A stretch of DNA of 64,000 bases. It comes from Antedon mediterranea. Lineage: Eukaryota; Echinodermata; Crinoidea; Comatulida; Antedonidae. The notes under the pieces were generated by a model, which saw only the letters and a list, made by a program, of their open reading frames with translations, had not been told where the DNA came from and ran no database searches. Where the stretch lies: assembly GCF_964355755.1 (NCBI RefSeq), contig NC_092671.1, forward strand, positions 22,162,001-22,226,000, written 5' to 3'. Shown here in pieces: positions 1 to 64,000 of the stretch. The first letter of the stretch is position 1, and every line of letters begins with the position of its first letter. Position numbers and translations under genes: made by a program.

Positions 1-505
1 AAAAAAAATATTCGTAGAGGTTCGAACCCGCTACTGCGAGAACTCAAACCTGAGCATTACCCGTTACGCCTCAAACCAGTGGATGACTGAAGAGCTGATA
101 ATACTCTATTTATATGAAATTAATAATAAATCAATGAAAAATAATGCAATGCAACTTTGTTTCTGATTTTAAAAAAGGTTCACTTGTTTAGGCCTGACAT
201 TTACAACCCTCAAAATATCTCACTTTCAAAAACAATATTTATTTTAAATAAAAAAAAAAAAAAACAAAATATCCGTAGAGGTTCGAACCCACTAGTGAGA
301 GCACTCAAACTTGAGCATTACCCGTTACGCCACAAACCAGTAGATGACTGAAGAGCTGATAATACTCTATTTATATGAAATTAATAATAAATCAATGAAA
401 AATAATGCCATGCAACTTTGTTTCTGATTTTAAAAAAGGTTCACTTGTTTAGGCCTGACATTTACAACCCTCAAAATATCTCACTTTCAAAAACAATATT
501 TATTT

Positions 506-529
506 AAAAAAAAAAAAAAAGAAACAAAA
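506..529 (-). terminator. Pol III-type T-run terminators (representative)
   Basis: Downstream of the B box on the minus strand there is a T4 run (526-529) and then a T15 run (506-520). T-runs of four or more end Pol III transcription, giving a predicted RNA of about 80 to 100 nt. The long run is present in essentially all monomers and varies widely in length, up to 24 at 50,257-50,280. Confidence 0.6.
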
Positions 530-539
530 TATCCGTAGA

Positions 540-550
540 GGTTCGAACCC
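540..550 (-). promoter_or_regulatory. Pol III B box (representative)
   Basis: The minus strand reads GGGTTCGAACC, an exact fit to the B-box core GWTCRANNC. It lies about 30 bases downstream of the A box, within the usual range. The core GGTTCGAACC is its own reverse complement, so the B-box word is present on both strands, but only the minus strand has an A box upstream of it. Confidence 0.75.
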
Positions 551-580
551 ACTAGTGAGAGCACTCAAACTTGAGCATTA

Positions 581-592
581 CCCGTTACGCCA
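581..592 (-). promoter_or_regulatory. Pol III A box (representative)
   Basis: The minus strand reads TGGCGTAACGGG, which fits the tRNA A-box consensus TRGYNNARNNGG at every constrained place. Variants in the array include cccgttacgcct, cccgctacgcc, cccattacgcc and accggttacgcc on the plus strand, and a form with one base lost (cccgttcgccgc, for example near 23,476 and 26,352). Confidence 0.7.
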
Positions 593-626
593 CAAACCAG
601 TAGATGACTGAAGAGCTGATAATACT

Positions 627-635
627 CTATTTATA
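627..635 (-). promoter_or_regulatory. TATA-like box upstream of tRNA-like unit (representative)
   Basis: The minus strand reads TATAAATAG. It starts 43 nt upstream of the A box, so initiation about 30 nt downstream would fall some 13 nt before the A box, the usual spacing for a tRNA-type gene. The word (ctatttatatg on the plus strand) is kept in most monomers. Variants such as ctatatatatg remain TATA-like, while ctattcatatg near 16,055 breaks it. Transcription itself is not shown by the sequence. Confidence 0.55.
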
Positions 636-1845
636 TGAAATAAATAATAAATCAATGAAAAATAATGCCATGCAACTTTGTTTCTGATTTTAAAAAAGGT
701 CCACTTGTTTAGGCCTGACATTTACAACCCTCAAAATATCTCACTTTCAAAAACAATATTTATTTTCAATAAAAAAAAAAAAAAAAAAAAATATTCGTAG
801 AGGTTCGAACCCACTACTGCGAGAACTCAAACATGAGCATTACCCGTTACGCCTCAAACCAGTAGATGACTGAAGAGCTGATAATACTCTATTTATATGA
901 AATTAATAATAAATCAATGAAAAATAATGCCATGCAACTTTGTTTCTGATTTTAAAAAAAGGTTCACTTGTTTAGGCCTGACATTTACAACCCTCAAAAT
1001 ATCTTACTTTCAAAAACAATATTTATTTAAAAAAAAAAAAAAGAAACAAAATATCCGTAGAGGTTCGAACCCACTAGTGAGAGCACTCAAACTTGAGCAT
1101 TACCCGTTACGCCACAAACCAGTAGATGACTGAAGAGTTGATAATACTCTATTTATATGAAATAAATAATAAATCAATGAAAAATAATGCCATGCAACTT
1201 TGTTTCTGATTTTAAAAAAGGTCCAATTGTTTAGGCCTGACATTTACAACCCTCAAAATATCTCACTTTCAAAAACAATATTTATTTTCAATAAAAAAAA
1301 AAAAAAAAAATATTCGGAGAGGTTCGAACCCACTACTGCGAGAACTCAAACCTGAGCATTACCCGTTACGCCTCAAACCAGTAGATGACTGAAGAGCTGA
1401 TAATACTCTATTTATATGAAATTAATAATAAATCAATGAAAAATAATGCAATGCAACTTTGTTTCTGATTTTAAAAAAAGTTCACTTGTTTAGGCCTGAC
1501 ATTTACAACCCTCAAAATATCTCACTTTCAAAAACAATATTTATTTTAAATAAAAAAAAAAAAAGAAACAAAATATCCGTAGAGGTTTGAACCCACTAGT
1601 GAGAGCACTCAAACTTGAGCATTACCCGTTACGCCACAAACCAGTAGATGACTGAAGAGCTGATAATACTCTATTTATATGAAATAAATAATAAATCAAT
1701 GAAAAATAATGCCATGCAACCTTGTTTCTGATTTTAAAAAAGGTCCACTTGTTTAGGCCTGATATTTACAACCCTCAAAATATCTCACTTTCAAAAACCA
1801 TATTTATTTTCAATTTAAAAAAAAAAGAAAAAAAATATCCCTAGA

Positions 1846-1855
1846 GGTTCGACCC
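1846..1855 (-). promoter_or_regulatory. Deleted B box of the GGTTCGACCC subfamily (representative)
   Basis: The plus strand reads ggttcgaccc where most monomers have ggttcgaaccc; one A is missing. On the minus strand this turns GTTCGAACC into GGTCGAACC, which no longer fits GWTCRANNC at its second base. The lesion is shared by a whole subfamily, recognisable by the following cactactcagagc. Copies occur for example near 3,150, 5,435, 11,480, 18,570, 20,300, 37,260 and 59,420. Confidence 0.75.
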
Positions 1856-3999
1856 ACTACTCAGAGCACTCAAACCTGAGCATTAGCCGTTACGCCACAA
1901 ACCAGTAGATGACTGAAGAGCTTATAATAGTCTATTTATATGAAATGAATGATCAATCAATGAAAAATAATGCCATGCAACTTTGTTTCTGATTTTAAAA
2001 AATATCCATTTGTTTAGGCCTGACATTCACAACCCTAAAAAATATCTCATTTTCAAAAACAATATTTATTTGCAATAAGAAAAAAAAAAGCAATATCCCT
2101 AGAGGTTCGAACCCACTACTGCGAGAACTCAAACCTGAGCATTACCCGTTACGCCTCAAACCAGTAGATGACTGAAGAGCTGATAATACTCTATTTATAT
2201 GAAATTAGAAATAAATCAATGAAAAATAATGCCATGCAACTTTGTTTCTGATTTTAAAAAAGGTTCACTTGTTTAGGCCTGACATTTACAACCCTCAAAA
2301 TATCTCACTTTCAAAAACAATATTTATTTCAAATAAATAAAAAAAAGAAACAAAATATCCGTAGAGGTTCGAACGCACTAGTGAGAGCACTCAAACTTGA
2401 GTATTACCCGTTACGCCACAAACCAGTAGATGACTGAAGAGCTGATAATACTCTATTTATATGAAATAAATAATAAATCAATGAAAAATAATGCCATGCA
2501 ACTTTGTTTCTGATTTTAAAAAAGGTCCACTTGTTTAGGCCTGACATTTACAACCCTCAAAATATCTCACTTTCAAAAACAATATTTATTTTCAATAAAA
2601 AAAAAAAAAAAAAAATATTCGTAGAGGTTCGAACCCACTACTGCGAGAACTCAAACCTGAGCATTATCCGTTACGCCTCAAACCAGTAGATGACTGAAGA
2701 GCTGATAATACTCTATTTATATGAAATTCATAATAAATCAATGAAAAATAATGCAATGCAACTTTGTTTCTGATTTTAAAAAAGGTTCACTTGTTTAGGC
2801 CTGACATTTACAACCCTCAAAATATCTCACTTTCAAAAACAATATTTATTTTAAATAAAAAAAAAAAAAGAAACAAAATATCCGTAGAGGTTCGAACCCA
2901 CTAGTGAGAGCACGTAAACTTGAGCATTACCCGTTACGCCACAAACCAGTAGATGACTAAAGAGCTGATAATACTCTATTTATATGAAATAAATAATAAA
3001 TCAATGAAAAATAATGCCATGCAACTTTGTTTCTGATTTTAAAAAAGGTCCACTTGTTTAGGCCTGATATTTACAACCCTCAAAATATCTCACTTTCAAA
3101 AACCATATTTATTTTCAATTTAAAAAAAAAAGAAAAAAAATATCCCTAGAGGTTCGACCCACTACTCAGAGCACTCCAACCTGAGCATTACCCGTTACGC
3201 CACAAACCAGTAGATGACTGAAGAGCTGATAATAGTCTATTTATATGAAATGAATGATCAATCAATGAAAAATAATGCCATGCAACTTTGTTTCTGATTT
3301 TAAAAAAGGTCCACTTGTTTAGGCCTGACATTTACAACCCTCAAAATATCTCACTTTCAAAAACCATATTTATTTTCAATTTAAAAAAAAAAGAAAAAAA
3401 ATATCCCTAGAGGTTCGACCCACTACTCAGAGCACTCAAAACTGAGCATTACCCGTTACGCCACAAACCAGTAGATGACTGAAGAGCTGATAATAGTCTA
3501 TTTATATGAAATGAATGATCAATCAATGAAAAATAATGCCATGCAACTTTGTTTCTGATTTAAAAAAAGGTTCACTTGTTTAGGCCTGACATTTACAACC
3601 CTAAAAATATCTCACTTTCAAAAACAATATTTATTTTCAATTTAAAAAAAAAAATCCCTAGAGGTTCGAACCCACTACTGAGACAACTCAAACCTGAGCA
3701 TTATCCGTTACGCCACCAACCAGTAGGTGTCTGAGGAGCTGATAATAGTCTATTTATATGAAATGAATGATCAATCAATGAAAAATAATGCCATGTAACT
3801 TTGTTTCTGATTTTAAAAAAGGTTCACTTGTTTTGGCCTGACATTTACAACCCTCAAAATATCTCACTTTCAAAAACAATATTTTTTCAATTAAAAAAAA
3901 AGAAGAAATAAAATATCAGTAGAGGTTCGAACCCACTAGTGAGAGCACTGAAACTTGAGCATTACCCGCTACGCCACAAACCAGTAGATCACTGAAGAG

Positions 4000-4110
4000 C
4001 TGATAATACTCTATTTATATGAAATAAATAATAAATCAATGAAAAATAATGCCATGCAACTTTGTTTCTGATTTAAAAAAAGGTTCATATGTTCTATTTA
4101 TATGAAATGA
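4000..4110 (+). repeat. Truncated monomer, deletion junction
   Basis: The monomer runs normally to aaaggttcatatgtt and then continues directly with ctatttatatgaaatg, skipping the rest of the spacer, the A-run and the whole tRNA-like unit. The short unit has TATA-like sequence but no A box, B box or T-run of its own. The same junction is at about 7,138-7,150 (3,056-bp copy) and 14,230-14,243 (older copy, reading ttcatttgttctattt). Confidence 0.85.
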
Positions 4111-5290
4111 ATGATCAGTCAATGAAAAATAATGCCATGCAACTTTGTTTCTGATTTTAAAAAAGATCCATTTGTTTAGGCCTGACATTCACAACCCTAA
4201 AAAATATCTCATTTTCCCAAAAAATATTTATTTTCAATAAGAAAAAAAAAAGCAATATCCCTAGAGGTTAGAATTCGCTACTGAGAGCACTCAAACCTGG
4301 GTATTACCCGTTACGCCACAAATCAGTAGATAAGTAAAGAGCTGATAATAGTCTATTTATATGAAATTAATGATCAATCAATGAAAAATAATGCCATGCA
4401 ACTTTGTTTCTGATTTTAAAAAAGGTTCATTTGTTTAGGCCTGACATTTACAACCCTCAAAATATCTCACTTTCAAAAAAAAAATTTATTTTCAATAAAA
4501 AAAAAAAGAAAAGAAATATCCCTAGAGGTTCGAACCCACTACTGCGAACACTCAAACTTGAGCATTACCCGTTACGCCTCAAACCAGTAGATGACTGAAG
4601 AGCTGATAATACTTTATTTATATGAAATGAATAATAAATCAATGAAAAATAATGCCATGCAACTTTGTTTCTGATTTTAAAAAAGGTTCACTTGTTTAGG
4701 CCGGACATTTACAACCCTCAAAATATCTCACCTTCAAAAACAATATTTATTTTCAAACAAAAAAAAAGAAAAAAAATATCCCTAGAAGTTCGAACCCACT
4801 ATTGAAATCAATCAAACCTGAGCATTACCCGTTACGCCGCAAACCAGTATATGACTGAAGAGCTGATAATAGTCTATTTATATGAAATGGATGATCAATC
4901 AATGAAAAATAATGCCATGCAACTTTGTTTCTGATTTTAAAAAAGGTTCACTTGTTTAGGCCTGACAGTTGCAACCCTCAAAATATCTCACTTTCAAAAA
5001 CAATATTTATTTTCAATTAACAAAAAAATTAAAAAAAATACCCGTATAGGTTCGAACCCACTACTGAGAGCACTCAAACCTGAGCATTACCCGTTACGCC
5101 ACAAACCAGTAGATGACTGAGGAGCTGATAATAGTCTATATATATGAAATGAATGATCAATCAATGAAAAATAATGCTATGCAACTTTGTTTCTGATTGA
5201 AAAAAATGTTCACTTGTTTAGGCCTGACATTTACAACCCTCAAAATATCTCACTTTCAAAAACAATATTTATTTTCAATTAAAAAAAAAA

Positions 5291-5340
5291 TATCCTTACA
5301 GGTTGGAACCCGCTACCCATTTTAAAAAAGGTCCACTTGT
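5291..5340 (+). repeat. Chimeric monomer junction
   Basis: After ggttggaacccgctac the sequence jumps through ccc into attttaaaaaaggtcc, skipping the A-box half of the tRNA-like unit and the TATA-like region. It leaves a B-box-like remnant without an A box. Identical junctions at about 8,367-8,380 and 9,786-9,799 mark copies of the 3,056-bp and 1,419-bp blocks. Confidence 0.85.
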
Positions 5341-8264
5341 TTAGCCCTGACATTTACAACCCTCAAAATATCTCACTTTCAAAATCCATATTTATTTTCA
5401 ATTTAAAAAAAAAAGAAAAAAAATATCCCTAGAGGTTCGACCCACTACTCAGAGCACTCAAACCTGAGCATTACCCGTTACGCCACAAACCAGTAGATGA
5501 CTGAAGAGCTGATAATAGTCTATTTATATGAAATGAATGATCAATCAATGAAAAATAATGCCATGCAACTTTGTTTCTGATTTTAAAAAAGGTCCACTTG
5601 TTTAGGCCTGACATTTACAACCCTCAAAATATCTCACTTTCAAAAACCATATTTATTTTCAATTTAAAAAAAAAAATCCCTAGAGGTTCGAACCCACTAC
5701 TGAGACAACTCAAACCTGAGCATTATCCGTTACGCCACCAACCAGTAGGTGACTGAGGAGCTGATAATAGTCTATTTATATGAAATGAATGATCAATCAA
5801 TGAAAAATAATGCCATGCAACTTTGTTTCTGATTTTAAAAAATATCCATTTGTTTAGGCCTGACATTCACAACCCTAAAAAATATCTCATTTTCAAAAAA
5901 AAATATTTATTTGCAATAAGAAAAAAAAAAGCAATATCACTAGAGGTTCGAACCCACTACTGCGAGAACTCAAACCTGAGCATTACCAATTACGCCTCAA
6001 ACCAGTAGATGACTGAAGAGCTGATAATACTCTATTTATATGAAATTAATAATAAATCAATGAAAAATAATGCCATGCAACTTTGTTTCTGATTTTAAAA
6101 AAGGTCCACTTGTTTAGGCCTGATATTTACAACCCTCAAAATATCTCACTTTCAAAAACCATATTTATTTTCAATTTAAAAAAAAAAGAAAAAAAATATC
6201 CCTAGAGGTTCGACCCACTACTCAGAGCACTCCAACCTGAGCATTACCCGTTACGCCACAAACCAGTAGATGACTGAAGAGCTGATAATAGTCTATTTAT
6301 ATGAAATGAATGATCAATCAATGAAAAATAATGCCATGCAACTTTGTTTCTGATTTTAAAAAAGGTCCACTTGTTTAGGCCTGACATTTACAACCCTCAA
6401 AATATCTCACTTTCAAAAACCATATTTATTTTCAATTTAAAAAAAAAAGAAAAAAAATATCCCTAGAGGTTCGACCCACTACTCAGAGCACTCAAAACTG
6501 AGCATTACCCGTTACGCCACAAACCAGTAGATGACTGAAGAGCTGATAATAGTCTATTTATATGAAATGAATGATCAATCAATGAAAAATAATGCCATGC
6601 AACTTTGTTTCTGATTTAAAAAAAGGTTCACTTGTTTAGGCCTGACATTTACAACCCTAAAAATATCTCACTTTCAAAAACAATATTTATTTTCAATTTA
6701 AAAAAAAAAATCCCTAGAGGTTCGAACCCACTACTGAGACAACTCAAACCTGAGCATTATCCGTTACGCCACCAACCAGTAGGTGTCTGAGGAGCTGATA
6801 ATAGTCTATTTATATGAAATGAATGATCAATCAATGAAAAATAATGCCATGTAACTTTGTTTCTGATTTTAAAAAAGGTTCACTTGTTTTGGCCTGACAT
6901 TTACAACCCTCAAAATATCTCACTTTCAAAAACAATATTTTTTCAATTAAAAAAAAAGAAGAAATAAAATATCAGTAGAGGTTCGAACCCACTAGTGAGA
7001 GCACTGAAACTTGAGCATTACCCGCTACGCCACAAACCAGTAGATCACTGAAGAGCTGATAATACTCTATTTATATGAAATAAATAATAAATCAATGAAA
7101 AATAATGCCATGCAACTTTGTTTCTGATTTAAAAAAAGGTTCATATGTTCTATTTATATGAAATGAATGATCAGTCAATGAAAAATAATGCCATGCAACT
7201 TTGTTTCTGATTTTAAAAAAGATCCATTTGTTTAGGCCTGACATTCACAACCCTAAAAAATATCTCATTTTCCCAAAAAATATTTATTTTCAATAAGAAA
7301 AAAAAAAGCAATATCCCTAGAGGTTAGAATTCGCTACTGAGAGCACTCAAACCTGGGTATTACCCGTTACGCCACAAATCAGTAGATAAGTAAAGAGCTG
7401 ATAATAGTCTATTTATATGAAATTAATGATCAATCAATGAAAAATAATGCCATGCAACTTTGTTTCTGATTTTAAAAAAGGTTCATTTGTTTAGGCCTGA
7501 CATTTACAACCCTCAAAATATCTCACTTTCAAAAAAAAAATTTATTTTCAATAAAAAAAAAAAGAAAAGAAATATCCCTAGAGGTTCGAACCCACTACTG
7601 CGAACACTCAAACTTGAGCATTACCCGTTACGCCTCAAACCAGTAGATGACTGAAGAGCTGATAATACTTTATTTATATGAAATGAATAATAAATCAATG
7701 AAAAATAATGCCATGCAACTTTGTTTCTGATTTTAAAAAAGGTTCACTTGTTTAGGCCGGACATTTACAACCCTCAAAATATCTCACCTTCAAAAACAAT
7801 ATTTATTTTCAAACAAAAAAAAAGAAAAAAAATATCCCTAGAAGTTCGAACCCACTATTGAAATCAATCAAACCTGAGCATTACCCGTTACGCCGCAAAC
7901 CAGTATATGACTGAAGAGCTGATAATAGTCTATTTATATGAAATGGATGATCAATCAATGAAAAATAATGCCATGCAACTTTGTTTCTGATTTTAAAAAA
8001 GGTTCACTTGTTTAGGCCTGACAGTTGCAACCCTCAAAATATCTCACTTTCAAAAACAATATTTATTTTCAATTAACAAAAAAATTAAAAAAAATACCCG
8101 TATAGGTTCGAACCCACTACTGAGAGCACTCAAACCTGAGCATTACCCGTTACGCCACAAACCAGTAGATGACTGAGGAGCTGATAATAGTCTATATATA
8201 TGAAATGAATGATCAATCAATGAAAAATAATGCTATGCAACTTTGTTTCTGATTGAAAAAAATG

Positions 8265-11069
8265 TTCACTTGTTTAGGCCTGACATTTACAACCCTCAAA
8301 ATATCTCACTTTCAAAAACAATATTTATTTTCAATTAAAAAAAAAATATCCTTACAGGTTGGAACCCGCTACCCATTTTAAAAAAGGTCCACTTGTTTAG
8401 GCCTGACATTTACAACCCTCAAAATATCTCACTTTCAAAATCCATATTTATTTTCAATTTAAAAAAAAAAGAAAAAAAATATCCCTAGAGGTTCGACCCA
8501 CTACTCAGAGCACTCAAACCTGAGCATTACCCGTTACGCCACAAACCAGTAGATGACTGAAGAGCTGATAATAGTCTATTTATATGAAATGAATGATCAA
8601 TCAATGAAAAATAATGCCATGCAACTTTGTTTCTGATTTTAAAAAAGGTCCACTTGTTTAGGCCTGACATTTACAACCCTCAAAATATCTCACTTTCAAA
8701 AACCATATTTATTTTCAATTTAAAAAAAAAAATCCCTAGAGGTTCGAACCCACTACTGAGACAACTCAAACCTGAGCATTATCCGTTACGCCACCAACCA
8801 GTAGGTGACTGAGGAGCTGATAATAGTCTATTTATATGAAATGAATGATCAATCAATGAAAAATAATGCCATGCAACTTTGTTTCTGATTTTAAAAAATA
8901 TCCATTTGTTTAGGCCTGACATTCACAACCCTAAAAAATATCTCATTTTCAAAAAAAAATATTTATTTGCAATAAGAAAAAAAAAAGCAATATCACTAGA
9001 GGTTCGAACCCACTACTGCGAGAACTCAAACCTGAGCATTACCAATTACGCCTCAAACCAGTAGATGACTGAAGAGCTGATAATACTCTATTTATATGAA
9101 ATTAATAATAAATCAATGAAAAATAATGCCATGCAACTTTGTTTCTGATTTTAAAAAAGGTTCACTTATTTAGGCCTGACATTTACAACCCTCAAAATAT
9201 CTCACTTTCAAAAACAATATTTATTTTAAATAAATAAAAAAAAGAAACAAAATATCCGTAGAGGTTCGAACGCACTAGTGAGAGCACTCAAACTTGAGCA
9301 TTACCCGTTACGCCACAAACCAGTAGATGACTGAAGAGCTGATAATACTCTATTTATATGAAATAAATAATAAATCAATGAAAATTAATGCCATGCAACT
9401 TTGTTTCTGATTTTAAAAAAGGTCCACTTGTTTAGGCCTGACATTTACAACCCTCAAAATATCTCACTTTCAAAAACAATATTTTTTTCAATAAAAAAAA
9501 AAAAGAAAAAAAATATTCGTAGAGGTTCGAACCCACTACTGCGAAAACTCAAACCTGAGCATTACCCGTTACGCCTCAAACCAGTAGATGACTGAAGACC
9601 TGATAATACTCTATTTATATGAAATTCATAATAAATCAATGAAAAATAATGCCATGCAACTTTGTTTCTGATTTTAAAAAAGGTTCACTTGTTTAGGCCT
9701 GACATTTACAACCCTCAAAATATCTCACTTTCAAAAACAATATTTATTTTCAATTAAAAAAAAAATATCCTTACAGGTTGGAACCCGCTACCCATTTTAA
9801 AAAAGGTCCACTTGTTTAGGCCTGACATTTACAACCCTCAAAATATCTCACTTTCAAAATCCATATTTATTTTCAATTTAAAAAAAAAAGAAAAAAAATA
9901 TCCCTAGAGGTTCGACCCACTACTCAGAGCACTCAAACCTGAGCATTACCCGTTACGCCACAAACCAGTAGATGACTGAAGAGCTGATAATAGTCTATTT
10001 ATATGAAATGAATGATCAATCAATGAAAAATAATGCCATGCAACTTTGTTTCTGATTTTAAAAAAGGTCCACTTGTTTAGGCCTGACATTTACAACCCTC
10101 AAAATATCTCACTTTCAAAAACCATATTTATTTTCAATTTAAAAAAAAAAATCCCTAGAGGTTCGAACCCACTACTGAGACAACTCAAACCTGAGCATTA
10201 TCCGTTACGCCACCAACCAGTAGGTGACTGAGGAGCTGATAATAGTCTATTTATATGAAATGAATGATCAATCAATGAAAAATAATGCCATGCAACTTTG
10301 TTTCTGATTTTAAAAAATATCCATTTGTTTAGGCCTGACATTCACAACCCTAAAAAATATCTCATTTTCAAAAAAAAATATTTATTTGCAATAAGAAAAA
10401 AAAAAGCAATATCACTAGAGGTTCGAACCCACTACTGCGAGAACTCAAACCTGAGCATTACCAATTACGCCTCAAACCAGTAGATGACTGAAGAGCTGAT
10501 AATACTCTATTTATATGAAATTAATAATAAATCAATGAAAAATAATGCCATGCAACTTTGTTTCTGATTTTAAAAAAGGTTCACTTATTTAGGCCTGACA
10601 TTTACAACCCTCAAAATATCTCACTTTCAAAAACAATATTTATTTTAAATAAATAAAAAAAAGAAACAAAATATCCGTAGAGGTTCGAACGCACTAGTGA
10701 GAGCACTCAAACTTGAGCATTACCCGTTACGCCACAAACCAGTAGATGACTGAAGAGCTGATAATACTCTATTTATATGAAATAAATAATAAATCAATGA
10801 AAATTAATGCCATGCAACTTTGTTTCTGATTTTAAAAAAGGTCCACTTGTTTAGGCCTGACATTTACAACCCTCAAAATATCTCACTTTCAAAAACAATA
10901 TTTTTTTCAATAAAAAAAAAAAAGAAAAAAAATATTCGTAGAGGTTCGAACCCACTACTGCGAAAACTCAAACCTGAGCATTACCCGTTACGCCTCAAAC
11001 CAGTAGATGACTGAAGACCTGATAATACTCTATTTATATGAAATTCATAATAAATCAATGAAAAATAAT
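8265..11069 (+). repeat. 1,419-bp tandem duplication (two copies)
   Basis: About 8,265-9,650 recurs at offset 1,419 as about 9,684-11,069. Both copies hold the chimeric junction (8,367 and 9,786), the ttgcaataag monomer and the aaaattaatgcc variant (near 9,382 and 10,801). The period is not a whole number of 260-bp monomers because a shortened monomer is included. Confidence 0.85.
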
Positions 11070-13598
11070 GCAATGCAACTTTGTTTCTGAGTTTCTGATT
11101 TTAAAAAAAGGTTCACTTGTTTAGGCCTGACATTTAGAACCCTCAAAATATCTCACTTTCAAAAACAATATTTATTTTAAATAAAAAAAAAAAAGAAACA
11201 AAATATCCGTAGAGGTTCGAACCCACTAGTGAGAGCACGTAAACTTGAGCATTACCCGTTACGCCACAAACCAGTAGATGACTGAAGAGCTGATAATACT
11301 CTATTTATATGAAATAAATAATAAATCAATGAAAAATAATGCCATGCAACTTTGTTTCTGATTTTAAAAAAGGTCCACTTGTTTAGGCCTGATATTTACA
11401 ACCCTCAAAATATCTCACTTTCAAAAACCATATTTATTTTCAATTTAAAAAAAAAAGAAAAAAAATATCCCTAGAGGTTCGACCCACTACTCAGAGCACT
11501 CAAACCTGAGCATTACCCGTTACGCCACAAACCAGTAGATGACTGAAGAGCTGATAATAGTCTATTTATATGAAATGAATGATCAATCAATGAAAAATAA
11601 TGCCATGCAACTTTGTTTCTGATTTTAAAAAAGGTCCAGTTGTTTAGGCCTGACATTTACAACCCTCAAAATATCTCACTTTCAAAAACCATATTTATTT
11701 TCAATTTAAAAAAAAAAGAAAAAAAATATCCCTAGAGGTTCGACCCACTACTCAGAGCACTCAAACCTGAGCATTACCCGTTACGCCACAAACCAGTAGA
11801 TGACTGAAGAGCTGATAATAGTCTATTTATATGAAATGAATGATCAATCAATGAAAAATAATGCCATGCAACTTTGTTTCTGATTTTAAAAAAGGTCCAC
11901 TTGTTTAGGCCTGACATTTACAACCCTCAAAATATCTCACTTTCAAAAACCATATTTATTTTCAATTTAAAAAAAAAAATCCCTAGAGGTTCGAACCCAC
12001 TACTGAGACAACTCAAACCTGAGCATTATCCGTTACGCCACCAACCAGTAGGTGACTGAGGAGCTGATAATAGTCTATTTATATGAAATGAATGATCAAT
12101 CAATGAAAAATAATGCCATGCAACTTTGTTTCTGATTTTAAAAAATATCCATTTGTTTAGGCCTGACATTCACAACCCTAAAAAATATCTCATTTTCAAA
12201 AAAAAATATTTATTTGCAATAAGAAAAAAAAAAGCAATATCACTAGAGGTTCGAACCCACTACTGCGAGAACTCAAACCTGAGCATTACCAATTACGCCT
12301 CAAACCAGTAGATGACTGAAGAGCTGATAATACTCTATTTATATGAAATTAATAATAAATCAATGAAAAATAATGCCATGCAACTTTGTTTCTGATTTTA
12401 AAAAAGGTTCACTTATTTAGGCCTGACATTTACAACCCTCAAAATATCTCACTTTCAAAAACAATATTTATTTTAAATAAATAAAAAAAAGAAACAAAAT
12501 ATCCGTAGAGGTTCGAACGCACTAGTGAGAGCACTCAAACTTGAGCATTACCCGTTACGCCACAAACCAGTAGATGACTGAAGAGCTGATAATACTCTAT
12601 TTATATGAAATAAATAATAAATCAATGAAAATTAATGCCATGCAACTTTGTTTCTGATTTTAAAAAAGGTCCACTTGTTTAGGCCTGACATTTACAACCC
12701 TCAAAATATCTCACTTTCAAAAACAATATTTTTTTCAATAAAAAAAAAAAAGAAAAAAAATATTCGTAGAGGTTCGAACCCACTACTGCGAAAACTCAAA
12801 CCTGAGCATTACCCGTTACGCCTCAAACCAGTAGATGACTGAAGACCTGATAATACTCTATTTATATGAAATTCATAATAAATCAATGAAAAATAATGCA
12901 ATGCAACTTTGTTTCTGAGTTTCTGATTTTAAAAAAAGGTTCACTTGTTTAGGCCTGACATTTAGAACCCTCAAAATATCTCACTTTCAAAAACAATATT
13001 TATTTTAAATAAAAAAAAAAAAGAAACAAAATATCCGTAGAGGTTCGAACCCACTAGTGAGAGCACGTAAACTTGAGCATTACCCGTTACGCCACAAACC
13101 AGTAGATGACTGAAGAGCTGATAATACTCTATTTATATGAAATAAATAATAAATCAATGAAAAATAATGCCATGCAACTTTGTTTCTGATTTTAAAAAAG
13201 GTCCACTTGTTTAGGCCTGATATTTACAACCCTCAAAATATCTCACTTTCAAAAACCATATTTATTTTCAATTTAAAAAAAAAAGAAAAAAAATATCCCT
13301 AGAGGTTCGACCCACTACTCAGAGCACTCAAACCTGAGCATTACCCGTTACGCCACAAACCAGTAGATGACTGAAGAGCTGATAATAGTCTATTTATATG
13401 AAATGAATGATCAATCAATGAAAAATAATGCCATGCAACTTTGTTTCTGATTTTAAAAAAGGTCCAGTTGTTTAGGCCTGACATTTACAACCCTCAAAAT
13501 ATCTCACTTTCAAAAACCATATTTATTTTCAATTTAAAAAAAAAAGAAAAAAAATATCCCTAGAGGTTCGACCCACTACTCAGAGCACTCAAAACTGA
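9866..13598 (+). repeat. 1,828-bp tandem duplication (seven monomers, about two copies)
   Basis: Sequence from about 9,866 recurs at offset 1,828 until about 13,598, giving slightly more than two copies of a seven-monomer unit. Both copies share a private 8-base direct duplication of gtttctga (11,083-11,098 and 12,911-12,926) and the ggtccagttg variant (11,632 and 13,460). Identity ends near 13,583, where aaacctgagc becomes aaaactgagc. Confidence 0.87.
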
Positions 13599-15350
13599 GC
13601 ATTACCCGTTACGCCACAAACCAGTAGATGACTGAAGAGCTGATAATAGTCTATTTATATGAAATGAATGATCAATCAATGAAAAATAATGCCATGCAAC
13701 TTTGTTTCTGATTTAAAAAAAGGTTCACTTGTTTAGGCCTGACATTTACAACCCTAAAAATATCTCACTTTCAAAAACAATATTTATTTTCAATTTAAAA
13801 AAAAAATCCCTAGAGGTTCGAACCCACTACTGAGACAACTCAAACCTGAGCATTATCCGTTACGCCACCAACCAGTAGGTGACTGAGGAGCTGATAATAG
13901 TCTATTTATATGAAATGAATGATCAATCAATGAAAAATAATGCCATGCAACTTTGTTTCTGATTTTAAAAAAGGTTCACTTGTTTTGGCCTGACATTTAC
14001 AACCCTCAAAATATCTCACTTTCAAAAACAATATTTTTTCAATTAAAAAAAAAAAGAAATAAAATATCAGTAGAGGTTCGAACCCACTAGTGAGAGCACT
14101 GAAACTTGAGCATTACCCGCTACGCCACAAACCAGTAGATGACTGAAGAGCTGATAATACTCTATTTATATGAAATAAATAATAAATCAATGAAAAATAA
14201 TGCCATGCAACTTTGTTTCTGATTTAAAAAAAGGTTCATTTGTTCTATTTATATGAAATGAATGATCAGTCAATGAAAAATAATGCCATGCAACTTTGTT
14301 TCTGATTTTAAAAAAGATCCATTTGTTTAGGCCTGACATTCACAACCCTAAAAAATATCTCATTTTCCCAAATCATATTTATTTTCAATAAGAAAAAAAA
14401 AGCAATATCCCTAGAGGTTAGAATTCGCTACTGAGAGCACTCAAACCTGGGTATTACCCATTACGCCACAAACCAGTAGATAAGTAAAGAGCTGATAATA
14501 GTCTATTTATATGAAATTAATGATCAATCAATGAAAAATAATGCCATGCAACTTTGTTTCTGATTTTAAAAAAGGTTCATTTGTTTAGGCCTGACATTTA
14601 CAACCCTCAAAATATCTCACTTTAAAAAAAAATATTTATTTTCAATAAAAAAAAAAGAAAAGAAATATCCCTAGAGGTTCGAACCCACTACTGCGAGCAC
14701 TCAAACTTGAGCATTACCCGTTACGCCTCAAACCAGTAGATGACTGAAGAGCTGATAATACTTTATTTATATGAAATGAATAATAAATCAATGAAAAATA
14801 ATGCCATGCAACTTTGTTTCTGATTTTAAAAAAGGTTCACTTGTTTAGGCCGGACATTTACAACCCTCAAAATATCTCACCTTCAAAAACAATATTTATT
14901 TTCAAACAAAAAAAAAAGAAAAAAAATATCCCTAGAAGTTCGAACGCACTATTGAAATCAATCAAACCTGAGCATTACCCGTTACGCCGCAAACCAGTAT
15001 ATGACTGAAGAGCTGATAATAGTCTATTTATATGAAATGGATGATCAATCAATGACAAATAATGCCATGCAACTTTGTTTCTGATTTTAAAAAAGGTTCA
15101 CTTGTTTAGGCTTGACAGTTGCAACCCTCAAAATATCTCACTTTCAAAAACAATATTTATTTTCAATTTAAAAAAAAATTAAAAAAAATACCCGTATAGG
15201 TTCGAACCCACTACTGAGAGCACTCAAACCTGAGCATTACCCGTTACGCCACAAACCAGTAGATGACTGAGGAGCTGATAATAGTCTATATATATGAAAT
15301 GAATGATCAATCAATGAAAAATAATGCCATGCAACTTTGTTTCTGATTGA
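13430..15350 (+). repeat. Diverged copy of the 3.3-5.2 kb segment
   Basis: The order of monomer variants here repeats that of about 3,280-5,200 at an offset near 10,150, including the shortened monomer (14,230) and the taaagagctg variant (14,485 against 4,334). Scattered substitutions separate the two, so this copy is older than the 3,056-bp pair. Confidence 0.7.
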
Positions 15351-18300
15351 ATAAAATGTTCACTTGTTTAGGCCTGACATTTACAACCCTCAAAATATCT
15401 CACTTTCAAAAACAATATTTATTTTCAATTAAAAAAAAATATCCTTACAGGTTGGAACCCGCTACTGAGAGCACTCAATCCTGGGTATTACCCGTTACGC
15501 CACAAACCATTAGATACCTGAAGAGCTGATAATAGTCTATTTATATGAAATTAATGATCAATCAATGAAAAATAATGCCATGCAACTTAGTCTCTGATTT
15601 TAAAAAAGGTTCACTTGTTTAGGCCTGACATTTACAACCCTCAAAATATCTCACTTTCAAAAATAATATTATTTTCAATAAAAAAAAAGAAACAAAATAT
15701 CCGTAGAGGTTCGAACCCACTAGTGAGAGCACTCAATCTTGAGCATTACCTGTTACGCCACAAACCAGCAGATGGCTGAAGAGCTGATAATACTCTATTT
15801 ATATGAAATAAATAATAAATAAATGAAAAATAATGTCATGCAACTTTGTTTCTGATTTTAAAAAAGGTTCATTTGTTTAGGCCTGACATTCACAACCCTA
15901 AAAAATATCTCACTTTCAAAAAAAATATTTATTTCCAATTAAAAAAAAAAGAAAAGAAATATCCCTAGAGGTTGGAACCCACTACTGCGAGCACTCAAAC
16001 TTCAGCATTACCCGTTACGCCTCAAACCAGTAGATGACTGAAGAGCTGATAATACTCTATTCATATGAAATGAATGATAAATCAATGAAAAATAATGCCA
16101 TGCAACTTTTTTTCTGATTTAAAAAAAGATTCACTTGTTGAGGCCTGACATTCACAACCCTAAAAAAAATCTCATTTTCAAAAAAAATATTTATTTTCAA
16201 TAAGAAAAAAAAAGAAATATCCCTAGAGGTTGGAACCCGCTACTGAGAGCACTCAAACCTGGGTATTACCCGTTACGCCACAAACCAGCAGATAACTGAA
16301 GAGCTGATAATAGTCGATTTATATGAAATTAATGATCAATCAATGAAAAATAATGCCATGCAACTTTGTTTCTGATTTAAAAAAGGTTCATTTGTTTAGG
16401 CCTGACATTTACAACCCTCAAAATATCTCACTTTCAAAAAAAATATTTATTTTCAATTAAAAAAAAAAGAAATGAAATATCTCTAGAGGTTCGAACCCAC
16501 TACTGCGAGCACTCAAACTTGAGCATTACCCGTTACGCCTCAAACCAGTAGATGACTAAAGAGCTGATAATAATCTATTTATATGAAATGAATAATAAAT
16601 CAATGAAAAATAATGCCATGCAACTTTGTTTCTGATTTTAAAAAAGTTCACTTGTTTAGGCCTGACATTTACAACCCTCAAACTATCTCACTTTCAAAAA
16701 CAATATTATTTTCAATTAAAAAAAAAGAAAAAAATATTCGTAGAGGTTCGAACCCACTACTGCGAGAACTCAAACCTGAGCACTACCGGTTACGCCACAA
16801 ACCAGTAGATGACTGAAGAGCTGATAATAGTCTATTTATATGAAATTAATGATCAATCAATGAAAAATATTGCCATGCAACTTTGTTTCTGATTTTTAAA
16901 AAGATCCATTTGTTTAGGCCTGACATTCACAACCACAAAAAATATCTCATTTTCAAAAAAAATATTTATTTTAAATAATAAAAAAAAAGCATTATCCCTA
17001 GAGGTTGGAACCCACTATTGAAATCACTCAAAACTGAGCATTACCCGTTACGCCGCAAACCAGTATATAACTGAGGAGCTGATAATAGTCTATTTATATG
17101 AAATGGATGATCAACCAATGAAAAATAATGCCATGCAACTTTGTTTCTGATTTTAAAAAAGGTCCACTTGTTTAGGCCTGACATTTACAACCCTCAAAAT
17201 ATCTCACTTTCAAAAACAATATTTATTTTCAATTTAAAAAAAAAAAATCCCTGGAGGTTCGAACCCATTACTGAAAGCACTCAAACCTGAGCATTATCCG
17301 TTACGCCACAAACCAGTAGATGACTGCGGAGCTGATAATAGTCTATTTATATGAAATGAATGATCAATCAATGAAAAATAATGCCATGCAACTTTGTTTC
17401 TGATTTTAAAAAAGGTCCACTTGTTTAGGCCTGACATTTATAACCCTCAAAATATCTCACTTTCAAAAACAATATTTATTTTCAATTAAAAAAAAAGAAA
17501 AAAATATTCGTAGAGGTTCGAACACACTACTGCGAGAACTCAAACCTGAGCACTACCGGTTACGCCACACACCAGTAGATGACTGAAGAGCTGATAACAG
17601 TCTATTTATATGAAATGAATGATCCATCAATGTAAAATGATGTTATGCCACTTTGTTTCTGATTTTAAAAAAAGGTCCACTTGGTTAGGCTTGACATTTA
17701 AAACCTTCAAAATATCTCACTTTCAAAAACCATATTTATTTTCAATTTAAAAAAAAAAGGAAAAAAATATCCCTTGAGGTTCGACCCACTACTCAGAGCA
17801 CTCAAACCTGAGCATTACCCGTTACGCCGCAAACCAGTATATGACTTAAGAGCTGATAATAGTCTATATATATGAAATTAATTATCAATCAATGAAAAAT
17901 AATGCCATGCAACTTTGTTTCTGATTTTAAAAAAAGGTCAACTTGTTTAGGCCTGACATTTACAACCCTCAAAATATCTCACTTTCAAAAACAATATTTA
18001 TTTTCAATTTAAAAAAAAAGAAAAAAAATACCCGTATAGGTTCGAACCCACTACTGAGAGCACTCAAACCTGAGCATTACCCGTTACGCCACAAACCAGT
18101 AGATGACTGAGGAGCTGATAATAGTCTATTTATATGAAATAAATGATCAATCAATGAAAAATAATGCCATGCAACTTTGTTTCTGATTTTAAAAAAGGTC
18201 CACTTGTTTAGGCCTGACATTTACAACCCTCAAAATATCTCACTTTCAAAAACAGTATTTATTTTCAAATAAAAAAAAAAGAAAAAAAATACCCGTATAG

Positions 18301-18715
18301 GTTCGAACCCACTACTGAGAGCACTCAAACCTGAGCATTACCCGTTACGCCACAAACCAGTAGATGACTGAGGAGCTGATAATAGTCTATATATATAAAA
18401 TAAATGATCAATCAATGAAAAATAATGCCATGCAACTTTGTTTCTGATTTTAAAAAAGGTCCACTTGTTTAGGCCTGACATTTACAACCCTCAAAATATC
18501 TCACTTTCAAAAACCATATTTATTTTCAATTTAAAAAAAAAAAGAAAAAAAATATCCCTAGAGGTTCGACCCACTACTCAGAGCACTCAAACCTGAGCAT
18601 TACCCGTTACGCCACAAACCAGTAGATGACTGAAGAGCTGATAATAGTCTATTTATATGAAATGAATTATCAATCAATGAAAAATAATGCCATACAACTT
18701 TGTTTCTGATTTTAA
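15350..18715 (+). repeat. Mixed satellite monomers left of the tRNA-Val insert
   Basis: Ordinary monomers of several subfamilies, including ggttggaaccc copies near 15,450, 15,970 and 16,230. From about 17,300 to 18,690 the order resembles about 23,480-24,870 (offset 6,180), including the diverged monomer with gatccatcaatgtaaaatg at 17,621 and 23,801. Nothing other than satellite is seen. Confidence 0.75.
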
Positions 18716-18732
18716 CAAGCACGAATGTGCAA

Positions 18733-18744
18733 TACTCGGGGTAC
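18733..18744 (+). repeat. Left inverted repeat of the insert
   Basis: TACTCGGGGTAC, an exact 12-base inverted match to 19,407-19,418. Taken as TA plus CTCGGGGTAC it would be a 10-bp terminal inverted repeat beside a TA target copy. Confidence 0.7.
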
Positions 18745-18755
18745 AGCGAAAGAAG

Positions 18756-18775
18756 CTGTATACAGACGTATACAG
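18756..18775. repeat. Perfect 8-bp inverted repeat (hairpin)
   Basis: CTGTATAC (18,756-18,763) and GTATACAG (18,768-18,775) pair perfectly around AGAC. It lies 3' of the first tRNA-Val gene, beyond its T4 run. The role is unknown. Confidence 0.7.
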
Positions 18776-18788
18776 TTAGAAAGTAAAG

Positions 18789-18792
18789 AAAA
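18789..18792 (-). terminator. T4 terminator of tRNA-Val
   Basis: TTTT on the minus strand, two bases past the mature 3' end of the first tRNA-Val gene. This is the minimal Pol III stop. Confidence 0.6.
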
Positions 18793-18794
18793 TA

Positions 18795-18865
18795 GGTTTC
18801 GCCAGGGCTCGAACCGGGACCTTCTGCGTGTTAAGCAGACTTGACAACCACTACACTACGAAACC
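18795..18865 (-). tRNA. tRNA-Val (AAC), nearly intact
   Basis: The minus strand folds as a cloverleaf of 71 nt. The acceptor stem GGTTTCG/CGAAACC pairs at all seven positions. The anticodon stem TCTGC/GCAGA is perfect around TTAACAC, giving anticodon AAC, valine. The D arm GTGT-AGTGGTTG-TCAA has a mismatch at its outer pair. The T arm, with loop TTCGAGC, has one C-T mismatch and is one base short next to the variable loop. The A box TAGTGTAGTGG and B box GGTTCGAGCCC are present, and a T4 run (18,789-18,792) follows the 3' end. The sequence closely resembles known animal tRNA-Val. The small defects leave open whether it is functional; no CCA is encoded, as expected for a nuclear gene. Confidence 0.8.
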
Positions 18866-19069
18866 TCTTACATTAAAAATGTGGGTTACAGAAAGTTTTT
18901 TAATCCATTTAAATTACAAATAAATGGTAATAAGCACAAAGCAAAATAAACATGTGTAAAAGTGATAATTACCGATTACACAAAATAAGTATTTTAAAAA
19001 ATAATAAAAATAAGATATACTCTGTATAATTATCATATTGCGTATACAGTACTTTTCACCATAAAGTTT

Positions 19070-19077
19070 AAAAAAAA
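19070..19077 (-). terminator. T8 terminator of the tRNA-Val-like gene
   Basis: Eight T on the minus strand directly follow the 3' end of the degenerate tRNA-Val. Confidence 0.65.
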
Positions 19078-19149
19078 GGTTTCGTCCGGGCTCGAACCAG
19101 GTACCTTCTTCGTGTTAAGCCAACGTGATAACCACTACGCCAAGAATCC
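19078..19149 (-). pseudogene. tRNA-Val (AAC)-like, degenerate
   Basis: The 72-nt minus-strand sequence aligns end to end with the tRNA-Val at 18,795-18,865 and keeps the loop TTAACAC (anticodon AAC), the T loop TTCGAGC and the 3' half CGAAACC. The stems are damaged. The acceptor stem GGATTCT/CGAAACC has two mismatches, the anticodon stem TTGGC/GAAGA has two mismatches and a wobble, and the D stem has mismatches. Its A box (TGGCGTAGTGG) and B box still look usable and eight T follow directly (19,070-19,077), so it could be transcribed even if it is no working tRNA. It is probably a decayed duplicate of its neighbour 283 bases away. Confidence 0.75.
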
Positions 19150-19406
19150 GCATATAACCATATAACTACATAACGCTGTGGTGTGTGTCACACATTGTGG
19201 CTTCTTAATTAAACAAATTAATTAACAAAAAATTAAAAATCCGGCTCTATAGCTTTGAGGACATGTCCCTGTAGTATGTTCATGCCAAATCCCAGCTCAA
19301 TACTATAACGAATAAGGGAGGAGTAGTACTTTAAAAATCGCACTTTTTACTCAATAGTGTCCAGATGGAGGAAGAGAAGGAGAAAATGAGTAAGTACTAG
19401 ACTCGG
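19150..19406. other. Right part of the insert, no gene seen
   Basis: Unique-looking sequence with two short inverted repeats: TGTGTG/CACACA around one T (19,182-19,194) and TTAATTAA/TTAATTAA around acaaa (19,205-19,225). The remainder, including a purine-rich stretch near 19,366-19,390, has no feature I recognise and no long open frame. Confidence 0.6.
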
Positions 19407-19418
19407 GTACCCCGAGTA
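19407..19418 (-). repeat. Right inverted repeat of the insert
   Basis: GTACCCCGAGTA, the exact reverse complement of 18,733-18,744. It overlaps a local hairpin ACTCGGG-TAC-CCCGAGT (19,401-19,417). The final TA merges with satellite taaaaaagatcc. Confidence 0.7.
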
Positions 19419-21423
19419 AAAAAGATCCATTTGTTTAGGCCTGACATTCACAACCCTAAAAAATATCTCATTTTCAAAAAAAATATTTATTTTCAATGAG
19501 AAAAAAGCAATATCCCTAGAGGTTGGAACCCGCTACTGAGAGCACTCAAACCTGGGTATTACCCGTTACGCCACAAACCAGTAGATAACTGAAGAGCTGA
19601 TAATAGTCTATTTATATGAAATGAATGATCAATCAATGAAAAATAATGCCATGCAACTTTGTTTCTGATTTTAAAAAAGGTTCACTTGTTTAGGCCTGAC
19701 AGTTGCAACCCTCAAAATATCTCACTTTCAAAAACAATATTTATTTTCAATTAAAAAAAAATATCCTTACAGGTTGGAACCCGCTACTGAGAGCACTCAA
19801 ACCTGGGTATTACCCGTTACGCCACAAACCAGTAGATAACTGAAGAGCTGATAATAGTCTATTTATATGAAATTAATGATCAATCAATGAAAAATAATGC
19901 CATGCAACTTTGTTTCTGATTTTAAAAAAGGTTCACTTGTTTAGGCCTGACATTTACAACCCTCAAAATATCTCACTTTCAAAAACAATATTATTTTCAA
20001 TTAAAAAAAAGAAAGAAACAAAATATCAGTAGAGGTTCGAACCCACTAGTGAGAGCACTCAAACTTGAGCATTACCCGTTACGCCACAAACCATTAGATG
20101 ACTGAAGAGCTGATAATACTCTATTTATATGAAATAAATAATAAATCAATGAAAAATAATGCCATGCAACTTTGTTTCTGATTTTAAAAAAGGTCCACTT
20201 GTTTAGGCCTGACATTTACAACCCTCAAAATATCTCACTTTCAAAAACCATATTTATTTTCAATTTTAAAAAAAAATGAAAAAAAATATCCCTAGAGGTT
20301 CGACCCACTACTCAGAGCATTCAAACCTGAGCGTTACCCGTTACGCCACAAACCAGTAGATGACTGAAGAGCTGATAATAGTCTATTTATATGAAATGAA
20401 TTATCAATCAATAAAAAATAATGCCATGCAACTTTGTTTCTGATTTTAAAAAAGATCCATTTGTTTAGGCCTGACATTCACAACCCTAAAAAATATCTCA
20501 CTTTCAAAAAAAATATTTATTTTCAATTAAAAAAAAAGAAATGAAATATCTCTAGAGGTTCGAACCCACTACTGCGAGCACTCAAACTTGAGCATTACCC
20601 GTTACGCCTCAAACCAGAAGATGACTGAAGAGCTGATAATAATCTATTTATATGAAATGAATAATAAATAAATGAAAAATAATGCCATGCAACTTTGTTT
20701 CTGATTTTAAAAAAGTTCACTTGTTTAGGCCTGACATTTACAACCCTCAAACTATCTCACTTTCAAAAACAATATTATTTTCAATAAAAAAAAAAGAAAA
20801 AAAATATTCGTAGAGGTTCGAACCCACTACTGCGAGAACTCAAACCTGAGCACTACCGGTTACGCCACAAACCAGTAGATGACTGAAGAGCTGATAATAG
20901 TCTATTTATATGAAATTAATGATCAATCAATGAAAAATAATGCCATGCAACTTTGTTTCTGATTTTTAAAAAGATCCATTTGTTTAGGCCTGACATTCAC
21001 AACCCTAAAAAATATCTCATTTTCAAAAAAAATATTTATTTTAAATAATAAAAAAAAGCAATATCCCTAGAGGTTGGAACCCGCTACTGAGAGCACTCAA
21101 ACCTGGGTATTACCCGTTACGCCACAAACCAGTAGATAACTGATGAGTTGATAATAGTCTATTTATATGAAATTAGTGATCAATCAATGAAAAATAATGC
21201 CATGCCACTTTGTTTCTGATTTTAAAAAAGGTTCATTTGTTTAGGCCTGACATTTACAACCCTCAAAATATCTCACTTTAAAAAAAAAAAATTATTTTCA
21301 ATTTAAAAAAAAAGAAAAGAAATATCCCTAGGGGGTCGAACCCACTACTACGAACACTCAAACTTGAGCATTACCCGTTACGCCTCAAACCAGTAGATGA
21401 CTGAAGAGCTGATAATACTCTAT
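19419..21423 (-). repeat. Satellite array between the two inserts
   Basis: About eight monomers of the same satellite. The right part (about 20,440-21,423), together with 22,488 onward, has the same monomer order as about 32,200-33,800 and 47,840-49,430. It shares the rare words gatgagttgataatag (near 21,142, 32,909 and 48,545) and ccctagggggtcg (near 21,326, 33,094 and 48,730). Confidence 0.93.
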
Positions 21424-21448
21424 GAGTTCGCTCTGATGAGTTCGCTCT
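21424..21448 (+). repeat. Short direct duplication at the 5' junction
   Basis: gagttcgctct occurs at 21,424-21,434 and again at 21,438-21,448, separated by gat. Only the second copy is in frame with the reverse transcriptase. Such short duplications can arise when the 5' end of a retrotransposon is joined to the target. Confidence 0.7.
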
Positions 21449-22394
21449 ACCCTGGGGTGTACCACAGGGATCCGTAAAAGGTCCACTCGATTTCATCTTA
21501 TACACTGGACCACTCAGCAACATCATTGATTCCCACCCGGAAGTTCGTCATATGATCTATGCAGATGACACTCAACTATATTTAATCATGAAACCTACAC
21601 ATCACTCTGAATCTGTTAACAGCCTTGAATCATGCATTGCAGATGTTCGCTCATGGGCCATTCAAAATAAACTCATGCTCAACGACTCCAAGACTGAAAT
21701 GATCCATTTTCATTCAAAGTTCCGTGAGGCATCATCATTTCCTTTGGTCCATATCGGAGATACTAGTGTCTCTACCTCCAGCTCAGCCAGAAATCTAGGC
21801 GTCCAACTAGACAACAGCCTCGGTTTAAAAGAACACATTCGTAATGTTTGCCGTGGTGCTTCCTTTGGAATTTACCAGATCGGCCAGATTCGTAAGTACC
21901 TTGACAAAACATCAACTGAACGTCTTGTTCATGCTTTTGTTTCATCTCGTCTGGACTGTAATAACTCGCTTCTGTACGGCCTACCAACTTCTTATCTGTC
22001 TCCTCTTCAACGAATCCAAAATTCCGCCGCAAGACTTATCACTGGCACTAAACGACATGAACATATTTCTCCCGTTTTACGTGACTTACACTGGTTGCCT
22101 GTTGATCAGCGCATTCGTTTTAAAATCCTGTTGCTGACATATAAGGCCATCAACGGATGTGCTCCAGCCTACATATGTGACATCATTACTCCGTCAACCA
22201 ACTCTTCGCTTCGTTCATCCAGCAGACTTCTTCTAAAACCTGGACCCCGTTCCAGAACTCGGTTTTACGGTGATCGTGCTTTCGCTGTCGCAGCCCCAAA
22301 ACTCTGGAACACTCTACCACTCGAAATACGCTCATCAAAATCTGTTATCACATTTAAAACTAAACTCAAAACTCATCTCTTCAGAGAAGCATAA
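21438..22394 (+). CDS. Reverse transcriptase C-terminal fragment (CR1/L2-like)
   Basis: The frame is open for 318 codons without a stop or frameshift, from EFALPWGVPQGS at the truncated end to the natural stop at 22,392-22,394. The first ATG (21,552) is internal and not the true start, because the N-terminal half was lost on insertion; a stop in frame lies at 21,423-21,425. Visible parts are motif GVPQGS (residues 7-12), the catalytic YADD box (residues 41-44, both aspartates present), the thumb region, and the C-terminal domain with RIQNSAARLITG and DLHWLPV, ending THLFREA. In the usual GVPQGSVLGPLLF stretch this copy reads VKGPLDF, two unusual residues. Without endonuclease and fingers it cannot be active. 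The intact frame suggests a fairly young insertion. Confidence 0.88.
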   Translation, partial: EFALPWGVPQGSVKGPLDFILYTGPLSNIIDSHPEVRHMIYADDTQLYLIMKPTHHSESVNSLESCIADVRSWAIQNKLMLNDSKTEMIHFHSKFREASSFPLVHIGDTSVSTSSSARNLGVQLDNSLGLKEHIRNVCRGASFGIYQIGQIRKYLDKTSTERLVHAFVSSRLDCNNSLLYGLPTSYLSPLQRIQNSAARLITGTKRHEHISPVLRDLHWLPVDQRIRFKILLLTYKAINGCAPAYICDIITPSTNSSLRSSSRLLLKPGPRSRTRFYGDRAFAVAAPKLWNTLPLEIRSSKSVITFKTKLKTHLFREA

Positions 22395-22472
22395 TCGCAC
22401 GCTACTACTTGCACTGATCTTGGAAAACACAGCGCTTTGAAACCTTTGTCTCTTGCGCTTTATAAATGTTAT
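22395..22472 (+). other. 3' untranslated region of the retrotransposon
   Basis: About 80 bases between the stop codon and the TTA tail, ending gcgctttataaatgttat. It is the segment expected to guide reverse transcription in this class. No second frame is present. Confidence 0.65.
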
Positions 22473-22490
22473 TTATTATTATTATTATTA
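22473..22490 (+). repeat. (TTA)6 tail
   Basis: Six TTA units end the element. The last overlaps the target TTATATG, so the exact 3' junction cannot be placed within three bases. Confidence 0.85.
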
Positions 22491-23035
22491 TATGAAATTA
22501 ATAATAAATCAATGAAAAATAATGCCATGCAACCTTGTTTCTGATTTTAAAAAAGGTTCACTTGTTTAGGCCTGACATTTACAACCCTCAAAATATTTCA
22601 CTTTCAAAAACAATATTTATTTTAAATTAAAAAAAAAAAAACCAAAATATCCGTAGCGGTTCGAACCCACTAGTGAGAGCACTCAAATTTGAGCATTACC
22701 CGTTACACCACAAACCAGTAGATGACTGAAGAGCTGATAATACTCTATTTATATGAAATAAATAATAAATCAATGAAAAATAATGCCATGCAACTTTGTT
22801 TCTGATTTTAAAAAAGGTCCACTTGTTTAGGCCTGACATTTACAACCCTCAAAATATCTCACTTTCAAAAACAATATTTATTTTCAATTTAAAAAAAAAA
22901 AATCCCTAGAGGTTCGAACCCACTACTGAAAGCACTCAAACCTGAGCATTATCCGTTACGCCACAAACCAGTAGATGACTGCGGAGCTGATAATAGTCTA
23001 TTTATATGAAATGAATGATCAATCAATGAAAAATA

Positions 23036-26000
23036 ATGCCATGCAACTTTGTTTCTGATTTTAAAAAAGGTCCACTTGTTTAGGCCTGACAGTTGCAACC
23101 CTCAAAATATCTCACTTTCAAAAACAATATTTATTTTCAATTAAAAAAAAAAAAAAAAAAATATCCCTAGAAGTTCGAACCCACTATTGAAATCACTCAA
23201 AACTGAGCATTACCCATTACGCCTCAAACCAGTAGATGACTGAAGAGCTGATAATACTCTATTTATATGAAATGAATAATAAATCAATGAAAAATAATGC
23301 CATGCAACTTTGTTTCTGATTTTAAAAACGGTTCACTTGTTTAGGCCTGACATTTACAACCCTCAAAATATCTCACCTTCAAAAACAATATTTATTTTCA
23401 AATAAAAAAAAAAAGAAAAAAAATATCCCTAGAAGTTCGAACCCACTATTGAAATCACTCAAACCTGAGCATTACCCGTTCGCCGCAAACCAGTATAGGA
23501 CTGAAGAGCTGATAATAGTCTATTTATATGAAATGAATGATCAAACAATGAAAAATAATGCCATGCTGCAACTTTGTTTCTGATTTTAAAAAAGGTCCAC
23601 TTGTTTAGGCCTGACATTTACAACCCTCAAAATATCTCACTTTCAAAAACAATATTTATTTTCAATTAAAAAAAAGGAAAAAAATATTCGTAGAGGTTCG
23701 AACACACTACTGCGAGAACTCAAACCTGAGCACTACCGGTTACGCCACACACCAGTAGATGACTGAAGAGCTGATAACAGTCTATTTATATGAAATGAAT
23801 GATCCATCAATGTAAAATGATGTTATGCCACTTTGTTTCTGATTTTAAAAAAAGGTCCACTTGGTTAGGCTTGACATTTAAAACCCTCAAAATATCTCAC
23901 TTTCAAAAACCATATTTATTTTCAATTTAAAAAAAAAAGAAAATAAATATCCCTTGAGGTTCGACCCACTACTCAGAGCACTCAAACCTGAGCATTACCC
24001 GTTACGCCGCAAACCAGTATATGACTTAAGAGCTGATAATAGTCTATATATATGAAATGAATTATCAATCAATGAAAAATAATGCCATGCAACTTTGTTT
24101 CTGATTTTAAAAAAAGGTCCACTTGTTTAGGCCTGACATTTACAACCCTCAAAATATCTCACTTTCAAAAACAATATTTATTTTCAATTTAAAAAAAAAA
24201 GAAAAAAAATACCCGTATAGGTTCGAACCCACTACTGAGAGCACTCAAACCTGAGCATTACCCGTTACGCCACAAACCAGTAGATAACTGAAGAGCTGAT
24301 AATAGTCTATTTATATGAAATTAATGATCAATCAATGAAAAATAATGCCATGCAACTTTGTTTCTGATTTTAAAAAAGGTTCACTTGTTTAGGCCTGACA
24401 TTTACAACCCTCAAAATATCTCACTTTCAAAAACAATATTTATTTTCAAATAAAAAAAAAGAAAAAAAATACCCGTATAGGTTCGAACCCACTACTGAGA
24501 GCACTCAATCCTGAGCATTACCCGTTACGCCACAAACCAGTAGATGACTGAGGAGCTGATAATAGTCTATATATATAAAATAAATGATCAATCAATGAAA
24601 AATAATGCCATGCAACTTTGTTTCTGATTTTAAAAAAGGTCCACTTGTTTAGGCCTGACATTTACAACCCTCAAAATATCTCACTTTCAAAAACCATATT
24701 TATTTTAAATTTAAAAAAAAAAAGAAAAAAAATATCCCTAGAGGTTCGACCCACTACTCAGAGCATTCAAACCTGAGCGTTACCCGTTACGCCACAAACC
24801 AGTAGATGACTGAAGAGCTGATAATAGTCTATTTATATGAAATGAATTATCAATCAATAAAAAATAATGCCATGCAACTTTGTTTCTGATTTAAAAAAAG
24901 ATCCATTTGTTTAGGCCTGACATTCACAACCCTAAAAAATATCTCACTTTCAAAAAAAATATTTATTTTCAATTAAAAAAAAAAGAAATGAAATATCTCT
25001 AGAGGTTCGAACCCACTACTGCGAGCACTTAAACTTGAGCATTACCCGTTACGCCACAAACCAGTAAATGACTGAGGAGCTGATAATAGTCTATATATAT
25101 AAAATAAATGATCAATCAATGAAAAATAATGCCATGCAACTTTGTTTCTGATTTTAAAAAAGGTCCACTTGTTTAGGCCTGACATTTACAACCCTCAAAA
25201 TATCTCACTTTCAAAAACCATATTTATTTTCAATTTAAAAAAAAAAAAAGAAAAAAAATATCCCTAGAGGTTCGACCCACTACTCAGAGCATTCAAACCT
25301 GAGCGTTACCCGTTACGCCACAAACCAGTAGATGACTGAAGAGCTGATAATAGTCTATTTATATTAAATGAATTATCAATCAATAAAAAATAATGCCATG
25401 CAACTTTGTTTCTGATTTAAAAAAAGATCCATTTGTTTAGGCCTGACATTCACAACCCTAAAAAATATCTCACTTTCAAAAAAAATATTTATTTTCAATT
25501 AAAAAAAAAAGAAATGAAATATCTCTAGAGGTTCGAACCCACTACTGCGAGCACTCAAACTTGAGCATTACCCGTTACGCCTCAAACCAGAAGATGACTG
25601 AAGAGCTGATAATAATCTATTTATATGAAATGAATAATAAATCAATGAAAAATAATGCCATGCAACTTTGTTTCTGATTTTAAAAAAGTTCACTTGTTTA
25701 GGCCTGACATTTACAACACTCAAACTATCTCACTTTCAAAAACAATATTATTTTCAATAAAAAAAAAAGAAAAAAAATATTCGTAGAGGTTCGAACCCAC
25801 TACTGCGAGAACTCAAACCTGAGCACTACCGGTTACGCCACAAACCAGTAGATGACTGCGGAGCTGATAATAGTCTATTTATATGAAATGAATGATCAAT
25901 CAATGAAAAATAATGCCATGCAACTTTGTTTCTAATTTTAAAAAAGGTCCACTTGTTTAGGCCTGACAGTTGCAACCCTCAAAATATCTCACTTTCAAAA

Positions 26001-29000
26001 ACAATATTTATTTTCAATTAAAAAAAAAAAAAAAAAAATATCCCTAGAAGTTCGAACCCACTATTGAAATCACTCAAAACTGAGCATTACCCATTACGCC
26101 TCAAACCAGTAGATGACTGAAGAGCTGATAATACTCTATTTATATGAAATGAATAATAAATCAATGAAAAATAATGCCATGCAACTTTGTTTCTGATTTT
26201 AAAAAAGGTTCACTTGTTTAGGCCTGACATTTACAACCCTCAAAATATCTCACCTTCAAAAACAATATTTATTTTCAAATAAAAAAAAAAAGAAAAAAAA
26301 TATCCCTAGAAGTTCGAACCCACTATTGAAATCACTCAAACCTGAGCATTACCCGTTCGCCGCAAACCAGTATATGACTGAAGAGCTGATATTAGTCTAT
26401 TTATATGAAATGAATGATCAAACAATGAAAAATAATGCCATGCAACTTTGTTTCTGATTTTAAAAAAGGTCCACTTGTTTAGGCCTGACATTTACAACCC
26501 TCAAAATATCTCACTTTCAAAAACAATATTTATTTTCAATTAAAAAAAAAGAAAAAAAATATTCGTAGAGGTTCGAACACACTACTGCGAGAACTCAAAC
26601 CTGAGCACTACCGGTTACGCCACACACCAGTAGATGACTGAAGAGCTGATAACAGTCTATTTATATGAAATGAATGATCCATCAATGTAAAATGATGTTA
26701 TGCCACTTTGTTTCTGATTTTAAAAAAAGGTCCACTTGGTTAGGCTTGACATTTAAAACCCTCAAAATATCTCACTTTCAAAAACGATATTTATTTTCAA
26801 TTTAAAAAAAAAAGAAAAAAAATATCCCTTGAGGTTCGACCCACTACTCAGAGCACTCAAACCTGAGCATTACCCCTTACGCCGCAAACCAGTATATGAC
26901 TTAAGAGCTGATAATAGTCTATATATATGAAATGAATTATCAATCAATGAAAAATAATGCCATGCAACTTTGTTTCTGATTTTAAAAAAAGGTCCACTTG
27001 TTTAGGCCTGACATTTACAACCCTCAAAATATCTCACTTTCAAAAACAATATTTATTTTCAATTTTAAAAAAAAGAAAAAAAATACCCGTATAGGTTCGA
27101 ACCCACTACTGAGAGCACTCAAACCTGAGCATTACCCGTTACGCCACAAACCAGTAGATAACTGAAGAGCTGATAATAGTCTATTTATATGAAATTAATG
27201 ATCAATCAATGAAAAATAATGCCATGCAACTTTGTTTCTGATTTTAAAAAAGGTTCACTTGTTTAGGCCTGACATTTACAACCCTCAAAATATCTCACTT
27301 TCAAAAACAATATTTATTTTCAAATAAAAAAAAAAGAAAAAAAATACCCGTATAGGTTCGAACCCACTACTGAGAGCACTCAAACCTGAGCATTACCCGT
27401 TACGCCACAAACCAGTAGATAACTGAGGAGCTGATAATAGTCTATATATATAAAATAAATGATCAATCAATTAAAAATAATGCCATGCAACTTTGTTTCT
27501 GATTTTAAAAAAGGTCCACTTGTTTAGGCCTGACAGTTGCAACCCTCAAAATATCTCACTTTCAAAAACAATATTTATTTTCAATTAAAAAAAAAAAAAA
27601 AAAAATATCCCTAGAAGTTCGAACCCACTATTGAAATCACTCAAAACTGAGCATTACCCATTACGCCTCAAACCAGTAGATGACTGAAGAGCTGATAATA
27701 CTCTATTTATATGAAATGAATAATAAATCAATGAAAAATAATGCCATGCAACTTTGTTTCTGATTTTAAAAACGGTTCACTTGTTTAGGCCTGACATTTA
27801 CAACCCTCAAAATATCTCACCTTCAAAAACAATATTTATTTTCAAATAAAAAAAAAAAGAAAAAAAATATCCCTAGAAGTTCGAACCCACTATTGAAATC
27901 ACTCAAACCTGAGCATTACCCGTTCGCCGCAAACCAGTATAGGACTGAAGAGCTGATAATAGTCTATTTATATGAAATGAATGATCAAACAATGAAAAAT
28001 AATGCCATGCTGCAACTTTGTTTCTGATTTTAAAAAAGGTCCACTTGTTTAGGCCTGACATTTACAACCCTCAAAATATCTCACTTTCAAAAACAATATT
28101 TATTTTCAATTAAAAAAAAGGAAAAAAATATTCGTAGAGGTTCGAACACACTACTGCGAGAACTCAAACCTGAGCACTACCGGTTACGCCACACACCAGT
28201 AGATGACTGAAGAGCTGATAACAGTCTATTTATATGAAATGAATGATCCATCAATGTAAAATGATGTTATGCCACTTTGTTTCTGATTTTAAAAAAAGGT
28301 CCACTTGGTTAGGCTTGACATTTAAAACCCTCAAAATATCTCACTTTCAAAAACCATATTTATTTTCAATTTAAAAAAAAAAGAAAAAAAATATCCCTTG
28401 AGGTTCGACCCACTACTCAGAGCACTCAAACCTGAGCATTACCCGTTACGCCGCAAACCAGTATATGACTTAAGAGCTGATAATAGTCTATATATATGAA
28501 ATGAATTATCAATCAATGAAAAATAATGCCATGCAACTTTGTTTCTGATTTTAAAAAAAGGTCCACTTGTTTAGGCCTGACATTTACAACCCTCAAAATA
28601 TCTCACTTTCAAAAACAATATTTATTTTCAATTTAAAAAAAAAGAAAAAAAATACCCGTATAGGTTCGAACCCACTACTGAGAGCACTCAAACCTGAGCA
28701 TTACCCGTTACGCCACAAACCAGTAGATAACTGAAGAGCTGATAATAGTCTATTTATATGAAATTAATGATCAATCAATGAAAAATAATGCCATGCAACT
28801 TTGTTTCTGATTTTAAAAAAGGTTCACTTGTTTAGGCCTGACATTTACAACCCTCAAAATATCTCACTTTCAAAAACAATATTTATTTTCAAATAAAAAA
28901 AAAGAAAAAAAATACCCGTATAGGTTCGAACCCACTACTGAGAGCACTCAATCCTGAGCATTACCCGTTACGCCACAAACCAGTAGATGACTGAGGAGCT

Positions 29001-31923
29001 GATAATAGTCTATATATATAAAATAAATGATCAATCAATGAAAAATAATGCCATGCAACTTTGTTTCTGATTTTAAAAAAGGTCCACTTGTTTAGGCCTG
29101 ACATTTACAACCCTCAAAATATCTCACTTTCAAAAACCATATTTATTTTAAATTTAAAAAAAAAAAGAAAAAAAATATCCCTAGAGGTTCGACCCACTAC
29201 TCAGAGCATTCAAACCTGAGCGTTACCCGTTACGCCACAAACCAGTAGATGACTGAAGAGCTGATAATAGTCTATTTATATGAAATGAATTATCAATCAA
29301 TAAAAAATAATGCCATGCAACTTTGTTTCTGATTTAAAAAAAGATCCATTTGTTTAGGCCTGACATTCACAACCCTAAAAAATATCTCACTTTCAAAAAA
29401 AATATTTATTTTCAATTAAAAAAAAAAGAAATGAAATATCTCTAGAGGTTCGAACCCACTACTGCGAGCACTTAAACTTGAGCATTACCCGTTACGCCAC
29501 AAACCAGTAAATGACTGAGGAGCTGATAATAGTCTATATATATAAAATAAATGATCAATCAATGAAAAATAATGCCATGCAACTTTGTTTCTGATTTTAA
29601 AAAAGGTCCACTTGTTTAGGCCTGACATTTACAACCCTCAAAATATCTCACTTTCAAAAACCATATTTATTTTCAATTTAAAAAAAAAAAAAGAAAAAAA
29701 ATATCCCTAGAGGTTCGACCCACTACTCAGAGCATTCAAACCTGAGCGTTACCCGTTACGCCACAAACCAGTAGATGACTGAAGAGCTGATAATAGTCTA
29801 TTTATATTAAATGAATTATCAATCAATAAAAAATAATGCCATGCAACTTTGTTTCTGATTTAAAAAAAGATCCATTTGTTTAGGCCTGACATTCACAACC
29901 CTAAAAAATATCTCACTTTCAAAAAAAATATTTATTTTCAATTAAAAAAAAAAGAAATGAAATATCTCTAGAGGTTCGAACCCACTACTGCGAGCACTCA
30001 AACTTGAGCATTACCCGTTACGCCTCAAACCAGAAGATGACTGAAGAGCTGATAATAATCTATTTATATGAAATGAATAATAAATCAATGAAAAATAATG
30101 CCATGCAACTTTGTTTCTGATTTTAAAAAAGTTCACTTGTTTAGGCCTGACATTTACAACACTCAAACTATCTCACTTTCAAAAACAATATTATTTTCAA
30201 TAAAAAAAAAAGAAAAAAAATATTCGTAGAGGTTCGAACCCACTACTGCGAGAACTCAAACCTGAGCACTACCGGTTACGCCACAAACCAGTAGATGACT
30301 GCGGAGCTGATAATAGTCTATTTATATGAAATGAATGATCAATCAATGAAAAATAATGCCATGCAACTTTGTTTCTAATTTTAAAAAAGGTCCACTTGTT
30401 TAGGCCTGACAGTTGCAACCCTCAAAATATCTCACTTTCAAAAACAATATTTATTTTCAATTAAAAAAAAAAAAAAAAAAATATCCCTAGAAGTTCGAAC
30501 CCACTATTGAAATCACTCAAAACTGAGCATTACCCATTACGCCTCAAACCAGTAGATGACTGAAGAGCTGATAATACTCTATTTATATGAAATGAATAAT
30601 AAATCAATGAAAAATAATGCCATGCAACTTTGTTTCTGATTTTAAAAAAGGTTCACTTGTTTAGGCCTGACATTTACAACCCTCAAAATATCTCACCTTC
30701 AAAAACAATATTTATTTTCAAATAAAAAAAAAAAGAAAAAAAATATCCCTAGAAGTTCGAACCCACTATTGAAATCACTCAAACCTGAGCATTACCCGTT
30801 CGCCGCAAACCAGTATATGACTGAAGAGCTGATATTAGTCTATTTATATGAAATGAATGATCAAACAATGAAAAATAATGCCATGCAACTTTGTTTCTGA
30901 TTTTAAAAAAGGTCCACTTGTTTAGGCCTGACATTTACAACCCTCAAAATATCTCACTTTCAAAAACAATATTTATTTTCAATTAAAAAAAAAGAAAAAA
31001 AATATTCGTAGAGGTTCGAACACACTACTGCGAGAACTCAAACCTGAGCACTACCGGTTACGCCACACACCAGTAGATGACTGAAGAGCTGATAACAGTC
31101 TATTTATATGAAATGAATGATCCATCAATGTAAAATGATGTTATGCCACTTTGTTTCTGATTTTAAAAAAAGGTCCACTTGGTTAGGCTTGACATTTAAA
31201 ACCCTCAAAATATCTCACTTTCAAAAACGATATTTATTTTCAATTTAAAAAAAAAAGAAAAAAAATATCCCTTGAGGTTCGACCCACTACTCAGAGCACT
31301 CAAACCTGAGCATTACCCCTTACGCCGCAAACCAGTATATGACTTAAGAGCTGATAATAGTCTATATATATGAAATGAATTATCAATCAATGAAAAATAA
31401 TGCCATGCAACTTTGTTTCTGATTTTAAAAAAAGGTCCACTTGTTTAGGCCTGACATTTACAACCCTCAAAATATCTCACTTTCAAAAACAATATTTATT
31501 TTCAATTTTAAAAAAAAGAAAAAAAATACCCGTATAGGTTCGAACCCACTACTGAGAGCACTCAAACCTGAGCATTACCCGTTACGCCACAAACCAGTAG
31601 ATAACTGAAGAGCTGATAATAGTCTATTTATATGAAATTAATGATCAATCAATGAAAAATAATGCCATGCAACTTTGTTTCTGATTTTAAAAAAGGTTCA
31701 CTTGTTTAGGCCTGACATTTACAACCCTCAAAATATCTCACTTTCAAAAACAATATTTATTTTCAAATAAAAAAAAAAGAAAAAAAATACCCGTATAGGT
31801 TCGAACCCACTACTGAGAGCACTCAAACCTGAGCATTACCCGTTACGCCACAAACCAGTAGATAACTGAGGAGCTGATAATAGTCTATATATATAAAATA
31901 AATGATCAATCAATTAAAAATAA
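23036..31923 (+). repeat. 4,444-bp tandem duplication (17 monomers, two copies)
   Basis: About 23,036-27,479 recurs as about 27,480-31,923 at offset 4,444. Shared private markers include an inserted tg in ccatgctgcaac (23,561 and 28,005), gtttctaattt (near 25,928 and 30,371) and the gatccatcaatgtaaaatg monomers. Differences are few, for example gaaaataaatatc near 23,940 against gaaaaaaaatatc in the second copy. The unit is 17 monomers long. Confidence 0.88.
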
Positions 31924-33185
31924 TGCCATGCAACTTTGTTTCTGATTTTAAAAAAGGTCCACTTGTTTAGGCCTGACATTTACAACCCTCAAAATATCTC
32001 ACTTTCAAAAACAATATTTATTTTAAATTTAAAAAAAAAAAAGAAAAAAAATATCCCTAGAGGTTCGACCCACTACTCAGAGCATTCAAACCTGAGCGTT
32101 ACCCGTTACGCCACAAACCAGTAGATGACTGAAGAGCTGATAATAGTCTATTTATATGAAATGAATTATCAATCAATAAAAAATAATGCCATGCAACTTT
32201 GTTTCTGATTTAAAAAAAGATCCATTTGTTTAGGCCTGACATTCACAACCCTAAAAAATATCTCACTTTCAAAAAAAATATTTATTTTCAATTAAAAAAA
32301 AAAGAAATGAAATATCTCTAGAGGTTCGAACCCACTACTGCGAGCACTCAAACTTGAGCATTACCCGTTACGCCTCAAACCAGAAGATGACTGAAGAGCT
32401 GATAATAATCTATTTATATGAAATGAATAATAAATCAATGAAAAATAATGCCATGCAACTTTGTTTCTGATTTTAAAAAAGTTCACTTGTTTAGGCCTGA
32501 CATTTACAACCTTCAAACTATCTCACTTTCAAAAACAATATTATTTTCAATAAAAAAAAAAAGAAAAAAAATATTCGTAGAGGTTCGAACCCACTACTGC
32601 GAGAACTCAAACCTGAGCACTACCAGTTACGCCACAAACCAGTAGATGACTGAAGAGCTGATAATAGTCTATTTATATGAAATTAATGATCAATCAATGA
32701 AAAATAATGCCATGCAACTTTGTTTCTGATTTTTAAAAAGATCCATTTGTTTAGGCCTGACATTCACAACCCTAAAAAATATCTCATTTTCAAAAAAAAA
32801 TATTTATTTTAAATAATAAAAAAAAAGCAATATCCCTAGAGGTTGGAACCCGCTACTGAGAGCACTCAAACCTGGGTATTACCCGTTACGCCACAAACCA
32901 GTAGATAACTGATGAGTTGATAATAGTCTATTTATATGAAATTAATGATCAATCAATGAAAAATAATGCCATGCCACTTTGTTTCTGATTTTAAAAAAGG
33001 TTCATTTGTTTAGGCCTGACATTTACAACCCTCAAAATATCTCACTTTAAAAAAAAAAATTATTTTCAATTTAAAAAAAACGAAAAGAAATATCCCTAGG
33101 GGGTCGAACCCACTACTGCGAACACTCAAACTTGAGCATTACCCGTTACTCCTCAAACCAGTAGATGACTGAAGAGCTGATAATA

Positions 33186-33198
33186 CTCTATTTATATG
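33186..33198 (+). other. Unoccupied copy of the retrotransposon target site
   Basis: Reads ctctat followed by ttatatg, the sequence split by the element at 21,423/22,488. The flanks also match: the cctagggggtcg monomer on the left and the gcaaccttg monomer on the right. A second unoccupied copy is at 48,821-48,833. Confidence 0.8.
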
Positions 33199-36100
33199 AA
33201 ATTAATAATAAATCAATGAAAAATAATGCCATGCAACCTTGTTTCTGATTTTAAAAAAGGTTCACTTGTTTAGGCCTGACATTTACAACCCTCAAAATAT
33301 TTCACTTTCAAAAACAATATTTATTTTAAATTAAAAAAAAAAAAACCAAAATATCCGTAGAGGTTCGAACCCACTAGTGAGAGCACTCAAATTTGAGCAT
33401 TACCCGTTACACCACAAACCAGTAGATGACTGAAGAGCTGATAATACTCTATTTATATGAAATAAATAATAAATCAATGAAAAATAATGCCATGCAACTT
33501 TGTTTCTGATTTTAAAAAAGGTCCACTTGTTTAGGCCTGACATTTACAACCCTCAAAATATCTCACTTTCAAAAACAATATTTATTTTCAATTTAAAAAA
33601 AAAAAATCCCTAGAGGTTCGAACCCACTACTGAAAGCACTCAAACCTGAGCATTATCCGTTACGCCACAAACCAGTAGATGACTGCGGAGCTGATAATAG
33701 TCTATTTATATGAAATGAATGATCAATCAATGAAAAATAATGCCATGCAACTTTGTTTCTGATTTTAAAAAAAGTCCACTTGTTTAGGCCTGACAGTTGC
33801 AACCCTCAAAATATCTCACTTTCAAAAACAATATTTATTTTCAATTAAAAAAAAAAGAAAAAAAATACCCGTATAGGTTCGAACCCACTACTGAGAGCAC
33901 TCAAACCTGAGCATTACCGTTACACCACAAACCAGTAGATAACTGAAGAGCTGAAAATAGTCTATTTATATGAAATGGATGATCAATCAATGAAAAATAA
34001 TGCCATGCAACTTTGTTTCTGATTTTAAAAAAGGTTCACTTGTTTAGGCCTGACATTTACAACCCTCAAAATATCTCACCGTCAAAAACAATATTTATTT
34101 TCAAATAAAAAAAAAAGAAAAAAAATATCCCTAGAAGTTCGAACCCACTATTGAAATCACTCAAACCTGAGCATTACCCGTTCGCCGCAAACCATTTTAT
34201 GACTGAAGAGCTGATAATAGTCTATTTATATGAAATACATGATCAATCAATGAAAAATAATGCCATGCAACTTTGTTTCTGATTTTAAAAAAGGTTCACT
34301 TGTTTAGGCCTGACAGTTGCAACCCTAAAAATATCTCACTTTCAAAAACAATATTTATTTTCAATTAAAAAAAAAAGAAAAAAAAAATACCCGTATAGGT
34401 TCGAACCCACTACTGAAAGCACTCAAACCTGAGCATTATCCGTTACGCCACAAACCAGTAGATGACTGCGGAGCTGATAATAGTCCATTTATATGAAATG
34501 AATGATCAATCAATGAAAAATAATGCCATGCAACTTTGTTTCTGATTTTAAAAAAGGTCCACTTGTTTAGGCCTGACATTTACAACCCTCAAAATATCTC
34601 ACTTTCAAAAACAATATTTATTTTCAATTAAAAAAAAAAGAAAAAAAATATTCGTAGAGGTTCGAACCCACTACTGCGAGAACTCAAACCTGAGCACTAC
34701 CGGTTACGCCACAAACCAGTAGATGACTGAAAAGCTGATAACAGTCTATTTATATGCAATGAATGATCCATCAAAGTAAAATGATGTTATGCAACTTTGT
34801 TTCTGATTTTAAAAAAAGGTCCACTTGGTTAGGCTTGACATTTAAAACCCTCAAAATATCTCACTTTCAAAAACCATATTTATTTTCAATTTAAAAAAAA
34901 AGAAAAAAAAATCCCTTGAGGTTCGACCCACTACTCAGAGCACTCAAACCTGAACATTACCCGTTACGCCACAAACCAGTAGATGACTGAAGAGCTGATA
35001 ATAGTCTATTTATATGAAATAAATTATCAATCAATGAAAAATAATGCCATGCAACTTTGTTTCTGATTTTAAAAAAGGTCCACTTGTTTAGGCCTGACAT
35101 TTACAACCCTCAAAATATCTCACTTTCAAAAACCATATTTATTTTCAATGTAAAAAAAAAGAAAAAACGTATCCCTAGAGGTTCGACCAACTACTCAGAG
35201 CACTCAAACCTGAGCATTACTCGTTACGCCACAAACCAGTAGATGACTGAAGAGCTGGTAATAGTCTATTTATATGGAATGAATTATCAATCAATGAAAA
35301 ATAATGCCATGCAACTTTGTTTCTGATTTTAAAAAAGATCCATTTGTTTAGGCCTGACATTTACAACCCTAAAAAATATCTCATTTTCAAAAAAAATATT
35401 TATTTTCAATAAGAAAAAAAAAAGCAATATCCCTAGAGGTTGGAACCCACTAGTGAGAGCACTCAAACTTGAGCATTACCCGTTACGCCACAAACCAGTA
35501 GATGACTGAAGAGCTGATAATACTCTATTTATATGAAATAAATAATAAATCAATGAAAAATAATGCCATGCAACTTTGTTTCTGATTTTAAAAAAGGTCC
35601 ACTTGTTTAGGCCTGACATTTACAACCCTCAAACTATCTCACTTTCAAAAACCATATTTATTTTAAATTTAAAAAAAAAAGAAAACAAATATTCGTAGAG
35701 GTTCGAATCCACCACTGCGAGAACTCAAACCTGAGCACTACCAGTTACGCTACAAACCAGTAGATGACTGAAGAGCTGATAATAGTCTATTTATATGAAA
35801 TTAATAATAAATCAATGAAAAATAATGCCATGCAACTTTGTTTCTGATTTTAAACAAGGTTCACTTGTTTAGGCCTGACATTTACAACCCTCAAAATATC
35901 TCACTTTCAAAAACAATATTTATTTAAAAAAAAAAAAAAAAAAAAAAATATCCGTAGAGGTTCGAACCCACTAGTGAGAGCACTCAAACTTGATCATTAC
36001 CCGTTACGCCACAAACCAGTAGATGACTGAAGAGCTGATAATACTCTATTTGTATGAAATAAATAATAAATCAATGAAAAATAATGCCATGCAACTTTGT

Positions 36101-37180
36101 TTCTGATTTTAAAAAAGGTCCACTTGTTTAGGCCTGACATTTACAACCCTCAAAGTATCTCACTTTCAAAAACAATATTTATTTTCAATAAAAAAAAAAA
36201 AAAAAAAAATATTCGTAGAGGTTCGAACCCACTACTGCGAGAACTCAAACCTGAGCATTACCCGTTACGCCTCAAACCAGTAGATGACTGAAGAGCTGAT
36301 AATACTCTATTTATATGAAATTAATAATAAATCAATGAAAAATAATGCAATGCAACTTTGTTTCTGATTTTAAAAAAGGTTCACTTGTTTAGGCCTGACA
36401 TTTACAACCCTCAAAATATCTCACTTTCAAAAACAATATTTATTTTAAATAAAAGAAAAAAAATGTCCGTAGAGGTTCGAACCCACTAGTGAGAGCACTC
36501 AAACTTGAGCATTACCCGTTACGCCACAAACCAGTAGATAACTGAAGAGCTGGTAATAGTCTATTTATATGAAATGAATGATCAATCAATGAAAAATAAT
36601 GCCATGCAACTTTGTTTCTGATTTTAAAAAAGGTCCACTTGTTTAGGCCTGACATTTACAACCCTCAAAATATCTCACTTTCAAAAACAATATTTTTTTC
36701 AATAAAAAAAAAAAAGAAAAAAAATATTCGTAGAGGTTCGAACCCACTACTGCGAAAACTCAAACCTGAGCATTACCCGTTACGCCTCAAACCAGTAGAT
36801 GACTGAAGAGCTGATAATACTCTATTTATATGAAATTAATAATAAATCAATGAAAAATAATGCCATGCAACTTTGTTTCTGATTTTAAAAAAGGTCCACT
36901 TGTTTAGGCCTGACAGTTGCAACCCTCAAAATATCTCACTTTCAAAAACAATATTTATTTTCAATAAAAAAAAAAAGAAAAAAAATACCCGTATAGGTTC
37001 GAACCCACTACTGAGAGCACTCAAACCTGAGCATTACCCGTTACGCCACAAACCAGTAGATGACTGAAGAGCTGACAATACTCTATTTATATGAAATAAA
37101 TAATAAATCAATGAAAAATAATGCCATGCAACTGTGTTTCTGATTTTAAAAAAGGTCCACTTGTTTAGGCCTGACATTTA

Positions 37181-40100
37181 CACCCTCAAAATATCTCACT
37201 TTCAAAATCCATATTTATTTTCAATTTAAAAAAAAAAGAAAAAAAATATCCCTAGAGGTTCGACCCACTACTCAGAGCACTCAAACCTGAGCATTACCCG
37301 TTACGCCACAAACCAGTAGATGACTGAAGAGCTGATAATAGTCTATTTATATGAAATGAATGATCAATCAATGAAAAATAATGCCATGCAACTTTGTTTC
37401 TGATTTTAAAAAATATCCATTTGTTTAGGCCTGACATTCACAACCCTAAAAAATATCTCATTTTCAAAAAAAAACATTTATTTTCAATAAGAAAAAAAAA
37501 AGCAATATCCCTAGAGGTTCGAACCCACTACTGCGAGAACTCAAACCTGAGCATTACCCGTTACGCCTCAAACCAGTAGATGACTGAAGAGCTGATAATA
37601 CTCTATTTATATGACATTAATAATAAATCAATGAAAAATAATGCCATGCAACTTTGTTTCTGATTTTAAAAAAGGTTCACTTGTTTAGGCCTGACATTTA
37701 CAACCCTCAAAATATCTCACTTTCAAAAACAATATTTATTTTAAATAAAAAAAAAAAAGAAACAAAATATCCGTAGAGGTTCGAACCCACTAGTGAGAGC
37801 ACTCAAACTTGAGCATTACCCGTTACGCCACAAACCAGTAGATGACTGAAGAGCTGATAATAATCTATTTATATGAAATTAATAATAAATCAATGAAAAA
37901 TAATGCCATGCAACTTTGTTTCTGATTTTAAAAAAGGTCCACTTGTTTAGGCCTGACATTTACAACCCTCAAAATATCTCACTTTCAAAAACAATATTTT
38001 TTCAATTAAAAAAAAAAAAGAAATAAAATATCAGTAGAGGTTCGAACCCACTAGTGAGAGCACTCAAACTTGAGCATTACCCGCTACGCCACAATCCAGT
38101 AGATGACTGAAGAGCTGATAATACTCTATTTATATGAAATAAATAATAAATCAATGAAAAATAAGGCCATGCAACTTTGTTTCTGATTTTAAAAAAGGTT
38201 CATTTGTTTAGGCCTGTCATTTACAACCCTCAAAATATCTCACCTACAAAAAAAATATTTATTTTCAATAAAAAAAAAAGAAAAGAAATATCCCTAGAGG
38301 TTCGAACCCACTACTGCGAGCACTCAAACTTGAGCATTACCCGTTACGCCTCAAACCAGTAGATGACTGAAGAGCTGATAATACTCTATTTATATGAAAT
38401 GAATAATAAATCAATGAAAAATAATGCCATGCAACTTTGTTTCTGATTTTAAAAAACGTTCAATTGTTTAGGCCTGACATTTACAACCCTCAAAATATCT
38501 CACCGTCAAAAACAATATTTATTTTCAAATAAAAAAAAAGAAAAAAAATATCCCTAGAAGTTCGAACCCACTATTGAAATCACTCAAACCTGAGCATTAC
38601 CCGTTCGCCGCAAACCATTTTATGACTGTAAGAGCTGATAATAGTCTATTTATATGAAATAGATGATCAATCAATGAAAAATAATGCCATGCAACTTTGT
38701 TTCTGATTTTAAAAAAGGTTCACTTGTTTAGGCCTGACAGTTGCAACCCTAAAAATATCTCACTTTCAAAAACAATATTTATTTTAAATTAAAAAAAAAA
38801 GAAAAACAAAATACCAGTATAGGTTCGAACCCACTACTGAAAGCACTCAAACCTGAGCATTATCCGTTACGCCACAAACCAGTAGATAACTGCGGAGCTG
38901 ATAATAGTCCATTTATATGAAATGAATGATCAATCAATGAAAAATAATGCTATGCAACTTTGTTTCTGATTTTAAAAACGGTCCACTTGTTTAGGCCTGA
39001 CATTTACAACCCTCAAAATATCTCACTTTCAAAAACAATATTTATTTTCAATTAAAAAAAAAAGAAAAAAAATATTCGTAGAGGTTCGAACCCACTACTG
39101 CGAGAACTCAAACCTGAGCATTACCCGTTACGCCTCAAACCAGTAGATGACTGAAGAGCTGATAATACTCTATTTATATGAAATTAATAATAAATCAATG
39201 AAAAATAATGCCATGCAACTTTGTTTCTGATTTTAAAAAAGGTTCACTTGTTTAGGCCTGACATTTACAACCCTCAAAATATCTCACTTTCAAAAACAAT
39301 ATTTATTTTAAATAAAAAAAAAAAAGAAACAAAATATCCGTAGAGGTTCGAACCCACTAGTGAGAGCACTCAAACTTGAGCATTACCCGTTACGCCACAA
39401 ACCAGTAGATGACTGAAGAGCTGACAATACTCTATTTATATGAAATAAATAATAAATCAATGAAAAATAATGCCATGCAACTGTGTTTCTGATTTTGAAA
39501 AAAGGTCCACTTGTTTAGGCCTGACATTTACAACCCTCAAAATATCTCACTTTCAAAAACAATATTTTTTTCAATAAAAAAAAAAAAGAAAAAAAATATT
39601 CGTAGAGGTTCGAACCCACTACTGCGAAAACTCAAACCTGAGCATTACCCGTTACGCCTCAAACCAGTAGATGACTGAAGAGCTGATAATACTCTATTTA
39701 TATGAAATTAATAATAAATCAATGAAAAATAATGCCATGCAACTTTGTTTCTGATTTTAAAAAAGGTTCACTTGTTTAGGCCTGACAATTACAACCCTCA
39801 AAATATCTCACTTTCAAAAACAATATTTATTTTAAATAAAAAAAAATAAAAAACAAAATATCCGTAGAGGTTCGAACCCACTAGTGAGAGCACTCAAACT
39901 TGAGCATTACCCGTTACGCCACAAACCAGTAGATGACTGAAGAGCTGACAATACTCTATTTATATGAAATAAATAATAAATCAATGAAAAATAATGCCAT
40001 GCAACTGTGTTTCTGATTTTAAAAAAGGTCCACTTGTTTAGGCCTGACATTTACACCCTCAAAATATCTCACTTTCAAAATCCATATTTATTTTCAATTT

Positions 40101-43100
40101 TAAAAAAAAAGAAAAAAAATATCCCTAGAGGTTCGACCCACTACTCAGAGCACTCAAACCTGAGCATTACCCGTTACGCCACAAACCAGTAGATGACTGA
40201 AGAGCTGATAATAGTCTATTTATATGAAATGAATGATCAATCAATGAAAAATAATGCCATGCAACTTTGTTTCTGATTTTTAAAAATATCCATTTGTTTA
40301 GGCCTGACATTCACAACACTAAAAAATATCTCATTTTCAAAAAAAATATTTATTTTCAATAAGAAAAAAAAAAGCAATATCCCTAGAGGTTCGAACCCAC
40401 TACTGCGAGAACTCAAACCTGAGCATTACCCGTTACGCCTCAAACCAGTAGATGACTGAAGAGCTGATAATACTCTATTTATATGACATTAATAATAAAT
40501 CAATGAAAAATAATGCCATGCAACTTTGTTTCTGGTTTTAAAAAAGGTTCACTTGTTTAGGCCTGACATTTACAACCCTCAAAATATCTCACTTTCAAAA
40601 ACAATATTTATTTTAAATAAAAAAAAAAAAGAAACAAAATATCCGTAGAGGTTCGAACCCACTAGTGAGAGCACTCAAACTTGAGCATTACACGTTACGC
40701 CACAAACCAGTAGATGACTGAAGAGCTGATAATAATCTATTTATATGAAATTCATAATAAATCAATGAAAAATAATGCCATGCAACTTTGTTTCTGATTT
40801 TAAAAAAGGTCCACTTGTTTAGGCCTGACATTTACAACCCTCAAAATATCTCACTTTCAAAAACAATATTTTTTCAATTAAAAAAAAAAAAGAAATAAAA
40901 TATCAGTAGAGGTTCGAACCCACTAGTGAGAGCACTCAAACTTGAGCATTACCCGCTACGCCACAATCCAGTAGATGACTGAAGAGCTGATAATACTCTA
41001 TTTATATGAAATAAATAATAAATCAATGAAAAATAAGGCCATGCAACTTTGTTTCTGATTTTAAAAAAGGTTCATTTGTTTAGGCCTATCATTTACAACC
41101 CTCAAAATATCTCACCTACAAAAAAAATATTTATTTTCAATAAAAAAAAAAGAAAAGAAATATCCCTAGAGGTTCGAACCCACTACTGCGAGCACTCAAA
41201 CTTGAGCATTACCCGTTACGCCTCAAACCAGTAGATGACTGAAGAGCTGATAATACTCTATTTATATGAAATGAATAATAAATCAATGAAAAATAATGCC
41301 ATGCAACTTTGTTTCTGATTTTAAAAAAGGTTCAATTGTTTAGGCCTGACATTTACAACCCTCAAAATATCTCACCGTCAAAAACAATATTTATTTTCAA
41401 ATAAAAAAAAAAGAAAAAAAATATCCCTAGAAGTTCGAACCCACTATTGAAATCACTCAAACCTGAGCATTACCCGTTCGCCGCAAACCATTTTATGACT
41501 GAAGAGCTGATAATAGTCTATTTATATGAAATAGATGATCAATCAATGAAAAATAATGCCATGCAACTTTGTTTCTGATTTTAAAAAAGGTTCACTTGTT
41601 TAGGCCTGACAGTTGCAACCCTAAAAATATCTCACTTTCAAAAACAATATTTATTTTAAATTAAAAAAAAAAGAAAAAAAAAATACCAGTATAGGTTCGA
41701 ACCCACTACTGAAAGCACTCAAACCTGAGCATTATCCGTTACGCCACAAACCAGTAGATAACTGCGGAGCTGATAATAGTCCATTTATATGAAATGAATG
41801 ATCAATCAATGAAAAATAATGCCATTCAACTTTGTTTCTGATTTTAAAAACGGTCCACTTGTTTAGGCCTGACATTTACAACCCTCAAAATATCTCACTT
41901 TCAAAAACAATATTTATTTTCAATTAAAAAAAAAAGAAAAAAAATATTCGTAGAGGTTCGAACCCACTACTGCGAGAACTCAAACCTGAGCATTACCCGT
42001 TACGCCTCAAACCAGTAGATGACTGAAGAGCTGATAATACTCTATTTATATGAAATTAATAATAAATCAATGAAAAATAATGCCATGCAACTTTGTTTCT
42101 GATTTTAAAAAAGGTTCACTTGTTTAGGCCTGACATTTACAACCCTCAAAATATCTCACTTTCAAAAACAATATTTATTTTAAATAAAAAAAAAAAGAAA
42201 CAAAATATCCGTAGAGGTTCGAACCCACTAGTGAGAGCACTCAAACTTGAGCATTACCCGTTACGCCACAAACCAGTAGATGACTGAAGAGCTGACAATA
42301 CTCTATTTATATGAAATAAATAATAAATCAATGAAAAATAATGCCATGCAACTGTGTTTCTGATTTTAAAAAAGGTCCACTTGTTTAGGCCTGACATTTA
42401 CAACCCTCAAAATATCTCACTTTCAAAAACAATATTTTTTTCAATAAAAAAAAAAAGAAAAAAAATATTCGTAGAGGTTCGAACCCACTACTGCGAAAAC
42501 TCAAACCTGAGCATTACCCGTTACGCCTCAAACCAGTAGATGACTGAAGAGCTGATAATACTCTATTTATATGAAATTAATAATAAATCAATGAAAAATA
42601 ATGCCATGCAACTTTGTTTCTGATTTTAAAAAAGGTTCACTTGTTTAGGCCTGACAATTACAACCCTCAAAATATCTCACTTTCAAAAACAATATTTATT
42701 TTAAATAAAAAAAATAAAAAAAACAAAATATCCGTAGAGGTTCGAACCCACTAGTGAGAGCACTCAAACTTGAGCATTACCCGTTACGCCACAAACCAGT
42801 AGATGACTGAAGAGCTGACAATACTCTATTTATATGAAATAAATAATAAATCAATGAAAAATAATGCCATGCAACTGTGTTTCTGATTTTAAAAAAGGTC
42901 CACTTGTTTAGGCCTGACATTTACACCCTCAAAATATCTCACTTTCAAAATCCATATTTATTTTCAATTTAAAAAAAAAAGAAAAAAAATATCCCTAGAG
43001 GTTCGACCCACTACTCAGAGCACTCAAACCTGAGCATTACCCGTTACGCCACAAACCAGTAGATGACTGAAGAGCTGATAATAGTCTATTTATATGAAAT

Positions 43101-45770
43101 GAATGATCAATCAATGAAAAATAATGCCATGCAACTTTGTTTCTGATTTTTAAAAATATCCATTTGTTTAGGCCTGACATTCACAACCCTAAAAAATATC
43201 TCATTTTCAAAAAAAATATTTATTTTCAATAAGAAAAAAAAAAGCAATATCCCTAGAGGTTCGAACCCACTACTGCGAGAACTCAAACCTGAGCATTACC
43301 CGTTACGCCTCAAACCAGTAGATGACTGAAGAGCTGATAATACTCTATTTATATGACATTAATAATAAATCAATGAAAAATAATGCCATGCAACTTTGTT
43401 TCTGATTTTAAAAAAGGTTCACTTGTTTAGGCCTGACATTTACAACCCTCAAAATATCTCACTTTCAAAAACAATATTTATTTTAAATAAAAAAAAAAAG
43501 AAACAAAATATCCGTAGAGGTTCGAACCCACTAGTGAGAGCACTCAAACTTGAGCATTACCCGTTACGCCACAAACCAGTAGATGACTGAAGAGCTGATA
43601 ATAATCTATTTATATGAAATTAATAATAAATCAATGAAAAATAATGCCATGCAACTTTGTTTCTGATTTTAAAAAAGGTCCACTTGTTTAGGCCTGACAT
43701 TTACAACCCTCAAAATATCTCACTTTCAAAAACAATATTTTTTCAATTAAAAAAAAAAAAGAAATAAAATATCAGTAGAGGTTCGAACCCACTAGTGAGA
43801 GCACTCAAACTTGAGCATTACCCGCTACGCCACAATCCAGTAGATGACTGAAGAGCTGATAATACTCTATTTATATGAAATAAATAATAAATCAATGAAA
43901 AATAAGGCCATGCAACTTTGTTTCTGATTTTAAAAAAGGTTCATTTGTTTAGGCCTGTCATTTACAACCCTCAAAATATCTCACCTACAAAAAAAATATT
44001 TATTTTCAATAAAAAAAAAAGAAAAGAAATATCCCTAGAGGTTCGAACCCACTACTGCGAGCACTCAAACTTGAGCATTACCCGTTACGCCTCAAACCAG
44101 TAGATGACTGAAGAGCTGATAATACTCTATTTATATGAAATGAATAATAAATCAATGAAAAATAATGCCATGCAACTTTGTTTCTGATTTTAAAAAAGGT
44201 TCAATTGTTTAGGCCTGACATTTACAACCCTCAAAATATCTCACCGTCAAAAACAATATTTATTTTCAAATAAAAAAAAAAGAAAAAAAATATCCCTAGA
44301 AGTTCGAACCCACTATTGAAATCACTCAAACCTGAGCATTACCCGTTCGCCGCAAACCATTTTATGACTGAAGAGCTGATAATAGTCTATTTATATGAAA
44401 TAGATGATCAATCAATGAAAAATAATGCCATGCAACTTTGTTTCTGATTTTAAAAAAGGTTCACTTGTTTAGGCCTGACAGTTGCAACCCTAAAAATATC
44501 TCACTTTCAAAAACAATATTTATTTTAAATTAAAAAAAAAAGAAAAAAAAAATACCAGTATAGGTTCGAACCCACTACTGAAAGCACTCAAACCTGAGCA
44601 TTATCCGTTACGCCACAAACCAGTAGATAACTGCGGAGCTGATAATAGTCCATTTATATGAAATGAATGATCAATCAATGAAAAATAATGCCATGCAACT
44701 TTGTTTCTGATTTTAAAAAAGGTCCACTTGTTTAGGCCTGACATTTACAACCCTCAAAATATCTCACTTTCAAAAACAATATTTATTTTCAATTAAAAAA
44801 AAAAAAGAAAAAAAATATTCGTAGAGGTTCGAACCCACTACTGCGAGAACTCAAACCTGTGCACTACCGGTTACGCCACAAACCAGTAGATGACTGAAGA
44901 GCTGATAACAGTCTATTTATATGAAATGAATGATCCATCAAAGTAAAATGATGTTATGCAACTTTGTTTCTTATTTTAAAAAAAGGTCCATTTGGTTAGG
45001 CTTGACATTTAAAACCCTCAAAATATCTCACTTTCAAAAACCATATTTATTTTCAATTTTAAAAAAAAGAAAAAAAAAATCCCTTGAGGTTCGACCCACT
45101 ACTCAGAGCACTCAAACCTGAGCATTACCCGTTACGCCACAAACCAGTAGATGACTGAAGAGCTGATAATAGTCTATTTATATGAAATAAATTATCAATC
45201 AATGAAAAATAATGCCATGCAACTTTGTTTCTGATTTTAAAAAAGGTCCACTTGTTTAGGCCTGACATTTACAACCCTCAAAATATATCACTTTCAAAAA
45301 CCATATTTATTTTCAATGTAAAAAAAAAGAAAAAACGTATTCCTAGAGGTTCGACCCACTACTCAGAGCACTCAAACCTGAGCATTACTCGTTACGCCAC
45401 AAACCAGTAGATGACTGAAGAGCTGGTAATAGTCTATTTATATGAAATGAATTATCAATCAATGAAAAATAATGCCATGCAACTTTGTTTCTGATTTTAA
45501 AAAAGATCCATTTGTTTAGGCCTGACATTTACAACCCTAAAAAATATCTCATTTTCAAAAAAAATATTTATTTTCAATAAGAAAAAAAAAGCAATATCCC
45601 TAGAGGTTGGAACCCACTAGTGAGAGCACTCAAACTTGAGCATTACCCGTTACGCCACAAACCAGTAGATGACTGAAGAGCTGATAATACTCTATTTATA
45701 TGAAATAAATAATAAATCAATGAAAATTAATGCCATGCAACTTTGTTTCTGATTTTAAAAAAGGTCCACT
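37181..45770 (+). repeat. 11-monomer higher-order repeat (~2.87 kb), first run
   Basis: A two-base deletion gives tttacaccctc in place of tttacaaccctc once per unit. In this run the deleted word caccctc is at 37,181, 40,054 and 42,924, spacings of 2,873 and 2,870 bp, or 11 monomers. Other once-per-unit words are aataaggccatgc and ggcctgtcattt (ggcctatcattt in the second unit, near 41,083). Confidence 0.85.
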
Positions 45771-48700
45771 TGTTTAGGCCTGACATTTACAACCCTCAAA
45801 CTATCTCACTTTCAAAAACCATATTTATTTTAAATTTAAAAAAAAAAGAAAAAAAATATTCGTAGAGGTTCGAACCCACCACTGCGAGAACTCAAACCTG
45901 GGCACTACCAGTTACGCTACAAACCAGTAGATGACTGAAGAGCTGATAATAGTCTATTTATATGAAATGAATGATCAATCAATGAAAAATAATGCCATGC
46001 AACTTTGTTTCTAATTTTAAAAAAGGTCCACTTGTTTAGGCCTGACAGTTGCAACCCTCAAAATATCTCACTTTCAAAAACAATATTTATTTTCAATTAA
46101 AAAAAAAAAAAAAAAAATATCCCTAGAAGTTCGAACCCACTATTGAAATCACTCAAAACTGAGCATTACCCATTACGCCTCAAACCAGTAGATGACTGAA
46201 GAGCTGATAATACTCTATTTATATGAAATGAATAATAAATCAATGAAAAATAATGCCATGCAACTTTGTTTCTGATTTTAAAAAAGGTTCACTTGTTTAG
46301 GCCTGACATTTACAACCCTCAAAATATCTCACCTTCAAAAACAATATTTATTTTCAAATAAAAAAAAAAAGAAAAAAAATATCCCTAGAAGTTCGAACCC
46401 ACTATTGAAATCACTCAAACCTGAGCATTACCCGTTCGCCGCAAACCAGTATATGACTGAAGAGCTGATATTAGTCTATTTATATGAAATGAATGATCAA
46501 ACAATGAAAAATAATGCCATGCAACTTTGTTTCTGATTTTAAAAAAGGTCCACTTGTTTAGGCCTGACATTTACAACCCTCAAAATATCTCACTTTCAAA
46601 AACAATATTTATTTTCAATTAAAAAAAAAGAAAAAAAATATTCGTAGAGGTTCGAACACACTACTGCGAGAACTCAAACCTGAGCACTACCGGTTACGCC
46701 ACACACCAGTAGATGACTGAAGAGCTGATAACAGTCTATTTATATGAAATGAATGATCCATCAATGTAAAATGATGTTATGCCACTTTGTTTCTGATTTT
46801 AAAAAAAGGTCCACTTGGTTAGGCTTGACATTTAAAACCCTCAAAATATCTCACTTTCAAAAACGATATTTATTTTCAATTTAAAAAAAAAAGAAAAAAA
46901 ATATCCCTTGAGGTTCGACCCACTACTCAGAGCACTCAAACCTGAGCATTACCCCTTACGCCGCAAACCAGTATATGACTTAAGAGCTGATAATAGTCTA
47001 TATATATGAAATGAATTATCAATCAATGAAAAATAATGCCATGCAACTTTGTTTCTGATTTTAAAAAAAGGTCCACTTGTTTAGGCCTGACATTTACAAC
47101 CCTCAAAATATCTCACTTTCAAAAACAATATTTATTTTCAATTTAAAAAAAAAGAAAAAAAATACCCGTATAGGTTCGAACCCACTACTGAGAGCACTCA
47201 AACCTGAGCATTACCCGTTACGCCACAAACCAGTAGATAACTGAAGAGCTGATAATAGTCTATTTATATGAAATTAATGATCAATCAATGAAAAATAATG
47301 CCATGCAACTTTGTTTCTGATTTTAAAAAAGGTTCACTTGTTTAGGCCTGACATTTACAACCCTCAAAATATCTCACTTTCAAAAACAATATTTATTTTC
47401 AAATAAAAAAAAAAGAAAAAAAATACCCGTATAGGTTCGAACCCACTACTGAGAGCACTCAAACCTGAGCATTACCCGTTACGCCACAAACCAGTAGATA
47501 ACTGAGGAGCTGATAATAGTCTATATATATAAAATAAATGATCAATCAATTAAAAATAATGCCATGCAACTTTGTTTCTGATTTTAAAAAAGGTCCACTT
47601 GTTTAGGCCTGACATTTACAACCCTCAAAATATCTCACTTTCAAAAACAATATTTATTTTAAATTTAAAAAAAAAAAAGAAAAAAAATATCCCTAGAGGT
47701 TCGACCCACTACTCAGAGCATTCAAACCTGAGCGTTACCCGTTACGCCACAAACCAGTAGATGACTGAAGAGCTGATAATAGTCTATTTATATGAAATGA
47801 ATTATCAATCAATAAAAAATAATGCCATGCAACTTTGTTTCTGATTTAAAAAAAGATCCATTTGTTTAGGCCTGACATTCACAACCCTAAAAAATATCTC
47901 ACTTTCAAAAAAAATATTTATTTTCAATTAAAAAAAAAAGAAATGAAATATCTCTAGAGGTTCGAACCCACTACTGCGAGCACTCAAACTTGAGCATTAC
48001 CCGTTACGCCTCAAACCAGAAGATGACTGAAGAGCTGATAATAATCTATTTATATGAAATGAATAATAAATCAATGAAAAATAATGCCATGCAACTTTGT
48101 TTCTGATTTTAAAAAAGTTCACTTGTTTAGGCCTGACATTTACAACCTTCAAACTATCTCACTTTCAAAAACAATATTATTTTCAATAAAAAAAAAAGAA
48201 AAAAAATATTCGTAGAGGTTCGAACCCACTACTGCGAGAACTCAAACCTGAGCACTACCAGTTACGCCACAAACCAGTAGATGACTGAAGAGCTGATAAT
48301 AGTCTATTTATATGAAATTAATGATCAATCAATGAAAAATAATGCCATGCAACTTTGTTTCTGATTTTTAAAAAGATCCATTTGTTTAGGCCTGACATTC
48401 ACAACCCTAAAAAATATCTCATTTTCAAAAAAAAATATTTATTTTAAATAATAAAAAAAAAGCAATATCCCTAGAGGTTGGAACCCGCTACTGAGAGCAC
48501 TCAAACCTGGGTATTACCCGTTACGCCACAAACCAGTAGATAACTGATGAGTTGATAATAGTCTATTTATATGAAATTAATGATCAATCAATGAAAAATA
48601 ATGCCATGCCACTTTGTTTCTGATTTTAAAAAAGGTTCATTTGTTTAGGCCTGACATTTACAACCCTCAAAATATCTCACTTTAAAAAAAAAAATTATTT

Positions 48701-48820
48701 TCAATTTAAAAAAAAAGAAAAGAAATATCCCTAGGGGGTCGAACCCACTACTGCGAACACTCAAACTTGAGCATTACCCGTTACTCCTCAAACCAGTAGA
48801 TGACTGAAGAGCTGATAATA

Positions 48821-48833
48821 CTCTATTTATATG
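48821..48833 (+). other. Second unoccupied copy of the target site
   Basis: Same arrangement as 33,186-33,198, at an offset of 15,635, inside the second super-repeat. Confidence 0.8.
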
Positions 48834-50256
48834 AAATTAATAATAAATCAATGAAAAATAATGCCATGCAACCTTGTTTCTGATTTTAAAAAAGGTTCAC
48901 TTGTTTAGGCCTGACATTTACAACCCTCAAAATATTTCACTTTCAAAAACAATATTTATTTTAAATTAAAAAAAAAAAAACCAAAATATCCGTAGAGGTT
49001 CGAACCCACTAGTGAGAGCACTCAAATTTGAGCATTACCCGTTACACCACAAACCAGTAGATGACTGAAGAGCTGATAATACTCTATTTATATGAAATAA
49101 ATAATAAATCAATGAAAAATAATGCCATGCAACTTTGTTTCTGATTTTAAAAAAGGTCCACTTGTTTAGGCCTGACATTTACAACCCTCAAAATATCTCA
49201 CTTTCAAAAACAATATTTATTTTCAATTTAAAAAAAAAAATCCCTAGAGGTTCGAACCCACTACTGAAAGCACTCAAACCTGAGCATTATCCGTTACGCC
49301 ACAAACCAGTAGATGACTGCGGAGCTGATAATAGTCTATTTATATGAAATGAATGATCAATCAATGAAAAATAATGCCATGCAACTTTGTTTCTGATTTT
49401 AAAAAAGGTCCACTTGTTTAGGCCTGACAGTTGCAACCCTCAAAATATCTCACTTTCAAAAACAATATTTATTTTCAATTAAAAAAAAAAGAAAAAAAAT
49501 ACCCGTATAGGTTCGAACCCACTACTGAGAGCACTCAAACCTGAGCATTACCGTTACACCACAAACCAGTAGATAACTGAAGAGCTGATAATAGTCTATT
49601 TATATGAAATGGATGATCAATCAATGAAAAATAATGCCATGCAACTTTGTTTCTGATTTTAAAAAAGGTTCACTTGTTTAGGCCTGACATTTACAACCCT
49701 CAAAATATCTCACCGTCAAAAACAATATTTATTTTCAAATAAAAAAAAAAGAAAAAAAATATCCCTAGAAGTTCGAACCCACTATTGAAATCACTCAAAC
49801 CTGAGCATTACCCGTTCGCCGCAAACCATTTTATGACTGAAGAGCTGATAATAGTCTATTTATATGAAATACATGATCAATCAATGAAAAATAATGCCAT
49901 GCAACTTTGTTTCTGATTTTAAAAAAGGTTCACTTGTTTAGGCCTGACAGTTGCAACCCTAAAAATATCTCACTTTCAAAAACCATATTTATTTTAAATT
50001 TAAAAAAAAAAGAAAACAAATATTCGTAGAGGTTCGAATCCACCACTGCGAGAACTCAAACCTGAGCACTACCAGTTACGCTACAAACCAGTAGATGACT
50101 GAAGAGCTGATAATAGTCTATTTATATGAAATTAATAATAAATCAATGAAAAATAATGCCATGCAACTTTGTTTCTGATTTTAAACAAGGTTCACTTGTT
50201 TAGGCCTGACATTTACAACCCTCAAAATATCTCACTTTCAAAAACAATATTTATTT

Positions 50257-50280
50257 AAAAAAAAAAAAAAAAAAAAAAAA
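50257..50280 (-). repeat. Longest A-run seen (24 A; T-run on the minus strand)
   Basis: A homopolymer of 24 A at the place of the terminator-like T-run. Its counterpart in copy 1, near 35,925-35,948, is of similar length. Homopolymers like this are prone to sequencing error, so lengths are approximate. Confidence 0.7.
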
Positions 50281-51510
50281 TATCCGTAGAGGTTCGAACC
50301 CACTAGTGAGAGCACTCAAACTTGATCATTACCCGTTACGCCACAAACCAGTAGATGACTGAAGAGCTGATAATACTCTATTTGTATGAAGTAAATAATA
50401 AATCAATGAAAAATAATGCCATGCAACTTTGTTTCTGATTTTAAAAAAGGTCCACTTGTTTAGGCCTGACATTTACAACCCTCAAAGTATCTCACTTTCA
50501 AAAACAATATTTATTTTCAATAAAAAAAAAAAAAAAAAAATATTCGTAGAGGTTCGAACCCACTACTGCGAGAACTCAAACCTGAGCATTACCCGTTACG
50601 CCTCAAACCAGTAGATGACTGAAGAGCTGATAATACTCTATTTATATGAAATTAATAATAAATCAATGAAAAATAATGCAATGCAACTTTGTTTCTGATT
50701 TTAAAAAAGGTTCACTTGTTTAGGCCTGACATTTACAACCCTCAAAATATCTCACTTTCAAAAACAATATTTATTTTAAATAAAAGAAAAAAAATTTCCG
50801 TAGAGGTTCGAACCCACTAGTAAGAGCACTCAAACTTGAGCATTACCCGTTACGCCACAAACCAGTAGATAACTGAAGAGCTGATAATAGTCTATTTATA
50901 TGAAATGAATGATCAATCAATGAAAAATAATGCCATGCAACTTTGTTTCTGATTTTAAAAAAGGTCCACTTGTTTAGGCCTGACATTTACAACCCTCAAA
51001 ATATCTCACTTTCAAAAACAATATTTTTTTCAATAAAAAAAAAAAAGAAAAAAAATATTCGTAGAGGTTCGAACCCACTACTGCGAAAACTCAAACCTGA
51101 GCATTACCCGTTACGCCTCAAACCAGTAGATGACTGAAGAGCTGATAATACTCTATTTATATGAAATTAATAATAAATCAATGAAAAATAATGCCATGCA
51201 ACTTTGTTTCTGATTTTAAAAAAGGTCCACTTGTTTAGGCCTGACAGTTGCAACCCTCAAAATATCTCACTTTCAAAAACAATATTTATTTTCAATAAAA
51301 AAAAAAGAAAAAAAATACCCGTATAGGTTCGAACCCACTACTGAGAGCACTCAAACCTGAGCATTACCCGTTACGCCACAAACCAGTAGATGACTGAAGA
51401 GCTGACAATACTCTATTTATATGAAATAAATAATAAATCAATGAAAAATAATGCCATGCAACTGTGTTTCTGATTTTAAAAAAGGTCCACTTGTTTAGGC
51501 CTGACATTTA

Positions 51511-54500
51511 CACCCTCAAAATATCTCACTTTCAAAATCCATATTTATTTTCAATTTAAAAAAAAAAGAAAAAAAATATCCCTAGAGGTTCGACCCACTA
51601 CTCAGAGCACTCAAACCTGAGCATTACCCGTTACGCCACAAACCAGTAGATGACTGAAGAGCTGATAATAGTCTATTTATATGAAATGAATGATCAATCA
51701 ATGAAAAATAATGCCATGCAACTTTGTTTCTGATTTTAAAAAATATCCATTTGTTTAGGCCTGACATTCACAACCCTAAAAAATATCTCATTTTCAAAAA
51801 AAAACATTTATTTTCAATAAGAAAAAAAAAAGCAATATCCCTAGAGGTTCGAACCCACTACTGCGAGAACTCAAACCTGAGCATTACCCGTTACGCCTCA
51901 AACCAGTAGATGACTGAAGAGCTGATAATACTCTATTTATATGACATTAATAATAAATCAATGAAAAATAATGCCATGCAACTTTGTTTCTGATTTTAAA
52001 AAAGGTTCACTTGTTTAGGCCTGACATTTACAACCCTCAAAATATCTCACTTTCAAAAACAATATTTATTTTAAATAAAAAAAAAAAAGAAACAAAATAT
52101 CCGTAGAGGTTCGAACCCACTAGTGAGAGCACTCAAACTTGAGCATTACCCGTTACGCCACAAACCAGTAGATGACTGAAGAGCTGATAATAATCTATTT
52201 ATATGAAATTAATAATAAATCAATGAAAAATAATGCCATGCAACTTTGTTTCTGATTTTAAAAAAGGTCCACTTGTTTAGGCCTGACATTTACAACCCTC
52301 AAAATATCTCACTTTCAAAAACAATATTTTTTCAATTAAAAAAAAAAAAGAAATAAAATATCAGTAGAGGTTCGAACCCACTAGTGAGAGCACTCAAACT
52401 TGAGCATTACCCGCTACGCCACAATCCAGTAGATGACTGAAGAGCTGATAATACTCTATTTATATGAAATAAATAATAAATCAATGAAAAATAAGGCCAT
52501 GCAACTTTGTTTCTGATTTTAAAAAAGGTTCATTTGTTTAGGCCTGTCATTTACAACCCTCAAAATATCTCACCTACAAAAAAAATATTTATTTTCAATA
52601 AAAAAAAAAGAAAAGAAATATCCCTAGAGGTTCGAACCCACTACTGCGAGCACTCAAACTTGAGCATTACCCGTTACGCCTCAAACCAGTAGATGACTGA
52701 AGAGCTGATAATACTCTATTTATATGAAATGAATAATAAATCAATGAAAAATAATGCCATGCAACTTTGTTTCTGATTTTAAAAAAGGTTCAATTGTTTA
52801 GGCCTGACATTTACAACCCTCAAAATATCTCACCGTCAAAAACAATATTTATTTTCAAATAAAAAAAAAGAAAAAAAATATCCCTAGAAGTTCGAACCCA
52901 CTATTGAAATCACTCAAACCTGAGCATTACCCGTTCGCCGCAAACCATTTTATGACTGAAGAGCTGATAATAGTCTATTTATATGAAATAGATGATCAAT
53001 CAATGAAAAATAATGCCATGCAACTTTGTTTCTGATTTTAAAAAAGGTTCACTTGTTTAGGCCTGACAGTTGCAACCCTAAAAATATCTCACTTTCAAAA
53101 ACAATATTTATTTTAAATTAAAAAAAAAAGAAAAACAAAATACCAGTATAGGTTCGAACCCACTACTGAAAGCACTCAAACCTGAGCATTATCCGTTACG
53201 CCACAAACCAGTAGATAACTGCGGAGCTGATAATAGTCCATTTATATGAAATGAATGATCAATCAATGAAAAATAATGCTATGCAACTTTGTTTCTGATT
53301 TTAAAAACGGTCCACTTGTTTAGGCCTGACATTTACAACCCTCAAAATATCTCACTTTCAAAAACAATATTTATTTTCAATTAAAAAAAAAAGAAAAAAA
53401 TATTCGTAGAGGTTCGAACCCACTACTGCGAGAACTCAAACCTGAGCATTACCCGTTACGCCTCAAACCAGTAGATGACTGAAGAGCTGATAATACTCTA
53501 TTTATATGAAATTAATAATAAATCAATGAAAAATAATGCCATGCAACTTTGTTTCTGATTTTAAAAAAGGTTCACTTGTTTAGGCCTGACATTTACAACC
53601 CTCAAAATATCTCACTTTCAAAAACAATATTTATTTTAAATAAAAAAAAAAGAGAAACAAAATATCCGTAGAGGTTCGAACCCACTAGTGAGAGCACTCA
53701 AACTTGAGCATTACCCGTTACGCCACAAACCAGTAGATGACTGAAGAGCTGACAATACTCTATTTATATGAAATAAATAATAAATCAATGAAAAATAATG
53801 CCATGCAACTGTGTTTCTGATTTTGAAAAAAGGTCCACTTGTTTAGGCCTGACATTTACAACCCTCAAAATATCTCACTTTCAAAAACAATATTTTTTTC
53901 AATAAAAAAAAAAAAGAAAAAAAATATTCGTAGAGGTTCGAACCCACTACTGCGAAAACTCAAACCTGAGCATTACCCGTTACGCCTCAAACCAGTAGAT
54001 GACTGAAGAGCTGATAATACTCTATTTATATGAAATTAATAATAAATCAATGAAAAATAATGCCATGCAACTTTGTTTCTGATTTTAAAAAAGGTTCACT
54101 TGTTTAGGCCTGACAATTACAACCCTCAAAATATCTCACTTTCAAAAACAATATTTATTTTAAATAAAAAAAAAAAAAAAAAAAAAATATCCGTAGAGGT
54201 TCGAACCCACTAGTGAGAGCACTCAAACTTGAGCATTACCCGTTACGCCACAAACCAGTAGATGACTGAAGAGCTGACAATACTCTATTTATATGAAATA
54301 AATAATAAATCAATGAAAAATAATGCCATGCAACTGTGTTTCTGATTTTAAAAAAGGTCCACTTGTTTAGGCCTGACATTTACACCCTCAAAATATCTCA
54401 CTTTCAAAATCCATATTTATTTTCAATTTAAAAAAAAAAGAAAAAAAATATCCCTAGAGGTTCGACCCACTACTCAGAGCACTCAAACCTGAGCATTACC

Positions 54501-57500
54501 CGTTACGCCACAAACCAGTAGATGACTGAAGAGCTGATAATAGTCTATTTATATGAAATGAATGATCAATCAATGAAAAATAATGCCATGCAACTTTGTT
54601 TCTGATTTTTAAAAATATCCATTTGTTTAGGCCTGACATTCACAACCCTAAAAAATATCTCATTTTCAAAAAAAATATTTATTTTCAATAAGAAAAAAAA
54701 AAGCAATATCCCTAGAGGTTCGAACCCACTACTGCGAGAACTCAAACCTGAGCATTACCCGTTACGCCTCAAACCAGTAGATGACTGAAGAGCTGATAAT
54801 ACTCTATTTATATGACATTAATAATAAATCAATGAAAAATAATGCCATGCAACTTTGTTTCTGGTTTTAAAAAAGGTTCACTTGTTTAGGCCTGACATTT
54901 ACAACCCTCAAAATATCTCACTTTCAAAAACAATATTTATTTTAAATAAAAAAAAAAAAGAAACAAAATATCCGTAGAGGTTCGAACCCACTAGTGAGAG
55001 CACTCAAACTTGAGCATTACCCGTTACGCCACAAACCAGTAGATGACTGAAGAGCTGATAATAATCTATTTATATGAAATTCATAATAAATCAATGAAAA
55101 ATAATGCCATGCAACTTTGTTTCTGATTTTAAAAAAGGTCCACTTGTTTAGGCCTGACATTTACAACCCTCAAAATATCTCACTTTCAAAAACAATATTT
55201 TTTCAATTAAAAAAAAAAAAGAAATAAAATATCAGTAGAGGTTCGAACCCACTAGTGAGAGCACTCAAACTTGAGCATTACCCGCTACGCCACAATCCAG
55301 TAGATGACTGAAGAGCTGATAATACTCTATTTATATGAAATAAATAATAAATCAATGAAAAATAAGGCCATGCAACTTTGTTTCTGATTTTAAAAAAGGT
55401 TCATTTGTTTAGGCCTGTCATTTACAACCCTCAAAATATCTCACCTACAAAAAAAATATTTATTTTCAATAAAAAAAAAAGAAAAGAAATATCCCTAGAG
55501 GTTCGAACCCACTACTGCGAGCACTCAAACTTGAGCATTACCCGTTACGCCTCAAACCAGTAGATGACTGAAGAGCTGATAATACTCTATTTATATGAAA
55601 TGAATAATAAATCAATGAAAAATAATGCCATGCAACTTTGTTTCTGATTTTAAAAAAGGTTCAATTGTTTAGGCCTGACATTTACAACCCTCAAAATATC
55701 TCACCGTCAAAAACAATATTTATTTTCAAATAAAAAAAAAAGAAAAAAATATCCCTAGAAGTTCGAACCCACTATTGAAATCACTCAAACCTGAGCATTA
55801 CCCGTTCGCCGCAAACCATTTTATGACTGAAGAGCTGATAATAGTCTATTTATATGAAATAGATGATCAATCAATGAAAAATAATGCCATGCAACTTTGT
55901 TTCTGATTTTATAAAAGGTTCACTTGTTTAGGCCTGACAGTTGCAACCCTAAAAATATCTCACTTTCAAAAACAATATTTATTTTAAATTAAAAAAAAAA
56001 GAAAAAAAAAATACCAGTATAGGTTCGAACCCACTACTGAAAGCACTCAAACCTGAGCATTATCCGTTACGCCACAAACCAGTAGATAACTGCGGAGCTG
56101 ATAATAGTCCATTTATATGAAATGAATGATCAATCAATGAAAAATAATGCCATTCAACTTTGTTTCTGATTTTAAAAACTGTCCACTTGTTTAGGCCTGA
56201 CATTTACAACCCTCAAAATATCTCACTTTCAAAAACAATATTTATTTTCAATTAAAAAAAAAAGAAAAAAAATATTCGTAGAGGTTCGAACCCACTACTG
56301 CGAGAACTCAAACCTGAGCATTACCCGTTACGCCTCAAACCAGTAGATGACTGAAGAGCTGATAATACTCTATTTATATGAAATTAATAATAAATCAATG
56401 AAAAATAATGCCATGCAACTTTGTTTCTGATTTTAAAAAAGGTTCACTTGTTTAGGCCTGACATTTACAACCCTCAAAATATCTCACTTTCAAAAACAAT
56501 ATTTATTTTAAATAAAAAAAAAAAGAAACAAAATATCCGTAGAGGTTCGAACCCACTAGTGAGAGCACTCAAACTTGAGCATTACCCGTTACGCCACAAA
56601 CCAGTAGATGACTGAAGAGCTGACAATACTCTATTTATATGAAATAAATAATAAATCAATGAAAAATAATGCCATGCAACTGTGTTTCTGATTTTAAAAA
56701 AGGTCCACTTGTTTAGGCCTGACATTTACAACCCTCAAAATATCTCACTTTCAAAAACAATATTTTTTTCAATAAAAAAAAAAAGAAAAAAAATATTCGT
56801 AGAGGTTCGAACCCACTACTGCGAAAACTCAAACCTGAGCATTACCCGTTACGCCTCAAACCAGTAGATGACTGAAGAGCTGATAATACTCTATTTATAT
56901 GAAATTAATAATAAATCAATGAAAAATAATGCCATGCAACTTTGTTTCTGATTTTAAAAAAGGTTCACTTGTTTAGGCCTGACAATTACAACCCTCAAAA
57001 TATCTCACTTTCAAAAACAATATTTATTTTAAATAAAAAAAATAAAAAAAACAAAATATCCGTAGAGGTTCGAACCCACTAGTGAGAGCACTCAAACTTG
57101 AGCATTACCCGTTACGCCACAAACCAGTAGATGACTGAAGAGCTGACAATACTCTATTTATATGAAATAAATAATAAATCAATGAAAAATAATGCCATGC
57201 AACTGTGTTTCTGATTTTAAAAAAGGTCCACTTGTTTAGGCCTGACATTTACACCCTCAAAATATCTCACTTTCAAAATCCATATTTATTTTCAATTTAA
57301 AAAAAAAAGAAAAAAAATATCCCTAGAGGTTCGACCCACTACTCAGAGCACTCAAACCTGAGCATTACCCGTTACGCCACAAACCAGTAGATGACTGAAG
57401 AGCTGATAATAGTCTATTTATATGAAATGAATGATCAATCAATGAAAAATAATGCCATGCAACTTTGTTTCTGATTTTTAAAAATATCCATTTGTTTAGG

Positions 57501-60500
57501 CCTGACATTCACAACCCTAAAAAATATCTCATTTTCAAAAAAAATATTTATTTTCAATAAGAAAAAAAAAAGCAATATCCCTAGAGGTTCGAACCCACTA
57601 CTGCGAGAACTCAAACCTGAGCATTACCCGTTACGCCTCAAACCAGTAGATGACTGAAGAGCTGATAATACTCTATTTATATGAAATGAATAATAAATCA
57701 ATGAAAAATAATGCCATGCAACTTTGTTTCTGATTTTAAAAAAGGTTCAATTGTTTAGGCCTGACATTTACAACCCTCAAAATATCTCACCGTCAAAAAC
57801 AATATTTATTTTCAAATAAAAAAAAAAGAAAAAAATATCCCTAGAAGTTCGAACCCACTATTGAAATCACTCAAACCTGAGCATTACCCGTTCGCCGCAA
57901 ACCATTTTATGACTGAAGAGCTGATAATAGTCTATTTATATGAAATAGATGATCAATCAATGAAAAATAATGCCATGCAACTTTGTTTCTGATTTTATAA
58001 AAGGTTCACTTGTTTAGGCCTGACAGTTGCAACCCTAAAAATATCTCACTTTCAAAAACAATATTTATTTTAAATTAAAAAAAAAAGAAAAAAAAAATAC
58101 CAGTATAGGTTCGAACCCACTACTGAAAGCACTCAAACCTGAGCATTATCCGTTACGCCACAAACCAGTAGATAACTGCGGAGCTGATAATAGTCCATTT
58201 ATATGAAATGAATGATCAATCAATGAAAAATAATGCCATTCAACTTTGTTTCTGATTTTAAAAACGGTCCACTTGTTTAGGCCTGACATTTACAACCCTC
58301 AAAATATCTCACTTTCAAAAACAATATTTATTTTCAATTAAAAAAAAAAGAAAAAAAATATTCGTAGAGGTTCGAACCCACTACTGCGAGAACTCAAACC
58401 TGAGCATTACCCGTTACGCCTCAAACCAGTAGATGACTGAAGAGCTGATAATACTCTATTTATATGAAATTAATAATAAATCAATGAAAAATAATGCCAT
58501 GCAACTTTGTTTCTGATTTTAAAAAAGGTTCACTTGTTTAGGCCTGACATTTACAACCCTCAAAATATCTCACTTTCAAAAACAATATTTATTTTAAATA
58601 AAAAAAAAAAGAAACAAAATATCCGTAGAGGTTCGAACCCACTAGTGAGAGCACTCAAACTTGAGCATTACCCGTTACGCCACAAACCAGTAGATGACTG
58701 AAGAGCTGACAATACTCTATTTATATGAAATAAATAATAAATCAATGAAAAATAATGCCATGCAACTGTGTTTCTGATTTTAAAAAAGGTCCACTTGTTT
58801 AGGCCTGACATTTACAACCCTCAAAATATCTCACTTTCAAAAACAATATTTTTTTCAATAAAAAAAAAAAGAAAAAAAATATTCGTAGAGGTTCGAACCC
58901 ACTACTGCGAAAACTCAAACCTGAGCATTACCCGTTACGCCTCAAACCAGTAGATGACTGAAGAGCTGATAATACTCTATTTATATGAAATTAATAATAA
59001 ATCAATGAAAAATAATGCCATGCAACTTTGTTTCTGATTTTAAAAAAGGTTCACTTGTTTAGGCCTGACAATTACAACCCTCAAAATATCTCACTTTCAA
59101 AAACAATATTTATTTTAAATAAAAAAAATAAAAAAAACAAAATATCCGTAGAGGTTCGAACCCACTAGTGAGAGCACTCAAACTTGAGCATTACCCGTTA
59201 CGCCACAAACCAGTAGATGACTGAAGAGCTGACAATACTCTATTTATATGAAATAAATAATAAATCAATGAAAAATAATGCCATGCAACTGTGTTTCTGA
59301 TTTTAAAAAAGGTCCACTTGTTTAGGCCTGACATTTACACCCTCAAAATATCTCACTTTCAAAATCCATATTTATTTTCAATTTAAAAAAAAAAGAAAAA
59401 AAATATCCCTAGAGGTTCGACCCACTACTCAGAGCACTCAAACCTGAGCATTACCCGTTACGCCACAAACCAGTAGATGACTGAAGAGCTGATAATAGTC
59501 TATTTATATGAAATGAATGATCAATCAATGAAAAATAATGCCATGCAACTTTGTTTCTGATTTTTAAAAATATCCATTTGTTTAGGCCTGACATTCACAA
59601 CCCTAAAAAATATCTCATTTTCAAAAAAAATATTTATTTTCAATAAGAAAAAAAAAAGCAATATCCCTAGAGGTTCGAACCCACTACTGCGAGAACTCAA
59701 ACCTGAGCATTACCCGTTACGCCTCAAACCAGTAGATGACTGAAGAGCTGATAATACTCTATTTATATGACATTAATAATAAATCAATGAAAAATAATGC
59801 CATGCAACTTTGTTTCTGATTTTAAAAAAGGTTCACTTGTTTAGGCCTGACATTTACAACCCTCAAAATATCTCACTTTCAAAAACAATATTTATTTTAA
59901 ATAAAAAAAAAAAAGAAACAAAATATCCGTAGAGGTTCGAACCCACTAGTGAGAGCACTCAAACTTGAGCATTACCCGTTACGCCACAAACCAGTAGATG
60001 ACTGAAGAGCTGATAATAATCTATTTATATGAAATTAATAATAAATCAATGAAAAATAATGCCATGCAACTTTGTTTCTGATTTTAAAAAAGGTCCACTT
60101 GTTTAGGCCTGACATTTACAACCCTCAAAATATCTCACTTTCAAAAACAATATTTTTTCAATTAAAAAAAAAAAAGAAATAAAATATCAGTAGAGGTTCG
60201 AACCCACTAGTGAGAGCACTCAAACTTGAGCATTACCCGCTACGCCACAATCCAGTAGATGACTGAAGAGCTGATAATACTCTATTTATATGAAATAAAT
60301 AATAAATCAATGAAAAATAAGGCCATGCAACTTTGTTTCTGATTTTAAAAAAGGTTCATTTGTTTAGGCCTGTCATTTACAACCCTCAAAATATCTCACC
60401 TACAAAAAAAATATTTATTTTCAATAAAAAAAAAAGAAAAGAAATATCCCTAGAGGTTCGAACCCACTACTGCGAGCACTCAAACTTGAGCATTACCCGT

Positions 60501-62200
60501 TACGCCTCAAACCAGTAGATGACTGAAGAGCTGATAATACTCTATTTATATGAAATGAATAATAAATCAATGAAAAATAATGCCATGCAACTTTGTTTCT
60601 GATTTTAAAAAAGGTTCAATTGTTTAGGCCTGACATTTACAACCCTCAAAATATCTCACCGTCAAAAACAATATTTATTTTCAAATAAAAAAAAAAGAAA
60701 AAAAATATCCCTAGAAGTTCGAACCCACTATTGAAATCACTCAAACCTGAGCATTACCCGTTCGCCGCAAACCATTTTATGACTGAAGAGCTGATAATAG
60801 TCTATTTATATGAAATAGATGATCAATCAATGAAAAATAATGCCATGCAACTTTGTTTCTGATTTTAAAAAAGGTTCACTTGTTTAGGCCTGACAGTTGC
60901 AACCCTAAAAATATCTCACTTTCAAAAACAATATTTATTTTAAATTAAAAAAAAAAGAAAAAAAAAATACCAGTATAGGTTCGAACCCACTACTGAAAGC
61001 ACTCAAACCTGAGCATTATCCGTTACGCCACAAACCAGTAGATAACTGCGGAGCTGATAATAGTCCATTTATATGAAATGAATGATCAATCAATGAAAAA
61101 TAATGCCATGCAACTTTGTTTCTGATTTTAAAAAAGGTCCACTTGTTTAGGCCTGACATTTACAACCCTCAAAATATCTCACTTTCAAAAACAATATTTA
61201 TTTTCAATTAAAAAAAAAAAAGAAAAAAAATATTCGTAGAGGTTCGAACCCACTACTGCGAGAACTCAAACCTGTGCACTACCGCTTACGCCACAAACCA
61301 GTAGATGACTGAAGAGCTGATAACAGTCTATTTATATGAAATGAATGATCCATCAAAGTAAAATGATGTTATGCAACTTTGTTTCTTATTTTAAAAAAAG
61401 GTCCATTTGGTTAGGCTTGACATTTAAAACCCTCAAAATATCTCACTTTCAAAAACCATATTTATTTTCAATTTTAAAAAAAAGAAAAAAAAAATCCCTT
61501 GAGGTTCGACCCACTACTCAGAGCACTCAAACCTGAGCATTACCCGTTACGCCACAAACCAGTAGATGACTGAAGAGCTGATAATAGTCTATTTATATGA
61601 AATAAATTATCAATCAATGAAAAATAATGCCATGCAACTTTGTTTCTGATTTTAAAAAAGGTCCACTTGTTTAGGCCTGACATTTACAACCCTCAAAATA
61701 TATCACTTTCAAAAACCATATTTATTTTCAATGTAAAAAAAAAGAAAAAACGTATTCCTAGAGGTTCGACCCACTACTCAGAGCACTCAAACCTGAGCAT
61801 TACTCGTTACGCCACAAACCAGTAGATGACTGAAGAGCTGGTAATAGTCTATTTATATGAAATGAATTATCAATCAATGAAAAATAATGCCATGCAACTT
61901 TGTTTCTGATTTTAAAAAAGATCCATTTGTTTAGGCCTGACATTTACAACCCTAAAAAATATCTCATTTTCAAAAAAAATATTTATTTTCAATAAGAAAA
62001 AAAAAGCAATATCCCTAGAGGTTGGAACCCACTAGTGAGAGCACTCAAACTTGAGCATTACCCGTTACGCCACAAACCAGTAGATGACTGAAGAGCTGAT
62101 AATACTCTATTTATATGAAATAAATAATAAATCAATGAAAATTAATGCCATGCAACTTTGTTTCTGATTTTAAAAAAGGTCCACTTGTTTAGGCCTGACA
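51511..62200 (+). repeat. 11-monomer higher-order repeat, second run, with one 8-monomer unit
   Basis: The marker caccctc is at 51,511, 54,383, 57,252 and 59,338. The spacings are 2,872, 2,869 and then 2,086 bp, so the unit after 57,252 has eight monomers where the others have eleven. It lacks the aataaggccatgc monomer and its neighbours, and the join near 57,683 passes from one tRNA-like unit to the next without breaking the monomer phase. Confidence 0.85.
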
Positions 62201-64000
62201 TTTACAACCCTCAAACTATCTCACTTTCAAAAACCATATTTATTTTAAATTTAAAAAAAAAAGAAAAAAAATATTCGTAGAGGTTCGAACCCACCACTGC
62301 GAGAACTCAAACCTGGGCACTACCAGTTACGCTACAAACCAGTAGATGACTGAAGAGCTGATAATAGTCTATTTATATGAAATTAATAATAAATCAATGA
62401 AAAATAATGCCATGCAACTTTGTTTCTGATTTTTAAAAAGGTCCACTTGTTTAGGCCTGACATTTACAACCCTCAAAATATCTCACTTTCAAAAACAATA
62501 TTTATTTTCAATTAAAAAAAAAAGAAAAAAAATATTCGTAGATGTTCGAACCCACTACTGCGAGAACTCAAACCTGAGCACTACCGGTTACGCCACAAAC
62601 CAGTAGATGACTGAAGAGCTGATAACAGTCTATTTATATGAAATGAATGATCCATCAAAGTAAAATGATGTTATGCAACTTTGTTTCTGATTTTAAAAAA
62701 AGGTCCACTTGGTTAGGCTTGACATTTAAAACCCTCAAAATATCTCACTTTCAAAAACCATATTTATTTTCAATTTAAAAAAAAAGAAAAAAAAAATCCC
62801 TTGAGGTTCGACCCACTACTCAGAGCACTCAAACCTGAGCATTACCCGTTACGCCACAAACCAGTAGATGACTGAAGAGCTGATAATAGTCTATTTATAT
62901 GAAATAAATTATCAATCAATGAAAAATAATGCCATGCAACTTTGTTTCTGATTTTAAAAAAGGTCCACTTGTTTAGGCCTGACATTTACAACCCTCAAAA
63001 TATCTCACTTTCAAAAACCATATTTATTTTCAATGTAAAAAAAAGAAAAAACGTATCCCTAGAGGTTCGACCCACTACACAGAGCACTCAAACCTGAGCA
63101 TTACTCGTTACGACACAAACCAGTAGATGACTGAAGAGCTGGTAATAGTCTATTTATATGAAATGAATTATCAATCAATGAAAAATAATGCCATGCAACT
63201 TTGTTTCTGATTTTAAAAAAGATCCATTTGTTTAGGCCTGACATTTACAACCCTAAAAAATATCTCATTTTCAAAAAAAAATATTTTGTTTTCAATAAGA
63301 AAAAAAAAAGCAATATCCCTAGAGGTTGGAACCCACTAGTGAGAGCACTCAAACTTGAGCATTACCCGTTACGCCACAAACCAGTAGATGACTGAAGAGC
63401 TGATAATACTCTATTTATATGAAATAAATAATAAATCAATGAAAAATAATGCCATGCAACTTTGTTTCTGATTTTAAAAAAGGTCCACTTGTTTAGGCCT
63501 GACATTTACAACCCTCAAAATATCTCACTTTCAAAAACAATATTTTTTTCAATAAAAAAAAAAGAAAAAAAATATTCGTAGAGGTTCGAACCCACTACTG
63601 CGAAAACTCAAACCTGAGCATTACCCATTACGCCTCAAACCAGTAGATGACTGAAGAGCTGATAATACTCTATTTATATGAAATTAATAATAAATCAATG
63701 AAAAATAATGCCATGCAACTTTGTTTCTGATTTTAAAAAAGGTTCACTTGTTTAGGCCTGACATTTACAACCCTCAAAATATCTCACTTTCAAAAACAAT
63801 ATTTATTTTAAATAAAAAAAAAAAAAGAAACAAAATATCCGTAGAGGTTCGAACCCACTAGTGAGAGCACTCAAACTTGAGCATTACCCGTTACGCCACC
63901 AACCAGTAGATGACTGAAGAGCTGACAATACTCTATTTATATGAAATAAATAATAAATATATGAAAAATAATGCCATGCAACTGTGTTTCTGATTTTAAA

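What the first reader, a model, noticed from the sequence alone, without database searches (positions are those of the whole stretch)
1..64000. Satellite whose every monomer is laid out as a Pol III transcription unit
Seen: on the minus strand nearly all of the ~240 monomers carry, in fixed order and spacing, TATAAATAG, an A box (TGGCGTAACGGG), a B box (GGTTCGAACC) and T-runs. In the copy at 506-635 the TATA-like box starts 43 nt before the A box, the boxes are about 30 nt apart, and a T4 run follows the B box within 11 nt. Known: this is the architecture of tRNA-type Pol III genes, and tRNA gene arrays with spacers exist, for example in Entamoeba. Inference: the array may make large amounts of an 80-100 nt tRNA-like RNA, or act as a dense TFIIIC platform. 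I know of no described satellite with exactly this unit, but could not search.
Basis: partly seen in the sequence, partly recalled or inferred. Interest (0 to 1): 0.87.

Follow-up and report, generated by a model that had tools for sequence, protein, structure and literature searches.

The report
Transposon-born satellite with Pol III layout

Summary
The layout is real. On the minus strand the 261-bp monomers carry TATAAATAG, an A box, a B box and a T-run with the spacing of a type 2 Pol III gene (if the A box starts at +12, TATA lies at -32/-24, the B box begins at +55 and the first T4 ends at +78). "Nearly all" holds only with mismatches allowed: the window has 94 exact A boxes and 141 exact B boxes.

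The source is in the same genome. The TATA-A-B-T unit and the monomer's spacer both lie in a dispersed ~4.4-4.7 kb element with long terminal inverted repeats (216 word matches; 46 places inspected), which also carries a divergent tRNA-Val-like gene and CRE-like sites. At three array edges satellite and element are joined, twice in exact register at TATA. So the satellite most likely amplified inside a foldback-like transposon and inherited the Pol III layout.

Boxes show no excess conservation against new mutations (687 monomers) and no significant excess in 40 dispersed copies. No tRNA fold is predicted for the unit. Transcription could not be tested. tRNA-like "polIII" satellites (newt, frogs) and foldback-born satellites (Tetris) are known separately; I found no report of the combination.

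The parts
1..18718 (-). 261-bp satellite array, first block (unit reads 5'->3' on the minus strand)
   Evidence: TRF; BLAST of consensus
19417..21423 (-). 261-bp satellite array, second block
22488..64000 (-). 261-bp satellite array, third block (continues beyond the window)
627..635 (-). TATAAATAG, example monomer (-32 to -24 if the A box starts at +12)
   Evidence: positions of boxes from PMC7279448
581..592 (-). A box TGGCGTAACGGG, example monomer
540..549 (-). B box GGTTCGAACC, example monomer
526..529 (-). first T4 run, 10 nt past the B box; longer T-run at 520-506
   Evidence: distance distribution
526..603 (-). predicted primary transcript of the example monomer (78 nt; inference, no RNA data)
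   Evidence: geometry only
18719..19416 (-). insert with inverted ends ACTCGGGGTAC/GTACCCCGAGT carrying a tRNA-Val(AAC) at 18793-18866 and a second, uncalled tRNA-Val-like copy near 19075-19145 (inspection)
21424..22487 (.). unrelated insert, looks like a non-LTR retrotransposon fragment with an AAT-type tail (inspection only)

Best explanation
The satellite is the amplified core of a non-autonomous, foldback-like DNA transposon. That element carries, among other things, a tRNA-related Pol III unit (CRE-like sites, TATA, A box, B box, T-run) placed back to back with a tRNA-Val-like gene. SHOWN: both halves of the 261-bp monomer occur in the element in the same orientation, and arrays on C2 and C8 join element sequence at the TATA box in exact register. 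INFERRED: in one or more element copies a segment running from one T-rich tract to the next was tandemly duplicated by unequal exchange at those tracts, then expanded and homogenised into higher-order arrays. The Pol III layout came along as a passenger. Individual monomers now drift freely; many have broken A or B boxes. INFERRED and untested: the intact minority may still bind TFIIIC/TFIIIB and make some short minus-strand RNA of about 75-80 nt ending in U; I put about 1 in 3 on appreciable Pol III transcription.
For: Exact 16-mer from the A-box region: 1990 places in the genome (555 + / 1435 -), reversed control 0; only the first 100 places are listed, all on C1, and six of them are isolated. 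All six carry the TATA-A-B-T unit, one (L034) with a changed B box; five of six (not L039) also have a called tRNA-Val on the opposite strand and a shared upstream flank. Two long copies (a about 4.7 kb, b about 4.4 kb) match along their length and stop matching at both ends: TIRs (196 bp, 86% identical, measured in copy a), inverted 97-bp tandem tracts inside them, and matching 8-bp flank words in both copies (CCATTTGA in b, GCTGGCGG in a), though 2-5 bases between word and TIR are unassigned at one end, so exact termini are unsettled. Besides the unit they hold the satellite spacer 2.2-2.4 kb upstream (79% in a, 77% in b, gaps counted). Element-specific word, up to 2 mismatches: 216 places (101+/115-), control 0; the 100 listed (all exact) lie on C1-C10. 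Satellite head versus element consensus: 100 of 108 aligned positions identical. Array edges: element sequence ends at TATAAATAG of the first monomer in L013 (C2) and L026 (C8); in L014 an array end, with a truncated spacer, runs into element sequence that normally follows the spacer. Higher-order periodicity: best lag 11 monomers, 45 pairs above 98.5%.
Against: The direction is not proven: an element that captured satellite pieces would give the same homology. The L013 and L026 edges share diagnostic changes and may be one event copied between chromosomes. Three outer edges (L011, L019, L023) border an 88-bp satellite and one (L020) other sequence, not the element; no other non-satellite stretch of the array loci held matched the element. 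Substitution identity between the two element copies and the satellite is not higher for the promoter unit (86%, 89%) than for the spacer (94%, 92%; my count, gaps left out), neutral for origin but against constraint. No transposase or autonomous partner was sought.
Confidence: 0.73

Rival explanations
1. Active Pol III satellite: the array is kept because its monomers are transcribed by Pol III or bind TFIIIC (boundary, replication or heterochromatin role).
For: Canonical geometry in the monomers; TATA among the best-kept 10% of stretches; majority-base frequency slightly higher in boxes than elsewhere, 0.953 vs 0.936 (99 of 262 rotations as high); all 8 differences between satellite head and element consensus fall outside the 31 box positions (my count); 202 of 687 monomers keep TATA+A+B+T4 under human consensus; the element also has CRE-like sites upstream, as some Pol III genes do; 25 of 40 dispersed copies keep A+B+T4.
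Against: Rare substitutions per site in 561 distinct monomers: boxes 2.94 (TATA 3.11, A 2.00, B 3.90), rest 3.00; 134 of 262 rotations of the box pattern do as well. The A box lies below the median conservation. In 40 dispersed copies boxes 0.098 vs other unit sites 0.114 substitutions per site, permutation P 0.30; B alone P 0.18. No structured RNA (z -0.40 to -1.12). Redundancy in an array weakens selection on single copies, so this is absence of evidence rather than disproof.
Confidence: 0.3
2. Satellite first: the array is older and the transposon captured fragments of it.
For: The element holds two separate partial pieces (spacer; unit), and in copy b the spacer piece runs on into a sequence resembling a truncated TATAAATAGACT.
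Against: The element word occurs at 216 places; of 46 places inspected, 34 have a called tRNA beside the unit. Arrays join the element in register at the same boundary. Element copies with both boxes show several A-B spacings whereas the satellite has essentially one, as expected if the satellite sampled one subfamily.
Confidence: 0.2
3. Decayed tandem tRNA gene array, like the real tRNA-Lys and tRNA-Cys arrays elsewhere in this genome.
For: This genome has true tRNA arrays with units of about 140-176 bp; A and B boxes are tRNA-like.
Against: No tRNA match at E<=10 in 3000 bases of array or on the unit in eight element copies of the longer subfamily; three tRNA-array spacers score no higher against the satellite than the best of their shuffles; the satellite's sequence is found in a TIR element instead.
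Confidence: 0.03
4. SINE-derived satellite, as in squamate reptiles.
For: tRNA-related A/B head followed by a body.
Against: The two long dispersed copies end in long TIRs, the six isolated copies include DNA upstream of TATA, and no 3' A- or simple-repeat tail bounds the unit. A SINE could still be the remote source of the unit inside the element.
Confidence: 0.05

Closest known systems
Tetris foldback transposon and TIR-220 satellite, Drosophila virilis (PMC4079207; abstract and one Discussion section read)
   Same: Non-autonomous element with TIRs holding internal tandem repeats; satellite arrays of up to 66 copies arose by amplification inside the element.
   Different: In Tetris the amplified repeat is the TIR-internal tandem; here it is a core unit plus spacer with a Pol III layout, not the 97-bp TIR-internal repeat. 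No Pol III unit is mentioned in the parts of the Tetris paper that I read.
Rana/polIII, PolIII/TAN (Cynops), OAX (Xenopus satellite I), Hy/polIII (Hydromantes), as summarised in PMC10702118 (passages; original papers not seen)
   Same: Tandem repeats with a tRNA-like Pol III region (~360, ~250 and ~200 nt for TAN, Rana and Hy; OAX called too long for a proper satellite); PolIII/TAN can be transcribed in vitro.
   Different: Amphibian; the cited PolIII/TAN paper's title gives a retroposed tRNA-Glu origin, and the review doubts a tRNA origin for Hy/polIII (no box B); none is stated there to come from a TIR DNA element.
SINE-derived satellites of squamates (PMC10702118; abstract, passages and Discussion read)
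   Same: Mobile element with tRNA-related head seeds satellites repeatedly.
   Different: Source is a SINE; units often contain only part of the head.
PcP190 5S-derived frog satellite (PMC11675491; abstract read)
   Same: Satellite built on a Pol III gene, with RNA-seq evidence of transcription.
   Different: Similar to 5S rDNA (type 1 promoter, recalled).
4.5SH / 4.5SI RNA genes (PMC7279448 passages; PMC3440375 listing only)
   Same: A and B boxes plus TATA-like box and, in most such genes, a CRE upstream; RNAs of about 100 nt.
   Different: Functional genes of rodents; the tandem array of 4.5SH genes is recalled, not looked up.

Membership tests
Type 2 Pol III transcription unit | A box and B box at the canonical spacing, T-run downstream | tested here: met
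   consensus, and 248 of 687 monomers for A+B under the strict human consensus; geometry
Type 2 Pol III transcription unit | boxes under purifying selection | tested here: not met
   no significant excess conservation (array redundancy limits power; TATA could not be judged in the dispersed copies)
Type 2 Pol III transcription unit | transcription by Pol III / TFIIIC occupancy | not testable with these tools
   no RNA or ChIP data on hand
tRNA gene | cloverleaf recognised by covariance model or ARAGORN | tested here: not met
   monomers; unit in eight element copies:
Satellite derived from a foldback-like TIR element (Tetris-type) | parent element with long TIRs and internal tandem repeats | tested here: met
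   two long copies
Satellite derived from a foldback-like TIR element (Tetris-type) | target-site duplication of the parent | tested here: inconclusive
   matching 8-bp flank words in both copies examined, but 2-5 unassigned bases lie between word and TIR at one end
Satellite derived from a foldback-like TIR element (Tetris-type) | arrays physically inside or joined to element copies | tested here: met
   three edges (L013, L026, L014); three other edges join an 88-bp satellite and one other sequence
Satellite derived from a foldback-like TIR element (Tetris-type) | element older than satellite | tested here: inconclusive
   no related species available
SINE | retroposed copies with 3' tail and target duplications, starting at the transcription start | tested here: not met
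   (six isolated copies, two of them in full)

The most novel reading that the evidence does not exclude
A foldback-like DNA transposon carries a divergent pair of Pol III units (tRNA-Val-like gene and a CRE-TATA-A-B-T unit), and Pol III/TFIIIC activity at that core is what makes it prone to tandem amplification, so the genome repeatedly births satellites whose monomers are live TFIIIC-binding Pol III promoters.
Probability: 0.12. Interest if true: 0.78.

Novelty: new variant of a known kind. Interest (0 to 1): 0.52.

Why it matters
It gives a traceable birth record of a satellite: the dispersed parent, in-register junctions and the amplified product are all in one assembly. It also explains how a Pol III layout can fill an array without selection, which warns against reading function from repeated motifs. 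If the units prove transcribed, the array is a natural dense Pol III/TFIIIC platform for testing how such loci affect chromatin, replication and array growth.

Tried and rejected
Tandem tRNA-gene origin: rejected because no tRNA match was found for array or unit and the three tRNA-array spacers tried do not match. In one search the satellite head scored best against tRNA-Val copies (z 3.5-4.5), which may only reflect shared boxes. SINE origin: my first guess for the isolated hits; rejected when TIRs and upstream flank appeared. Structured RNA: three versions folded, z -0.72, -0.40, -1.12. Box conservation: no excess in the window for A and B, against rare mutations in 687 monomers or in 40 element copies. 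Comparing the two long element copies, the stretch from tRNA-Val to B box had 13 substitutions in 400 and 0 indels against 188 in 3677 and 52 indels elsewhere: suggestive for the whole core, but one pair only. One search used a faulty search setting (too few sites) and is replaced. Rows dropped: 19 of 246 intervals between TATA sites (length outside 245-275); only monomers between spacer anchors (up to 3 mismatches) 240-280 apart were kept, the number left out was not recorded, and only the array loci held were used; L039 left out of the mismatch counts; the 40 element copies are a hand-picked spread of the 100 listed, all exact matches to the word, so they lean to less diverged copies. Viral contigs hold no exact match to a 22-base head word. 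A protein search with a reverse transcriptase piece did not identify the species. Literature searches; none of the listed titles or abstract openings describes a TIR element with a Pol III unit that seeds a satellite; apart from the papers named in Closest known systems I opened none. A count of the element by its TIR was not obtained.
Full report
CHECK OF THE OBSERVATION. The window is one tandem array of period 261 (TRF, 244.7 copies), interrupted at 18719-19416 and 21424-22487. On the minus strand the order is TATAAATAG, A box, B box, T-run. Allowing mismatches there are 247 TATA, 235 A and 239 B sites, at near-constant spacing. With exact motifs the numbers are 207, 94 and 141. Human consensus boxes (text quoted) are both present in 248 of 687 monomers, and the whole set with TATA and T4 in 202 of 687. 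Chance is excluded: 26 of 20000 shuffles hold an A+B pair, and 0 of a second 20000 also a TATA before it.

GEOMETRY. PMC7279448 (passages) places box A around +12 to +22, box B around +54 to +64 and TATA, in plant and S. pombe tRNA genes, at -30/-24. Putting the satellite's A box at +12 puts TATAAATAG at -32/-24 and the B box at +55 to +64. The same passages say that animal tRNA genes rarely have a TATA box. The seven tRNA genes of this genome that I saw outside the satellite loci with upstream sequence show no TATAAATAG about 36 nt before the tRNA; some have TATA-like words nearer to it (inspection). So in these few cases the TATA is not this genome's tRNA promoter style.

IS IT UNDER SELECTION? 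Not detectably. In the window, 60% of stretches of its length are as well kept as, or better than, the A box, 39% for the B box and 10% for TATA. In 687 monomers (561 distinct) from the held array loci of C2, C8 and C9, rare substitutions per site are 2.94 in boxes (TATA 3.11, A 2.00, B 3.90) and 3.00 elsewhere, and 134 of 262 rotations of the box pattern do as well; the majority-base frequency is slightly higher in boxes, 0.953 against 0.936 (99 of 262 rotations as high). TATA-A spacing is kept in 98.5% and A-B in 94.8%, against an upper quartile of 97.7% for all stretches of that span. One in seven monomers (100 of 687) contains a B box that has lost a T. Redundancy in an array would hide weak selection, so this shows no constraint rather than no function.

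NO tRNA. ARAGORN and Rfam (gathering cut-off) call one tRNA in the window, tRNA-Val(AAC) at 18793-18866, inside an insert. The array itself gives nothing up to E=10 in 3000 bases, and three versions of the predicted RNA fold about as well as shuffles.

WHERE IT COMES FROM. The window is G000:C2:22162001-22226000 of an unnamed 354-Mb genome in 18 contigs. The same satellite lies on C8 and C9 and C7, and 16-mer hits at 261-bp steps show it on C1. An exact 16-mer from the A-box region occurs 1990 times (control 0). As 373 of 687 monomers and 12 of 40 element copies carry it, that means very roughly 3500 monomers (my estimate). Of the first 100 places listed, all on C1, six are isolated. All six carry the unit (L034 with a changed B box). 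Five also have a tRNA-Val-like gene on the opposite strand (best 50.4 bits) with CRE-like ATGACGTAAT and ATTACGTAAT between the two; L039 has the CRE-like sites but no called tRNA. Two long copies show what it is: an element of about 4.7 and 4.4 kb with TIRs (196 bp in copy a), inverted 97-bp tandem tracts inside them, internal repeats at steps of about 800-880 bp, and a piece that reads like a retrotransposon reverse transcriptase (inspection). Both copies have matching 8-bp words at their flanks, with 2-5 unassigned bases at one end, so the target duplication is likely but the termini are unsettled. The element also holds the satellite's spacer, 2.2-2.4 kb upstream of the unit. An element-specific word occurs 216 times (up to 2 mismatches, control 0), dispersed over C1-C10 in the 100 places listed.

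THE JUNCTIONS. Element sequence lies next to arrays at three edges and nowhere else in the non-satellite stretches of the array loci held. In L013 (C2) and L026 (C8) the element, with a decayed, uncalled tRNA-Val-like gene and altered CRE-like site, runs up to TATAAATAG and continues as the first monomer. That first monomer is a mosaic: its leader resembles an element subfamily and its B-box side matches the satellite. In L014 the other end of an array passes from a truncated spacer into the element sequence that follows the spacer in the dispersed copies. The two TATA junctions share private changes and may be one event. Outer edges at L011, L019 and L023 border an 88-bp satellite, and at L020 other sequence.

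THE UNIT IN THE ELEMENT. Forty copies were picked by hand, spread over the 100 listed places of the upstream word, so that A and B were not selected for; all are exact matches to the word and so lean to less diverged copies. The A consensus matches in 35 of 40, B in 30, both with T4 in 25. Substitutions per site are 0.118 in A, 0.075 in B, 0.138 between them and 0.091 in the leader; boxes versus the rest of the unit give P 0.30, B alone P 0.18. TATA cannot be judged because the word includes it. A tRNA is called in 29 of 40, 23 of them Val. A-B spacing differs among copies; several of the longer ones read TGTGGCCTAACGG or TGTGGCCGAACGG at the A box, which recalls class II (Ser/Leu) tRNAs from memory, but cmscan finds no tRNA on that unit (eight copies).

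MECHANISM. Shown: shared sequence, same orientation, in-register junctions, higher-order similarity (best lag 11 monomers). Inferred: loss of the 2.2-2.4 kb between spacer and unit, then unequal exchange between T-rich tracts, gave the first tandem copies; expansion and homogenisation followed. The Pol III layout was inherited. The reverse direction (element captured satellite) is possible and I give it 0.2.

KNOWN RELATIVES. Two known kinds meet here: tRNA-like tandem repeats of amphibians and SINE-derived satellites (PMC10702118), and satellites born inside a foldback element (Tetris, PMC4079207). I found no paper on the combination in searches (titles and abstract openings; open-licence PMC papers only). 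I rate it a new variant of a known kind.

Noticed in passing
G000:C8:23582228-23673161 (L029, L032); G000:C2:14176000-14186049 (L030); G000:C3:8100225 (L031): Real tRNA genes in tandem: tRNA-Lys(TTT) hits over some 90 kb, many at steps of about 175 bp; tRNA-Cys(GCA) with a unit of about 140 bp; and a Lys-like series.
   Followed up: partly
window 18719-19416; L013 4247-4944; L025 1-1067; L026 2297-4087; L028 5079-6622: A second, tRNA-Val-bearing insert family (one to four ARAGORN calls each) in the satellite. In the three copies whose ends I read (window, L013, L028) it has inverted ends like ACTCGGGGTAC and sits at the same T-run/AAAATCAG position.
   Followed up: partly
L020 3812-4281 and 5381-5779: Another tandem repeat (138-182 bp units) made of a different tRNA-like sequence with a B box, beside the C9 array; not called as tRNA.
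   Followed up: no
L010, L011, L019 3364-5454, L023 202-9346: An 88-bp satellite with longer-period units, and a switch of orientation near L011 3900-3939, flanks the 261-bp arrays on C2 and C9.
   Followed up: no
G000:C6:20244769-20394756: Seven element-word hits at steps of about 20-32 kb, all on one strand: perhaps a segmental array.
   Followed up: no
L020 near 7972: A sharp inversion point inside the C9 satellite array: monomers switch from minus to plus orientation.
   Followed up: no
L019 5454-10000: Several AGGCCTA-type motifs; from memory such motifs are common in echinoderm or hemichordate DNA, but the species was not identified.
   Followed up: no
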